Origin: Tridacna crocea
Lineage: Eukaryota > Mollusca > Bivalvia > Cardiida > Cardiidae
Direction: 5' to 3'
DNA: 64,000 nucleotides
Assembly (NCBI GenBank): GCA_943736015.1
Contig: OX031066.1
Coordinates: 12,776,245 to 12,840,244 of the forward strand
In this document: positions 1-64,000 of the stretch, piece after piece
How the letters are laid out: every line of letters starts with the position of its first letter
Position numbering within the stretch: position 1 is the stretch's first letter
Made by a program: the position numbers and the translations under genes
Notes under the pieces: generated by a model
What the model was told of the DNA's origin: nothing
What the model saw: the letters and a program-made list of their open reading frames with translations, nothing else
The model's database searches: none

Positions 1-94
1 TTTTCAGTGTTCACAAAATATTACAGCTGTGTCTCAAGACTAGGAACAATTTAAAAACCCTGGAAAGCTTTTGGAAATAAGGTTTCCTACTCTG

Positions 95-322
95 TTAACG
101 CAATACCACACAATCCCTACTTTTGACGCCCCTGAGAAAGAAGCCTTTTGAAAACACTGCAGGACAGGAGAAAATGCTGGTAACCAGCATTTTCTCCTTT
201 ACCCACAGTGTTTTCTACCCTTCCCAGAACAAATTTAAATTTTTCCGTCACATTTATTTTGTCGTCTGCAAATGCTTTCAATTTGGACCAGTCTGAAATT
301 TTGTCGTGTGGTAAAGGGTTAA
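95..322 (+). mobile_element. PTM type A, full length; reference entry for the family
   Basis: Full 228-bp copy with TTAA at both ends. In order it shows the terminal repeat, the left arm (CACAATCCCTACTTTTGACG, then GAGAAAGAAGCC), a central palindrome, and the right arm (TTTGTCGTCTGCAAATGC, AATTTGGACCAGTCTGAAAT) ending TGGTAAAGGGTTAA. The palindrome runs from GAAAACACTG to CAGTGTTTTC around GCTGGTAACCAGC. Only the outer ~14 bp and the core are inverted repeats; the two arms are unrelated to each other. This is the layout of a non-autonomous DNA element, and TTAA plus CCC ends fit piggyBac-type transposition. It shares its right TTAA with the next copy. Confidence 0.92.
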
Positions 323-547
323 CCCATTACCAAATGTCAATATTTTAGACTTGTCCAAATCGAAAGCATTTGCAGACGAAATAATAAAAGTGACTGAAAA
401 TTTGAAATTTGCTTTGTGAAGGATAGAAAACATTGTTGGAAAAGGAGAAAATGCTGGTTACCAGCATTTTCTCCTTTTCCCACAATGTTTTCTAAAGGCT
501 TCTTTCTCAGGGGCGTCAAAAGTAGGGACTGTGTGGTAATGGGTTAA
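319..547 (-). mobile_element. PTM type A, full length
   Basis: Inverted relative to its left neighbour, with which it shares the TTAA at 319-322. Core is GCTGGTTACCAGC and the distal end is TGGTAATGGGTTAA. Confidence 0.92.
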
Positions 548-769
548 AGCGAGAAATGATCATTTTGCTCTTGGATCCGTGCATTTAGAAAGTCCAGCCT
601 ACAATTTCAAGATCTTTCTGAGAATTAAGAGACTGATATATAACTTTATGGTGCTGGTAGGGTTAAAACTCATGGGGCTGTGTAGATCACAGACCGAAAA
701 GCATGTTCTCTGCAAGTCAAATCATGAAATTGCTTTGTCTTCAACAGTCACTGTCACTGTTATAACAGG

Positions 770-1050
770 TCTTATATGGCTTGCATCACACGAAAAGGGA
801 CAATCCGACATCTTCGTAAAGTGTCGTTTCGGATCAGCCTGCGCTCTCCGCGAAGGCTGATCCAAAACAACACTTTCTGTTTTTATGCAATTTCCTGTCT
901 TACACAAGTCTACAGTAGCATAAAATCTCATTAAGTCGAAAAGTGTCGTCTCGGATTAGCCTGCGCGGACTGTGCACACTGATTCGAGGCGACAATTTAT
1001 GCAGATGTCCCAATGCCCCTTTTTGCATGTTACAAGCCATATATGGAATG
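770..1050. repeat. Hairpin-rich TIR repeat, copy 1
   Basis: The outer ends form an imperfect inverted repeat: ATATGGCTTGCATCAC followed by AAAAGGGACA on the left, and GCCCCTTTTTGCATG then CAAGCCATATATGG on the right. Inside are two hairpin modules of the form AAAGTGTCG ... CCTGCGC ... GCTGATCC. The modules resemble a hairpin repeat I recall from bivalve genomes. A second diverged copy lies at 7556-7820. More GC-rich than its surroundings. Confidence 0.7.
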
Positions 1051-1912
1051 AATTAAAGAAACTGAAAATTATGGCAATAGAGAATAAGATTTTTTTTGGC
1101 TGAGGGACAACCTGAAAAGCAGGAAAGTGACTTTTGTCTTGGACAAAATTATCAAGTGACATTTTACGAACCCTCTAAGTTGTTTAGAGTCCCTGGATAA
1201 ATATTAAACATAAAGACACAATCAAAATAGACAAACAATTGATTCTGTAAATGGATTCTAAACTCACGAGGGACAAAAGACATCGTCCAGAAAATGGAGT
1301 TTCCACCGGGATGCACAAAGACAGAGTAAAAAAAAATCAAAGTTCCCATTTATTGTCAACCTGAATTGTGTATGAGAAAAACACAAGTGACACTTGCTAC
1401 TTTCCTTTCTTAACCACAAGAAAATCAATTGGTGAAGTGTCTTTGAGTATTAATCATTTGTCATAAGGAGTAATTTATGTCTGTATTTAGGGAAAAATAC
1501 AATTAAAATTGTCAATACTTATGTCTCAGAATCAGCGTAATGTCTCGGGCCTCTGCGACATTTGAATTACTGGCACGAGTTCCCATTTCGGGCTAATTTC
1601 CTTTCACAAATTGTATGCTATCAATATAAAAGATAGTTTATCAGGAGCGGGTGACACATATTATTTTTGTTTCATTTTCTGTTGATACAAGATAGCCATG
1701 GAGGGGACAGTTTCCATTATGAGAGTTGAGGAAATTTCATTTATTTCTGGTTCTTTATTGGCCCCTAGCATGCAACACGATGATGAGATCGGCTACCTTA
1801 ACTTTTCCCGCAACTTATTACCTCATGTCCTTTCCCATAATTCCCAACAGGAAATGAAGACATGGTAAATATTGTGCAGAAAATGGGGCAAAGCTCAGAA
1901 TAAGAATAACAT
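1051..1912. other. Unassigned AT-rich stretch
   Basis: No repeat, RNA or coding signal recognised. The only open frame, 1164-1349 on the minus strand, is of a length expected by chance. Confidence 0.6.
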
Positions 1913-2141
1913 TTAACTCATTACCAAACGACAATATTTTAGACTTGTCCAAATCGAAAGCATTTGCAGACGAAAAAATAAAAGTGACTGAAAATTTGAA
2001 ATTTGCTTTGTGAAGGATAGAAAACAGTGTGGGAAAAGGAGAAAATGCTGGTTACCAGCATTTTCTCCTTTTCCCACAATGTTTTCTAAAGGCTTCTTTC
2101 TCAGGGGCGTCAAAAGTAGGGACTGTGTGGTAATGGGTTAA
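1913..2141 (-). mobile_element. PTM type A, full length
   Basis: Intact 229-bp copy from TTAACTCATTACCA to GGTAATGGGTTAA. The palindrome has one arm mismatch (AAAACAGTG against CAATGTTTT). Confidence 0.92.
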
Positions 2142-2149
2142 AGAGAGAA

Positions 2150-2325
2150 ATTTGAACTGAAAATTTGAAATTAGTTTTGTAAAAGGTAGAAAGGTAAAAG
2201 GTAGAAAACATTGCGGGAAAAGGAGAAAATGCTGGTTACCAGCATTTTGTCCTTTTCCCACAATGTTTTCAAAGGGCTTCTTTTCCAGGGGCGTCAAAAG
2301 GAGGGATTGTGTGGTAATGGGTTAA
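2150..2325 (-). mobile_element. PTM type A, truncated
   Basis: Lacks the right-arm terminus and begins in the region just outside the palindrome. A small duplication (AAAAGGTAGAAAGGTAAAAGG) lies beside the core. The left-arm end is intact: GGATTGTGTGGTAATGGGTTAA is split here as GGATTGTGTGG and TAATGGGTTAA. Confidence 0.85.
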
Positions 2326-2473
2326 CATAGTTTTATACAGAAAATGCTCATTATGACCAATATCTCAGTTCATCACACAGGTTTCTAAAGTTTTCAGCTG
2401 AGCCTGATTGGTACTCCATAGAGACAGGGTTTTACTTGTATTGTTGTCACAGCAAAAATCAGGCAATAAAGCT

Positions 2474-2701
2474 GAACTCTTTACCACACGACAAAAAATC
2501 TAAAATGGTGCAAAAGTGGAAACATTTTTGGAAGTCACAGGGTTTTACTTGTATTGATAACAGCATTTTTTTCTTATTTTTCCACAATGTTTTTTACCCG
2601 TCATAAAACAAATTTCAATTTTTCAGTCATATTTATTTTGTCGTCTGCAAATGCTTTCAATTTTGAAATGTCTACAATGTTGCCTCTTGGTAAAGAGTTA
2701 A
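2474..2701 (+). mobile_element. PTM type A, degenerate
   Basis: The right half is clear (CATTTATTTTGTCGTCTGC, CTTGGTAAAGAGTTAA). The left half is heavily diverged and the 5' part of the palindrome is lost. Confidence 0.7.
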
Positions 2702-2708
2702 AGAAGAT

Positions 2709-2828
2709 ATAAAAACATTTTGTGGAAAAAAAGTATCAGTTACAAACAATTTCTCCATTTCCAACACCGTTTTGAAATGCTGTGTTTCTCAGGGTCTTTA
2801 AAATCCTGTATGGTGCAATAAAGGGTCA
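2709..2828 (-). mobile_element. PTM remnant
   Basis: Diverged palindrome (AAAACATTTTGTGG ... CTCCATTTCC) and a left-arm end with TTTCTCAGGG and ATAAAGGGTCAA. Confidence 0.55.
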
Positions 2829-3049
2829 AATAAAATTTTAGGTTCAAAATTAAATTCAATGGGATATCATTACAAGAGTGAATGATGTGACCAAATTCAT
2901 GTAAATTGTTTAAATTTTTAGAAGTAATGTAATTTGGAGACGGACTGGGTTTAAGAAAATTCAATTTTAACAGGTTCAGTTGACAGTCAAGATTTTGTGA
3001 TAGAATTAAAGTTTTGGCATGCAAAGGACAGGGATTGCTCCTCTACAGA

Positions 3050-3076
3050 CAGTGTGGATCCGAGATCAGACTGAAC
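3050..3076. repeat. S repeat, half copy
   Basis: CAGTGTGGATCCGAGATC then AGACTG, matching the arm of the short fold-back family seen complete at 39517-39594 and 53422-53486. Confidence 0.5.
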
Positions 3077-3234
3077 AGGTCAAATATATATGGTGTCATG
3101 TACTATATGACTTAAACAATTTTTTTTTCGTAAAGAGTAAAGAAACACAGTGTTCTGGTTATGTCTTCTTTTCATATCCAGTTTCTGACTTATTTCATAC
3201 TATGTATGTATGGATCAAAACCACAGATAGAGAG

Positions 3235-3782
3235 TTAAAGGTGGGTATTTAGAATTTTCACATCTCACCAAATTAAAACATATATATCACTGAAATTTAT
3301 ATAAAAAAAAACAATACAAATCATCAATAATTAAGAATCATAGAAATCCCCCAAAAAAATTTTTTGGTGGTATTCCCTTAAAAGGCTATGTAGCCTCTTA
3401 AGCTATTTTTAGATTTCGCACCAAAAATAAAAAAAAGTATTGTGGGAATGTAAAGTGACTGGCATGTGACTAATGACGCTTAAATTCCATAGCATAACAA
3501 ACATGTAATTATTTTCCATAATTTCTTCTTCGGACACTATGTTTCAAGCATCATTTGTGTATTTTCGGTATGTAAATGAGCAAGTTGCTCATCTAGAAAT
3601 AGACCGTGGTTCCTGTCGGTGTCGACCTTGGCCATAGTATATCTCGAATATCTCTTTTTGTCGGATGGTTTTCGACTACTGGGGTTTTATGAATGAAAAT
3701 TAAAAGGCCTTTGGAGTACAAGGATGATTTTTTTTGTATTTTCGTAAAAGATTCATCCCAATATCTGAAGGGCCACCTTTAA
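3235..3782 (+). repeat. TTAAAGGTGG-ended dispersed repeat, copy 1
   Basis: This 548-bp unit begins TTAAAGGTGGGTATTTAG and ends GGGCCACCTTTAA, so the outer ~10 bp are inverted and include TTAA. The body includes TTAAAAGGCTATGTAGCCTC, itself a small palindrome, and TTTCATAATTTCTTCTTCGG-like sequence. A second copy at 52859-53391 aligns along its length. It looks like a second, unrelated non-autonomous TIR element with a TTAA or nearby target. Confidence 0.75.
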
Positions 3783-3929
3783 TACTTAATTCTATAAGGG
3801 GTGAAATTTAATCAGCATTGGATGTTTTTTATCTTCATGCAATGCCTTCATCATTAAATGTAATGCAATCTTGTCTGAAAAAGAACTTGTTAGTATATTT
3901 GAACACACAACTTGTGATTCTTACAAAAA

Positions 3930-4065
3930 GACAAAACTTTTTTATTTTCGGATGAGATGGAAAACAGTGTCGGAAAAGCGGAAAACAGTGTAGGAAAAGC
4001 AATTGTTACAAATTTTCAGAAAGCTTTCTTCTGTAAGGGGAATGAAAAGTTGTATTTGTAGAGGG
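3930..4065 (-). mobile_element. PTM remnant
   Basis: Very degraded. The GAAAACAGTG half-core occurs twice in a row (GGAAAACAGTGTCGGAAAAG, then GGAAAACAGTGTAGGAAAAG), followed by a left-arm trace CTTTCTTCTGTAAGG. Confidence 0.4.
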
Positions 4066-4151
4066 AATACTTAGTAGTATATATTGTAATGACAAGTTAA
4101 AAGTTGTATTAGTAGAGGGAATAAAGTCTTGGTATATTGTAATGACAAGTT
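4045..4151. repeat. Two-unit tandem duplication of about 54 bp
   Basis: AAAAGTTGTATTTGTAGAGG ... TATTGTAATGACAAGTT is followed directly by a second, slightly diverged copy beginning at 4099. Confidence 0.75.
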
Positions 4152-4332
4152 TATAAAAAAAGAAAATTCAGAACACAATACTGGGTTACATGTAGTCATT
4201 TTCTGCTACCTAAGAACGTTGATGCAACAAAAATAATTTTTTGTAGTAAACAATAATTTGTCCTCTTTTGCCTGTGTTCTATTTTTATGGAGTGCATTTT
4301 ACAAGGATCTAATTGAGGATATCCTCTGAAAA

Positions 4333-4557
4333 TTAAATCTTTATAAAACAACAAAATTTCAGACTTTTCCACATTGAAGCATTTGCAGAAGACAAATTAA
4401 ATGTGACTCAGATGGTGGATTTTATTTGTGATAGGGGAGAAAAACAATGTGGGAGAAAGAGAAAATGCTGGTTACCAGCATTTTTGCCTTTTCCCACTAT
4501 GTTTTTAAAAGATGTATTCTCAAAGGTTGTAGAAAGTATTGTTTGGCAAGGTGTTAA
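4333..4557 (-). mobile_element. PTM type A, full length, diverged
   Basis: TTAAATCTTTATAAAACAAC start, right arm with GCATTTGCAGAAGACAAATT, intact GCTGGTTACCAGC core, end GTTTGGCAAGGTGTTAA. Shares its last TTAA with the next copy. Confidence 0.85.
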
Positions 4558-4784
4558 CCCCGTACAGCACTATGCGGATTTTTAACCGCCCTTGGAAAAT
4601 ATGCCTTTTAAAAACATTGTGGGAAATGAGGAAAATGCTGGTGACCAGCATTTTCTTCTTTTCCTACAATGTTTTCAACCATATCCAAGAAAAATTGCAC
4701 CATAAAAGCCACATTGAAAATAGTTGTCCGCAAGTGCTTATAATTTGGAAAAAGCTTAAATTGTGTCATCTGGTACGTGGTTTA
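4554..4784 (+). mobile_element. PTM type A, diverged
   Basis: Joined to the preceding copy through TTAA at 4554-4557. Core is GCTGGTGACCAGC. The right terminus is decayed (TGGTACGTGGTTTA). Confidence 0.75.
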
Positions 4785-5349
4785 CTTCTTCCAAGGGTTT
4801 TGAATAAAAAACTTTATGAAAGGCAGTACTACACAATGTCACCCAGAATTAAGCAATTTGTCACATCAACCCAAAAAAGTATCATTGTCAATTTATTTGT
4901 GGTGTTTCAGATATTTGCCTCATGTTAGTATATTGACATTCTTAGTGCAGTGATAAATGCCTTGACCAAACGATGACGGCTCCCCCATCAATTTTACCAA
5001 GTTTCCGTCCAATTATATTTGTCTTGTACCCTTGCGATCATCACCAATATCATAAAATGATCCGTCATCCCGTTTCTACGAAAGAGACTGACCTGATCGT
5101 CATTTTTTGTTTACACTCGAGTGATCATACTGCGACATATTTGTATCTGGCGATCAAACATAACTTCAATCTGTGGTAAAAATCACAGACAACTTGACAG
5201 TCTCATTAGAACGGGCCAGTTTTGGCCATATTTGTGTTTTATTCTATCACACTCATCAACTCCAGAACCCTTTACAATGTCATTTACTTGGGTTATTACT
5301 CTAAACTGGATCTTACTAAGTCACCAGAACTTTTGCCAAGTACTGGAGT
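4785..5349. other. Unassigned stretch
   Basis: Slightly less AT-rich than the surroundings, with chance-length open frames (4973-5179, 5121-5354). Nothing recognised. Confidence 0.55.
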
Positions 5350-5440
5350 CTTGAGAACCTAGTGGGAAGAAAAACTTTTGAAAAGGTTGATTCTCTTTTT
5401 CCCACAATGTTTTCTACCCTTTCACTGACAAAAATAATTT
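5350..5440 (+). mobile_element. PTM fragment
   Basis: Partial core (CTTTTTCCCACAATGTTTTC) followed by TACCCTTTC and a trace of right arm. Both termini are missing. Confidence 0.55.
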
Positions 5441-5576
5441 GAGCCCCATAATGTGTGGTCAGCGTGTAATTTTTATTGAATCTAATATTTTTGTAATCGG
5501 CTTCCAAAAGTCGTGCAGATGAATAGCCTCTATACATGTGTTCAGCCAGGTATTGACCCATTTCATCTGTGACCCT

Positions 5577-5662
5577 TCTTACTCAAAAATTTGAAACTGC
5601 AGACCAGTGTTTTCTCCTCTTCCTACTATTTTTTCAAACGCTCTTTTCCTTGGGTTGTTTAA
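5577..5662 (-). mobile_element. PTM fragment
   Basis: Begins inside the core (GTGTTTTCTCCTCTTCC) and runs through a decayed left arm to TTAA, which it shares with the next copy. Confidence 0.5.
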
Positions 5663-5887
5663 CTCTTTACCCAACAGCAAAATTGTAGATTGGTCCAAAT
5701 TGAAAGCATTTGCAGACGACAAAATAAATGTGACTGAAAAATTTGAAATTTGGGATGGGAAGGGTAGAAAGCATTGTGGGAAAAGGAGAAAATGCTGGTT
5801 ACCAGCATTTTCTCCTTTTCCCACAATGTTTTCAAAAGGCTACTACTCCGGATCATTAAAAGTCGAGACTGTGTGGTAAAGAGTTGA
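5659..5887 (-). mobile_element. PTM type A, full length
   Basis: Palindrome is perfect from CATTGTGGGAAAAGGAG to its mirror. The distal TTAA has mutated to TTGA. Confidence 0.9.
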
Positions 5888-5914
5888 ACTCTGAATTGCG
5901 TGGCAAAAGGTTAA
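5888..5914 (-). mobile_element. Solo PTM end
   Basis: Only the last ~27 bp of a copy (GAATTGCGTGGCAAAAGG then TTAA), directly after a full copy. Confidence 0.5.
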
Positions 5915-6257
5915 CCAATGGGAACTAAGAACTTGTTTCTTATTTCCTTCACTTCCCCCATCTGAATAAGCTTTCTGTTATGTCATGATGGTAGAGGTTT
6001 GGCAAAATACTTCAGACTGATAAAAAACAGTACAAAAACGTGTTTCAAATTCGATGAGGAAGTTGCTAGGGTGTTTAGTGTCTGCCAGAAAGTTGATGGC
6101 ATACCCTTTGGCATGGTTCCCTGTTAAATCATATTTCGTGCAATGATAAACCAGGTACCAGACAGAAAAGGAATGGCAAAAAAGGAAAACATGTTATTGT
6201 CATCCTACATTTATTTGTTTATATAGGTCGATACAGCTAATTTCTAGTTTGATTGTA
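5915..6257. other. Unassigned stretch
   Basis: Nothing recognised in this 343-bp interval. Confidence 0.5.
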
Positions 6258-6482
6258 GTTAGATTAAAATCAGAGCTCTATATAAGAGGGAGTGATGGTA
6301 TTCTAAATCCATTATTTATCTTTGAAACCCTATGTTGTGGGTACTCATTAGAATCGTCTCGATGAGACGATTCTAATGAGTACCCACAACATAGGGTTCT
6401 GTGGAGAATTATTAATATTTTCAGTTTTAAAATCAAAATCACTCCCTCTATCCGGAGCTCTGTGTGTACTTTTGATTTAGTC
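6258..6482. repeat. Fold-back element P1 with a perfect 35-bp stem
   Basis: Positions 6326-6360 and 6364-6398 are exact reverse complements separated by GAT. Outside this, a second imperfect pair (AATCAGAGCTC ... AGAGGGAGTGAT against ATCACTCCCTCT ... GAGCTCTG) extends the inverted repeat to about 225 bp. A half copy sits at 33931-34018, so it is a dispersed family rather than a unique hairpin. Confidence 0.85.
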
Positions 6483-7424
6483 TGGGCTCCACTAGTTCAT
6501 ACAGTCTGGAAACAATTAAATTTAATTGATACATCAATAGGCCCATATGATGTCTAAGCTATAATGAACAATATGAAAATATTGGTGCTTTGCATTCAAA
6601 ATATGCAATGACTGTACATTTGGCAACTGTAAAAATAGATGTGAATGCCTCATGCCTGTGAGAATTGATGGCAAAAGGTCTTTATCAACCCTTCTTTACT
6701 CATAAACATTGTGCATCACACAAGTGAATCACAAACACAGGAAATATTCACCCTTTTAATGACAAATTATTCCATTGATTACAAATTTTTTTCCATGGGT
6801 CTTTTTTGAAATATTACTTTAACATGTATTTTTGTCGTACATATTCCTTTTTGTAAATGACAACAAATAAGAAAAGTCCTAAAGCTTCTTTGATAGTATG
6901 GGTTAGTATGGGTTCAATAATAAAAAGATACCAAAATGAGGATGATATGAGAAACCAAGTTGAAATTAGCGCTGTCATTTCAAGTGATTGAGTTTGATTT
7001 TTATCGTTATTCAATTCTCTGACATGGTTATATCTCCTTGCAAATTTACCCTTAGAGCATCTAGCTTAGCCAAGGTTTCTATCAAGGAAAGGTTTAATCA
7101 AGGTCAGACTGAATGTTTTTGGCATGTTGATGATGTGATGTACATTACCTTACATTTTGTAAGTTTTTCTTGACAAAAAGTCTGGAAAAAGCAACTATAC
7201 AGCCTTTTTCCACTGTACTTGATATTTTTTCGTGTTCTTTTTTGGCACTTAAAAGGTCATTAATTGCATAAAATCAGTATAACATCCCCAGAAAGTGCTA
7301 ATATGACAATTTACAACATCCTTTGCCCTTCATTTGCATAAAATCCTTTTACCCTCACTGTAACCCATCAGCATTAATACTTTGTCAGACAAACATGCAT
7401 TCTTACAACAGTAGATGACTTAAA
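6483..7424. other. Unassigned AT-rich stretch
   Basis: Short open frames at 6814-7014 (minus) and 6988-7173 (plus) show no domain, start context or splice support. Confidence 0.55.
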
Positions 7425-7552
7425 AATATTGGGGAAAAAAAATTCTGGTAACCAGTATTTTCTTCTTTTCTCGAAATAATTTTTACTGTATTGAAGATAA
7501 AAGCAATCATTAGAGACATGTTTAATTTGGCAAGTCTAATATTTTGTTATGC
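7425..7552 (+). mobile_element. PTM remnant
   Basis: Decayed core (TTCTGGTAACCAGTATTTTC) and a right end reading TTTGGCAAGTCTAATATTTT then GTTATG. Confidence 0.5.
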
Positions 7553-7555
7553 AAC

Positions 7556-7820
7556 ATGGAAGACTTGCAACATGGGAAAAGGGGCATTTGGACATTTTCG
7601 AAAGGTATAGTTCCGCATCAACATGCGCAGTCTGCATTTACTAATCTGAAAAGATACCCTCCGATTTTATGTAATTTTCTGTTTTGGGCAAGTCTACAGT
7701 AGCACAAAATCTATTGTAGTCGTAAAGTGGCATCTCAAGTCGGCGTAGTCTCATCGGAGATGACACTATATGCAAATGTAAAAATGCCCTTTCTCCCATG
7801 TTGTAAGCCATAGAAGGAAA
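7556..7820. repeat. Hairpin-rich TIR repeat, copy 2
   Basis: Ends TTGCAACATGGGAAAAGGGG and CCCTTTCTCCCATGTTGTAA form the terminal inverted repeat. The central CAAGTCTACAGTAGCA then AAAATCT is shared with the copy at 770-1050. Confidence 0.7.
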
Positions 7821-7890
7821 TGAAATTGATTTATCTTTGGATATATAGAAAACTTAGTATGAAAAGAAGCATTTTCTTGAACCTATTAAC

Positions 7891-7945
7891 AAATTACAAA
7901 AAAACAAATTACAAAAAAACAAATTACAAAAAAACAAATTACAAA
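7891..7945. repeat. 15-bp tandem repeat, about 4 units
   Basis: AAATTACAAAAAAAC repeats at 7891, 7906, 7921 and 7936 and runs straight into the PTM copy that follows. Confidence 0.9.
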
Positions 7946-8150
7946 ATTTTGGACATTTTATTATGTTCAGTCTATCCAGATAAAAAATAAGATTTTTAGT
8001 GTGCTTTTATCTTTCCTTTGATAGGGTAGAAAACATTGCTGGAAAAGGAGAAAATGTTGGCAATCAAGATTTTCTCCTTTTCCAGTAATATTTTCAGAAG
8101 CCTTTTTCCTCACAGTCATTAAAACTCAAGATTGTCTGGCAATGAGTTAA
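7937..8150 (-). mobile_element. PTM type A, diverged
   Basis: The right-arm end is mixed with the 15-bp repeat. Core reads GGAGAAAATGTTGGCAATC ... TTTTCTCC, and the left end is GTCTGGCAATGAGTTAA. Confidence 0.8.
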
Positions 8151-9009
8151 CAAGCAGTTGTTTCCTTTTCCACTATATTTTTAACAGCAATTCATTGCTA
8201 CTATAAAAACAACTTGTAGGGGATGAAAATCGTGATTCCTCTTGTCACATCGTAAATTTCTTACAGCCTCCTTGGTGACCCCAACACTTCAATATTTTAC
8301 GGAATTTCCATAATTCCGCTGGCTTAATTTCTTGTCAATATCCTAACGTATATTTGTCTCGATAATGTCGCCTTATGAATGATTCTACTTAAGTGATATG
8401 ATGTGAACTTGTTTCCTTAACTGTCAATTTCCCTGTAACGACTTTCGATTCATTCCAGCAGGTCAACCCCACTGAAGATTTCTTCTACTTGATTATGACA
8501 ATTCTTCAGCCTTTTCAATTATGATTTCTTCAAGTCTTCAATCTTGGGAAACCATTCAAGCCAAAGGATAAAAAATGACTAATTTGTTCAAGGATGGGTG
8601 GAAATAGGATAAATTTTGTTTCGTAATACAGATCATAAGCTGAATCAGTCCTCAAAGGACTCGTTAAGTTAAGGACGGTAGTCAATTGTCATTGAGAAGT
8701 TTATTACGACTCATTGACTTTCCCCCCTCTAAATACCCACTAGGGTACTTTGAACAACAAATTAGTATTAGTCTTGCTTGTACAGAAATGTCCTCTAATT
8801 TCATTGGATTCACTTGAAACGGTGACATATTATGCCCGAAACAATTTTGTCTGAAGACCCTCTTCTCAAAGCTAAATGAGACCGGGATGGTCATGGAAAA
8901 ATGTTCTTGTTTAGACAAAATTTTAACTCTTTTACTGAACAATCCTGAGTTTTGTAGAACCCAAGGAATAAATTTGCATGAGTTGACAATATTTGGAACG
9001 TGGCTCAAA
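8151..9009. other. Unassigned stretch
   Basis: Contains a 108-codon open frame on the minus strand (8682-9008). No domain, signal peptide or repeat is recognised in it, so I do not call it a gene. Confidence 0.5.
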
Positions 9010-9140
9010 TGATTGGATTTGCTATTGATAGGGCAGAAAACATTGTGGGAAAATGAGAAAATGCTATATCCATTTGCAAGGCTGTTATGTCCAGAAAAAT
9101 GTAACTGTACTTGGCAACAAAATTTTAGACAGGCCCAGCT
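9010..9140 (-). mobile_element. PTM fragments
   Basis: A half core at 9033-9066 (GCAGAAAACATTGTGGGAAA) and a right-terminus piece at 9106-9140 (TACTTGGCAACAAAATTTTA) border a full copy. Probably one broken element. Confidence 0.5.
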
Positions 9141-9369
9141 TTAACCCTTTACCACATAATGCTTACATTTGAAGCCCCTGAGAAAGAAGCCTGTAGAAAA
9201 GATTGTGGGAAAAGGAGAAAATGCTGGTAACCAGCATTTTCTCCCTTTCCCACAGTGTTTTCTACCCTTCCCAGAAGAAATTTCAGTTTTTCAGTCACCT
9301 TTATTTTGTTGTTTGCAAATGCCTTCAATTTGGACCCGTCTCAAATTTTCTTGTGTGGTAAAGAGTTAA
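9141..9369 (+). mobile_element. PTM type A, full length
   Basis: Both TTAA present. Core has one asymmetric change (GAAAAGATTG against CAGTGTTTTC). Shares its right TTAA with the next copy. Confidence 0.92.
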
Positions 9370-9533
9370 CTCTTTACCACACATTGCTGACTTTTACAAA
9401 CTCTGAAGAAGTAGACTTTTGAAGGCATTGTGGGAAAAAGGGGAAAATTCTGGTACCCATCATTTTCTTACAATGTTTTATACTCTTTTGGAAACAGTTG
9501 AGTCAGGTTTATTTTGGATCTGTAAATAAAAAG
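9366..9533 (+). mobile_element. PTM type A, right end missing
   Basis: Same orientation as its left neighbour. Core is damaged (TTCTGGTACCCATCATTTTC) and the sequence stops within the right arm where another copy begins. Confidence 0.8.
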
Positions 9534-9762
9534 TTCACTCTTTACCAAACAACAAAATTTTGGATTAGTCCAAAATCAAAGCATTTGCAGACGACAAATT
9601 AAATGTGAATCAAAAATTGAATTTTTAGTTTGGGTGGGTAGAAAACATTTGAGGAAATGGAGAAAATGCTGGTTACCAGCATTTTCTCCTTTTCCCTCAA
9701 TGTTTTCAAAAGGTTTCTTTCTCAGGGTCGTTAAAAGTTGGAATTGTGTGGTAAACAGTTAC
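9534..9762 (-). mobile_element. PTM type A, full length
   Basis: Terminal TTAA motifs mutated to TTCA and TTAC. The core and both arms are otherwise clear. Confidence 0.88.
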
Positions 9763-9779
9763 AGCATATGGCTCACCTA

Positions 9780-9872
9780 ATAAGATTTGTTGCTGATATA
9801 ATGGAAAAGATTGTGGGAAAAGGATAAAATACTGATTTCTATTATTTTCACCTTTTCTTATACTAGTAATCT
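9780..9872 (-). mobile_element. PTM remnant
   Basis: Core half GGAAAAGATTGTGGGAAAAG is readable, then decays; it abuts the type C copy. Confidence 0.5.
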
Positions 9873-10098
9873 TTAACCCTTTACCCCATAGGAATTTTCA
9901 GTGGTATCTCTAATTGACCCTAAATAACACCAAGGATGATGCTGTTTTTTTTATGGGTATATGACACCTTTTGATAGCATATAAAACATTGTGGCAAAAG
10001 GTGCTCGTCACCAGCCATTTCACCTTTTGCCACAATGTTTTCCAAAGGCTCCTACAAGTAGTGTGAAGTAAATGAGTATCTATGGAGTAAAGGGTTAA
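9873..10098 (-). mobile_element. PTM type C, full length
   Basis: Has TTAA and CCCTTTAC-type ends but arms unlike type A: ATCTCTAATTGACCCTAAAT on one side and CTCCTACAAGTAGTG ... GAGTATCTATGGAGTAAAGG on the other. Core is AAAACATTGTGGCAAAAGG ... CACCAGCC ... CCTTTTGCCACAATGTTTT, so the core differs from type A in both arms together. Its sister copy is 62675-63311. The GAGTATCTATGGAGTAAAGG end is shared with type B. Confidence 0.88.
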
Positions 10099-10196
10099 AA
10101 AGCTTTGTTTTTTGGGCTCATAAACACAAGGGATTATTTGGTAAGGGATAAAGAAAACTACCCTCAGTGCAAAGTAATAGTGCATTTTAACTTTTT

Positions 10197-10415
10197 ACCA
10201 CACAATCCCGACTTTTCACGACCCTGAGAAAGAAGCCTTTTGAAAACACTGTAGGAAAAGGAGAAAATGCTGGTAACCAGCATTTTCTCCTTTTCCCACA
10301 TTGTTTTCTACCCTTCCCAAACCAAATTTTAGTTCTTTATTCATCATTATTTTGTCGTCTGCAAATGCTTTCAATTTGGACCAGTCTATTATTTTCTCGT
10401 GTGGTAAAGAGTTAA
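10197..10415 (+). mobile_element. PTM type A, full length
   Basis: Ends TTAACTTTTTACCA and TGTGGTAAAGAGTTAA. Shares its right TTAA with a second + copy. Confidence 0.9.
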
Positions 10416-10639
10416 CCCTTTACAACACAATGACGACTTTTGACAACCCTGAGAAAGAAGCCTTTTGAAAACATTGTGGGAAAAGGAGAAAATGCTGGTA
10501 ACCAGCATTTTCTCGTTTTCCCACAATTTTTTTTACCCTATCAATAAATATTTTCACCATTTGAGCCACATTGAAATTACGATCTGAGAATGCTTTCAAT
10601 ATTTGGACAGGGCTAAAATTTCATTGTCTGGTAAAATTT
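10412..10639 (+). mobile_element. PTM type A
   Basis: Left half intact. The right arm is of the variant with CATTTGAGCCACATTGAAAT, and the terminus is decayed (GTCTGGTAAAATTTC). Confidence 0.85.
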
Positions 10640-10862
10640 CATTGCCTACCAAACGACAAATTATAGACTCTTCCAAACTCAAAGAGTTTGCTGATGACAA
10701 TTTCAAATTTGATAAAAATGGCAGAAAGTTGTCCAAATGGGTAGAAAACACTGCGGGAAAAGGAGAAATTGCTCGTTACGAGCAATTTCTCCTTTTCACA
10801 CAGTGTTTTCAAAAGACTTTTACTGCAGACACGTAAAAAAGAGCTTCTCTGGTAAAGAGTGA
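10640..10862 (-). mobile_element. PTM type D
   Basis: Core is GCTCGTTACGAGC with GGAGAAATT arms rather than GGAGAAAATGCTGG. Arms read CTCTTCCAAACTCAAAGAG, AAAATGGCAGAAA, and GACTTTTACTGCAGAC. The distal end is GGTAAAGAGTGAA. The 28-bp satellite begins 13 bp after it. Confidence 0.88.
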
Positions 10863-10875
10863 AGTGAAGTCAGAT

Positions 10876-11295
10876 ACTGATGTATACTGTTCATAAGCTC
10901 AGTACTGATGTATACTGTTCATAAGCTCAGTACTGATGTATACTGTTCATAAGCTCATTACTGATGTATACTGTTCATAAGCTCATTACTGATGTATACT
11001 GTACATAAGCTCATTACTGATGTATACTGTTCATAAGCTCATTACTGATGTATACTGTTCATAAGCTCATTATTGATGTATACTGTTCATAAGCTCATTA
11101 CTGATGTATACTGTTCATAAGCTCATTTGTGATGTATACTGTTCATAAGCTCATTACTGATGTATACTGTTCATAAGCTCATTATTGATGTATACTGTTC
11201 ATAAGCTCATTACTGATGTATACTGTTCATAAGCTCATTTGTGATGTATACTGTTCATAAGCTCATTACTGATGTATACTGTTCATAAGTTCATT
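10876..11295. repeat. 28-bp satellite, 15 units
   Basis: Exactly fifteen units of 28 bp (ACTGATGTATACTGTTCATA then AGCTCATT). Units 8-11 carry starts ATTG, ACTG, TGTG, ACTG and units 12-15 repeat this order, showing a later duplication of a 112-bp block. Units 1-2 end CAGT; unit 5 alone has GTACAT. It lies between two type D PTM copies in opposite orientation. Confidence 0.97.
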
Positions 11296-11322
11296 TCTAA
11301 AGTCCTCTATACTGTATAGGGG

Positions 11323-11549
11323 TTAACCCTTTCTCAAACAAGGCCTGGTATTTACATGTCTGCAGTAAAAGTCGTTCGAAAACACTGTGGGAAAAGAAGA
11401 AATTGCTCAAAACGAGTAATTTCTCCTTTTCCCACAGTGTTTTATACCCTTTTTGAGAATGTTCTGCCATTTTCTTCAAATCTAAAATTGTCGTCTGCAA
11501 CTCTTTAGGTTTGGAAGAGTCCAAAATTTGTTGTTTGGGAAAGGGTTCA
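11323..11549 (+). mobile_element. PTM type D
   Basis: Opposite orientation to the type D copy left of the satellite. Core has AATTGCTCAAAACGAGTAAT, and both outer stem arms carry CACTGTG/CACAGTG. Ends TTTGGGAAAGGGTTCA. Confidence 0.88.
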
Positions 11550-12207
11550 AGGGTAAATGCAAATTACTTTCATTGCAAAAGTGTTTTATTTATTATTTAC
11601 TGAAGTCAAGGATGAAACACAGTTGCCTTTGAGCTGTTAGTTTGTCTACCTTCTTGGAAAAGTAATTGTGTAAAATGGAAATGGAACATACAGAGATTTG
11701 TTCGCCTCACACAAATTATCTAATGAGAAGGTTAATTGTTATTTTTTTTTTGTCAAGCATTTTTTACCCACAAACAACGAATATGGACAAACCAGATGGT
11801 ATTTTGCTGCAAGATTTTGGCAAAACTCTTGCTGATTTTCTTTTCGTCTTCAAGGTAAATGCCATCCTGATTGACAGCCCCAAAGAACCTATGAAATTTG
11901 TCAATTTCCATTGCCTTGTCAGGGAGATAATGTCTCCTTGTTCTGCCATTGATCTATTTTCCAGACTTCCAAACATAAATACTGTACTAATTTTCTTGAC
12001 TTTCCATAATTCTGTAGGAGATCAAGCACTGGTAGGTTGCTCTTGCATAAAGGTTGGTCTAAGATCGAGCTGAACAGAACATGTTTTCTGATCATGTGCC
12101 CGTGATACAGGATATTTTGTGAAGCATTTAGACCAAGAAGGTCAAGAATCTATTGTGGGCGCACAGACTGAAAATATGCACTTCCTTTTATTGCATCTTA
12201 TTATTGG
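11550..12207. other. Unassigned stretch with a 135-codon open frame
   Basis: The open frame at 11666-12073 (plus) has no domain I recognise, and the opposite strand is also open over 11764-11976. This argues for chance rather than coding. No splice signals or codon pattern support it. Confidence 0.45.
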
Positions 12208-12434
12208 TTAAGTCTTTACCAAATAATCCCAGGTTTTAATCCTCCACCCCCCAACAAAGTTTTTTTTGAGAACATTGTGGGAAAAGAAGAAAATGCTGGT
12301 AATTAGCAATATGTCCTTTTCGCATAATATTTTCTATCCTATCCAAGACAAACCTTGCAGTTATAATAAGAGTTAATTTGTTTTCTGCAAATGTTTCATT
12401 GTTGACAAATCTAAAAATTTGTTGTCTGCTAAAT
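12208..12434 (+). mobile_element. PTM type A, diverged
   Basis: Left end TTAAGTCTTTACCAAATAAT, C-rich insertion in the left arm (CCTCCACCCCCCAAC), core AATGCTGGTAATTAGCAATA. Confidence 0.75.
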
Positions 12435-12967
12435 TTTATTAGGTTCTATGCCATGTCACTTTGCTTGCTTTCCTACTGCTAAATTTTTGGTTTCTTCTGC
12501 TCCATGATCTTCTACACTTTTATGTTACAGGTAACTACTATTTATTAGAAGCAAGCTGTTCTCATTAAAATTTGCAGTCATGTATTTTGTAATGTTTCTG
12601 GCTAAGGCAAAAAGGTCACTAGAATTAGACATTAGTCATTTACAAAAAGGCAATTTTGTTTGAACGCGGCCATGAACAATAAACATTGGTTTACTAGATA
12701 TGAACTAAAACCCTACTTTCACGAACAGGTCATTGTTAATAGAATTAGAAACTGTCTAGGTGATGAACAAAAGTTTAATCAAAATAACAAACATTCTTTA
12801 GTAAAACTAGACAATGAAGAAGGGTTTTTTTAGGTCTTGTAAATTTTACATCTGTACTTTCATGGATAGGGAGATTATTTTGTTGATCATAATTATAATT
12901 GAGTGTATATTTGCCTCATATTAACTGAGAAATGTTTGGTCCCCATTTGAGGTATGCCATAAATTGT
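12435..12967. other. Unassigned AT-rich stretch
   Basis: Nothing recognised. Confidence 0.5.
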
Positions 12968-13196
12968 TTAACCCATTACCAAACAATCCCGACTTTCGAC
13001 GACCGTAAGAAAGAAGCCTATGGAAAACATTGTGGGAAAAGGAGAAAATGCTGGTAACCAGCATTTTCCCCTTTTCCCACAATGTTTTCTACCCTTCACA
13101 AAACAAGTTTCAAATTTTTAGTCACTTTTACTTCGTCATCTGCAATTGCTGTCGCTTTGGACAAGCTAAAAATTCTGTCATTTGGTAATGAGTTAA
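12968..13196 (+). mobile_element. PTM type A, full length
   Basis: Clean copy. Left end TTAACCCATTACCAAACAAT, right end CATTTGGTAATGAGTTAA. Confidence 0.92.
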
Positions 13197-14015
13197 GATG
13201 CCAAACAAAATGGCTCCAGAATTTCCATGCAAATAAAATGAGATAATTGTCAAGAAGGATTCCATCACATACAGTCCGTCTCAGATCATCAACTTCCTGA
13301 ACTAGCGGCTGGTTACCTGTGTTACATTTTTTATTGGATGTGATTTTTGGCAGCCGTTACTTTTATAGATTAGGTGGCAGTGCTAAGTTTCTGTTTACAA
13401 GAAATTCAAAATTTTGTCTTTTCAGCAGCTAAAATTTTAAAATTTGAATATACTAGATAACAAATTTGGCCAAATATATTTGAAAGCAGTCATGAACACA
13501 TTTTAATAAATGAAGAATTCAATCATATTGAGCAATTTCTTCACAAATGATTTTTTATTAAATAGTGTTCTGTTGATATTTCTGATTTTTATGTTTATGA
13601 GGGAAAGGGTAAACAGAAGGAGTGTGCCGTTTCCTCCTGTGAACTTTTGACAAACATGTATCTGTGCTGGGAATGAAATTAAGCAGATGTCTGCCCAGTT
13701 CTGATCATGAGGTATATCTTAGCAACCAAGTTTGTCAATTATCTCCAATATACCTTGCAAAATGTGGCAGCCATTTTTAATTCGACCAGACCCTGTCTAC
13801 ATGCTTTTGCATTTAATCCTTCTTTACAGTTTGACATATGAAAGTTAAAACTTCTGCAAAATGCTTATGACTTTCTCGGATTTTTTTTTAACTTGTCCCT
13901 AAACTAGGTTGAACTTGCAGATGGAAATTTTTTATTTTTGTTTGAATATTCAGTTTTGACATACATGTATTTAGGGTATACTGCCCTGATGAACATTGAT
14001 TGTTTATGGTTCGAA
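13197..14015. other. Unassigned AT-rich stretch
   Basis: No PTM trace, RNA or coding signal recognised over about 820 bp. Confidence 0.5.
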
Positions 14016-14245
14016 TTAACCCTTTACCACACGGGAAAGTTCTAGACATATCCAAATTGAAAGTATTTTGCTGATGACAATTTCATTCTGATTCAAATGA
14101 CACAATATTTCATTGACAGGGTAGAAAACTTTGTGGGCAAAGGAGCAAATGCTGGTTACCAGCATTTTCTCCTTTTCCTACAATGTTTTCAAAAGGGTTC
14201 TACCTCAGGGTCGTCAAAAGTCGTCATTATTTGGTAACGGGTTAA
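14016..14245 (-). mobile_element. PTM type A, full length
   Basis: Right arm of the variant with GATTCAAATGACAC. Outer stem GGGCAAAGGAG is paired with CTCCTTTTCC. Shares its distal TTAA with the next element. Confidence 0.9.
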
Positions 14246-14373
14246 CCCATTACCACATCATACCTAATTTTGGCAAGGAAGAAAATTACAAGCATTTTCC
14301 CCTTTTACAACAATGTTTTCTAAGGCATTTTTCACAGTCATGAAAACCAGAGATTGTTTGGTGAGAAGCTAAT
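14242..14373 (+). mobile_element. PTM, shortened
   Basis: About 132 bp. One side of the core is lost and both ends resemble left arms (CCATTACCACATCATACC; CAGAGATTGTTTGGTGAG). It may be a left-left derivative. Confidence 0.7.
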
Positions 14374-14384
14374 GAACTTGAGAA

Positions 14385-14527
14385 TGTAGAACACTCTGAA
14401 CATTTTCTCCTTTTTCCATTGTATTTTCTGAAAATTCAAAGATAAATTCCATTATCTGTGCCACTTTTGATTTGTCAGCTTCTCTGTTTAGAAGACTCCT
14501 GAATTTTATTTTGAGGTAAAGTGTTAC
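14385..14527 (+). mobile_element. PTM remnant
   Basis: Half core ACATTTTCTCCTTTTTCC plus a diverged right arm to GAGGTAAAGTGTTAC. Confidence 0.45.
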
Positions 14528-15221
14528 CCCCTATTACAAGTCTTTTGACTTCAGAAGTGGAATTAAAAAAAGATGATAGGCATCTTGGTTGTGGAAGATG
14601 AGATGACAACAGAAATTTCAAGGCCTCTTCATACAAAAGAGTGGGGAAGGTTTTATATTGTGCCATGTTTAGCAGTTCTCATTAATTTTATCTGTTTGCA
14701 ATGGATGCATTTTATCTTTATGCAAAGTAAAAAAAGACATGTTTGCATTCAGATTAGATGCCAAGGAACACCGAATGTTTCCAAAGATTTCTTGTCAATC
14801 CAGGCCTGTGAGGGCTTATCAGCAAGTATCCCAAGTTGTAAAAATGTGACGATATATTAACTTTATCATTAACAGATAGTAGATCACTTCTGTAGCACCT
14901 TTTGATGTCATTTTAGTGTACTTTTGAAGTTGATATAAATAAGCATTGGCCCAGCACCTGTCCTTAAGTGCAGATATACGGAAGAAAATTGCAAGGAACC
15001 AGTTTTAGCAGATGATAGATATTTACAGTTAGGACGTTAAGGCATTGACATAAAATGATAGAATGATTTGGCTGAGGATCTCGGAGCAAATTCTAAGTGG
15101 CCTGTGGTAATTAGATGGAAGATAAAAACTTGAACCTATTATCTGATAACAAAATTTTTGAACTATTCCAAAGTCAAGGCACCTGAGGTTGATGCCTGAA
15201 GTGATAAGAATCATCTCTATT
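14528..15221. other. Unassigned stretch
   Basis: Holds a 95-codon open frame (14573-14860) partly overlapped by an open minus frame. No domain recognised. Confidence 0.45.
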
Positions 15222-15415
15222 TGGTTTCCAGGCCCCATATTCACCAACCATTCTTCAGAATATTCTTAGTCTTATTCTCTAATGTTTTCTAAATTTGTAA
15301 GTAACACAACCTCTGATTGGCTGAACCAAATAGTTTAGCCAATCAGAAGTTGTATTACTTACAAATGTAGAAAATTCTGGAGAATAAGACAAAGAATTCT
15401 TTTTGGTTTCCTGGA
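15222..15415. repeat. Fold-back element P2, complete copy
   Basis: Arms of about 85 bp: GTCTTATTCTC, TTTGTAAGTAACACAACC and CTGATTGGCTGAACC on the left are mirrored by TTAGCCAATCAG, TATTACTTACAAA and GAGAATAAGAC on the right. GGTTTCC occurs at both extremes. Interrupted or half copies lie at 21150-21246 and 63459-63842. Confidence 0.85.
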
Positions 15416-15575
15416 TGGTGTTTATGCAGACAACACTACTTCAGTCATTGTGACAGTAGAGCACCTGCCACATAAATGCAGTGGCTCTTTTCAGTCTAAT
15501 TGAATTTGTGTTAATCTATTGTTGCCCACTGGTTACGCATATGGGTGATGTCCCCCTGAAAACTGGGTCGTCAGT

Positions 15576-15804
15576 TTAACCCATTACCACACGAGAAAAA
15601 TTTAGACTGGTCCAAATTGAAAGCATTTGCAGACAACAAAATAAAGGTGACTGAAAAATTGAAATTAGATCTGGGAAGGATAGAAAACACTGTGGGAAAA
15701 GGAGAAAATGCTGGTTACCAGCATTTTCTCCTTATCCCACAGTGTTTTCTAATGGCTCTTTTCTCAAGGGCGTCAAAAGTAGGGATTGAGTGGTAATGGG
15801 TTAA
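15576..15804 (-). mobile_element. PTM type A, full length
   Basis: Both outer stem arms carry CACTGTG/CACAGTG instead of CATTGTG/CACAATG, so the stem stays paired. Right end GAGTGGTAATGGGTTAA. Confidence 0.92.
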
Positions 15805-15835
15805 TATCTCATCCCAAAGACTTACTAATTTTAGA

Positions 15836-15929
15836 TGGCCAGCCATGGGAGTCGAACCCACGCCTTCAAGTGACCGGAAACATCATATGCATGAGTCATA
15901 TGCTCTGCTAATTGAGCTATGTGGGCTAG
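15836..15929 (-). tRNA. tRNA-like sequence with long variable arm (pseudogene or SINE head)
   Basis: Read on the minus strand, TAGCTCAATTAGCAGAGC forms a D arm with GCTC/GAGC paired, and GGGTTCGACTCCC gives the T arm with a consensus B box. About 24 bases between the anticodon and T arms indicate a type II (Ser/Leu-like) layout. The acceptor stem pairs poorly (GCCCACA against GGCTGGC) and the base before the expected anticodon is not T. It is therefore probably a decayed tRNA or a tRNA-derived SINE rather than a working tRNA. Confidence 0.5.
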
Positions 15930-16159
15930 TCAGAAGTCTTTTCAATCTCCCAAAAAGAGGCAATGTCAAGGCTGTTTACTCAGTCTAATTTACAAGCCCA
16001 AAACCGTCCTCATTTCTTAGGACAGCAGTACTTTTTGAAACTGTTATGTTAATAGCCTGATTATCACCATAATGGCCATTGAATGTACTGTCAAAACATG
16101 TAAATCCTAAGAACTCATTTCACATGACCAAAAAATACAATTATCCTACTTTAAATTAT

Positions 16160-16325
16160 TTCCACAGAATGGAAATGTGGCTTGAATAGTGAAACTTGTC
16201 TTTCAACGAACAGGAAATATTGTAGGAATAGGAGAAAATGCTGGTTATCAGCATTTCTTTTTTGCCCCAAAATATTTTGAAAATGCATCTATTATCAGGG
16301 TCATTAAAACTAAGGATTGAGTTAT
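16160..16325 (-). mobile_element. PTM remnant
   Basis: Core GGAGAAAATGCTGGTTATC is readable. Right arm mostly lost, left arm ends AAAACTAAGGATTGAG. Confidence 0.6.
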
Positions 16326-16346
16326 ATACAGTTATATATATGTAGA

Positions 16347-16558
16347 TTAAGCTTTTACGAAACAATCCAGGGTCTGAGAAGATACAGAAGACTTTGGAAA
16401 ACACCTTGTGAAAAGGAGAAAATACTGGTAGCCAGCATTTTCTTCATTTGCCACAATGATTTCAACCCTTAGCAAAAAAGATAATTTCAGCAACATTTAA
16501 AATCAATTTTGCTCAAGTTTTGACATGTTTATAATTTCGTCATTTAGTAAACATAAGA
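16347..16558 (+). mobile_element. PTM type A, diverged
   Basis: TTAAGCTTTTACGAAACAAT start. Core GGTAGCCAGC. Right end CGTCATTTAGTAAAC without TTAA. Confidence 0.7.
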
Positions 16559-16608
16559 GTGAGAAACATTTGACAGTTTAGATCCAAAAGTAGGATATGT
16601 CTTATTTT

Positions 16609-16631
16609 CAGTCTGATCTTGGTCTACAATG
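16609..16631. repeat. S repeat, half copy
   Basis: CAGTCTGATCTTGGTCTACA, fused directly to the left arm of the following PTM. Confidence 0.55.
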
Positions 16632-16835
16632 CCCTACTTTTGACAACCCTAAGAAAAAAGTCTGTAGAAAACCTTGTGGGAAAAGGAGAAAATGCTGGTA
16701 ACACCAGCATTTTCTCCTTTTCACACAATTTTTTCTACCCTTCACAAAACAAATTTGCAGTCTTTTGTATTTTGTCTTCTGCAAATGCTTTCAATTTGGA
16801 CAAGTCTAAAATGATGTCGTCTGGTAATGGGTTAA
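16627..16835 (+). mobile_element. PTM type A, left terminus missing
   Basis: Starts in the left arm (CCCTACTTTTGACAACC). A 3-bp insertion (GGTAACACCAGC) breaks the core centre. Right end TCTGGTAATGGGTTAA intact. Confidence 0.85.
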
Positions 16836-16868
16836 GTAGCTAAAGTTGTGGGAGGCATTCTGAGGGTA

Positions 16869-17097
16869 TAACCCTTTTCCATACCACAAATTTCAGCCTT
16901 GTCCTTCTTGAAAGCATTAATTTTGCAGGCAACAATTTCAGTGTTGCTTAGATGGTGCAACAGTTACTGTTCTTTGATATTAAGGTAGAAAACATTGTGG
17001 GTATGGGAGAAAATGCTAGTAACCAGCATTTTCTCTTTTTCCCATAATGTTTGCAAAAGGCATCTGTCCCACGATTGTTGGCACTAGAGGGATAAAT
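16869..17097 (-). mobile_element. PTM type A, diverged
   Basis: Core carries GCTAGTAACCAGC. Both termini decayed (ACCCTTTTCCATACCAC; AGAGGGATAAA). Confidence 0.75.
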
Positions 17098-17438
17098 ATA
17101 TCCTAGAGAAGGACAGGAAAAACACAGTGGAATGATAAGGCTTGGCTTTAGATTCCTTTCATATCACATTTACCCCAGGGACACCAGATTAGCCTAATAA
17201 AAAATAAAAAATCTTTTTAACAAAAAAAGAACATTAGTAGTTGTCTCTTTGTGTAGGAAGTTGTGCAATGATGACTGAATCAGAAATTTCAAAAAGTTCT
17301 GTCAGAGTCCTTTCATTTATCTGGTACAAAACTTGCAAAAGTTGTACCCAGAGATCCCTCTGAAACAAGGACAGGGATAGTCACATGACGTAAATTACTG
17401 CATTTGAAAATATTGTGGCTTTTGGTGAAGTTGTTCAT
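17098..17438. other. Unassigned stretch
   Basis: Nothing recognised. Confidence 0.5.
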
Positions 17439-17569
17439 TTAGTCCTTTACCACACAATCCCAACTTCTAACAACCCTGAGAAAAAAAGATTTTGAAAACA
17501 TTATGGAAAAATTCAGTCGTCTGCAAATGCTTTCAATTTGGTGATTTTTGTCATTTGGTGAAAAGTTAA
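17439..17569 (+). mobile_element. PTM type A lacking the palindrome
   Basis: Left arm and first core half (GAAAACATTATGGAAAAA) run straight into TTCAGTCGTCTGCAAATGC. The central ~100 bp is deleted while both ends remain. Confidence 0.85.
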
Positions 17570-17596
17570 TACACCTTCTCTTTTAGCCGCAATGTC

Positions 17597-17828
17597 TTAA
17601 CCCTTTAACACACTATACCAATTTTTAACAACCTTAGGAACAAGGCTTTTGAAAACATTTTTGGAAAAAGGAGAGAAAGTTGGTTTCACAAGTTTTTCTA
17701 CCCTATCAAAGAGACAGAGACAGGTCTAAATCATCAACTGAGTTAACGTCTATGTTGTTTTTATTTTCTGCACAAGGCTTTCTATTGATATGTACAGTCC
17801 AAAATTTTATTAGCTGATATTGAGTTAA
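17597..17828 (+). mobile_element. PTM type A, strongly diverged
   Basis: TTAACCCTTTAACACACTAT to TTAGCTGATATTGAGTTAA. Core is weak (AGTTGGTTTCACAAG). Confidence 0.65.
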
Positions 17829-18065
17829 ACATTTTAGTTTAAATATGGTGGTGGGGGTTCACCTGGACACACGCCCTCTTTCTATGCACATGGTAATTAA
17901 GGTCCTATACTCGAAGTAATCACAGACAAGGATAGGACATACTGGTTTGGTATTGTCCTGGGACTCTGTGAAAAACATAGAACCTGAAAAAGATAGAACC
18001 AAAGTCTCAAGTATTGGGTGATACTGGTTGAAAGTTTATGATTTGATTTTATCATGGGACATTAA

Positions 18066-18190
18066 TTCTTAACCAACCCATCCTATATTTTTACATCCTG
18101 AAAAAATGCAGCTTCTGAAAAAAAGGAAAGGAAGAAAATGTTGACAACTATCGTTTCCTAACAAAAAGTAACTTTTTTTTTTAAATTAAA
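18066..18190 (+). mobile_element. PTM remnant
   Basis: TTAACCAACCCATCC start, GAAAAAATGCAGCTTCTG arm trace and a decayed core. Confidence 0.4.
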
Positions 18191-18197
18191 AGTTAGG

Positions 18198-18349
18198 AGC
18201 TCAAACGTTGAAATTTGTTTCTGAAAGGGTTGACACATTTTGGGAAAAGGAGAAAATGCTGGTTACCAGCATTTTCTCCTTTTCCTAAAATGTGGCAATA
18301 AGGCTTTTTCAACATTGTTAAAACTCTGAATTGCGTGGTGAAGTGTTAA
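18198..18349 (-). mobile_element. PTM type A, right end missing
   Basis: Core good (GGGAAAAGGAGAAAATGCTG). Ends GCGTGGTGAAGTGTTAA. A short right-arm scrap, GGAAGAGTCCAAAATTTTGT, follows at about 18388. Confidence 0.75.
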
Positions 18350-18485
18350 TTTACAGTCCCTCTTGTATGACAGCGATTTCGAAGTGGAAGAGTCCAAAAT
18401 TTTGTTGCCTGAGAAAGATAATTGATTGTGACAGGAAGTGGAATCATTTAGGCTTGGAAGTACTTATCAAGATTTTCAGTCAGAG

Positions 18486-18658
18486 CTAAACACTTTACCA
18501 AACCATGAACTTCTAGGCTGATGGAAATTGAGAGTATTCTGCAGTGGACAGATCGGTTTCGGCTTAATTGGTAAAATTTGACTTTGATCATTTAGAAATT
18601 ATTTGAAAAGGAGAAAATACTGGTTATCCACATCTTTTCCTTTTCCCACAACATTTTT
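18486..18658 (-). mobile_element. PTM, broken at the 1.6-kb element
   Basis: Begins ACACTTTACCAAACCATG and reaches the second core half (TTTTCCTTTTCCCACAAC). It stops exactly where the next element starts; no left arm is recovered beyond it. Confidence 0.6.
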
Positions 18659-20242
18659 AGCTCACCTGAGCACAACGTGCTCAAGGGGAGCTTTTAGGAT
18701 CACCCGGTGTCCGTCGTCCGTCGTGCGTCGTCAACAATTCTTTAAACATCAACTCCTCCTAAACTGCTGGGCGGATCTGGACCAAACTTGGCAGGAATGT
18801 TCCTTGGGAGGTCCTCTTTAAAAATTGTTCACAGAATTTGATTCCATCAAAAACTCTGGTTGCCATGGCAACCAAATGGAATTTTTTAGCAAATTCTTAG
18901 AAAATCTTCTCCTCTGAAACCGCTGGTTGGATTTTGAAATAATTTCACAGATATGTTCCTTGGGTGACCCTTTTCAAAAATTGTTCGTGAAATTTTGATT
19001 CATCAAAAAATGGGGCTCTGGTGAATGGGGGCTTCTTGCACTATACAGAAATGAAGGAATTCTTTAAAAATCTTCTCCTCTGAAACCGCTGGTCGGATTT
19101 TGAAATAATTTCACAGATATGTTCCTTGGGTGACCCTTTTTAAAAATTGTTCGCGAAATTTTAATTGGTCAAAAAATGTGGCTCTGGTGAATGGGGGCTT
19201 CTTGCCCTGTACAGCAATGAAGGAATTCTTAAAAAATCTTCTTCTCTGAAACCGCTGGTCAGATTTTGAAATGATTTCACAGAGTTATTCCTTGGGTGAC
19301 CCTTTTAAAAAAGTGTTCGCGAAATTTTGATTGGTCAAGAAACATGGCTCTGGTGAATGGGGGCTTCTTGCACTATACAGAAATGAAGAAATTCTTAAAA
19401 ATTCTTCTTCTCTGAAACAGCTGGTTAGATTGTGAAATAATTTCACAGACTTGTTCCTTGGGTTACCCTTTTCAAAAATTGTTCGCGAAATTTTGATTGG
19501 TCAAGAAACATGGCTCTGGTGAATGGGGGCTACTTGCACTATACAGAAATGAAGAAATTCTTAAAAATTATTCTTCTCTGAAACCGCTGACCAGATTTTA
19601 AAGTAATTTCACACAGATGTTCCTTGGGTGACCCTTTTCAAAAATTGTTCGCGAAATTTTGATCTTTCAAGAAACATGGCTCTGGTGAATGGGGGCTTCT
19701 TGCACTATACAGAAATGAAGAAATTCTTGAAAATTCTTCTTCTCTGAAACCCGTGGTCAGATTTTAAAATAATCTGACAGAGATGTTCCTTGGGTGACCC
19801 TTTCCAAAAGCTGTACATATAATTTTGATCCATCAAGAAACATGGCTCTTGTGAATGGGGGCTACTTGCACTATACGGACATGATGAAATTCTTTAAAAT
19901 TCTCTTTCTCTGAAACCCCTGGTCAGATTTTGAGATCATTTCAGAGAGATGTTCCTTGGGTGACCCTTTTCAAAACTTGTTCGTAAATTTTGATCCATCA
20001 AGAAACATGGCTCTCGTGGATGGGGGCTACTTGCTCTTATACAGAAATGAAGAATTCTTAAAAATTCTTCTTTTTGAAACTGATGGTCAGATTTCGAAAT
20101 GACTTTTACAGGTGACCTTTTGAAAATTGCTTGGTAAAATTATAAATTTGGTTCCAATGTTTCAATACCTCAAAAAAAAAATAGACTATGGTCATCTCAA
20201 AAATTCAGGTGAGCGATCCAGGGCCATCTTGGCCCTCTTGTT
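18659..20242 (+). repeat. 1.6-kb dispersed element with 8 internal tandem units
   Basis: Starts AGCTCACCTGAGCACAACG, which continues into the hairpin GTGCTCAAGGGGAGC, then a run of TCCGTCGTCCGTCGTGCGTC. Ends TTCAGGTGAGCGATCC and GGGCCATCTTGGCCCTC. CTCACCTGA and TCAGGTGAG are terminal inverted repeats. The body has about 8 units of ~166 bp, each with CTCTGAAACCGCTGGTC, TTCCTTGGGTGACCC and GGTGAATGGGGGCT at matching offsets. I recall such ends from a repeat widespread in bivalves; the identity is not verified. No coding frame persists. Confidence 0.8.
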
Positions 20243-20390
20243 CAGTGCTTTCTATCACACAGTATCGTAAACTGTTTGACTGATTGTTTGATGTTTCACA
20301 CTGCTTCCAACATTGTCAGTGATATCACCTTATCAAGTCACTTATTCATGCCAGACCTGTTTTGCACCAGCACATTTAGGCAATAGGTGA

Positions 20391-20447
20391 GTGCAACACT
20401 ATTCTAAGTGCCTGTACACTGTACAGGCACTTAGAATAGTGTTGCAC
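20391..20447. repeat. 57-bp perfect palindrome
   Basis: GTGCAACACTATTCTAAGTG is followed by CCTGTACA, then a single C, then the exact reverse complement of these 28 bases. No PTM or P1/P2 similarity. Confidence 0.95.
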
Positions 20448-20512
20448 ACATCTATCGAAGGACTCTGAGGTATTTTTTCCCAAGGACATTCCCATGAAAA
20501 ACGTGAAAAGTT

Positions 20513-20581
20513 TGAGTGAGGATCGAATCTTAGACCTCTTGATTGCTTATCTTACTCTTTACCACTGAGACCTGCGGGACC
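20513..20581 (-). repeat. tRNA-derived sequence (probable SINE head)
   Basis: On the minus strand, GGTCTCAGTGGTAAAGAG resembles a D arm with box A, and AGATTCGATCCTC carries a box B. About 24 bases lie between, including ATCAAGAGGTC. Acceptor pairing is not evident, so a SINE or tRNA pseudogene is more likely than a functional tRNA. Confidence 0.4.
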
Positions 20582-20842
20582 CTGTCAAAATGTTGGACCA
20601 CGTATCAAAAATACAACAGGCTGTCAAAAAAAACATTGTAAAGTGCAAACCTGATAACAAAGATAGGGCCGCAGTTTTGAGGACTTGCCAATATAGGGGT
20701 CATCCACCATGCAACTGCATAATCAATGTAATTTATATAATTACAATTAGAAAATGCTGACATCCTCAAAAAAAAAAACAGTGGCAGAGAGAACTTTAAC
20801 TAATTAATCATACTTTACCGTCTTTTTTTTAGGGGACCATAT

Positions 20843-21070
20843 TAACCCTTTCCCAAACAATCCCTGGTTTTTACGGGAAAGGAATAGAAGCCTTTTGAAA
20901 ACATTGTGGGAAAAGGAGAAAATGCTGGTAACCAGCATTTTCTCCTTTTCCCACAATGTTTTCTACCCTATCGTATAGAAAAATCATCTTTTAAGCAACT
21001 GTTAATTTGTCATCAGCAAAATGCTTTGAATTTGGTCTGGTCCAAAATTTGCCGTATGGGAAAGGGTTAA
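20843..21070 (+). mobile_element. PTM type E, full length
   Basis: Left arm CCAAACAATCCCTGGTTTTT then GGAATAGAAGCC. Perfect type A core. Right arm with AAATCATCTTTTAAGCAAC, TGTCATCAGCAAAATGC and AAATTTGCCGTATGGGAAAG. Its sister copy at 63553-63776 shares all of these. Confidence 0.92.
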
Positions 21071-21103
21071 GACTTGAGTATGTAAACTATGACATTAACC
21101 CTG

Positions 21104-21146
21104 AACTGTTTACCAAATAACAAAATTTAGGCTGGTCCGAATTGCT
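21104..21146 (-). mobile_element. PTM fragment
   Basis: Right-arm end only: CTGTTTACCAAATAACAAAA then GGCTGGTCCGAATTG, cut off by fold-back P2. Confidence 0.6.
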
Positions 21147-21149
21147 TAC

Positions 21150-21246
21150 CTGGGCCTGTATTCACAAAACATTCTTGAGAATATTCTTAAGTCTTATTTT
21201 CCAAGATTTTCTATATATTTGTAAGTAACACATCTTCTGATTGACA
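21150..21246. repeat. Fold-back P2, half copy
   Basis: GTATTCACAAAACATTC, GTCTTATTTTCC and TTTGTAAGTAACACATC match the left arm of the copy at 15222. The mirror arm is absent. Confidence 0.8.
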
Positions 21247-21272
21247 CGTTTTGATACTTTTTGCAGATGCAT

Positions 21273-21513
21273 TAACTCTAATTTACCAAACGACAAAATT
21301 TTAGACAGGTCCAAATTGAAAGCATTTGCAGACGACAAAATAAACGTAAGTAAAAAATTGAAATTTGTTTCCAGCAGGTTAGAAAACATTGTGGGAAAAG
21401 GAGAAAAGGCTGGTTATCAGCATTTTCTCCTTTTCCCACAATGTTTTCAAAAGGCTTCTATCTCAGGGTCGTTAAAAGTCGGGATTGTGTGGTTTTGTGT
21501 GGTTGAGAGTTAA
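21273..21513 (-). mobile_element. PTM type A, full length
   Basis: Clear arms. Core is GGCTGGTTATCAGC. Near the distal end TGTGTGGTTT has been tandemly duplicated, making the copy longer. Shares its last TTAA with the next copy. Confidence 0.9.
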
Positions 21514-21739
21514 CCCATTACCACACAATCCCTACTTTTGACGCCCCTGAGAAAGAAGCCTTTAAAAAACATTGTGGGATAAGGAGAAAATGCTGGTTAC
21601 CAGCATTTTCTCCTGTTCCCACAATGTTTTCTCCTCTTCACAAAACAATTTCAAATTTTCAGTCACTTTTATTTTGTCGTCTGCAAATGCTTTCGTTTTG
21701 GACCAGCCTAATATATATTGTCGTTTGGTAACGGGTTAA
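21510..21739 (+). mobile_element. PTM type A, full length
   Basis: Core contains GGTTACC rather than the GGTAACC usual for + copies. Right end CGTTTGGTAACGGGTTAA. Confidence 0.92.
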
Positions 21740-21996
21740 GCCCCCTTTTCACAGAGTGTGGCTGATATGTAAAGGTAATGTCCCATGGCATCCATCCCAT
21801 TTTCATACGGCATTTTGTCCACATCTGGAGCACAGTAAATTACCAAATAATGGAAATATTACATCACAATATGCTTTCCACTTGACATTAAATTAATACA
21901 AGTGATACCAACTTCATCATAATCATTTTCAGGGTTCCAAGTACCTCCTGGGTGAAACCCTTTTTGCATCCTTTTGCCATGAAAAACAGAGCTACA

Positions 21997-22225
21997 TAAT
22001 CCCATTACCACACAATCCCTACTTTTGACGCCCCTGAGAAAGAAGCCTTTTGAAAACACTGTGGGAAAAGGAGAAAATGCTGGTAACCAGCATTTTCTCC
22101 TTTTCCCACAATGCTTTATACTCTTCTAAAGTCAAGTTTCAATATTTGAATCACGTTTAATTTGTCGACTGCAAATGCGTTCAATTTGGACAAGCCTAAA
22201 ATTTTGTTGTTTGGTAAAGTGTTAA
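21997..22225 (+). mobile_element. PTM type A
   Basis: The left TTAA is decayed (TAATCCCATTACCA). Both outer stem arms differ (CACTGTGGG, CACAATGC). Right end TTTGGTAAAGTGTTAA. Confidence 0.88.
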
Positions 22226-22328
22226 AATGTTGGTGCATTTGAAGTTCTTGCTTGAAAAGGAGAAAATTTAGTCAAAGGATTTTTCCACATTTGCAACAAT
22301 GTTTGACCTATGTCCGTCTCCTTCTTAA
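22222..22328 (+). mobile_element. PTM remnant between two full copies
   Basis: GAAAAGGAGAAAATTTAG and GCAACAATGTTTGACC are core traces. TTAA is shared with both neighbours. Confidence 0.45.
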
Positions 22329-22551
22329 CTCATTACCAGACGACAAGATTTCAGCCCTGTCTGAATTGAAAGCATTTGCAGACGATAATTTCAATGTGGC
22401 TCAAATGGTGTAATTGTTTATTGATAAGATAGAAAACAGTGTGGGAAAGAAAGAAAATCACTGTTACCAGCATTTTCTCCTTTTCCCACAATGTTTTCAA
22501 AAGGCTTCTTTCTCAGGGTCATCAGGTCGTTATTGTGTGGTGAAAGGTTAA
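22325..22551 (-). mobile_element. PTM type A
   Basis: Right-arm variant with GGCTCAAATGGTG. Core arm changed on one side only (GGGAAAGAAAGAAAATCAC). End TGTGGTGAAAGGTTAA. Confidence 0.88.
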
Positions 22552-22984
22552 GTAATTTCTCTGAACCTTCACTGCATATCGTAAATGGAATTGACATCAG
22601 TGTTCTAAATGGAAAAAAAAATAAAAAAATTTCATTACAGGAACTTGAGTGTAATTTCATCAGGATATTTGGCAAAATAAAGGACAGTAGATGCATGATC
22701 AGACAGCATTTTCTTTGCAGTCTGATCTTGTTATACATTGATGATAGCATCTAGAGTTGGGAGTAGCACTTGAATGGCTGACTGCTTTATTTCACTAGAT
22801 GTCGTAATTTTGTCATAACTTTTATGAAAACCACAATTTTACGTAACAGGGGAGGATTTTCTCTTGGGGTTTTTTTTTTTTACAGGATTTTATACCTCTA
22901 CACTATCAATTCTTTGAAAACATTATGGTAAAACAGGCATTTGTATGCTACAAGCGATTGCTCACTTCCCTGAAACTTTATCAT
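22552..22984. other. Mostly unassigned; contains an S repeat
   Basis: GATGCATGATCAGACAGC ... GCAGTCTGATCTTG at 22689-22740 is an S fold-back. A core-like scrap GAAAACATTATGG lies at 22917. Otherwise nothing. Confidence 0.45.
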
Positions 22985-23440
22985 TTAACTTTGTACCATA
23001 CTATCCTGAGTTTTAATTACCCTGAAGAGAAAGCCTTTTGAAAATAATGTGGGAATAGGAGGAAATGCTGGTAATCAACATTTTCTCCAGTTCCCACAAT
23101 TTTTTACCCTTCCCAGAACAATTTTCAGTTTCTGAATCACTTTTATTTTGTGGTCTTCAAATGCTTTAACCCATTACCACACAATCCCTACTTTTAACAA
23201 CCCGGAGAAAGAAGCCTTTGAAAAACATTGTGGGAAAAGGAGAAAATGCTGGTAACCAGCATTTTCTCCATTTCCCACAATGTTTTCTACCCTTCACAAA
23301 ACAAATTTCAAATTTTCAGTCACTTTTATTTTGCCGTCTGCAAATGCTTTCGATTTGGACAAACCTAAAATAATGCCGTTTGGTAATGAGTTAATTTGAG
23401 ACAAGTGTAAAATTTTGTAGTGTAGTAAACACTTAGTTAA
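22985..23440 (+). mobile_element. PTM type A, split by a younger PTM
   Basis: Left part runs to TCTTCAAATGC then TTTAA at 23169. The right part resumes at 23391 with TTAATTTGAGACAAGTGTAA and ends ACACTTAGTTAA. Removing the inner copy plus one TTAA restores a normal-length element. Confidence 0.88.
23166..23394 (+). mobile_element. PTM type A nested inside a PTM
   Basis: Clean full-length copy with TTAA on both sides, lying in the right arm of the older copy at 22985-23440. The pair is direct evidence of TTAA target duplication. Confidence 0.93.
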
Positions 23441-23942
23441 AATTTCTTTTGAAATTAGTCAATTGGCTAAAAGTGTTCCAGAGAATTTGCATGGGATGCA
23501 AGCGATGAACTGTACATTCTTGTTTTCAGCTCTCTCCATATTTTGTTACAGTCGATTGTCTAGGCAAGGTCCTTGGTTCTACTTCTCGTGGGAGTTCCGA
23601 AAAGGTCATTAATGTCACAAAGACTGTATCATTCGCAAATAATACCATTTACCATTTATATGTCCTTCTCTGTTTTTGTTATCATTTTATAGTGTCACAT
23701 GGGGCAGATAGGCTTTGAACGCAATAATCTGTCTTTATATCTCATTTTAGGTCTCATGCCAAATATTAACATTTACTGATGAAACTTTTGAGTATTTGGA
23801 ATGCAATACTCTCAAAGCCATATCACATTAACACTGAGGAAAAATTTTCATGCCAGAATATTTTTTTCATGCATTACCAATTGCTTTTAAAATACTGCCC
23901 TTAATTATGCCCCCACAAAGGACTCCCCCTTCAGCTATATAC
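23441..23942. other. Unassigned AT-rich stretch
   Basis: Nothing recognised. Confidence 0.5.
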
Positions 23943-24065
23943 CAGAACACAACATATTTTACTTTTCTAAATTGAAAGGAAAGAAATCGCTGACTACAAA
24001 CATTTTCTATCTTTTCAATAATTTTTACTAGAAAGCTTTTTGGTCAGATTGTTCTGTAAAAGAAG
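23943..24065 (-). mobile_element. PTM remnant
   Basis: TCTAAATTGAAAGGAAAG arm trace joined to CATTTTCTATCTTTTC and a decayed left end. Confidence 0.4.
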
Positions 24066-24168
24066 ATTTTGTTTTCCAAAAAGGTTAAATTAGGTGTTAT
24101 ATTTACAAAAACTTTGTCTTGGAAAGACAGTTGTGTCAGTGTGGACAAGTAAAAAAATTGTAAAAATA

Positions 24169-24402
24169 TTTACCTTTTACCGTAATATACAGTGCCCAGC
24201 TTTAATCACCCTGAGAAAGAAGCAATTTCAAAAAAATGTGGGAAAAGGAGAAAATGCTGATAACCATCATTTTCTCCTTTCCCCTCAATGTTTTGTACCC
24301 TATCAAAGACAACTTCCATCATTTGTGTGATATGTAAATGTGCTTCTGCAAATGCTTTCTATGTGGACAAGTCTACATTTTTGTTGTTTTGTAAAGAGTT
24401 AC
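24169..24402 (+). mobile_element. PTM type A, diverged
   Basis: Left arm CACCCTGAGAAAGAAGC. Core GCTGATAACCATC. Right arm GCTTCTGCAAATGC and GTAAAGAGTTAC. Confidence 0.8.
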
Positions 24403-25054
24403 GCCTGACTTGAAAGTGAAATGTTTGTGCTGCTTAGTAAAATGAGTTCCATTGAAGAACCTTTTTCTTACTGTCTCACTTCAGAACAAAAAAATAAATG
24501 GGATGATGTAAATGTTTTTAGTTCAATGCTTGTTTGAGAATTATGTTTTTTTTGATAATCACCATGTCTACCTTACTTATGAATTCATTTTTTCTCTTTC
24601 TCAAGCTATTCAGAATGATACTTACGGTAAGCATGATTCACAATTTTTCTGTTTTAGGGTATCACACTGAAGTGTTCCTTGTAATTGTGTCTAATTTTAG
24701 ATGTCACATGATCTGTTTCTGTTTTTTGATGTCACTTGATTTATTTAATGTGATAGCATTTATTTTCTAATGTTACTTGACCTTGCAGCTGTTACAGAAT
24801 GGTCTGTTTTGTATAAATCACATATTTTATGTCAGTTTCTTTTAATTTCCTGCAGTTAAATATGTTTTAAGTCTGTTTAGTTATCAAACTACACCATGCT
24901 TTCCATAGATTTATTACTGAACTATCCTGAATCTGGGCTTCCCAAATGTACAATTCTTGTAAGAAGTTTTTTCTTCAAATTATTCATATTGCAAAAGCAA
25001 ATATAATCATTTACCTTTGAGCTTTTCTGTGATGCTTTACCAGCTTCCTTATTT
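24403..25054. other. Unassigned AT-rich stretch
   Basis: A 78-codon open frame at 24534-24770 is hydrophobic only because the DNA is T-rich. No start context or homologue recognised. Confidence 0.5.
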
Positions 25055-25499
25055 TTAACCCTTTACCAAAAAATCCCTGGTTTTTACGGCCCGGACATAA
25101 AAGCTTATTGAAAACATAGTGGGAAAAGGAGAAAATGCTGGTAACCAGCATTTTCTCCTTTTCCCACAGTGTTTATCCCTTTACTCCATAGATACTCATT
25201 TTGACGTATCAACAACAGACAGTTTCTGAAAACATTGTGGGAAAAGGAGAAATTGCTCATAACGAGCAATTTCTCCTTTTCCAACAATGTTTTCCACTGT
25301 ATCAGATATTTGTATCCTCATTTGTCCATATTTTTGACATTATATCTTTATTTGCTGCTGAAATGGAAGAGCCTCAAATTGGCATATCAGGTAAAGGGTT
25401 AATACCCTGCTTTCAATTTTTGAGTTACCTTTATTTTGTTGTCTGCAATTGCATTGAATTTGGACCAGTCTAAAATTTTGTCATTTGGTAAAGAGTTAA
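25055..25499 (+). mobile_element. PTM type A, split by a type B copy
   Basis: Left half through the complete core ends at CCCACAGTGTTTA (25174). The right half resumes at 25399 with TTAATACCCTGC and ends GTAAAGAGTTAA. The halves are the two sides of one element. Confidence 0.88.
25172..25402 (+). mobile_element. PTM type B nested in a type A copy
   Basis: Ends CCCTTTACTCCATAGATACT and ATCAGGTAAAGGGTTAA. Arms TGACGTATCAACAACAGAC and TTGCTGCTGAAATGGAAGAG. Core GCTCATAACGAGC with GGAGAAATT stems. The left flanking TTAA has decayed. Type B shares only termini and core with type A. Its sister copy is 53813-54043. Confidence 0.9.
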
Positions 25500-25727
25500 A
25501 TTCCTGACAGTAACACATCTTGCATAACTTTTGATAGGGTCATAGGTCACATTCACATGCTTTTGTGAGGCCTGCAATGACTGTATGAATTTTTTAAGTT
25601 GCATATGCTTATAATTCACAAGGAAATGTCTAAAGAAGTGGTTCACCACTTCCAATACCCTAAACAACTGAAACCAAATTCATACCCTGTGGTAGCTTCC
25701 CATAGTAGCTTAACGACAACTCAATCC

Positions 25728-25919
25728 GTAACTTCTTACCAAGCAACAAAATCAACCATATTTGAGAGCACATGCAGACAACAAAAGGAAATTAATCGGG
25801 CTGAAAAATAACAACAAGTTGTGAGAAGGGTAGAAAATATTGTGGGAATTCCTACAATGTTTTCAAAAGGCTTCTTTCTCATGGTAGTTAAAACTCGAGA
25901 ATGTGTGGTAAAGAGTTAA
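25728..25919 (-). mobile_element. PTM type A with core deletion
   Basis: The palindrome is reduced to AAATATTGTGGGAATTCC then TACAATGTTTTC; the inner ~45 bp is gone. Ends CTTCTTACCAAGCAAC and TGTGGTAAAGAGTTAA. Confidence 0.85.
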
Positions 25920-25955
25920 AGCCCCTTTCACAACATTAGTTGCTCTTGCAGGCTG

Positions 25956-26003
25956 CCTAGATTAAGATCAGGTTGCACAGTCAGGTCTTCAATCTACACT
26001 GCT
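25956..26003. repeat. S repeat, fold-back copy
   Basis: AGATTAAGATCAGGTTGCAC is followed by AGTCAGGTCTTCAATCTACA, an imperfect inverted pair. Confidence 0.6.
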
Positions 26004-26843
26004 TCACAGAAACACTGTGAATAAGAGCAAATTTATAAGTGCAATAACTTGGGTCTGGTTTCCAAAATGAAAGTTTTCATTGTTTTTTTTCAGGACTCCA
26101 ACAGTTAATATGACAATAACAATTTTATATTAGGGTTTAGTTTTATCTCATACTCTCAGTCCTTTGATTTTTGTGGTTGTTTTCTGTAGTGGTTGTCATT
26201 TGTTGTATCCTTGTCTCATTTGTTGTTTCCTCACAGTTGTTTTGCACAAACATAGGCAAAACAAGTAAATTTCACTTCAGTTTTTTTTTTTCTTTTATAG
26301 CATATATAGATTCATTAGCAAGTTTTTACAGTGAGATAGTGTGAAAAAAGCTATCATATTGTACACATTGTATCTAAGTAATTGACTCAATTTCTCGCGT
26401 AATTTCCTTATTTTAGCCCAAAAAGACATTCTTGTCATGCTGTAATATGATTTTCGTCAGAAAAAGCCAATTACCTGTATGTGCAATTCTGCATCCAACC
26501 CTTTCCAATGATGACATACTTACATGGCTTTCAACCGATTAATACCTGCCAAAATAATATATTAATTGATTTTATGATTTAAATTTGACCTGTCAATCAT
26601 ATTTCAATGTTTTGTTATATTCTGGGATTGCATGCTAAACTATGATGATGTGATTAATTTTTTTTTTAAATCTTTCAAATAAGGAATTTTCAGTTGTGTG
26701 TTATTTGCCATGAGAGAGGGTTGCATAAGTTTTACTATGTACAGTAAATTAGATTTCCTGATGTCATTCAGATATACAGTTTCATCTGGAATCTTCACCG
26801 TTTCAGTCATAGGTTTCTGCTGTTTCAAATTGAATGGTATCAG
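26004..26843. other. Unassigned AT-rich stretch
   Basis: Contains poly-T runs near 26281 and 26659. No other signal. Confidence 0.5.
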
Positions 26844-26980
26844 TTAACCCTTTTCCAAACAACATTATTTTAGACTTGTCCAAATTTAAAGCATTTGCAG
26901 ATGACAATTTAAATATGGCCCAATAGAATTGTCTTTGATAGGATAGAAAACATAGTGGGGAAAAGGAGAAAATGCTGATC
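26844..26980 (-). mobile_element. PTM half copy ending in the palindrome
   Basis: TTAACCCTTTTCCAAACAAC through the right arm to GGAGAAAATGCTGATC, then abruptly unrelated sequence. Confidence 0.85.
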
Positions 26981-27029
26981 ATTCAAACTTGGTACTGTGC
27001 AGAGGGAACAAACTCTAAGAAAGCATGCC

Positions 27030-27560
27030 TATGCCCCAGTCACAAATAACAAACTGCCACCAGATGGCTAGTTTTTCAGGAGACTTTGACACAATTGTCT
27101 GAGGACCACATGGCAACTGTCCGATATAACAGTTCAATTTGAACAGCTGTAGTTTAATTTTGAGACTCCATGCAGGGCCTGTTAGAGGTTTAAAAAAATG
27201 CTACAACTGGACGTCATTTGGCAAAATGACGGTTTTTGGGCCATTGGAGAGCCTGTTAACTTATCGTCCAGTCCCCTTCATTGAAAGGCAACCGGTAGAG
27301 GGTAGCCAGACAGCGGCACAAAGTTTGAAAGATGTTCGTACAGGAGCCGTCTGGTTGCCACCCGATGTCTGTTTGATGGCCGCCCAGTGCCTTTCTTAAC
27401 TGAAAAGCGCACACATGGCATTTCCGAAGAAACTGCCATCCAGTGCCCGTTTGATTTATGACTGCCAGAACAAAATGTCTCAAATCTTTGAATTAGCAAA
27501 GTTGGAAGAAATCGTCCAGTGCCTGTTTTATTTGTGACCTACCATAAGTGATTGGTTAAC
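27030..27560. repeat. GC-richer block of degenerate repeated motif
   Basis: Variants of CCATCCAGTGCCCGTTTGAT appear at about 27260, 27360-27396, 27432 and 27515, with GACTGCCA or CTGCCACC nearby. Spacing is irregular (roughly 75-100 bp). Three frames on both strands are open over parts of it (27139-27499), which fits low stop density rather than a gene. Not related to PTM. Confidence 0.4.
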
Positions 27561-28164
27561 TGGCCGCGGCCATATAACTGAAATAATATTCAAAATGGTG
27601 TCAAACACGGTACAGTCAATCCTTTCTCAGAATGTTTTGTTTCAAAAGCATTTTTCCAAGGATGAGCATAGCATAAAATATTTTGGTATTCAATTTACAG
27701 ACTAAAAATGTCCTATTCTTCATTTCGACCTTCAATGGAAAATAAAAAATTCTCCTGATATGTACCTGCCCAAAACATTTACATTTTTGTAAGTAATATG
27801 CTGGAAGTCTTTTTGACAAAAAAAGTGAACAGAACAATTTTAATTGTCTTTTCATGTGAATCTTCAAACGATCTCGTTCAAGCTAGATCAGAGAAGTTCT
27901 TTACCTATTTTATACAGAGAGTAATTCATTGCGGGATTAACAATTTTGGATGATAATCAGTCCTGTCTTTTAACAGACTGTTTATGCAATTGATCATGTA
28001 ATTATGATTTTTTACCTCCCTTTGTTAAATGACTGAATTAATTTGAAGGATTAGTCTAAAGGATTTGCACTGGACTTTTAATGTTGATATATTTTCTTTA
28101 TTGGTTTATTTGAACTTTGTGCCAGGATATTTTGTATGTTAACCTAAAAGTGCCTACTGTAGTT
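27561..28164. other. Unassigned AT-rich stretch
   Basis: Nothing recognised. The 83-codon minus frame at 27616-27867 has no domain. Confidence 0.5.
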
Positions 28165-28420
28165 GCTCTTGGGGTCAAACAACAAAATTTCAGACATTCC
28201 CACATTGAAATCAATTGCAGACCACCCAATTATAGAGAAAAAAAATAACTGAAATGACAGAAGTTGTCTGTGACAGAGGAAACATTTTGAGAAACAAGTA
28301 AATTTGCCGATATCTAGCATTTTCTCCAATGTTTTTAAAAGCTGACTTCTTCAAACATGAAATAGTCGTCCACTTACACCTTAGGTTCAGGCAAGTCTAC
28401 AATTTTGTCATCTAGTAATG
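28165..28420 (-). mobile_element. PTM remnants
   Basis: A decayed minus copy (CAAACAACAAAATTTCAGAC; TAGCATTTTCTCCAATG) followed from about 28360 by a + right-arm end (GGCAAGTCTACAATTTTGTC then ATCTAGTAATGG). Confidence 0.5.
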
Positions 28421-28540
28421 GCAACATTTTGGACTTTTTCTTGCGATGACTCGGGTCCAATTTCATGTAATTGTATGCCAATGATACTAAATACAATTTC
28501 CTCACTTGCAACTTCCTTATCTAAACAGTTAAAATTCCAG

Positions 28541-28752
28541 TTAACCCCTTCACAACCTGTTTCAAAGACCCTGAGGATGAAGGTTTTTGACAATGTGGAA
28601 AAAGGAGAAAAGGTTCATAACCCTAATGTTTCCTTGTTCCACATTTTTTTTTTCATTTTAAAAATAACTCTTTTCATCAGAATCCCATTTATGTTGTTGT
28701 CTGCAAATACTTTCATATCTGGTCAGTCATAAATCATGTTGCTTAAAATTAT
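28541..28752 (+). mobile_element. PTM, strongly diverged
   Basis: TTAACCCCTTCACAACCTG, GACCCTGAGGATGAAGG, core with CATAACCCTAATG, right arm GTTGTTGTCTGCAAATAC. Confidence 0.65.
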
Positions 28753-29076
28753 TAAGATTAGTCATGATAAAGAAGACTGCTTTATTTCATGCTTTCCGGT
28801 AGGGTATCGAGAAATAGCAGTGAAAATATTTTTCAATATTACACGGGTAGAACCAGTGAAAATACCTATTTTTATGTTCTTGTTGCCTAGGTAAATTGGG
28901 CGTGCCTCACAACAAGATGGGAAATATGACATCATTTACTGTACATTTCTAGTGCTTGACGAAATGTTATGATGCATTGCTATGCAGGAGGGGAACACCA
29001 CGGGGAGTAACAGAAAACAACTGTACTGGAGTTTGATCAAGCTCCTCCCAGAGAGGGTTAAAAACATGAAAATAAT
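28753..29076. other. Unassigned stretch
   Basis: Nothing recognised. Confidence 0.5.
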
Positions 29077-29242
29077 GAGAATATTTGGTTTTTCTTTTGT
29101 GAAAGATCGAAATTCATTTCATCTTGTGAACACCATTGGTAATATTTTCACTCATGGCTACGCGACTTGAGAAAATATTACACATGGTGTTCACTTGATG
29201 AAATAAATTTCCATCTTTCACAAAATAAACCCAAATATCCTC
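29077..29242. repeat. Fold-back element P3
   Basis: GAGAATATTTGGTTT, TTTTGTGAAAGATCG and CTTGTGAACACCATTGG on the left mirror CACATGGTGTTCACTTG, CATCTTTCACAAAA and AACCCAAATATCCTC on the right. Arms are about 73 bp and ~85% complementary by eye. The centre is GGCTACGCGACTTG. Confidence 0.85.
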
Positions 29243-29266
29243 TATATAGTGCTTTATATTATCTCT

Positions 29267-29485
29267 TTACCAAACTAACAAAATTTTGGATGAGATCAAA
29301 TTGAAAGAATCTGCAAACAAAAAATTAAGTGATGATATTCTGTCTTTGATAGGACAGGAAACATTGTAGGAAAAGGAGAAAATGCTGGTAGGTAGCATTT
29401 TCTCCTTTTCCTAAAATATTTTCAAATCATGCCCTTATGCCCAGGGTCATTACAACTTAGTATTGTGAGATGAGTAAAGGGTAAA
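29267..29485 (-). mobile_element. PTM type A, diverged
   Basis: Core stem GTAGGAAAAGGAG/CTCCTTTTCCTA keeps pairing although it differs from consensus. Terminal TTAA motifs lost. Confidence 0.8.
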
Positions 29486-29718
29486 TACCCCTGAGGACAA
29501 GAAAATTTAGCATTCCTTGCAAATTGGGAATCACCTTAAAGACAAAACAATTAAAACCATCTGATATATATGCGCCATGATCAAACACATTTAAGAGTTG
29601 GCAAGGAACTGTGCTTTATGTTTTAAGCATGAGCATTAAATTGATACAAAACTTATACTGCCTAAACCATTTGTTGGGGGCATAAGATGTTGGACTCCTT
29701 GGCTTACATCATTGCTGA

Positions 29719-30066
29719 ATCCTTTACCAAACTATGCCACTTTGTGCTATCTCAAAGAAAGAGAGTATAAACAGTGAAAGTATTAACCCATTACCAAACG
29801 ACAAAATTTTAGACTTGTCCAAATTGAAAGCATTTGCAGACGACAAAATAAAAGTGACTGATAATTTGAAATTTGTTTTGTGAAGCGTAGAAAACATTGT
29901 GGGAAAAGGAGAAAATGCTGGTTATCAGCATTTCTCCTTTTCCCACAATGCTTTCTGAAGGCTTCTTTCTCAGGGGCGTCAAAAGTAGGGCTTGTGTGGT
30001 AATGGGTTAATTTGTGAAAAAAGCAGCATTCTCTTTTTCCCCCCCATGTTTTACAAATCTAAACTT
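29719..30066 (+). mobile_element. Old PTM remnant split by a younger copy
   Basis: Left piece AATCCTTTACCAAACTATG to AAAGAAAGAGAG. Right piece after 30010 reads GCAGCATTCTCTTTTTCC and CCATGTTTTAC. The younger copy sits between TTAA motifs. Confidence 0.55.
29783..30010 (-). mobile_element. PTM type A, full length
   Basis: Clean copy. Core GGTTATCAGC has lost one base of the stem (GCATTTCTCC). Confidence 0.93.
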
Positions 30067-30075
30067 TTGTAACCT

Positions 30076-30275
30076 GTGAATCCTTTACCACACAGTCCGG
30101 ATGTTAAATGACCCTATCTGAAAACATTGTGGAAAAGGAGATAATGCTGGTAACCACAATGTTTTTAATCCAACTCAAACAAATCGCAAATTTTCAGTCA
30201 CATTTATTTTGTCATCTACAAATGCTTTCAATTCGGAGGACCAGTCTTAAATTTTATTGTTAGGTAAAAAGTTTT
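30076..30275 (+). mobile_element. PTM type A with core deletion
   Basis: GATAATGCTGGTAACCACAA jumps from the first core half to the outer second half. Right end TTGTTAGGTAAAAAG without TTAA. Confidence 0.8.
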
Positions 30276-31396
30276 ATTCAGATTTTTGTTTCACTACCAT
30301 TATATTGTAGTAACCTTTCATTGATGACCTGAGATAAAACTCGCATTGCATAGAACATTGCATTCTTAAGTTTGATCCTCAACATCTCAGATGATTTGCT
30401 TCTTGCGTCTGCAACATACAACCTTAAGTATCAACATCAAAAATGGGTGGGTGCAGGGAATGTGTGATATGAATGGCAGAAAACTGAAACTTTTATAAAC
30501 CAACACAGCATTTTGAGATACGTAATTGTAATATATTTGATAAATATATATGACTAGAAGGGAACCTCACAGTCTGGGTGTCCAGTCTTAAAATTTCATA
30601 AGGGCTATTCAAACTTGGTATACCTGACAAATCTTTGGCCAAAATTTGCTTTCCTCAGAAAATGAAGAAGTGGAATGAAGAAATATGGTGGTTGTCCATG
30701 ATGCTGAATGAACTGGAAGAATCACAGTGTTGATGCTTAATAGTGATTTTATTTATCAAGAATACTGTCAGCAAGTTTGTAACACAGAAGACAACAGACT
30801 ACTATAGAAGGGTGAAAGCCTTGAAAATGAAGCTTTTTACTTTCATATATTATCCTCGGCATGGTGTTGGAGATTAAGGGGATATAACTCTAATAAAAGT
30901 AATGGCCGACACAGGAAGTAAATGTTCTGTCGCCCATGGTTACAACATAGAAAAGTTTTTAGAACTTTTTGATGTTACTTGATGTTATTATGATTTTATC
31001 TGTGTAATTAACTCACTAAAGTATTTCAAATGGAATTCATTTGTTACCATGTAGGTTTTTGTCTAGCTTTTAATGGCAGGAGTTATTGCTGGTTAGTTTG
31101 AAGATTTAATCTTTCTTTTTACCTCCATATTGTTTTGATGGCAATGCAGATATTCTCCTATCTTTAATGACTTTTTGGGGATTCGCTTCAAAAAGAGGCT
31201 TCTAGTCGCAAAGGATACAGTGTAAGTTGTCTTGAAAGGAGATTTAAGTCTTGCCTAGATTCTAGCAGACTTACAGAAATCTTCATCATTGCAAGGGTTT
31301 AATACATGGAATCAAAAAAGAAAACTACGATGTGATTATGTAGGGAAATTGTTCATTTTTAAGAAAAAGAAACTCTGAATTTGCATTTTGTGTTAC
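30276..31396. other. Unassigned; one of the longest PTM-free stretches
   Basis: About 1.1 kb with no repeat, RNA or coding signal recognised. Confidence 0.5.
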
Positions 31397-31625
31397 TTAA
31401 CTCATTACCAAATGACGCTATTTTTTACTTGTCTAAATCGAAAGCATTTGCAGACGACAAAATAAAAGTGACTGAAATTTTGAAATTTGTTTTGTGAAGG
31501 GAAAAAAACATTGTGGGAAAAGGAGAAAATGCTGGTTACCAGCATTTTCTCCTTTTCCCACAATGTTTTATAAAGGCTTCTTTCTCAGGGGCGTCAAAAG
31601 TAGGGATTGTGTGGTAATGGGTTAA
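31397..31625 (-). mobile_element. PTM type A, full length
   Basis: Clean copy from TTAACTCATTACCAAATGAC to TGTGGTAATGGGTTAA. Confidence 0.93.
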
Positions 31626-32087
31626 GCATTTTATAGATAATTATAACAGAAACCCTTAAAGGGTAAATTTACTTTGAAATTTTGTGAACTAGCATTTGAG
31701 GCTGTGTGAGAAAGTGCCAGGAGTACTTGCTAAATCTGAGGTTTGTTTGGCTGTGAGAAATCGCTCCTTTTTTTAATAAATATAATAAGATGAGTTAAAT
31801 AAAATGTCTTTTCTTCCAATGTCTTTGTTTCACTTACACTTAAATGTGGTATGGCAAAAAATAGCCTGAATGATAACGGGTTAAATGGTGTCTTGGTTAC
31901 CTTGTGACATGATGAATAATACACTAGTCTCCTCACCTCCTTTCTTACAACACCGACATCCTGTCAACAAGGGTGTCAGACCTGTCGCAGAAACACGGGA
32001 GAGACAGAATTGGAATTAATTTTGTTGAAAAAACAGCGCTCCCTAATACTGTAATGTCCTGAAATTTTTTTTTGTCTCTTTGAATCT
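31626..32087. other. Unassigned stretch
   Basis: Nothing recognised. GATAACGGGTTAA at 31871-31883 resembles a solo PTM terminus but has no arm. Confidence 0.45.
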
Positions 32088-32315
32088 TTAACTCTTTACC
32101 AAATGACAAAATTTAAGACTGGTCCACATTGAAAGGACTTACAGATGACAACATAAATATAACTCAATAGTTGAAATTTGTTTCCAGCAGGGTAGAAAAA
32201 ATTGTTGGAAAAGGAGAAAATGCTGGTTACCAGCATTTTCTCCTTTTCCCACAATGTTTTCAGAAGGCTTCTTCACCTGGGTCGAAAAATCAGGGATTGT
32301 TTGGTAATGGGCTAA
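32088..32315 (-). mobile_element. PTM type A, full length
   Basis: Variant with AACTCAATAGTTGAAATTTG and GAAAAATCAGGGATTGTTTG. Last TTAA is CTAA. Confidence 0.9.
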
Positions 32316-32537
32316 CTTAAAACCAGATAGGTGCAAGAATGCTTCCAATACTTACAGCAAGAGGTGGGGGTGTCAAACTACTTTTTGGGTTGAGGAAAAA
32401 CTGACCCATCATCAGTCCTATAAAAGGATAGTCTGTGCAAGAACTCAAACCTGCAGCCTAAAATATAAGAGTGAGCCAAAAACAGTAAACTACTAGGAAC
32501 ACAGAGCAAAATCACACACTTAGGTTACATATTAGTG

Positions 32538-32676
32538 TTTACTCTTTACCAAACAACAAAGTTTCAGACTTGTCCAAATTTGAAAGCATTTGCAGACGAC
32601 AAAATAAAAGTAAATCAAAAAATTGAAATTTGTTTTGGGAAGGGTAGAAAAGATTGTGGGAAAAGGAGAAAATGCT
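32538..32676 (-). mobile_element. PTM half copy ending in the palindrome
   Basis: Right half from TTTACTCTTTACCAAACAAC to GGAGAAAATGCT, then unrelated DNA. This is the same break region as 26844-26980. Confidence 0.85.
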
Positions 32677-33236
32677 TTTTAGATTGAAATTTAAGGAAAA
32701 AAAGTAAGAAATTCAAAGTCTCTGTATCTCTTTTATCCTTAAACCTATGGTAAGTTCCCTCTAAAATCCTCCAACAGTGGTAACAGACGAGTTTTATGGA
32801 GATATAATCATCGCCAAAACAGTGCTGTGACAATCAAAATATTTTCTTGGATGTGTCTTCTGAAGGCTAAGTCAAATACCTTCCGGGTCATCAAATTAGC
32901 CATGTTTGTTCAAATTATTACTTTCCGCCATTTCTCCTCAATGACACAGGTTGTCCTTAGAAGACAAAAGCTAATTGTATCAATCGCCAAAAGCCTGCCG
33001 ATTAATTGTAGCACTACATGCGACAGTCCAATTCTTTTATTGTGTCATTCAGGGAGAATTTAATTACAACAAAGACTGAAGCATCTGGATCTGAGTGGGA
33101 GCGTCTTTTCTGTCTATCGTGTGTCAATTTGCTAACATTTAAACTTGATTTAGAATAGGACTTTTACTAATATTACAACATCAGACAAACACTGAAAAGT
33201 TTTCCTCATTGAAAACGTTTTCATGGATCTGTGTTG
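32677..33236. other. Unassigned stretch
   Basis: Nothing recognised. The 78-codon frame at 32827-33063 lacks a recognisable domain. Confidence 0.5.
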
Positions 33237-33468
33237 ATCAACTCTTTACTACACAATCCTGACTTTTAACGACCCCGAGAAAGAAGCCTTTTGAAAACAT
33301 TGTTGGAAAAGGAGAAAATGCTGGTAAACAGCATTTTGACCCCATTTCCCACAATGTTTTCTACCCTTTCCAAATCAATTTTCCATTTTCTAATCACATT
33401 TATTTTGTCGTATGCAAATGCTTTCAATTTCCACAAGTCCAAAATTTTGTCATTTGGTAAAGAGTTAA
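33237..33468 (+). mobile_element. PTM type A
   Basis: Left TTAA decayed (TCAACTCTTTACTACAC). Core has GTAAACAGC and TTTGACCCCATTTCCC. Right end CATTTGGTAAAGAGTTAA. Confidence 0.88.
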
Positions 33469-33684
33469 CTATTCAGAGCAAAGTGACAGATGGAAAATCT
33501 GTCCAAAATGATAAGTTTCTCTTCTTCATTTGTCACTTTGATATCTTGAATATCCAAGTGATTTGATCAGTAAGCAAAATTATGTTCTCTTCCTTTCCAA
33601 AACATTTCAGGTTCCAAGCAAAACATTCAGTACTATGGAAGGGAATGATTAATTCAACCAGACCATTGATCATTTTCCAAAGTT

Positions 33685-33865
33685 TTAACTCATTACCAAA
33701 CCACAAAATTTTAGGTTTGTCCAAATTGAAAGCATTTGCAGACGACAAAATGAAAGTGACTGAAAATTTGTAAATTGTTCTATGAAGGGTAGAAAACATT
33801 GTGAGAAAAGGAGAAAATGCTGGTAACCAGCATTTTCTCCTTTTCTTACAATGTTTTCTATAGGC
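33685..33865 (-). mobile_element. PTM type A, left arm lost
   Basis: Core reads GGTAACC although the copy is in minus orientation. It stops after TTTTCTATAGG where the next TTAA begins. Confidence 0.85.
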
Positions 33866-33930
33866 TTAACCCTTTACCACATAATCCTGACTTTTGACGA
33901 CGTTGAGAAAGAATAATTTTGAAAAGGAAA
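33866..33930 (+). mobile_element. PTM left end, cut by P1
   Basis: TTAACCCTTTACCACATAAT through GAGAAAGAATAATTTTG, then the P1 fragment begins at once. Confidence 0.8.
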
Positions 33931-34018
33931 TACCCACAACATAGAGTTTGGATGAGAAATGATAGATTTTAGAATACCATCAATCCAATCCCTCTTATCT
34001 TAAGTTCTGAGTATGGAT
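33931..34018 (-). repeat. Fold-back P1, half copy
   Basis: TACCCACAACATAGAGTTTG, TTTTAGAATACCATCAATCC and CCCTCTTATC match the reverse complement of 6280-6350. Confidence 0.8.
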
Positions 34019-34593
34019 CATCAAATTAAGTTTGGGATATTTTTTTGCTGCAGACCACATTTGAAATCATTTTGGACAAGAGAAAAGGTGCATTTAACAA
34101 CTAATTGTTTCTTTTGGCACACAGTTTTTACACAGATATCTGTTTTCAATTTGTGTGATTTAATTTTGTTTCGCAAGGGCAGGAGTTTTAATTATGCTGA
34201 AGGCAGATAAAGATTAAATCAGCAGTGGTAAACTATCTTCTTTTTGAAGAGTTTCTGATTGTCAACAGTCACAGGGGAATGTCACATGACTATGTCAATT
34301 ATCCAATCATTGTTTAGGGGACTAATTGTCGTCTTCAGTGAAATGTCCTGTGTGGCACTTTCACTGTTGTAAAATTGATTTCATTGTTGTTTCTGTGGGA
34401 AATGAAAATAGTTAACACATCTTCTGTTTTTCTGATGGTTTTTGAATCTTTCAATTTCTGTGCTAATGATCAGTAGATCACTGAACCTTAACATCATGAT
34501 TTAAGTTGAGAGTTGTCAAGACTGGTGGAAGGAATGGTAAATTTTCAGACTTTAGATTCCTAAATTTTCATAGTTTTTCCATATTTTGTTAGT
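34019..34593. other. Unassigned AT-rich stretch
   Basis: Nothing recognised. Confidence 0.5.
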
Positions 34594-34635
34594 TTAACTC
34601 TTTACCAAAAGACAAAATTTAAAGCATCTAAAACC
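34594..34635 (-). mobile_element. PTM right-end fragment
   Basis: TTAACTCTTTACCAAAAGAC then AAAATTTAAAGCATC, then unrelated. Confidence 0.65.
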
Positions 34636-34913
34636 CCGCATGCCCTTATATAACCAGAATAAGAGTAAATACTGGATCTTAGCCAAAGAATGCACTAGAA
34701 CAAATCTGTAATTAATCTTGCAGTAAACCAATCCCATTGGTCAATGTTTCTATAGCAGTCTTCAAAAGACTTGTGTCTTGAAATTAAATGTTCTCATTTG
34801 TTAATTGTTGGAAATATTCGGCAATTTTAATTAGTAAATGTTATCCAAGACTTTAAGACACTGTCTTGAAAGAATGATTTTCATTCTGTCTGTCATGCTC
34901 CCATTTCTGGTCT

Positions 34914-35369
34914 TTGAACCCTTAACCACACAATCCAAAGCTTTAAAGACCCTGTTGAAGAAGGCTTTTAAAAACTTTGTGGAAAAAGGAGAAAATACCT
35001 GTAACCAGCATTTTTTTTCCCTAGTTTTGCAATCTTTTTTACCCTTTAACCCTTTACCAAACAACAAAAGTTTGGACCGGTCCAAGTTGAAAGTACTTGC
35101 AGATGACAATCTAAACATAACTCAAAAATTGAAATTTGTCTTGGGAAGGGTAGAAAATACTGTGGGAAAAGGAGAAAATGCTGGTTACCAGCATTTTCTC
35201 CTTTTCCCACAATGTTTTCAAAAGGCTTCTGTTTCAGACTTGTAAAAACCAGGGATTCTTTGGTAAAGGGTTAAGTGACAGAATGGTCTTGACAATTTAC
35301 TTTCTGTATTGTCTGCAATCACTTTTAATTTGGACAAGTCTGAACTTTTATGTTTCTTTAAAGTGTTAA
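34914..35369 (+). mobile_element. PTM type A, split by a younger PTM
   Basis: Left part to TTTTTTACCCTTTAA at 35049. Right part resumes TTAAGTGACAGAATGG at 35271 and continues TGTATTGTCTGCAATCAC to AAAGTGTTAA. The join falls just beyond the core. Confidence 0.88.
35046..35274 (-). mobile_element. PTM type A nested inside a PTM
   Basis: Clean copy, perfect inner palindrome, TTAA on both sides, inside 34914-35369. Confidence 0.93.
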
Positions 35370-35389
35370 GTAATAGTAATTCTGTAGGA

Positions 35390-35560
35390 CCTTACTAAAG
35401 ATTATATTAAGACTTTCCCAAAACGAGTGCATTTGCAGGCAACAAAAGCAATACTTCTCAAATGATGGAATTTGTCTTGAAAGGGTAGAAATCATTGTTG
35501 GAAAAGAAGTAGAAGCAGCTTACCAGCATAATTTCTCCCATAATATTTTCAAAAGCCTTG
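35390..35560 (-). mobile_element. PTM, decayed
   Basis: GAGTGCATTTGCAGGCAAC and GGGTAGAAATCATTG identify it. Core disrupted by AGTAGAAGCAGC. Confidence 0.6.
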
Positions 35561-36269
35561 TCAACATTTACCAGAATCTGTCAGTTTTTCACTTTGTCAA
35601 TACATGGAGTTCTTTCAGATGTTTAGGTTACCCTTCTGATATTTTGGAAAACAATGGCTGAAGCTCAATTAGCCAATACTTTTCTATAAGGCATTTTATG
35701 CAACCAGAGGAGCAATGGAGGGTTATTTTGGCTCCCTTGGTGCCTCTTTACTGATTTTCAAAGTCATCCACAGATTGTAAGGTTTATGTCTTGAAAAGGG
35801 ATAGGGAAGCATCTGGTGCTAGAAAATGGGGCACATAGCCCAGCAATGTTATCACAGATATCTTATTTCATTTCATATCTTACTTCACTGGTTCTGTAAC
35901 ACCTTTACAAGAGTGATGAAATCGTACTCAAGTTTTCATGAACCCTTTTGCCATTGAGTATTTGAATGGCTTTATTTCATCAACATAAAATAACTTGAAG
36001 GAATTTATTCAACAGTTTACTTTTGAGTTTGTTTTTTTTTCACCATAACTGTATTTGTACCATGAGTTGAATGTTTTTATCTGCACTACTTTTATAATAA
36101 TTTTTACATTCTGCAGAATTAGGTACATGTATATCATGGAAATGAGGGAATTTGTAAAAAAAGAAACTATAACTTATGTTAAATTTGGGATATGTCATCA
36201 CTTTAGTTTACACCCCACATCAAATGTCCATTTGCCAGATAAGCAGTGAAAAGACATCATATTTTTTCA
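35561..36269. other. Unassigned AT-rich stretch
   Basis: Nothing recognised over about 700 bp. Confidence 0.5.
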
Positions 36270-36467
36270 GCCCAACTTTAAACCACCTTGAGAAAGAAAC
36301 TTTTTGAATGCTACTTATTGCATTAAGTAACCTGGATTTTCTCCTTTTCCCACAATTTCCTTTGCAGTTCCCACACAATTTCAAATTTTCAGTTGGGTTT
36401 TTTTTTTGTTGTCTACAAATCCTTTCAATTGGGTAAGCCTAAAATTGTGCTGTTTGGTAAAGAGTGA
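36270..36467 (+). mobile_element. PTM type A, left terminus decayed
   Basis: CACCTTGAGAAAGAAAC, one core half (TTTTCTCCTTTTCCCACAAT), right arm GTTGTCTACAAATCC, end GTTTGGTAAAGAGTGAA. Confidence 0.75.
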
Positions 36468-36616
36468 AGTCATCTGCTGCAGTTGGGTCTAGGTGCATCT
36501 GATTTGAGGTGTACAGTTAAAAATCTTGGTGCTGTTCCAAAGAAGAATTTCTCCCTTTGAATTAGCTGATGCTGGACCTTTTAACTTTTTGATTCACATA
36601 CCCCTTACTTCATCCA

Positions 36617-36852
36617 TTAACTCCTTACCAAACTACAAAATTTTTAAACTGGTCCAAATTGATATCACTTGCAGACGAAAAAATTAATGTGGCTCATATT
36701 AAAATGACATTTGTTCTTGGAAGGCTGGAAAAACCTTGTGGGAAAAGGAGAAAATGCTGGTAACCAGCATTTTCTCCTTTTCCCACAATATTGTTTTCAT
36801 ACAGTTCTTTCTCAAAGCCATGAAAATCTGGGATTGTTAGGTAAAGGGTTAA
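36617..36852 (-). mobile_element. PTM type A, full length
   Basis: Core GGTAACC in minus orientation (exception). A short duplication, CAATATTGTTTTC, in the outer stem. Shares TTAA with the next copy. Confidence 0.9.
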
Positions 36853-37044
36853 GTAACTTGGTACTTGTAAACGACAAAATTTGAGACACCACTATTTATT
36901 GCATTATTGCAGAGAACAACCTAAAATACATCTCAAATAATGGAGTTTACTTTGCAATGGTAGAAAACATTGTAGCTAACAACATTTTCATAAAATAACT
37001 CTGGAAGCTGTCTTCATCATGGGATCAATTTGGTGAAAGGTTAA
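36849..37044 (-). mobile_element. PTM, diverged, second of three chained
   Basis: Joined by TTAA on both sides. Core largely lost (GTAGCTAACAACATTTTC). Confidence 0.7.
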
Positions 37045-37235
37045 GTCTAAAAAATAATAGACTTGGTGAATTTTAGACTTGGTCAAAACTAAAGTATATG
37101 CAGGTTCATAAATGTTACTCATAGAATAGAAAACACCATAGAAAAAGGAGAAAATGCAGGTAACACCATTTTTTTTCTCCAGAAACCTTCTTTTAAGGGT
37201 CACCAAAAGTCGGGACTGTGCAGTAAAGGGATAAA
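37041..37235 (-). mobile_element. PTM, diverged, third of three chained
   Basis: Core GCAGGTAACACC. Left end GTCGGGACTGTGCAGTAAAG. Confidence 0.7.
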
Positions 37236-37420
37236 TCGGCACATGGCCTTTGACTCAAATCTGCCACGGACATAATTTAAGAAACATTCTTTCATCATTA
37301 AATCTCTGCTAATGACCCAAATTTACAGACCGGTTTTCTTCATCAGAGCCATCTTTAATTATGTTCGGAGTTTGTTTCTTTTGAATTTATTGTTTCTAAT
37401 GGCAGCCGGACTGACAGTCC

Positions 37421-37516
37421 TAATTAAAAACACTTGAGAGGACAGATACTCTGCTCTCTTCCACATTTTGAATCTTTGCCCAGTTTTACTGATCATTTCA
37501 TGAGTATCACATGTTG
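37421..37516 (+). repeat. Direct duplication, copy 1
   Basis: TAATTAAAAACACTTGAGAG ... ACTCTGCTCTCTTCC ... TTTTACTGATCATTTC, repeated at 38078-38176 with about 90% identity by eye. Confidence 0.9.
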
Positions 37517-37544
37517 TCAGGTCTCAAACATGATTATGCCCAGC

Positions 37545-37773
37545 TTAACTTTTTACCAAATGAAAAAATGTTAGACTAGTCCATTTTGAAAGCGTTTGCA
37601 GATGACAAAATAAATTCGATTCAAGACAGTAAATTTGTTTCGGGAATAGTAGAAAACATTGTGGGAGAAGAAGAAAATGCTGGTTACCAGCATTTTCTTC
37701 TTTTCCCACAATGATTTCAAAAGCTTTCTTCTTCAGGGTTGATAAAACTCAGGATTGTGTGGTAAAGGGTTAA
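37545..37773 (-). mobile_element. PTM type A, full length
   Basis: Inner stem GAAGAAAATGCTGG/CCAGCATTTTCTTC differs from consensus in both arms yet pairs. Lies between the two duplicated segments. Confidence 0.92.
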
Positions 37774-37811
37774 ACTTGCTACCGTATGAATGGGGATTTT
37801 TACGCGGAGCA

Positions 37812-37905
37812 CAAGTCATTCTCTGCTACATGGCAAATTTTATACTTGTCCATATTTAAATAATATACCAACCACAATTTAAATATTTTTGAAGTGATAG
37901 CTCTT
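37812..37905 (-). mobile_element. PTM remnant
   Basis: TGCTACATGGCAAATTTTAT then ACTTGTCCATATTT is a right-arm end. The rest is decayed. Confidence 0.45.
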
Positions 37906-38077
37906 GTTTAACATTAAGTGCTTTTTGACTCCGCCTTCAACAAGCATTTCAATGTAAGGTGCACAATAATTTTATACCATAATTTAATACAAATATTTTG
38001 TTCATTTTGTGCTCTAATGGTGGTAAATATGTCCTGAGGATGTTTCAGAATGAATCTGTTCAAAAGCTGGTATGTAT

Positions 38078-38176
38078 TAATTAAAAACACTTGAGAGGAC
38101 AGAATGATACTCTGCTCTCTTCCCCATTTTGAATCTTGCCCTGTTTTACTGATCATTTCCTGAGTAACACATGTGG
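38078..38176 (+). repeat. Direct duplication, copy 2
   Basis: Second copy of 37421-37516, with a 4-bp insertion (AATG) before ATACTCTGC. It ends where a PTM core fragment begins. Confidence 0.9.
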
Positions 38177-38215
38177 AAAACATTGCAGGAAAAGAAGAAA
38201 ATGCTGGTCAATAGC
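38172..38215 (-). mobile_element. PTM core fragment
   Basis: GGAAAACATTGCAGGAAAAG and AAATGCTGGTC only. Confidence 0.65.
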
Positions 38216-38454
38216 TGGTATACATGCGTAAAATTGTTCATTGACAAAGAAGTTATGTGTTTCTGGAGAACAGAAAGCATGGCAGACTGCAAAATATATC
38301 ACCTTGTGGGCTGCTGTCAGCTGATGTGCCATTAGCCAAACAGTGCCAAATGTCATTATCACTTTCCTCCATATCAAAATACTTACATGTACTGAACTAG
38401 TTCCCAGGAAACCAAATGACAGAATGCAAAATGAACATGTGACTGGGTTACATT

Positions 38455-38655
38455 TACCAGTGACCAAACAACAAATTTTTGTACAAGATTGATTTGAAAG
38501 CATTTGCAGATGACAAAGATAGCTTAAATAATGAGTTGTGACGGAAAAAGGTGAAGATGCTGATTAAAAGCATTTTTCTCATTTGCTTACAGTGTTTTTA
38601 AAGACTACTCCATCAGAAGCATCAAAACTCAAGACTGTTTGGTAAAATCTGAAGG
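38455..38655 (-). mobile_element. PTM, diverged
   Basis: CCAAACAACAAATTTTTG, GAAAGCATTTGCAGATGAC, core GATGCTGATTAAAAGCATTT, end GACTGTTTGGTAAAATC. Confidence 0.7.
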
Positions 38656-38762
38656 TTATTGATACTGTTTTGTCCGATACTATTTTCTGTTGCATTTTCT
38701 CCTTGGTGTCAGCTGTTCATTCTGCTTTCCATAATTTTCATTTATGAAAATTTTGAAAATAG

Positions 38763-38950
38763 TTGTCAGGTAATGGGAGAACGCTTTTGATAACATTGTT
38801 GGAAAGGGAGAAAATGCAGGAATCCTGCAATTTTTAATTTCTTCTGCCACAATATTTTACACTCTCTTAAAGACAAATTTAATAATTTTGATCACATTTA
38901 AATTATTCTTCAAATGCCTTCCAAACTTTGATTGGCTGGTGAAGAGTCAA
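38763..38950 (+). mobile_element. PTM, diverged
   Basis: CATTGTTGGAAAGGGAG, GCCACAATATTTTACAC, TCACATTTAAATTATTC. Terminus GGCTGGTGAAGAGTCAA. Confidence 0.65.
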
Positions 38951-39291
38951 ACTGAATATTGCATGTACTTTGGAAGATGTTGGATCCCGTCACCTTGGAG
39001 ATTTACAGGTTGTCATGTCAGGGAGCCAGCAGCAGCTGTGAAATGTCTTACAGTGCCATGGCAACTGGCCACAGAATGTTCGTCTTGGGTTTTCAAAATC
39101 ACACTGAAGTATTAAACACACCAAGCATATTGATATCTCACCTGGTGGTGCTTGGGGAAATGTTACAGTTTGTGCACCAATAGGAATATCCATCCATCGT
39201 ATCAGAGCTGCAGATAAAGGGAGATTATTTAGGGATTTAACTTGGTTACCTCTGGCCAGAAATTTACAGCAAAGAACTTTGAAAATGCCCA
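38951..39291. other. Non-repeat island with a possible small exon
   Basis: Higher GC than neighbours and no repeat recognised. On the minus strand, 39142-39207 is a 66-nt block preceded by CCCTTTATCTGCAG and followed by GTGAGA, which are splice-like. One frame gives a peptide with DGYSYWCTNC, another gives WMDIPIGAQTVTF. Exon status is only suggested. Confidence 0.15.
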
Positions 39292-39470
39292 TTGAACTCT
39301 TTACCACGCAATCCCGAGTTTTGACGACCCTGGGGAAGAAGTCCTTTGAAGTCCTTTGAAAACATTGTAGGAAAAGGAGAAAATGCTGGTAACCAGCATT
39401 TTCTCCTTTTCCCACAATGTTTTCTACCCTATCACATACAGAAATTGTCTGTTTAGCTACATTCAAAACA
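39292..39470 (+). mobile_element. PTM type A, right arm truncated
   Basis: Left arm contains an 11-bp tandem duplication (GAAGTCCTTTG twice). Perfect inner core. Stops soon after TTTTCTACCCTATCACATAC. Confidence 0.85.
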
Positions 39471-39516
39471 CCTAACTCTCTCCATACTGTTGACTACACC
39501 AGATGTTTTTTTGGAC

Positions 39517-39594
39517 AATGTAGATCAAATTTAGACTGCACAGAATGTGTATGTGTGCAGAATGTGCAGTCTGATCTCTGATCTACACTGCCCA
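39517..39594. repeat. S repeat, complete fold-back
   Basis: ACAATGTAGATCAAATTTAG then ACTGCAC, a spacer, then GTGCAGTCTGATCTCTGATC then TACACTG. Confidence 0.75.
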
Positions 39595-40528
39595 CTACTT
39601 TATTTAAGACTGATGCCAATCTGTCTCTTCACCTATATATAAACAATATTTATAGCCAATGAAAAAGTTTAAATCATGTACCTGGGAGTGAAAGAGTCAA
39701 GAGGCTATGAAGCTCTTTAATTCAAGGAACTTGTACAACATGATTTTTTTTTTGTCCTCACTTTGTTCTCTCTTCGTTACTGATACTTTGCTGGCTGTTG
39801 CTTTACTGAAATCAGCGATGAATCAATTTTGAAGTATGGTGCAATGTCAAGAAACTGAATATTCCTTTGTAAGGCATAACCACTTGTAGATATATGTGGC
39901 AAGCAGTGTACTGGTTCTTGTTACTTATGAGCACTTCCTCTGTCTGCAACATTGTTTTCCATTATTATTTAACAATGATATCCTATAGGTTTCCTTATTA
40001 TTTTTTCAGAATATTATTTGCAGTCATTTGGAAATGTTCTTAAGTAATTAGTTATATAAAGTGTAAAGAAATACAGCAAAAAAGAAAAAGACCCTGCAAA
40101 TAAGGTAATCAGTTAATAGCTTTTCAAGTGCTTAAGAGTGGTGTCATGGTGCCATTCATGTCAGCCAAGTTGCCCCATTTACTGTTCTTAATTGAAGGGT
40201 GTAGGGACTGAAACCTGTTTTTTTTGCAGTACTATTTCACCATTTCCCAACTCTATGTGACAAGAAGGTAAATAAGTAGGCATTCTAAGTGGTGTATTTT
40301 CCGGGGTAACACCAAGTTGATAAGCACTTACTTAGGTAAAGAAACAAGCGAATAAGTACCAAATAAATTTCATCAAAATAGAGTCTAGTCCCACAACCAG
40401 CTATTACAGTATCTATGTTTAGGTTTTTTCGTATAGGCTTATTGTGCATTTTCTTCTCTGTAAAATGGTAGGGAAGGTATGATGAACAAATAAATATCAG
40501 TGTATCACTTTAAGGAAAAAATAGCTCA
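39595..40528. other. Unassigned AT-rich stretch
   Basis: Nothing recognised over about 930 bp. Confidence 0.5.
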
Positions 40529-40716
40529 TTAACTCTTGACAAAATATTAAATTTGTTGAATGCTGCTTGACTGATGACACTTGTTTTTGATATGGTAGAA
40601 AACATTCATAGAAAAAGAAAATTTTGGTTTCCAATGTTGTCTTCATTTTCCTCAATGTTTCAAAAGGCCTCTTTTTGTTTAATCATAGACACATGGGTTC
40701 TTTCAGTACAGGTTTG
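40529..40716 (-). mobile_element. PTM, diverged, first of three chained
   Basis: TTAACTCTTGACAAAATATT start, GGTAGAAAACATTC, core mostly lost. Ends TTGA, shared with the next copy. Confidence 0.6.
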
Positions 40717-40898
40717 ACTCTTTACCAGGTGACAAAACTATGGACTGGTCCAAATTAATAGCATCAGCAGACAACAAAGGTTAGAAAACATTAAAGGAGA
40801 AAATGCTGGTAACCAGCATCTTCTCCTTTTCCAACACTGATTTGAAAAGCCTTCCTACCCAGGGTCATTAAAACTTGTGATTGAGTGGTTAAGCTTAA
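40713..40898 (-). mobile_element. PTM type A with deletion, second of three chained
   Basis: Right arm shortened before GGTTAGAAAACATTAAAGG. Core GGTAACC in minus orientation. Ends GAGTGGTTAAGCTTAA. Confidence 0.75.
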
Positions 40899-41101
40899 AA
40901 TGTGTTCCAAACAATCCTAAGTTTTTACAAACCTAAGGTCAAAATATTTTGAGAACAAGAAAATGCTGTTTACCAACATTTTCTCCTTTTACAGCAATAT
41001 GTTGTAGCCAAGATTGTTTTCCATTATTTTAAACACATTGAATTCGCCATCTGCAAATCACTTCTCACAATAGTCAAAAATATTTTATAGCAAAGGGTTA
41101 A
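40895..41101 (+). mobile_element. PTM, diverged, third of three chained
   Basis: Left arm CCAAACAATCCTAAGTTTTT. Core GCTGTTTACCAACATTTTC. End ATAGCAAAGGGTTAA. Confidence 0.7.
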
Positions 41102-41236
41102 AAGTCTGTCATTGTTATCTGGCAAGAAGTTAGAGGAAGTTGATGATCTTTCCAGGATCTTTCCAATGAGAAATTAGGATCCATTTTAGTTGACCCCTGA
41201 AGGTCGTCTGTCTTGTCCACATGTGCTTACAGCTGT

Positions 41237-41428
41237 TCATCCTTCACCAAGTGATCCAGTGACTTATCAGCCTAGGGGAGGAAGGCCTTTGGAAACATTT
41301 TTCTTGGTAGCAGCAACTCCTTTTCCCAAAATGTTTGCTACCTTTTTTATCATTTAAGCAAATTTTAATTTGTTGCCTTGAATACTTTCAGTATGGACAA
41401 GTCAAGTATTTTGTCATGGTAAAAAGAT
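41237..41428 (+). mobile_element. PTM, decayed
   Basis: CACCAAGTGATCCAGTGAC, AGGAAGGCCTTTGGAAACAT, CTTTTCCCAAAATGTTTGC, ATGGACAAGTCAAGTATTTT. Confidence 0.6.
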
Positions 41429-42033
41429 GCTTATAGTTGGAGAATCAGTGTGTAGTTTGATTTACCAGAACACAAGACAGCTGGCTCCTTCCCATATTTC
41501 ACAGATATATACAAACACCATTCTGTTATTGATGTCTTCCTGACAAGAAATTACCTTGATCTATCAAAGGTTACTTCCAGGTTCTCATCTTGCCCTACCA
41601 AAGTCATGTGACCAAACCATGTGACCATCCAAATTTGGTCATGTGATCAAGACTTCCTGTGAGTGTGGAATAAGTGTCTATCTACTAGATAAGAATATGA
41701 TAAGGCAGAGGGATCATGGTCATTAGTTGGTAAGCTATAAACCCACTCAGCAGTCGTCTGTGAAATGCTTGGAAAAATGTCAGTACCTGTCAGGGGGGAA
41801 AGAAAACATAAGTTATTGGTCAAACTGAATGCTTATACAGAAGGGAAAAATGTTCATTATATATTTTAGGTTCATGGGCAATTGCCCCTGTCTATCTTTC
41901 TGCATGCATTCTAGCCCAAAAAGCCATTTTTTTTTTTGTCAAAGCCTGATGCCTCATATGCATAATGAGTGGGGCTTTAGGAAACAAGGGTTTAATGCAA
42001 CTTTATATTGCTTATACCATAGAATAGGCCATT
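41429..42033. other. Unassigned stretch
   Basis: Nothing recognised. Confidence 0.5.
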
Positions 42034-42257
42034 TTAACTCATTACCAAACGGCATTATTTTAGGCTTGTCCAAATCAAAAGTATTTGTAGACAAAATAAA
42101 AGTGACAGAAAATTTGAAATCTGTTTTTTGAAGTGTAGAAAACATTGTGGGAAACCACAACCCCCGGTTACCAGCATTTTCTCCTCTTCCCACAATGTTT
42201 TGTAAAGGCTTCTTTCTTACAGGTGTCAAAAGTAGGGATTGTGTGGTAATGGGTTAA
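42034..42257 (-). mobile_element. PTM type A, core centre altered
   Basis: First core half replaced after GTGGGAAA by CCACAACCCCC; second half intact from GGTTACCAGC. Ends otherwise clean. Confidence 0.9.
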
Positions 42258-42345
42258 CAAGTATCCATTTTACCTAAACTTCAGCTGCATTTTGGAGTAA
42301 AATGATCCTTTGACATGTAGAAAATTTATTACAAAAAGGCTTGAG

Positions 42346-42380
42346 CCATGTCAGCCTGCACACTGCGCAGGCTGACATGG
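42346..42380. repeat. Small palindrome CCATGTCAGCCTGC
   Basis: 14-bp arms exact, 7-base loop. Its AGCCTGC...GCAGGCT content recalls the hairpin modules of the 770-1050 repeat. Confidence 0.6.
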
Positions 42381-42659
42381 GTCGATATAAATACCAGTGA
42401 AAAATAAGCACTTCTCTAGATTGTTGTGTGAATCCCTTTTGCCAAAGTATTCAATTTAGTCCTGAAAATTAAAATAGTTTGATTCTTGACAATTCAATTA
42501 AATTCAGAATATTTTAAGAGGCTCTGATCCTTGAGACAAGAAATATTTGAGGATTACAAGCTTGATATATTTAATATGTGACAATGTGTCTTCCGACAGT
42601 AGGGAAAGACTTGACCAGTCAGACTTAATTTAAATCTTTTTCTCTGTATTGTCGAACAA

Positions 42660-42894
42660 TTAACCCTTTACCAAACAAGAAAAACTTAGTCTGGTCCGAA
42701 TTGAAAGCACTTGCAGATGACAAAATAAATGTAACTCAAAAATTGAAATTTGTTGCCAGCAGGGAAGATAATATTGTGAGAAAAGGAGAAAATGCTGGTT
42801 ACCAGCATTTTCTCCTTTTCTCACAATGTTTTCAAAAGGCTTATATCTTAGGGTCGTAAAATCCAGGGATTGTTTGGTAAAGGCAGATGCACTA
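42660..42894 (-). mobile_element. PTM type A
   Basis: Outer stem GTGAGAAAAGG pairs exactly with CCTTTTCTCAC, a matched change in both arms. Final TTAA lost (TGGTAAAGGCAGA). Confidence 0.9.
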
Positions 42895-43349
42895 CTGACA
42901 TGAATGAAATACCTTTGAGAAAATTCTTTCGGCAATAAATTGTTCATACAGCCTTGACATTGCCAGCAACTGGTTTGTTGCTTACATCTTTCATAATTAA
43001 AATAAATAACAGAGATACGATTGCAGGTGAAATGCCAATGTCAGAGCTTTTAGTTACATAATGCTATCTGAGACCCAATAAACATGAAGCCTAAGCAATA
43101 ATCAAGTGATTACTTTTACACTGAAAAATATGAAAAAAGTAGGTTGAAGAAAAGGCTATTATGTTACTGAATCTGGAACCAACTCATCCAAAACTTTTTG
43201 AAGAGTTCAGAAACAAATGAGCAATGGGTTGATGGGTTGCCTCAAACACTCGAGAACAAAATATGATGCATAGTTATGCTTGAGTTGGCTGCTTACAGCA
43301 ACTTCATCTTCAGATGCACAGGGAGAACATAACTTACTATCAAATTGCC
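42895..43349. other. Unassigned stretch
   Basis: Nothing recognised. Confidence 0.5.
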
Positions 43350-43580
43350 CGTCAAAATCAAAGGAATTTGCTGACAACAAAGTAAATGTGGCTTGACGAC
43401 CCTTTAGAAAACATTGTTGGAAAAGGAGAAAATGCTGGTAACCAGCATTTTCTCCTTTTGCCACAATATTTTCTACTTTTCACAAAAAAAAATCCAAAAA
43501 TTCAGTCACTTCTATTTTGTTGTCTGCAAATACTTTCAATTTGGACAAGCTCAAAATATTGTTGTTTGGTAATAAGTTAA
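43350..43580 (+). mobile_element. PTM type A with rearranged left part
   Basis: From 43397 a normal + copy minus its left terminus (GACGACCCTTTAGAAAAC to TTGTTTGGTAATAAGTTAA). Before it, 43352-43394 is a piece of right arm in the other orientation (GAATTTGCTGACAAC). Confidence 0.8.
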
Positions 43581-43737
43581 ACAACAGAATGTATCTTGAC
43601 TTCAAAAGGGTAAAAAAACATTGTTGGAAATGGAGGAAATTCTGGTTACTTAAATAGATCTCCCTTTTCTGTCACAGTTTCAAAAGCCTTAGATTTAAAT
43701 GTTTGCAAAAACACAGGATTATTTTGTTAAAGGTTAA
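43577..43737 (-). mobile_element. PTM, decayed
   Basis: Shares TTAA with the copy before it. GGGTAAAAAAACATTGTTGG and ATTTTGTTAAAGGTTAA identify it. Confidence 0.6.
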
Positions 43738-44872
43738 AGATATGTGGAAGGTTAACATTAAGTACAAAATATCAGGACTTTCCCAAATTCCAGGAAATAG
43801 AAAATGTTCACCTTGGTTTTAACTTTGTTTCAAACTGAAGTTGATTATGTATTTAATCTATGTGTCTGCCTTTTTTTCTACACTTTTCAAAATGTCGTCT
43901 GCAGCGAAGCCAATCCCTTGTCCTCATCCAAATGATAATCATAATATCTGCAGCTGGCAAAAAGATGAAAACGTTTGCCACATTTTTCGGAAAAATAAAA
44001 ACACACTCTGCTTTGCCAAAACATTACATGGCCTACAACAAAATGCATTTTGTCACCATTTTCTCTCCGTGTTCTTTGACTGTTCAATTTGTAAACATTA
44101 GAGAAATTGACTGTTAGGTAACGGAAGCTACAAGATTTTACTGATTGATGTTCTCCGTGCACTGATGCCAGGAAGTAGAAGGAGAATCTTTAAGTGGATA
44201 AGTCTCCACAGGAAATTTTTTCTGGTTATAAATGTCTTTTCTACCAGAAAGCACAGGTGATCACAATCTTTTTTAACTGAATTTGAAACTGTGTTTGTAC
44301 TCTGTGTGTTGTACTAAACTTTTATTTAAACCTTTCAGCCATTCAGGTGCTCCCACCATATAAAATATTTCATAGTATGACAAATACATGAATCTTCATA
44401 ATTATTGATGTATGATATTCTAGAGATTAAAAGGCATGTCAATTACTTTTAAATGGTTCAATCATATGCAGTTTCAGAGTACCTGAAAGAAACTTCTGAC
44501 CTGTTGCCATTGATTTTAAGATAAAGAAGCCATCAGTTCCGAAAATTTATTTTTTGTTCAGTCCATGTTTCCTGTGTCTGTAATTCATTCATCAAAGTTA
44601 GAATGCAGGGAAAAATCTTGAATGATTTTGTCGGATTCCACCAAAATGTCCCACTATCAACTATTCCAAGCTTCCTTATGACCAGGAACACATGATTCAT
44701 TTTCACAAGAGGCTTGCAGATCTAAATGGCATGTGAAGGAGTTTTTTCAATATTTTGAGAATCCTCAAAATCACCCATCTGTGTGCCATTACAATGAAGT
44801 TTGTTGTTTTAATTTTAGAGAAAACTTGTGAAGAAGCAATTACTTAACTGGAAGTGTGGTAAGAGGATGCAA
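43738..44872. other. Unassigned stretch
   Basis: Three overlapping open frames at 43841-44162 on both strands suggest chance openness. No PTM trace over about 1.1 kb. Confidence 0.5.
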
Positions 44873-45100
44873 TTAACCCTTTCCAAAATGACAAAGTTTG
44901 GAATCTTCCAAATCGAAAGAGTTTGCAGACGACAATTTCAGATTTTGAGAAAATGGCAGAAAATTCTCGAAATGGGTAGAAAACACTGCGGGAAAAGGAG
45001 AAATTGCTCATAATGAGCAATTTCTCCTTTTCCCACAATGTTTTCAAAAGACTTTTACTGCAGACAGGTAAAAACCAGGGCTTGTTTGGGAAAGGGTTAA
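44873..45100 (-). mobile_element. PTM type D, full length
   Basis: Matches 10640-10862: AATCTTCCAAATCGAAAGAG, GAAAATGGCAGAAAATTC, core GCTCATAATGAGC, GACTTTTACTGCAGACAGG, end TTTGGGAAAGGGTTAA. Confidence 0.92.
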
Positions 45101-45325
45101 CTCTTTACCATACAATCCCTGGTTTTAAAGTCACTGAGGAAGAAGCCTTCTGAAACTATTGTAGAAAAAGGAGAAGATGCTGGTAACCGACATTTTTTTC
45201 CATTTCCAACAGTGTTTTCTACTCTTCCAAAGTCAAGTTCAATTTTTCAGTCACATTCATTTTGTTGTCTGTAAATGTTTTCAATTCGGCCAACTCTAAA
45301 ATTTTGATGTATGGCAAAGAGTTAA
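45097..45325 (+). mobile_element. PTM type A, full length
   Basis: Shares TTAA with the type D copy. Core GGTAACCGAC. Right end GTATGGCAAAGAGTTAA. Confidence 0.88.
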
Positions 45326-45357
45326 CTCTCTACCATAAGAGTTAACTCTCTACCATA
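45318..45357. repeat. 20-bp tandem duplication at a PTM end
   Basis: AGAGTTAACTCTCTACCATA occurs twice back to back, duplicating the junction of two PTM ends. Confidence 0.9.
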
Positions 45358-46100
45358 GGACAGATTTTCATATTTCTCCATACTGAACATATCTGCAAAA
45401 TAGCCCAAAACACTACAGTAGAGCTAACAGTAAAAAATATTGTGGGAAGTGGAGAGGTCGCCATCATCGCAAGCCAAGGTTATGATCACTATGTGGATCT
45501 TGCCATGGTGGACCAAGCCCGATTTCAAGATTTCCATGATATGCCAGGGCCTATCAGATGCTGCTTATTATCGCCCTTTACATCGTATTTCTTATAGCCA
45601 GTGAAATATCGTTTTACAAACCATTTACAAATACAAAAATCAAACATTGGGCAATGACCACAAACATATTTCGACATTTCATGGTCAGGTGCTGGGATAC
45701 AGCCTAAAACCTCTGATAATTGATTGGTCTCACTGAAACTTTCTGTAAATGTTGTTCTCTAGGTCTTTTGCGGTAATAAATCATTACAGATCCTGCACAC
45801 ATCCATGTAGGTACTTATGTTTACTTTCTACTTTTATCCAAAAGGTCGCCACCTTGTTCTATTTTTATCAAAGATGAAATGCTACAAGCCATTTGATTTC
45901 GTGCAGTCAGAGCTAGCTGCAACCAATGAAAATGTGTATCAGGGGAACATTGAAACCAAGCTCGATCCGCCAAGGGTATAGAAGCATAGTAGACTGTCAC
46001 CCTTGGCTTGCAAAGATGAGAGAGATTGCTAGTAACAGAATGGTTCCAAAGCCTTCACTCTCAGGGACTAAAAATACAGGACCACTTCATGTATGGCTAA
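45342..46100 (-). mobile_element. PTM, split by a TIR element
   Basis: First part TTAACTCTCTACCATAGGAC to ATTGTGGGAAGTGGAGAG. Second part from 46018 (GAGAGATTGCTAGTAAC) through CCTTCACTCTCAGGGAC to ATGTATGGCTAA. The break lies in the core. Confidence 0.8.
45457..46018 (-). mobile_element. TIR element T1, long copy
   Basis: Ends CATCATCGCAAGCCAAGG and CCTTGGCTTGCAAAGATG are terminal inverted repeats. Body includes GATCCGCCAAGGGTATAG and CAACCAATGAAAATGTG. GAGAG flanks both sides in the host PTM. The shorter sister at 62708-63109 is in the other orientation. No coding frame, so non-autonomous; superfamily uncertain. Confidence 0.75.
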
Positions 46101-46333
46101 CCCATCACCATACACATATCATCATTAGACTTTTTGTTAAAGTGAGGACATTTTGGTGACAAAAATACATAGGAAATAGGGGGGGGGGGGGAATGTTGTA
46201 GTGAATAGTCAGTGACATTAGTGCATATGAAGAGATAGATCAGTATGACATAGTTTTCCAATGTCATCCTCATAATTATGTCTGCTACATGTATGAAAGA
46301 ATATATTTGAGGCATACTCTATGAAAATGGGCC
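46101..46333. other. Unassigned, with a 13-G run
   Basis: G run at 46179-46191. ACCCATCACCATACACATAT at 46100 may be a decayed PTM end. Confidence 0.45.
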
Positions 46334-46543
46334 TTAACTCTTTACCTACTTTTGACGCCCCTGAGAAAGAAGCCTTTAGAAAACATTGTGGGAAAAGGAG
46401 AAAATGCTGGTAACCAGCATTTTCTCCTTTTCCCACAATGTTTTCTATCCTTCACAAAACAAATTTCAGTCACTTTTATTTGTCGTCCACAAATGCTTTC
46501 CATTTGGACAAACCCAAAATATTGTCGTTTGGTAATGAGTTAA
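46334..46543 (+). mobile_element. PTM type A, slightly shortened
   Basis: About 18 bp missing near the left end (TTACCTACTTTTGACG) and 10 bp in the right arm. Otherwise clean. Shares TTAA with the next + copy. Confidence 0.92.
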
Positions 46544-46771
46544 CTCTTTACCACATGATCCTAACTTTTAACAACCCTGAAAAAGAAAGCTTTTAAAGAC
46601 ATTGTGGGAAAAGGAGAAAAAATGCTGGTAAGCAGCATTTTCTCCTTTTTCCCACAATGTCTTCAACCCTTCCAAAGTCAAAATTCAATTTTTGAATTAC
46701 ATTTACTTTGTCGTCTGCAAATGCTTTCAATTTGGACAAGTCCACAATTTTGTTGTTTGGTAAATAGTTAA
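46540..46771 (+). mobile_element. PTM type A, full length
   Basis: Extra A in the stem (GAAAAAATGCTGG). Outer stem ACATTGTGGG against CCCACAATGTCTTC. Confidence 0.9.
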
Positions 46772-46928
46772 TGGGTCTGTTAAATGTAGTGACAGGTCAA
46801 TTTGCCTCTGGTAAATATTCTGCATGTCAAAGGACCTACTACCTCCAGATTCATTCAGTTTTCCATATGGGTTTAATGGATTCCTAATTATGTGATGACT
46901 TGCTTTGTATAATGCATCATGGACTGCA

Positions 46929-47156
46929 TTAACCATTTACCACACAATCTGGACTTTTAATGACCCTGGGAAAACATTGAGGAAAAAAGAGAAATTGCTG
47001 GTAACCAGCAATTTCTTCTTTTCCACTATCTTTTCTACCCTTCCGTAACCAAATTTGAGTTTTTCAGTCACATCCATTGGTTTGCATTTATTTGGTCTTC
47101 TAATGCTTTCAATTTTTTTTACCAATCTATAATTTTGTTGTTTGATAATGGGTTAG
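46929..47156 (+). mobile_element. PTM type A, full length
   Basis: Core stem GAAATTGCTGG/CCAGCAATTTC is changed in both arms together. Distal TTAA is TTAG, shared with the next copy. Confidence 0.9.
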
Positions 47157-47381
47157 CTCTTTACCAAATGACAAAATTTTAGACTGATCCAAATTGACAG
47201 CACTTGCAGACGACAAAACAAAACTAGCTGAAAAATTGAAATTTGTTTGGGAAGGGTAGAAAGCGTTGTGGGAAAAAGGAGAAAATGCTGGTAACCAGCA
47301 TTTTCTCCTTTTCCCACAATGTTTTCAGAAGGCTTCTATGCCAGGTATGTAAAAAGCATGGATTGTTTGGGAAAGAGTTTA
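47153..47381 (-). mobile_element. PTM type A, full length
   Basis: Core GGTAACC in minus orientation (exception). End GTTTGGGAAAGAGTTTA. Confidence 0.9.
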
Positions 47382-47644
47382 TGAAGCCCTCTTTTGCAAG
47401 CACACGGCTCATAATCTTTGAGAGAAAATTAATAGTAAAGAATCATTGTCTCACAGGAAGTGAGTGGATAGGGAATTTTTTTATACAACTGTTACCTACC
47501 ATTGAGTGAAATGACTTTTTTATGAGTTTTTTCGTGCCATCATACTTTTACCAGCTGAAGATGAGTTAGTAGTGGTTTGACAGTTGCTATGCTCATTACA
47601 ATCAACATACAGCTGTTAACCCTCTCCCTTTTGGTAATGCCGAT

Positions 47645-47707
47645 CATCTTTACCAAACGACAAATTCTTTAGACTTACGGAAATCCAAAGAATTGGTAAT
47701 GAGTTAA
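47645..47707. mobile_element. Miniature PTM with right ends on both sides
   Basis: 63 bp: CTTTACCAAACGACAAATTC at one end and AATTGGTAATGAGTTAA at the other, with no core. Shares TTAA with the next copy. A nearby TTAACCCTCTCCCTTTTGGT at 47617 may be another solo end. Confidence 0.65.
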
Positions 47708-47936
47708 CCCTTTACCACACAATACAGACTTTTAATGACCCCGAGAAAGAAGCCTTTTGAAAACACACTGGGAAAAGGAGAAAATGCTGGTAACCAGCAT
47801 TTTCTCCTTTTCCCACACTTTTTCTACCCTTCCTAACACAATTTTTTTTTATTTTTCAGTCACATTTATTTTTTGGTCTGCAAATGCTTTCATTTTGGAC
47901 CAGTCTGCTATTTGGTTGCTCGGCATAAAGACTTAA
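47704..47936 (+). mobile_element. PTM type A, full length
   Basis: Left end TTAACCCTTTACCACACAAT. Stem GAAAACACACTGGG on one side only. Right terminus CGGCATAAAGACTTAA. Confidence 0.9.
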
Positions 47937-47978
47937 TAGATCATCAATAGACAGCATTCCAAAATGTTTATAGAAATC

Positions 47979-48080
47979 TAGCAATATTTTAATGGAGATG
48001 TTATGTGCTATCAATGGATTTGCGCGATCGATCGATTGATTGCGCAAATCCATTGGTAGCGCATAACAGAGATATTGCTA
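47979..48080. repeat. Fold-back element P4
   Basis: TAGCAATATTTTAATGGAG, GTTATGTGCTATC and AATGGATTTGCGC mirror GCGCAAATCCATT, GGTAGCGCATAAC and GATATTGCTA. The centre, GATCGATCGATTGATT, is itself repetitive. Confidence 0.85.
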
Positions 48081-48918
48081 ATGACAAAAACGTAAAAAAA
48101 ATCAGATTTTCCTCAGTGTTTCAAAGTCTGCTTGTATAACCGCATTTTAATTTGTTTATCTACTTTTTGTAAATGGTAGATCATTCTGGTGTCTCAGCAT
48201 TTCAAATAGTTTAGATGAAGGATTGAAGTAATTACATGAAAGTAATCTGTTTTCAGGTAAATGAAGTTGGGTTACAGAAAAGACACCTAAAGGCAATTAA
48301 AGCCAAATGGCTTCAAAATTTTATCCTGCAGGGCACTGAATAAACGTAACAAACATTTCCAGTTAAGAAATAAGACCTACATATTTTCACATTCAACTCT
48401 TTTGCAAATTGGATAATGTAGATGAAAAATCAGACTGTTTGTTGTGTGCAGTCTGCTCTTGATCTTTATTGACCGCAAAGTTGTGTAGTTGTTGATTTTA
48501 AGTGATTTAGAAATTAAGTTTGTATGGCTTGGTCACACCGAGCTAATGGACGAGTAGTGGATTTAAAAAAAATCATTGTATTCTATCATGTCCATTCGTT
48601 TCTGTTTTGTGTCCATTTTGTATCTGGTGAATCTGCTGCTTGTTTGGCGATGTTCAGTGATATCCGTTCTGTCTGATTGGAAGTTTTTCACACAATGATA
48701 TCTGACATTAGACTTAATTATCCGGTACTTTCCAGTAAACATGTTTTTTCTGTTACATGTGTGGTACTTATGCTGTCATTGTGTTGCTTCTTTGCTCGAC
48801 ACACCAATCGTGTGACACTCAAGCAGCAGACTCACTCAGGAGATGAATTTTGAGACCAGATAACAAAATTCTGCATGTTTTTGTCTGTTTTCCCTCCATT
48901 AGTTGGTCTGACCAAGCC
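48081..48918. other. Mostly unassigned; one S repeat
   Basis: ATAATGTAGATGAAAAATC then AGACTG and GCAGTCTGCTCTTGATC form an S fold-back at 48412-48473. No other signal. Confidence 0.5.
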
Positions 48919-49040
48919 CTTACTACCCCACAAAAATTTTAGACTTACCCAAATTGAAAAAAGTTGCATATTTACCTTTGATAGAGAAGAGGGAACCGTT
49001 GGAAAAGGATAAAACACTGATTACCAAATTTTTTTACAAT
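48919..49040 (-). mobile_element. PTM remnant
   Basis: TTTTAGACTTACCCAAATTG, GAACCGTTGGAAAAGG, GATTACCAAATTTTT. Left arm missing. Confidence 0.5.
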
Positions 49041-49831
49041 TTTTATGCAGAATGTACGAGTCCAGACTGAAGAATACAAATCATGTTATTGAGTTTCTAT
49101 GTACATTACATTACACCTGCTTAAGGACTCAAAGGGAACTGTTATCTGACTTGAATATTAATTTATATCAGAATCCCATTAAATCTTGATAAAAATATAC
49201 TTGAAGCTTTTACAGGATCCCTTTTGACTGACAAGTAAGGGACAGATTAATTTCTAACTTGCCTAATTGTATTTTAGATTATTCTTTTTTTCACAGTTTA
49301 TCATGTGTCATACTTTTGATATCTTCCTTCCCTATAATGACTGTGTATTAAAACCCATTGCTTATTTATACAAAGATTGACATCTATGTCTCTTTAATTT
49401 TGTTATATATGGTCATTGTCTGAGCATTTCATATTGAAGATTCAACCTGTCTTATATGACGCATCACTCCCCCTAATACACGGGAGGGGGGGGGGGGTTG
49501 TTTAGTAATACACACTCTAAAGTAGCAATGGGGAAATAGCTTTTATTAGTATGTTTGAGGAGAAATGTTATAGGCCCAGATTTCTCTAAACTGCCGATCA
49601 TAGCTGTATGAATCGCACCAGACAGCGTTTAATAGATTAAACGATTAATTTAGTTCGAAATTCAAAGTACCATTCGAGCAGAAAAGTAGTCCGATTCAGT
49701 ACCCAGGATGCCCAAATTAGTTAAGATGTGTATTTGTAGAACGCCATCTTGCAGGAGATAATGGTATATTTTAATTGCTGAATTACTAAATGGGGCTTTT
49801 GTTCCTTATTCATGAGGTTGACATTTTCAGT
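49041..49831. other. Unassigned, with a 12-G run
   Basis: G run at 49486-49497. Nothing else recognised. Confidence 0.5.
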
Positions 49832-49876
49832 TTGGACTATATCTAACCTAAAATTTTTTCTTTGGGTAAAAAGTTG
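49832..49876 (+). mobile_element. PTM right-end fragment
   Basis: TTTGGACTATATCTAACC then TTTGGGTAAAAAGTTGA. Confidence 0.45.
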
Positions 49877-50322
49877 AGTAAGTCATTTCTTGCAAGTTGT
49901 AATCAAGAGAGTTTCAAAAGAAGTGTCACTCCTCACCTCAATTTTTTGGCATTTTCTTTTTCCTTATCATCAAAGGGCTTGTCTTTTATGAGTTGTCATG
50001 ATTAGGAGGGTGCTTGCTTTTTTTTTTTAGATCTGCATCATGAAGATGCATGCATAAGATAGCAAAGTCTTCTGGTACATAAGCCATTAATTATGATGTC
50101 ATAGATATTTACCTGTCAATGGTTAAACTCAAAGATAATCAGGCTTTTGTCTTGTCTGCTATGTTTGTGTGTGTCTTGTTGATTTGTCTGCAAGAAAAGC
50201 AAGTCCATATTGATGCCAACAAAGTTAAGCTTACTTGTATGCACAAAGTACACAAAATAAGCTTCTGTGAATCGTCATCTACATTGACTTTAGGCTTTTG
50301 GAGTAAAGAACTGCACAGTTTT
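49877..50322. other. Unassigned stretch
   Basis: The 72-codon frame at 50119-50337 has no recognised domain. Confidence 0.5.
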
Positions 50323-50513
50323 TTAACCCTTTACTAAACAAATAAGGTCGGAGTTTTAGCAACCCTGAGAAAGAAGTCCTTTGAAAAGCTGATTATCAGC
50401 AGTTTCTCCTTTTCCCTTTCAAAGGCATTTTTTTTTTTAAATTTGAAAGTATTTTGTTTTTTTATGTGTTGAATTTGGAGCTGTCCAAAGTATTGTTGCT
50501 TGTTAATAGTTAA
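50323..50513 (+). mobile_element. PTM, diverged and shortened
   Basis: TTAACCCTTTACTAAACAAA, CAACCCTGAGAAAGAAGTCC, core GCTGATTATCAGC with short stems, end CTTGTTAATAGTTAA. Confidence 0.75.
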
Positions 50514-51017
50514 GGGTTTATTCCCAAATTTTAAGTGCTTCTCCACTTCTCTAGCTTGTGGCCGGTTCCAGTGGCCCTTCTGTTTAGTCTAAGGCTCTCA
50601 CTTGGATCAAAGGTAGGGAAACAATGACTGTCATTCAGTGATGTTTATTGCCCAGGTCTTGTAATCACATTTTTCTATCTTAAAAACATTTGTTTGTTAT
50701 CGGCAACACAATTTTGAGCATTTTGAAGTGTTTACGGGTTTGGCATGCTGACAAGACGGCAGTTACACCAGGCTTTTTGGAGGATGAACTGACAATGTGT
50801 TCCAAATTTATTTTATAAAATACATACCCACTCTGACACAAAAAAGTGGGAAGTGCAGTCAATAAAACTGAAGGCTGTTTTTTTTCTCCCTTTGCTTCAG
50901 TAGTCAAGACTGCAATGACTTTTGACAATTATGTGCTGTGAAGTGTATTATTTAAGGTTTTATTTGAAAGTCTATTGCCAAATATGTGTTAAGACTTATT
51001 TTGATGGCTTTAACCCT
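50514..51017. other. Unassigned stretch
   Basis: Nothing recognised. Confidence 0.5.
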
Positions 51018-51174
51018 AAACTGTCTTACCACACATAACCAAAGTTTTAATGACCCTGAGGCAGAGGGCATTTGAAAACATTGTGGGAAAAGGAGAAAAT
51101 GTTGGTAACAAGCATTTTCTCGTTTCCCACAATGTTTTAATACGTTCTCCATGGATTCTGTGATAAAGAGTTAA
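51018..51174 (+). mobile_element. PTM type A, right arm mostly deleted
   Basis: Left arm GACCCTGAGGCAGAGGGC, core GTTGGTAACAAGC, then only GGATTCTGTGATAAAG and AGTTAA. Confidence 0.8.
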
Positions 51175-52142
51175 GGTAAGGAGAACTACTATAGTTTCTT
51201 TAAACGTATTTGTTTACATTGATTGAGAAACATTTTCATAAAGTTATACCAATCTCTCTGGACTCTGCTTCCTGGGAACTACATCAGTACTCATGTCGAA
51301 TGTGTGGGTCAGTAAAAAATCCGAAAGTTGACGACCGCTCTGTGTTATTGAAATCTGGACCTCAAAGTTACGAGGCCTACAATCTACCTCACAACCTTGG
51401 ACACCACTGTACATAGTTTCTATGTTTATGATAGGCTCACACTGCTGAAACTTTGCCGTTGGATCTTGATTGTCTAATGATCTATCATACATATTTGGTC
51501 GAAAAGCTTCATGCTTTCCCTAATCAAAGCATTGAGAACGCTGAAGTGGTATTTGTCAAAGTAAACCCATTGTGTGGAATTAATAGTTTGAAAGAAAAAG
51601 AGACATAGTGTTCAAATATTGGCTTAAAAATCAACCCACTAAGCAAATGAATATCTTTTCGGTTGAAGGGAGAGTGCTCATGTACCTTAAAACTATAATT
51701 TTGAAATATCTGTAGCCATTTACATTTAATGTCCAACATTACAATCAATTACTTCGATCTATAAATATTCATGAGCAATCACATGTAGAAGCGCGCAATC
51801 ATAGGAAGAACAAGCCATGGAACGAATTGGTTTGAAACAAAAAAGCAGGCAAATTTGTATCATTGCACCAATAAAAGGCTATGAGCGATAGACGCTATTT
51901 TCAATAAAAAATAAGTATCTCAATGATCGATGGCCTTGCCCAATGTATTTTAATATTCCATTTCAAATTAAATATCTGAGTGCTACCGAAAAACTCATTT
52001 TCCTGAGAAAAAATGAGTTTAACTGGGTTTATTTCCTTCGGCTTTGCACAAAATAAGATACATGGTTATCAAAATTCAATCTTGAACTCATTGTGGTATT
52101 GTCTTCGACAAATACCACAAAAATGTTCTGTACCAGTCAGGT
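51175..52142. other. Unassigned stretch
   Basis: Around 51240-51490 the GC content rises and both strands are open over 68-82 codons. No domain, tRNA or repeat is recognised. Confidence 0.45.
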
Positions 52143-52371
52143 TTTACTCTGTACCATATGACAAAATTTTGGACTGAACCAAATTTAAAGCATTTGCAAA
52201 CAACAAATTACATGCAGCTCAAATGGTTACCTCAGTCTTTTTTGGGGTAGAAAAAGTTATTGGAATAGCAGAAAATCTTGGTAACCAGTGTTATCTCTTT
52301 TCCCAAAAATGTTTCCAAAAGCCTTGTCTTCCAGAGTTGTTATAAATCTTGATTGTGCAGTGAAAAGTTAA
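52143..52371 (-). mobile_element. PTM type A, diverged
   Basis: TTTACTCTGTACCATATGAC, AAAGCATTTGCAAACAAC, core CTTGGTAACCAGTG, end TGCAGTGAAAAGTTAA. Confidence 0.75.
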
Positions 52372-52497
52372 TCAAAGTAGCTTGATGCTCATGAAAATAT
52401 GGTCAAGTAAGTAGCATACCACTTACTTTAATTATAAGATGATTACTATATTAAAAGAAAAAAAATGAAAAAAATGTTTATCATGACCATTAAAAGT

Positions 52498-52695
52498 TTA
52501 ACTCATTACCGAATGACTAAATTTGTGGCTTGTCCAAACTGGAAGCATTTGTAGACAACAAAATAAAAGTGACTGAAAATTTGAAATCTGTTTTATGAAG
52601 GGTAGAAAACATTTTGGGAAAAGGAGAAAACAAGGTTTTCTAAAGGCCTCTTTCTCAGGGTCGTCAAAAGTAGGGTTTGTGTGGTAATGGGTTAA
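52498..52695 (-). mobile_element. PTM type A with core deletion
   Basis: GGGAAAAGGAGAAAACAAGG jumps to TTTTCTAAAGG, removing the palindrome centre and second half. Ends clean. Confidence 0.88.
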
Positions 52696-52793
52696 ATCCT
52701 AGTATCACATTTTATCAAAATCAGGCAAGATCTTCTTTATTCAACATTCAGCATTAACTTTTTCTCATATGCAGTTCCAGTAATTTGGTGAGA

Positions 52794-52822
52794 TGTAAAA
52801 ATTCTAAATACCCACCTTTAAG
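52794..52822 (-). repeat. Inverted end of the TTAAAGGTGG repeat
   Basis: AAATTCTAAATACCCACC then TTTAAGAG is the reverse complement of that repeat's start, 37 bp before the full copy. Confidence 0.7.
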
Positions 52823-52858
52823 AGCTGATGAAAAAATGAGTTACAACACATTTAGCTC

Positions 52859-53391
52859 TTAAAGGTAGTTACTTAGAATTTTCACATCACACCAAATCAA
52901 AAAATATATATATCACTGAAACAATACAAATCATCAATAATTAAGAATCATAAAATTACCAAAAAAAATTTTTTTGATGGTATTCTCTTAAAAGGCTACG
53001 TAGCCTCTTAAGCTATTTTTAGATTTTGCGCCAAAAATAAAAAAATGCATTGTGAGAATGTTAAGTGACTGGCACATGACTAATTATGCTTAAATTCCAT
53101 TACATAACAAACATGTAGTTATTTTTCATAATATCTTCTTCGGACACTAAGTTTGAAGCTTCGTCTGTGTATTCCCAGTAGGTAAATGAGAGAGTTGTTC
53201 ATGTAAAAACAGAATGTGTTTCCCGTTGATGTCAACCTTAGCCGTAGTAAATCTCTAATTTCTCATGTTGTCAGATGGTTTTCGATTACTGGGGTTTTAT
53301 GAATGAGGATTATAAGGCTTTGGGAGTATAAAGACAATATTTTTGTATTTTTGTAAAACTTTCATCCCAAATTTTGAAGGGCCACCTTTAA
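52859..53391 (+). repeat. TTAAAGGTGG-ended dispersed repeat, copy 2
   Basis: Starts TTAAAGGTAGTTACTTAG and ends GGGCCACCTTTAA. Shares TTAAAAGGCTACGTAGCCTC and the remaining body with 3235-3782. Confidence 0.75.
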
Positions 53392-53421
53392 ACTGCTTAG
53401 CGTGACTCACTGACCTTTTTG

Positions 53422-53486
53422 TGGACAGTGTAGATCAAGAACAGATTGCATGAAAGTGGAGTCTCTTCTTTGATCTACATTGTCCA
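53422..53486. repeat. S repeat, complete fold-back
   Basis: GGACAGTGTAGATCAAG ... CAGATTGCAT and CTTTGATCTACATTGTCC at the other end. Confidence 0.75.
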
Positions 53487-53500
53487 ATAAGGACATTTTT

Positions 53501-53729
53501 CTAACCCTTTACCAAACAACAAAATTTTAGACTGGTCCAAATTAAAAGCACTCTCAGACAACAAAATAAATGTTACTCAAAAATCAAAATTTGTTTCCAG
53601 CAGAGTTGAAAACATTATGGGAAAAGGAGAAAATGCTGGTTACCAGCATTTTCTCTTTTTCCCACAATATTTTCAAAAGACTTCTATCTCAGGGTCGTAA
53701 AAACCAGGGACTGTTTGGTAAAGGGTTAA
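53501..53729 (-). mobile_element. PTM type A, full length
   Basis: CTAACCCTTTACCAAACAAC to GACTGTTTGGTAAAGGGTTAA (shown without overlap of unrelated flank). Inner core perfect. Confidence 0.92.
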
Positions 53730-53812
53730 AAAAAGCTATCATGGAAATAGCAGAATTCGGGTTTGTATACGGGCTTAAAAATTTCATTCCATTCATTTCA
53801 GCAGGGTAAGAG

Positions 53813-54043
53813 TTATCCCTTTACCTGATATGCCAATTTTAGGCTCTTCCATTTCAGCAGCAAATAAAAATATGATGTCAAAAATGTGGACAAATTAGGA
53901 TACAAATATCTGATTGAGTGGAAAACATTGTGGGAAAAGGAGAAATTGCTCGTTACGAGCAATTTCTCCTTTTCCAACAATGTTTTCACAAGCTGTCTGT
54001 TGTTGATGCGTCAAAATGAGTATCTATGGAGTAAAGGGTTAAT
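53813..54043 (-). mobile_element. PTM type B, full length
   Basis: Reverse of 25172-25402: GGCTCTTCCATTTCAGCAGC, core GCTCGTTACGAGC, CTGTCTGTTGTTGATGCGTC, end ATCTATGGAGTAAAGGGTTAA is split as ATCTATGGAG and TAAAGGGTTAA. Confidence 0.92.
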
Positions 54044-55453
54044 ATCAAAGGAACAAATTAATGAGCCATTTCTACTGTTCATGTTTCTTTAGATGATAGA
54101 TTCTGCAATGTTGAAATATTTAATGGGAGACTGTTATTAATTAAAAGACAAATCTACATAGATTGCGAGAAACACCCTCAATCGTTTTATTAACATTGGT
54201 TGAAGAGAAGCTAAACTTTGAACGGTATATTTTATTTGTGCATTTCCAAAAAAAAACAAAACATCCTTTACTTGTGTGTTGTTTTGAAGAAAGGTTATGA
54301 GCAAAGTATGTGTACTTTAACAATGAAATATTGTGTGAGGTGCAGAAAAGATGAAAAACAAGGGTCATTGGAGTTTCCCTGGGCAACATACTTACAAGCC
54401 CTAGCCTTAAAACTATTGAAATCTAGGACATACATGAATATGTAAGCTGTTGCTGTGATATGACTTTGCACATATACTGATCATATATTGAAGATTTGCA
54501 AGACACAATTTTCAAGTGTCAACTCTTCGTGGTTGAGGATTTATCTCCCCTTGAAATTGACACTTTTTTCTGTCAAAGTGCAGGCGGGGATATAAAGTCA
54601 CATTCAGTAACAGCTCTAATTCTGTCTGCCGTTGCTTTTATTTGTTTCGTATCTTTTCAAAGGCAATTTTCTTCAATGTCACAATAGAACATGCAGTCTG
54701 ATCTCGAATCTACACTGCTCCTTATAATTATATTCTTACAAAAATACTTTCAAAATTACAATGTTTGGCTTTTTACAGTAAGTTTGAAAGTTTCATTAAT
54801 TTTTGCTTATGTAAGAGGATAAGGATTAAGTCTGGATATTAGGAAAAAACAAACATATTGAATAAGTTTTTGAAGAAGCCTGAAAAATGGGCTTTTTGGA
54901 CAAACAGTAATTTACTGTTATAAACAGGAGGAAGTTCCTCATTCAATTGCAAAGTTTATCAGTGTAACGGTAAATTAGGTCCCACAAGGTAAACTATACC
55001 GGAGCTGTCAGGCTTTTTTACCCCTCTCAACCCTTAGGCTGTTAACTGTGATTCAAAGACTTTTTTTTGTGGACAGTTTTAGAGGGAACAAAAGGGGCAG
55101 TCTTATCTTGGTCCATTACAAAAGAGTTTTTCCCATAAAAGTTACCTTTGGAAATGAGCTAAATTTAGCCTATTGCTGTTGGCTTGAAATTTTCAACACA
55201 CCTATTCACCTATTTGTCAAGCATTTTTCTTGGGTGTTTTTTGCTTTTTTGCGGTGTGGGGGGATTCAATCAAAGTTTGATTTTTTTTTAGAAGAATAAC
55301 ATGGCTGCAACATTACAAAAATATGGAACATTATAGACACAAGTGGGACTGCAAGTTCTAAGCCAATGATCTTCTTCTACATTGCCCACATGAATGACCA
55401 AAATTGCCTTTGATGCCAAATAGAAATTGGACCACATTTGCACATGTCCGACT
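54044..55453. other. Longest PTM-free stretch, 1.4 kb
   Basis: An S half copy (GCAGTCTGATCTCGAATC then TACACTG) lies at 54692-54718. TTTTCAAGTGTCAACTC and CCTTGAAATTGACAC near 54510-54565 form a weak inverted pair. No coding signal recognised. Confidence 0.5.
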
Positions 55454-55682
55454 TTAACTCTTTACCACACAAGAAAATTTTAGACTGGTCCAAATTGAAA
55501 GCATTTGCAGATGACAAAATAATAGTGACTGAAAAATTGAAATTACTTTTGTGAAGGGTAGAAAACATTGTGGGAAAAGGAGAAAATGCTGGTTACCAGC
55601 ATTTTCTCCTTTTCCCACAATGTTTTCTAAAGGCTTCTTTCTCAGGGGCGTCAAAAGTAGGGATTGTGTGGTAATGGGTTAA
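55454..55682 (-). mobile_element. PTM type A, full length
   Basis: One of the least damaged copies. The whole core, GAAAACATTGTGGGAAAAGG to its mirror, is perfect. Followed by AACCCATACC, a possible decayed further end. Confidence 0.95.
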
Positions 55683-56147
55683 CCCATACCTCATTGGTTA
55701 GAAGCTTTGGAAATTGTTTTAACATGATGGTGGAATATATAATATTTTTGCTAGATCTTCCCTTACTTTAGGAAGTAATCCATTTTTTTTTAAATTTTTG
55801 CTCTTTCAGTGGTTAGGTATAGAAAAAATACCAAAACCCTTTCAGTAGTGCGTTAGGAAAATGCCCAGTGTTTCAGGGAAAGGTTTAGTATATGTGTCTT
55901 GTAATAGAGAATCTTTAGGATTGGAAGAAGGGTGAAGTTCACAGGAAGTTTGACTTGAAACATATGTGAGGCATTTTGGGACAGACTGCGCATGGCATGG
56001 AATACCTGGAATTAATTTTAGTAATTATCGGTATGAGGAAATGAAATACACAGTAAATCCCTCACCCTATTTTGTTGCAAGGTCTTCCTTAGTTTTTATG
56101 CTCAGATTACCCCAAAACATCTTTGTAATTTTCAGTATGCTGCCTGG
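55683..56147. other. Unassigned stretch
   Basis: Nothing recognised. Confidence 0.5.
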
Positions 56148-56379
56148 TAACACACCCTTTACCAGACAACAAAATTTTAGCCCAGTCCAAATTTAAAGCA
56201 TTCGCAGACTACAATTTTAATGTGGCTCAAACAGTGCAATTGTTTAGCGATATAGAAGCAAACATTGTGGGAAAACGAAAAAATGCTTATTGCCAGCTTT
56301 CTCTCCTTTCCCCACAATGTTTTCGATAGGTTCTTTTCCAAAGGTCATCAAAAGTCATCATTGTGTGGTAAAGAGTTAA
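56148..56379 (-). mobile_element. PTM type A, full length
   Basis: Variant with GGCTCAAACAGTG. Core GCTTATTGCCAGC damaged. Shares TTAA with the next copy. Confidence 0.85.
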
Positions 56380-56597
56380 CCATTTATTAGATGACACAAC
56401 TTTAGCCATGTTCAAAAGCATTTGTAAACGACAATTTCAATTTGGCTCAAATGGTGCAATTTTTCTTGATACTGTAGAAAACATGGTGGGAAAGGGAAAA
56501 AATGCTGGTTACCAGCATTTTCTCCTTTTCCAACAATGTTTTCAAAAGGCTTCTTTCCCAAAGTCCTTAAAAGTCAGCATTGTGTGGTAAGGGTTAG
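56376..56597 (-). mobile_element. PTM type A, full length
   Basis: Same variant (GGCTCAAATGGTGC). Core GGTTACC. Last TTAA is TTAG. Confidence 0.88.
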
Positions 56598-56612
56598 CTG
56601 TTGCAACACAGG

Positions 56613-56841
56613 TTAACCCATTACCACACAATCCCTTCTTTTGACGACAATGAGATAGAAGCCTTTAGAAAACATTGTGGGAAAAGGAGAAAATGCTGCT
56701 AACCAGCATTTTCTCCTTTTCCCACAATGTTTTCTACGCGATCAAAGAAAACTCTTTTTGTATGAGCCACATTGAAACTGTAATCAGCAAATGCTCTGAA
56801 TTCCAACTGGTATAAAATTTTGCCCCGTGGTAAAGCGTTAA
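56613..56841 (+). mobile_element. PTM type A, full length
   Basis: Core GCTGCTAACCAGC. Right-arm variant with TGAGCCACATTGAAAC. Shares TTAA with the next copy. Confidence 0.9.
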
Positions 56842-57023
56842 CTCTGTTGCTCAATGACAAAATAGTTAAAATGAAACAAATAATTTTGTTTCAATGATGA
56901 GATTCATGTAAGGTAAGCAATATTGTGGGGAAAAAGGACAAAATGCTGGTTCCTTTTCTAACGATGCATTCAAAACTTCTCTTCTCTGGGGCATAGAAGC
57001 AAAAGTACTTTCTGCAAACAGTT
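56838..57023 (-). mobile_element. PTM, diverged
   Basis: AATATTGTGGGGAAAAAGG, AAATGCTGGTTCC with most of the second core half missing. Confidence 0.65.
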
Positions 57024-57205
57024 ACCTACCTTACATTAGCTCTAAACAGGAGAGGAAAAGACAACAAACAGAGCTGGTTTTAAACAGCATGAAATTACCT
57101 TTCTAGAATTTTGGGAAAACATCATAGGGAAAGTGGCTAGTATTTCTGCAAGAAAATGCCAGTGAAAAATTTTGAACAGTATTGACATAACCTTTTAGAT
57201 TATGG

Positions 57206-57233
57206 CTGAGCAGTATGATCTTAATCTACAGTG
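57206..57233. repeat. S repeat, half copy
   Basis: GAGCAGTATGATCTTAATC then TACAGTGT, ending next to the TTAA of the following PTM. Confidence 0.6.
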
Positions 57234-57234
57234 T

Positions 57235-57463
57235 TTAACCCATTATCACACAATCCCTACTTTTGACACCCCTGAGAAAGAAGCCTTTAGAAAACATTGT
57301 GAGAAAAGGAGAAAATGCTGGTAACCAGTATTTTCTGCTGTTCCCACAATGGTTTCTACCCTTCACAAAACAAATTTCAAATTTTCAGTCACTTTTATTT
57401 TGTTGTCTGCAAATGCTTTCAATTTGGACAAGTCTAAAATATTGTCGTTTGGTAATGAGTTAA
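57235..57463 (+). mobile_element. PTM type A, full length
   Basis: TTAACCCATTATCACACAAT to CGTTTGGTAATGAGTTAA. Core has GTATTTTCTGC on one side. Confidence 0.92.
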
Positions 57464-57788
57464 TACAGTAGTAGCTACAGGCATGCATCCACTCTCATAT
57501 TGACACAGGGCCAAGACTGGTCTCTGTGTTTCTTGCATTGATAGCTTCAGTTTCAAAAGAGCCTTTGTTCACTGACGACTCTGGCTTTTGCTATAAATTG
57601 TAGAGAGCAAATTTTTAACATAAATCTTAAGAGCAGGTAGGGAGCTGTGAATATAACTGACATATTTATGTCAGAAATGATCAGCAGATGGTATCTAAGT
57701 GGGCACAGGTCACTAAATAATTATCACATTGGCTTAGAAAGCCCAGCTTATTTTTGTACGGGGAAGTAGGTTAAGGCTCTACTGTGGC
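57464..57788. other. Unassigned stretch
   Basis: Nothing recognised. Confidence 0.5.
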
Positions 57789-57998
57789 TTAACCCATTAC
57801 CACACAATCCAGACTTTTGATGACCCTGAGAGGGAAGCCTTTTGAAAACACTGTGGTAACCAGCATTTTTTCCTTTTCCCACAATGTTTTCTACTCTTCA
57901 CAAATCAACTTTCAAATTTTTAGTTACTTTTAACATGTCGTCTGCAAAAACTTTTGATTTGGACAAGCCTAGAATATCGTGGTTTGGTAAAGGGTTAA
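57789..57998 (+). mobile_element. PTM type A with partial core deletion
   Basis: GAAAACACTGTGGTAACCAGC skips ~19 bp of the first stem (shown joined in the sequence at 57844). Shares TTAA with the next copy. Confidence 0.88.
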
Positions 57999-58430
57999 CA
58001 ATTTATCAAACAGTCCTGTGTTTTAATAATCTAAGTTAATGGCTTTTGATAAAAGTGTGGGATAAGCAGAAAATGCTGGTAAACAGCCTTTTCCCCTTTT
58101 TCCACACAATGTTTTCAAACCCTTGAAAGACAAACCCCACCATTTTTGCCTCATTTAACTCTTTAGCAAAGGAGGAAATTTTAAACTAGTCGAAATTGAA
58201 AGCACTTGCAGATGATAAAATAAATATTACTGAAAAATTCAAATTTGTTTCCAGTAGGGTATAAAACATTCTGGGAAAAGGAGAAAATGCTGGTTACCAG
58301 CATTTTCTCCTTTTCCCACAATGTTTTTGAAAAGGCCTCTATCTCAGAGCCATAAAAACCAGGGATTGTTTAGTAAAGGGTTAATTTGTCATCTGCAAAT
58401 GTTTTCAATTTCAGCAAAGCTTTCTACTGC
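57995..58430 (+). mobile_element. PTM, split by a younger PTM
   Basis: Left part to TTTTTGCCTCATTTAA at 58158. Right part from 58381, TTAATTTGTCATCTGC then AAATGTTTTCAATTTC. The two rejoin at a TTAA within the TTTATTTTGTCGTCTGC region of the consensus. Confidence 0.85.
58155..58384 (-). mobile_element. PTM type A nested inside a PTM
   Basis: Full copy with TTAA on both sides and a perfect inner core, inside 57995-58430. Confidence 0.93.
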
Positions 58431-58464
58431 CAGGATGTAGAAAATGAAGTTTCTTTTATAAATT

Positions 58465-58677
58465 TTAACCCTTTACCAGATAATCCCAAGTTTTAAAGAC
58501 TGGAAATCATTTGGAAACATAGTGGGACAGGAGTAAAATGCCGGTTACCTGGATTATCTTCTTTCACCACAATGGCTTCATCTCTTTCAAAGACAATGAC
58601 CAACTTCTGAGCCAAATATTTCTTAGTTTTCTGCAACAGTATTGAATCTACCATTCTTTCATTTGGTAAAGAGTTTG
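58465..58677 (+). mobile_element. PTM, diverged
   Basis: TTAACCCTTTACCAGATAAT, core GCCGGTTACCTGG, CATTTGGTAAAGAGTTTG. Confidence 0.75.
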
Positions 58678-58917
58678 AAGAATTTTGGGGAAAAAAAAAA
58701 GGACTTTCATGACCCAAGGTTTCTGCTTCCCTTATTTCATGTGGGAAAACAAAGGTGGTTGCCCCATTCTTTTCTCTGACTGGTTACAGGTCCATCCTTG
58801 ATAAAGTGGTGATTTTATTAGGCCTTATCTTGAAACAGGAGTCTTTTTGTCAGGGCCTCAGTGGCTCTCATGGTGATAATGTGTGTACCCTTCTTTTCAT
58901 GTGAACCTTAACTCATT

Positions 58918-59137
58918 ACCAAACGACAAAATTTTAGGTTTGTCTGAATTGAAAGCATTTGCAGACGACAAAATGAAAGTGATTGAAAATTTGAAATTTG
59001 TCTAGTGAAGGGTAGAAAATATTGTGGGAAAAGAAGAAAATGCTGGTTACCAGCATTTTCTCTTTTTCCCACAATGTTTTCCAAAGGTTTCTCTCTCAGG
59101 GTCGTCAAAAGTAGGGATTGTGTGGTAAATGGGTGAA
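58918..59137 (-). mobile_element. PTM type A, full length
   Basis: Clean arms and core. Terminus changed to GGTAAATGGGTGAA. Confidence 0.92.
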
Positions 59138-59178
59138 CCACATAATCCACAAGTTTTAAGGAATCAAGAGAGATTAGT
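59138..59178 (+). mobile_element. PTM left-end fragment
   Basis: CCACATAATCCACAAGTTTT then AAGGAATCAAGAGAG. Confidence 0.5.
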
Positions 59179-59224
59179 ATAAATTGTTAGAACTTGTTTT
59201 TCAATCGATGGAAGATAAATATGT

Positions 59225-59400
59225 TTAACTCTTTTCCACACAACAAAATTTTATACTGGTCCAAATTGAAAGCATTTACAGATGGCTAAATTAACATGGC
59301 TCAAAACTTGAAATTTGTTTTGAGAAGGGTAGAAAACATGTTTCCAAAAGGCTTCTTGCCAAGGGGTGTTAAAAGTCGGGATTGTTTGGTAAAGAGTTAA
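59225..59400 (-). mobile_element. PTM type A lacking the palindrome
   Basis: GGGTAGAAAACATG joins directly to TTTCCAAAAGGCTTC. Both termini intact. Shares TTAA with the next copy. Confidence 0.88.
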
Positions 59401-59566
59401 ACTAAAGTTTTAATGACCCTGAAGCACTAGGTTTTTGAAAACATTTTGGATAAGCAGCATTTTCTCTTTTTCCCAAAATGTTTCCTTCTCTGTCAAAGAC
59501 AATTTTTTTCTAATACCTACCTGTATATCCTGTTTGTCATCTACAAAATGCTTTCAATTGGGCTAT
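59397..59566 (+). mobile_element. PTM, diverged, right end missing
   Basis: TTAATGACCCTGAAGCAC, second core half AGCATTTTCTCTTTTTCCC, then GTTTGTCATCTACAAAATGC. A further right-arm piece lies at 59762. Confidence 0.7.
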
Positions 59567-59761
59567 GGGCCGGACCCCAGTTACTCTGTGCAGGACTTAG
59601 AATAGGGGTTGTTGGTCATTCTTCCATGATTTATCACAGCTTTTGTAAGAACCATTATTTTTTCACTTCTGGATTTCTTTATTTAAAAATCCTTTTTGAA
59701 TTTAATCTCAGGCCACTCTGATGAAAGTATCCCTTGGGATGTATTGCTTGGCCACATCATT

Positions 59762-59825
59762 ATATTGTCATCTGCAAATGCTTTGAATTTGGAAAAGTTG
59801 GGAATTTTGTTTGGCAAAGATTTAA
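59762..59825 (+). mobile_element. PTM right-end fragment
   Basis: TTGTCATCTGCAAATGCTTT to TTTTGTTTGGCAAAGATTTAA (middle omitted). Confidence 0.6.
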
Positions 59826-60289
59826 GAGCTGTTGATGGTCACATAAACATAAAAGGTTAATGTAAAAGACTTTTCAAAATCTGAGACTTGGCTCTTTTTC
59901 CACATTCAGGAACTCTTTGAAATGAGTTCCTTTTTCCCTCTTGACATCTTCTGCCTCAGGTATTTATTTGGTTTATCGAACAACAGTTCTCAATTAATTT
60001 TGACGGGCTGGTTCTTTGTTGGTACTTTGACAGACTGCTTCCATGTTAATCAACTTCCTGTTCCCAACATAAACTAAGGTAATTATCACAAACTTCAACT
60101 GTCTTCTGCATCAAGAGGGTGTGAATTATGTACTTAAATCACTCAGACCCTGAATTTATGACTTGAAATATAATGGGAGAGGAAAGTGTTGTGAAAGTAG
60201 TTGATACTTGAGATGGGGGGATTATCAAAGAAAGACTGGGATAGATAAAAAGACACAACTGTTCCTGTCCAATGGAAAAAAAAACTTCC
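59826..60289. other. Unassigned stretch
   Basis: Nothing recognised. Confidence 0.5.
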
Positions 60290-60460
60290 CACAAAGTCTA
60301 CAGCCTTTTCATATTGAAAGTATTTGTAAATGCAAAACAGGTCTGAATATTGAAAGTTATGTAGGATTTGTCAAAAGCAAAAGGACTGGTATTGGCATAA
60401 GAAAGGAGAGACTTTTTACCTACCAGTACTTCCCTTTTTCCAGAACTGTTTTATAAACCC
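60290..60460 (-). mobile_element. Possible PTM remnant
   Basis: CATATTGAAAGTATTTGTAA resembles the right arm. The rest is too decayed to be sure. Confidence 0.3.
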
Positions 60461-60484
60461 TTCTTCTTCTGACATTGACATACA

Positions 60485-60611
60485 ACAACCTTTTAGCTCA
60501 AGATCATGAGTTGTAATGACCTTCAGAATGACAGCTTTGAAAATAATGTGAGAAAAGGCTGGCAACTAATTTCTGACTGGACTGAAATTTCATCATTTGG
60601 TTAAGGGTTAA
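60485..60611 (+). mobile_element. PTM remnant
   Basis: TGTAATGACCTTCAGAATG, GAAAATAATGTGAGAAAAGG, CATCATTTGGTTAAGGGTTAA (last piece at 60592). Confidence 0.55.
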
Positions 60612-60698
60612 AGTTGGTTTTTTTTATATATATATCCATATAATGTTAGATCTAATTGAAATAAAGTATAATGTAGAATCAGACTGCAGAAGATGGAA

Positions 60699-60928
60699 TT
60701 TAACTCATTACCAAACAATAAAAATTTAGGTTTGTCCAAATCCAAAGCATTTGTAGAGGACAAAATAAAAGTGACTGAAAATTTAAACCTTATTTTGTGA
60801 AGGTTAGTAAACGTTGTGGGAAAAGGAGAAAGTGCTGGTTACCAGCATTTTCTCCTTTTCCCACAATGCTTTCTATAGGCTGCTTTCTCAGGGTCGTCAA
60901 AATAAGGGATTGTGTGGTAATGGGTCAA
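60699..60928 (-). mobile_element. PTM type A, full length
   Basis: TTAACTCATTACCAAACAAT to TGTGTGGTAATGGGTCAA. Outer stem GTAAACGTTG against CAATGCTTTC. Confidence 0.92.
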
Positions 60929-61202
60929 ACTTGATGTACAAGCAGATACAATTGTGCATATATCTGTAAGCATGGATGATCAAAAAGTTGTCTAGAAACA
61001 TTTTTACAGGGAAGTTGGAACAGTTGCGTGACAAAGTCCGAGATGCAGACAATACTTGATATGTCCTCATCCAATATGATGGCAGCAAAATATAATTAGT
61101 GTGTTTGTGTTCTTTCCCAATGTGACGATTACTCCAAATTTGGAATAATTACCAGGATAACAAGACCTGGTTTGAAACCAGCGAGACATAAATTCTACTC
61201 TT

Positions 61203-61423
61203 TTGATCCTTTACCAGACATCAAAATTTTTGACCTGTCTAAATTCAAAAAGTTTATGGACAACAATCTTGCATGTTTTTTACGTGATTGGAATGTTTGG
61301 GCAACATTTTGGGAAAAGGAGAGAATGCTGGTAACTTTTATTCTCTCCTTTTCCAACCATGCTTTCAACAGTATCTCTCCATCATGGTTGCTGAAATATG
61401 AGACAGTGTTTGGTAAAGGGTAA
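61203..61423 (-). mobile_element. PTM, unusual arms
   Basis: Starts TTGATCCTTTACCAGACATC. Stem GGAGAGAATG pairs with TTCTCTCC on the other side. The second arm (GCTTTCAACAGTATCTC, CATGGTTGCTGAAATATG) is unlike type A. Confidence 0.75.
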
Positions 61424-62674
61424 AACCTTAGGTCATACTAAAGAAACAAAGATCTAGCCTCCAAATCAAGTTATTTTCTGTCTTGCATGAATATAGAAAG
61501 AACCACGGGTCCTTACGGAATTGTCAATTATATTACAAACATATTGTGGTGGCCATTATTTTTCTTATTCCTCTGAATTATTTGAAACAGTCTCTGTTTG
61601 ATGTCAAAGAGCACTCAAGGGAGTGAATTGTAACGTAATTACTGGCTCAGGGGAGGTAACAAAACATACCTATTAGTACTCAAGTCAAGCTAGATCTAAT
61701 TGACATGCCAAGTTTACATTATGGCATAAATGTCCGCAAAAAACAGAATGATTTGTATCTCCCCTTGTTGGTCGTTTATGTCCAAGATCATTGGAGTGAT
61801 ACCATATTGACTTCATCCCTTGATATTCTGTGCACTTTTGTGCTAGAGAAATATTGTGTCTTGTCCAACATATCTGTCTTAGTTCATTAATTTTGTTGAA
61901 TGTTTTGTAGTTATATTAGCAAAAAAATATATTCAAACTATTGTCAATTGTTGATTAAAGGGAAACTATAAAAATCAAGTACTTTGAAGAATAGTTTGTC
62001 CTTTGTTTGTAAAATGATGTTGTCAAAGTACTATATGCATTATTTTATGGCAGTCTGACTGAATACTATGGTCATCTAAGACCTACTGGGGAAGGAAAGT
62101 ATATTTCTATCATTTGGTGATTAGCTGGTTGAAAAAATTAAAATGTAATTATCTCTTGCTATACTGCTTTGAATTCATAAGTTTTACATTTTAATAAAGG
62201 AGGAAGCGTCAATTTGTGTATGGTGTTTTTTAATTTCTTTATGAATTTTACCGCAGAAAGATACCATTAATTTGACGAATGCTTAAGATAGAATTTGAGT
62301 TAGAAGAAAAACTTTGATTTCCCTAAAGATGAAGAAAGATGAAAAGACAAGCTGTTATTGGTTCAGATCACTCCCTGTTGGCAGATTCAAGTCGCATGTG
62401 TCTAGATAGTACAAAAATAGTGGTTCATCAGCATGCTAGGATGATATATTGCAGCCCAATATTACCCATTACACAATTTTATGTTTTCTGTCTAAAAAGA
62501 AGGATATGGGGGGAAAAACATGCAAAAGTAAGACATATTTATATCTATATTCATGTATGAGTTATATTAGATATTGGAAGAACAAGTGATAAAAACAAAA
62601 GATTTTGAGAAAAAACACAAGGTGAATAAATACAAAGTAGATGTAGAGAGACAGATGAGGCATGTTTTGGGATT
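61424..62674. other. Unassigned; 1.25 kb without PTM
   Basis: Nothing recognised. The open frame at 62339-62560 has no domain. Confidence 0.5.
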
Positions 62675-63311
62675 TTAACCTTTTACCCCGTAAGGCAAAA
62701 CTAAGGTCATCTTTGCAAGCCAAGGCTGATGATTCACTACGCTACTCTACCCTTGGCAGATCGAGCTTGATTTTTACATTCCCCTGATATGCTTTTTCAT
62801 TGGATGTAGCCAGCTCTAACTACAATGAATGAAATCGCTCGTAGCATTTAATCTTTGATAAAAATAGAATAATGCCGCGACCTTTCGAATAGAAGGTAAA
62901 CAGGGATGTCTGCTTATTGCTTCATGTTGAATAATTGTATTCATAAGCGGTTTGTAAAATGATATTTCATTGGCTTTCAGAAATATGATGTAAAGGGGGG
63001 TAATAACCAGCACCCAATAGAGGGTGCATCACAGGAATCTCAAAATGGAGCTTAATCAGCCAAGGTAAGATCCACGTAGTGATCGTAACCTTGACTCGCG
63101 AAGATGATCTAAGGTATCTCTGATTGACCCTAAATAACATCAAGGATGAAGCCATTTCTTATATGTATATGACACTTTTGGATAGTGTTGAAATTATTGT
63201 TGTAAAAGAGGATATTGCTCGTCACAAGCAATTTCATCTTTTGCCAAAATGTTTTCCAAAGGCTCCTACAAGCAACTCGTAGAAATGAGTATCTATGGAG
63301 TAAAGGGTTAA
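62675..63311 (-). mobile_element. PTM type C, split by TIR element T1
   Basis: TTAACCTTTTACCCCGTAAG to CTAAGGT (62707), then the insert, then CTAAGGTATCTCTGATTGAC onward to GAGTATCTATGGAGTAAAGG and GTTAA. Without the insert and one CTAAGGT it is about 228 bp, matching 9873-10098. Confidence 0.9.
62708..63109 (+). mobile_element. TIR element T1, short copy
   Basis: 402 bp between CTAAGGT repeats at 62701-62707 and 63110-63116. Ends CATCTTTGCAAGCCAAGG and CCTTGACTCGCGAAGATGAT. Aligns in reverse with 45457-46018 but lacks part of its middle. A 7-8 bp duplication would be compatible with several superfamilies, including hAT; no coding region. Confidence 0.85.
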
Positions 63312-63458
63312 GTCTCAGAAGACTTTCAGTGAGGCAAAAAAGATGAACACATTGCATTGTCAAGCATTTTCATAAGAACATCTTTTGAAAAAAAATACAG
63401 CATTGTATGGACCCACACAAGGAATTATACTGAAATGCAACTGGTTGAGAGAAAATTA

Positions 63459-63842
63459 ACCTGGGTCTGTATTCACCAGCCTTTCTTTAGAGCATTTTCA
63501 GTCTTATTCTTCAGAATTTTGTCATTGTGAAAGTAACAGAACTTTTGTTACTTTAACCCTTTCCCAACCAATCTCACGGGTCAGGAATAGAAGCCTTTTG
63601 AAAACATTGTTGGAAAAGGAGAAAATGCTGGTGACCAGCATTTTCTCCTTTTCCCACAACGTTTTCTACTATATCACATAGAAAAAAAATCATCTTTTTA
63701 GCAACTGTTAATTTGTCATCTGCAAAATGCTTTCAATTTGGACTGGTCCAAAATTTGCCGTTTGGGAAAGGGTTAACAGTTAGAAAATCTTGCAGAACAA
63801 GAGAAAGGACGTTCTCTAGAATGGTCAGTGAATATGGACCCA
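63459..63842. repeat. Fold-back P2, split by a type E PTM
   Basis: CCTGGGTCTGTATTCACCAG ... GTCTTATTCTTCAG on the left. GAGAAAGGACGTTCTC ... CAGTGAATATGGACCCA on the right. The PTM occupies the spacer at a TTAA. Confidence 0.75.
63553..63776 (+). mobile_element. PTM type E, full length
   Basis: Shares GGAATAGAAGCC, AAATCATCTTTTTAGCAAC, TGTCATCTGCAAAATGC and TTTGCCGTTTGGGAAAGG with 20843-21070. Core GGTGACC. Confidence 0.92.
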
Positions 63843-63843
63843 G

Positions 63844-64000
63844 TTTTACTTTCCTATATGACAAAATTTTGGACTTGTCTAAATTGAAAGCATTTGTAGA
63901 CAGATTCAGTGTAGTCAAGATGATGACTCCTATCTTTGATAGAATAGAAAACATTGTGAGAAAGGGAGAAAATGCTGGTGACCAGCATTTTCTCCTTTTC
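63844..64000 (-). mobile_element. PTM type A, cut by the window end
   Basis: TTTTACTTTCCTATATGAC, AAAGCATTTGTAGACAG, then core to CTCCTTTTC at the last base. Left arm lies outside. Confidence 0.85.

Follow-up and report, generated by a model that had tools for sequence, protein, structure and literature searches.

The internal parts of MITEs are usually regarded as passive filler, and the transposons piggyBac and piggyBat target TTAA. The closest precedent for the family described here is the CMITEs of corals, which in Acropora are about 96–108 bp long with a conserved internal region of 75 bp, are estimated at about 1600 copies in A. millepora and form tandem arrays attributed to slippage (excerpts of PMC2872659). 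Their internal region is conserved more than the TIRs between families, and the authors proposed a role for it in transposition; the same excerpts give CC[C/T]T as the terminal motif of the piggyBac superfamily (PMC2872659). piggyBac itself carries identical 19-bp palindromic repeats at its ends, placed at unequal distances from the tips, and in piggyBac and piggyBat two C-terminal domains bind the palindromic subterminal repeats (excerpts of PMC11707139). The termini of Kolobok and the T2-MITEs are described as RR/AG (excerpts of PMC6004289).

The window, by which we mean the whole stretch of 64,000 nucleotides of Tridacna crocea analysed here, is packed with copies of one non-coding 229-letter element, a single MITE family flanked by TTAA. 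At up to 3 mismatches, CATTGTGGGAAAAGGAG occurs 145 times in the window (0.37 expected), and the family core makes up 62 of the 76 strong palindromes scanned from it. The elements are short, non-coding and high in copy number, with matched TIRs and a uniform length: type consensuses measure 228–230 bp, and 52 of 188 near-full copies are exactly 229 bp. Ten of the 307 open frames in the window were scanned (the six longest and four others), and no transposase was found among them. Genome-wide counts are 183,553 for the exact type A core and 19,606 for the type B core; by sampling, relatives of the family appear to occupy about a fifth (~19–22%) of the billion-base genome. An exact match to the degenerate core was not found in the viral_contigs and genome_contigs collections, where records of near relatives may be missing. 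A genome-wide DNA search with the type B right arm returned no match, by a method that skips very common words and with 3 complete B copies known outside the window. In the literature, at a limited coverage by which absence is not proven, stretches of the element match nothing related, and the nearest topic match is the coral CMITEs.

The ends are piggyBac-like, of the form CCCTTTACC/CCCATTACC. The left end reads CCCT in the consensuses of types A2, B, C, D, E and F, and CTCT in the small lineages S4 and S6; A1, the most abundant type, starts with CCCA rather than CC[C/T]T, as does L011, an element of the same genome with a PF13843 transposase. Membership in Kolobok was rejected, the left termini of the type consensuses being CCC (CTC in S4 and S6) and not AG/RR. 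The two TIRs tend to change together, with raw counts at position 7 of 90 for T/T, 30 for A/A and 35 for T/A or A/T. TTAA stands at both ends of 86 of the 188 near-full copies, at one end of 62 and at neither end of 40. A type C copy at 25173–25402 (plus strand) interrupts the type A element 25055–25499 at a TTAA, and excising the insert together with one TTAA restores the expected spacing. Both nested insertions found resolve in this way to a single TTAA, the target-site duplication of piggyBac. Among the 188 copies, 16 flush pairs share a TTAA, and element ends account for 218 of 2460 TTAAs; one A1 copy at 319–547 (minus) shares its TTAA flush with the element at 95–322. Flush neighbours are about as frequent as chance insertion at TTAA would give, and tandem amplification is not needed as the main route.

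At the centre of the element lies a palindrome of 67 bp, made of 33-bp arms around one base. A clean reference, an A1 copy of 229 bp including both TTAA (55454–55682, minus), has palindrome arms of 35 without mismatch and its centre at 88/140; its core palindrome (GAAAACATTGTGGGAAAAGGAGAAAATGCTGGTWACC...) lies at 55561–55627, and the 69-nt stretch folded there forms one stem at −38.5 kcal/mol as DNA, with a shuffle z of −14.6. In the four copies folded as single-stranded DNA the stem is near-perfect, at −34 to −38.5 kcal/mol. The palindrome centre lies 88 from one end and 139–141 from the other in the consensuses of A1, A2, B, D, E and F and in both C copies. Single copies vary around this position, with 88 in 31 of 47 window elements and exactly 88/140 in 20 of 47. 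For one lineage, conservation of length has a chance probability of about 0.02–0.2, which is only moderately unlikely. Among 162 right arms found without using the core, 150 adjoin a core, 128 of them at the exact offset; a core-less subfamily was not found in this set, and the 12 arms that lack a good core appear to reflect deletions or old decay. The symmetry need not be perfect, because the consensuses of the small lineages S4, S6, S8 and S9 (6, 4, 3 and 3 copies) have one-sided core mismatches.

The copies fall into types A to F. Further A1 copies lie at 1913–2141 (minus) and 57235–57463 (plus), and a 229-bp copy at 35046–35274 (minus), with its centre at 88/140, is A2-like by its outer left arm (AATCCCTGGTTTTTAC). 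Types B, C and D, which the first-pass annotation had distinguished, are present in two, two and three window copies, respectively. The B copies are at 9873–10098 (minus), where one palindrome arm is short by 6 bp, and at 63089–63311 (minus), which is damaged and has a decayed far end. The second C copy (53813–54042, minus) is 93% identical to that at 25173–25402 and in opposite orientation. The D copies are at 44873–45100 (minus), with the core AATTGCTC...GAGCAATT and arms homologous to A, at 11323–11549 (plus) and, with decayed ends, at 10647–10861 (minus). All three types keep the ends and a stem resembling CATTGTGGGAAAAGGAG, as had been proposed; the core of B is, however, not literally CATTGTGGGAAAAGGAG and reads CATTGTGGCAAAAGGTG, both arms being altered alike. 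One end is indeed common to B and C, with 10 of 10 TIR positions and 18 of the next 20 the same (28 of 30 in total).

The arms tell a different story from the one first put forward, in which those of B, C and D do not align with type A. Scored against letter shuffles of the consensus, the D arms align with A in register over their full length (z 5.0 left, 7.3 right) and the C arms weakly (z 3.4 on either side); for B the left arm aligns weakly (z 2.9) and the right hardly (z 1.9), so that the statement fails for D, fails weakly for C and comes close to holding only for the long arm of B. Types E and A2 stand midway between A and D, and F is also intermediate; the E copy at 20842–21070 (plus) combines an A core with D-like ends (CCCTTTCCCA) and a D-like outer left arm. 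B and D each form a lineage of several copies with a consensus of its own (5 and 10 copies, respectively, in 312 kb). A, D, E, F and, weakly, C share a common ancestry, and B is the most remote. The idea of replaceable filler between two required parts was not supported: besides the homology of the D and C arms to A and the constancy of arm length, cross-combinations of left-middle and right-middle arms are absent from the 85 copies assignable on both sides (with A1, A2 and F counted as one group on the left, and copies ambiguous in either arm excluded). Free arm swapping is thereby rejected, and the arms behave as linked blocks. Slight mixing of outer left arms is seen inside the A group, where outer type i occurs with the F right arm in 2 copies and outer type ii with the A1 right arm in 2. 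Sharing across types that otherwise differ is confined to the outer 34 bp of the short arm, where B agrees with C, and A2 with E and D.

Between lineages the core is far less diverged than the arms, as the type consensuses, the tree and the copies detected by their right arm all indicate. Relative to A1, the consensuses of B, C and D differ by 0.13, 0.07 and 0.10 in the core and by 0.63, 0.54 and 0.35 in the right arm, and core divergence is below arm divergence in 126 of 139 right-arm-detected copies. Changes were mapped on a tree of 179 of the 188 near-full copies. On deep branches (≥4 tips) the core has 0.57 changes per site, 5.6 times fewer than the arms (2.98 and 3.30) and below the 12 inner TIR positions (1.17), whereas on terminal branches it has 11.8 compared with 18.9 and 18.3 in the arms, 1.6 times fewer. 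The odds ratio of terminal to deep-internal changes, core versus arms, is 3.6 (Fisher p 1.6e-17, mapped changes). Ends and core are conserved in those lineages that went on to multiply. Within the largest tight cluster (n = 26), private changes are as frequent in the core as in the arms (odds ratio 1.10, p 0.69); in the clusters of 18 and 8 they are lower in the core (p 0.004 and 0.024), so a mutational or correction effect may act on the core to some degree. Comparing shared with private changes gives a strong contrast in two clusters (26 and 48), none in the cluster of 18 and the opposite in the cluster of 8. A mutational cold spot, given equal private rates in one cluster and lower core rates in two, is not favoured as the whole cause of core conservation and may contribute to it.

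We interpret these copies as one non-autonomous, piggyBac-superfamily MITE family in which the palindrome works as a cis-acting module, probably as a transposase site, held at a fixed spacing, and put the probability of this reading at roughly 0.68. Counting against it are the failure to find the family's ends on the transposase elements with clear ends, the great length of the palindrome next to that of piggyBac, the one-sided core mismatches of small lineages, the uneven private rates, the only moderately improbable length conservation and the CCCA start of A1. The palindrome would act in cis in transposition, most likely bound in dyad by the C-terminal zinc domains of a transposase supplied in trans, as in piggyBac and piggyBat; by analogy with the piggyBac palindromes (excerpts of PMC11707139), a transposase-binding role is plausible. 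A single central site at a fixed distance could serve both ends of a 229-bp element, with the arms as spacers whose length would be held and whose sequence would be nearly free. Once inserted, copies would decay, and the core would lose most of its protection. The replication role that the first-pass annotation had offered for the hairpin finds no support here.

The differences in the core among types A–D are mostly matched on both arms, and two-sided paired changes fill 106 cells compared with 34.9 (sd 5.2) under shuffling. Core changes may become matched in this way because dyad symmetry is selected for, because the hairpin templates its own correction, or for both reasons. It is possible, at somewhat less than an even chance, that the palindrome has no function in transposition and that fold-back into a hairpin or cruciform during replication, with arm-templated repair, produced its symmetry and part of its conservation. 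Genome-wide double changes at pairs 10 and 11, neither of which distinguishes the types, number 17 and 153 against 0.96 and 14.4 expected (18- and 11-fold), compared with 14 against 7.45 (1.9-fold) at non-partner control positions, in keeping with such repair, although small amplified lineages could account for part of these 17 and 153 places. Three resident copies have palindrome deletions that also fit: at 59225–59400 (minus) the palindrome is collapsed to GGAAACATGTTTTC, at 52498–52695 (minus) most of one arm is gone, and at 25728–25919 (minus) the centre is missing. The rate of core changes on terminal branches, 0.64 of that in the arms, points the same way. In resident copies, however, core changes are nearly all one-sided, with 93 one-sided and 3 two-sided paired changes in three tight clusters and 589 pair-breaking and 20 two-sided changes on terminal branches; because fold-back correction is so weak, it is unlikely to slow the core 5.6 times on deep branches. 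The conserved spacing, and the fact that all lineages sampled have the core, would also be left unexplained.

The genome holds at least 118 matches to DDE_Tnp_1_7 (PF13843), many with open frames. In 20 neighbourhoods of these matches, none of the 10 transposase elements with clear ends has the ends of the family (the ends of L025 are doubtful). MITE-type end pairs flank the transposase at three loci (L010, L014 and L017), where the ends checked belong to complete, separate MITE copies. Some autonomous elements of the genome do have subterminal palindromes or inverted repeats. Rather unlikely, in our estimate, is an origin of the palindrome in a longer autonomous element whose two subterminal inverted repeats were joined by internal deletion, so that the binding sites of both ends came to lie back to back. 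The 88/140 asymmetry recalls the unequally placed 19-bp repeats of piggyBac (excerpts of PMC11707139), and in L011 one inverted repeat of its own recurs near both tips, about 130 bp from one and 14 bp from the other, but an autonomous element with the half-palindrome of this family at its ends was not found in the 20 transposase neighbourhoods, and the weak core-like stretches that L010 has between its own ends look like old, decayed MITE insertions.

We hold it doubtful that the palindrome is a self-correcting obligatory module, serving both ends at a fixed distance while hairpin copying renews its symmetry. Single mutations would then become paired through hairpin-templated copying, giving rise to further types of core (from A to C/D to B) that may match different transposases. 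Action of the hairpin as RNA is improbable. A transcribed 33-bp stem could feed small-RNA pathways or mask the element from silencing, and the near-perfect stem (−34 to −38.5 kcal/mol, computed for the four copies as single-stranded DNA) and its pairing, preserved by symmetric changes, agree with this, but no Rfam family reaches the gathering score in the window and the conserved spacing to both TTAA ends would go unexplained. Plain decay, by which B, C and D are old A copies with core and arms diverging alike, accords with the A-like arms of D and C and with the intermediates A2, E and F, but is refuted by the multi-copy B and D lineages with their own consensus, the 19,606 B cores and a core divergence between types several times below that of the arms, and the odds ratio above (3.6, p 1.6e-17) likewise rejects decay with equal divergence.

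The family offers a statistical case that the ability to transpose preserves both the central palindrome and its spacing from the ends; terminal-branch and private changes, set against inherited ones, serve as the internal control. Hundreds of thousands of copies in one genome amount to a natural mutagenesis experiment, in which counts can reveal how each position affects mobility and how fast the palindrome is corrected. A family that appears to take up about a fifth of a 1-Gb genome also bears on genome growth and silencing.

Among the known systems, T2-MITEs and Kolobok share with this family the TTAA target and abundant, long-lived MITEs, and differ in their ends, AG/RR as opposed to CCC...GGG here (excerpts of PMC6004289). 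piggyBac and piggyBat resemble it in their palindromic repeats, asymmetrically placed as in piggyBac; theirs are short (19 bp in piggyBac) and near the ends, whereas here one central palindrome of 67 bp is more than 3 times longer (excerpts of PMC11707139). The CMITEs are alike in being piggyBac-type MITEs with TTAA duplications and, in most of their families, CCCTTT-like ends (excerpts of PMC2872659), and here too the internal region is more conserved than the TIRs (core 0.57, TIR 1.17). They differ in length (about 100 bp compared with 228–230 bp), in copy number (about 1600 compared with hundreds of thousands, the sets being compared by description) and in their tandem arrays from slippage, where flush neighbours here are at about the chance rate; the core of the present family is palindromic, and a palindrome goes unmentioned in the searched text of the CMITE paper (PMC2872659).

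The family is a TTAA-flanked piggyBac-type MITE with type consensuses of 228–230 bp, in which two TIRs, a short left arm and a right arm enclose a central 67-bp palindrome, hereafter the core. With up to 3 mismatches, CATTGTGGGAAAAGGAG has 145 matches in the window, compared with 0.37 expected from shuffling, and 62 of the 76 strong palindromes from a scan of the window were counted as this core. Forty-seven elements were extracted from the window, each with both ends and the palindrome; in 31 of them the distance between the near end and the palindrome centre is 88 bp, and in 20 the spacing is exactly 88/140. The tRNA and Rfam searches of the window gave no matches, and no transposase was recognised in the 10 of its 307 open frames that were checked (the six longest and four others), among which a single weak ICAM_N match was taken as chance. 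The window also contains a 28-bp tandem repeat (10875–11295, 15 copies, 95% matching) flanked by two D-type copies, a 166-bp tandem repeat of about seven copies (18891–20100) and long palindromes unlike the core, centred at 6362, 20419, 15329, 29160, 847, 42363 and 48033. Some of these are almost perfect, with arms of 34–36 bp, and they are perhaps other MITE or foldback families. At 45317–45357, the 20-bp element end AAGAGTTAACTCTCTACCAT is duplicated as two unchanged copies. In three MITE copies (59225–59400, 52498–52695 and 25728–25919), deletions have collapsed the palindrome, an outcome that folding of the stem at replication would predict.

Clustering of 188 near-full copies, aligned from 312 kb (the window and stretches L009–L040 of the same genome; the remaining pieces, fragments for the most part, were excluded), yields the sub-types A1, A2, E, F, D, B and C. 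The first-pass annotation had described the arms of B, C and D as unalignable with those of A. In-register comparison with A1, scored against letter shuffles of one consensus, contradicts this for D, which is plainly the same element as A (z of 5.0 for the left arm and 7.3 for the right), and weakly for C, which may be so too (3.4 for each arm). For B (2.9 and 1.9), the description nearly holds for the right arm only, which is hardly distinguishable from unrelated sequence. E resembles D in its ends and outer arm but carries an A core, and A2 has the inner arm of A with an outer left arm of the D/E kind. B and C do share one end, as had been noted, with an outermost short arm in common (TIR 10/10, next 20 positions 18/20); over the right-middle arms, they agree at 11/38 and 17/35 positions. 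Among the 85 copies assignable for both left-middle and right-middle groups, none is a cross-combination, which speaks against the interchangeable arms once suggested and, with the shared outer ends, indicates that the arms are passed on as blocks and that exchange or special constraint is largely confined to the outer end.

The lower divergence anticipated for the core is clearest on deep branches. A tree of 179 copies was built with FastTree (9 of the 188 were dropped for gaps), and changes were mapped onto it by parsimony. Terminal changes per site number 11.8 for the core, compared with 18.9 and 18.3 for the two arms; where a branch carries 4 tips or more, the values are 0.57, 2.98 and 3.30. 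For the inner 12 positions of the TIRs, they are 13.8 (terminal) and 1.17 (deep). Plain decay, with equal divergence of core and arms, is rejected by the terminal-to-deep odds ratio of 3.6 between core and arms (Fisher p = 1.6e-17, indicative, as the tree is built from the same sites). As a check on detection bias, 162 right arms were located with an arm-only profile; the core adjoins 150, at the exact offset in 128, and in 126 of 139 copies the core has diverged less than the arm, with arms compared with the nearest consensus and cores with the A core only. Private changes count against a simple story: core and arms are equal in the largest tight cluster (n = 26; core 0.0240, arms 0.0220), but two other clusters have fewer such changes in the core (p = 0.004 and 0.024). 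Private-to-shared counts are 41:24 in the core and 72:153 in the arms for the cluster of 26, 14:17 and 60:76 for a cluster of 18, and 10:9 and 41:9 for a cluster of 8.

Core differences between the types are mostly mirrored across the palindrome. Numbering pairs outward from the centre, the A, B, C and D consensuses differ at pairs 3, 8, 13, 20 and 26, each time with matching changes in the two arms. Changes limited to one arm occur at pair 2 in D and pair 22 in C and, in clusters of 3–6 copies, at pairs 16 (S4), 22 and 26 (S6), 6 (S8), and 14 and 15 (S9). Across the 188 copies, 106 paired cells are two-sided, compared with 34.9 after arm shuffling (sd 5.2, maximum 55 of 500), a comparison that ignores kinship of copies. 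Of the events mapped to terminal branches, 589 break a pair, 33 restore one and 20 are two-sided; the corresponding numbers for deep branches are 20, 8 and 3. Genome-wide counts, covering pairs 10 and 11, give for A-to-G 17 two-sided changes at pair 10 (0.96 expected; 841 one-sided) and 153 at pair 11 (14.4 expected; 3252 one-sided); the non-partner control, which combines a change at pair 10 in one arm with a change at pair 11 in the opposite arm, gives 14 versus 7.45 expected. The two-sided copies may stem from independent conversions or from small founder lineages. By raw counts, both TIRs tend to change together: position 7 is T/T in 90 copies, A/A in 30 and T/A or A/T in 35, and position 10 is A/A in 132, C/C in 13 and C/A in 8. 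The core folds as a single stem at −34.2 to −38.5 kcal/mol (four copies).

In 85 clustered copies, the arms have 60 indels per 1046 substitutions and the core 33 per 245. Simulation with the observed arm indel sizes, requiring an unchanged left arm and a right arm within 1 bp, retains the spacing in fractions of 0.21, 0.13, 0.08, 0.05 and 0.02 after 45, 60, 80, 100 and 150 substitutions, rising to 0.06–0.32 with indels of at most 5 bp. Support for constraint on arm length, judged across D, C and B, is moderate and short of proof. TTAA flanks both ends of 86 of the 188 copies, one end of 62 and neither end of 40 (ends snapped within 4 bp). In both nested insertions found, the copy that was interrupted regains the expected spacing once the insert and one TTAA are removed, and 16 flush neighbours share a TTAA, approximately the chance insertion rate.

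For the family profile, 42 of the 47 window elements were used, 5 being too irregular or distant. Its matches make up 34% of the window, 12% of the sequence in 20 transposase neighbourhoods and 22% of that in 12 arbitrary 4-kb stretches (bootstrap 12–33%); when the window and the 12 stretches were shuffled three times (336 kb), it matched nothing. The genome of 1,048,827,098 bases has 183,553 occurrences of the 31-bp A core (reversed control, 0) and 19,606 of a slightly degenerate B core; the arbitrary stretches contain 9 A cores, with 8.4 expected from the genome-wide density. Scaling from 52 exact cores, 184 near-full copies and 322 pieces puts the near-full copies at roughly 0.65 million and the family at about 19% of the genome; bootstrapping the 12 stretches alone gives 0.83 million (0.42–1.25) and 22%. 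Copies are absent from the 10-kb transposase neighbourhoods L011 and L018 and from 2 of the 12 arbitrary stretches, which points to an uneven distribution of the family.

The genome has at least 118 matches to PF13843, the piggyBac transposase domain. In the 20 transposase neighbourhoods, 10 elements have clear ends (CCCTATCCTCCAC, CCCATTTATGCC, CCCTTTATATAC, CCCTTTCAGYGC and CCCTWGTCATGC) and one, in L025, has ends recognised doubtfully; none of the 11 carries the ends of the MITE family. A palindrome matched by at most 3 of 60 shuffles is present at 4 of 14 scanned ends of transposase elements, the other 10 being without. In L011, an identical inverted repeat lies near each tip, at distances of about 130 and 14 bp; it is not prominent in the palindrome scan, which penalises a central loop. 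L022 and L023 have CCGGAATATTCCGG twice by one tip (equalled in 0 and 1 of 60 shuffles). The 4.26-kb piggyBac element at 2824–7078 of L010 has four 36-bp tandem repeats adjoining one tip and several weak core-like stretches in its interior. L021 and L026 have decayed MITE copies in common, in opposite orientation, and L009 and L012 a nearly identical one; these transposases thus seem to sit in larger duplicated segments.

In piggyBac and piggyBat, palindromes of this kind are bound by the two C-terminal domains of a dimer (PMC11707139). By analogy, the MITE core could be the counterpart of that site, and we propose it as a putative site for the transposase C-terminal domain. The nearest likeness is to the coral CMITE families, piggyBac-type MITEs in which an internal region is already known to be more conserved than the TIRs (PMC2872659), as here. 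To this the present family adds a palindrome that evolves in pairs, conserved spacing, a test of private against inherited changes, and its scale.
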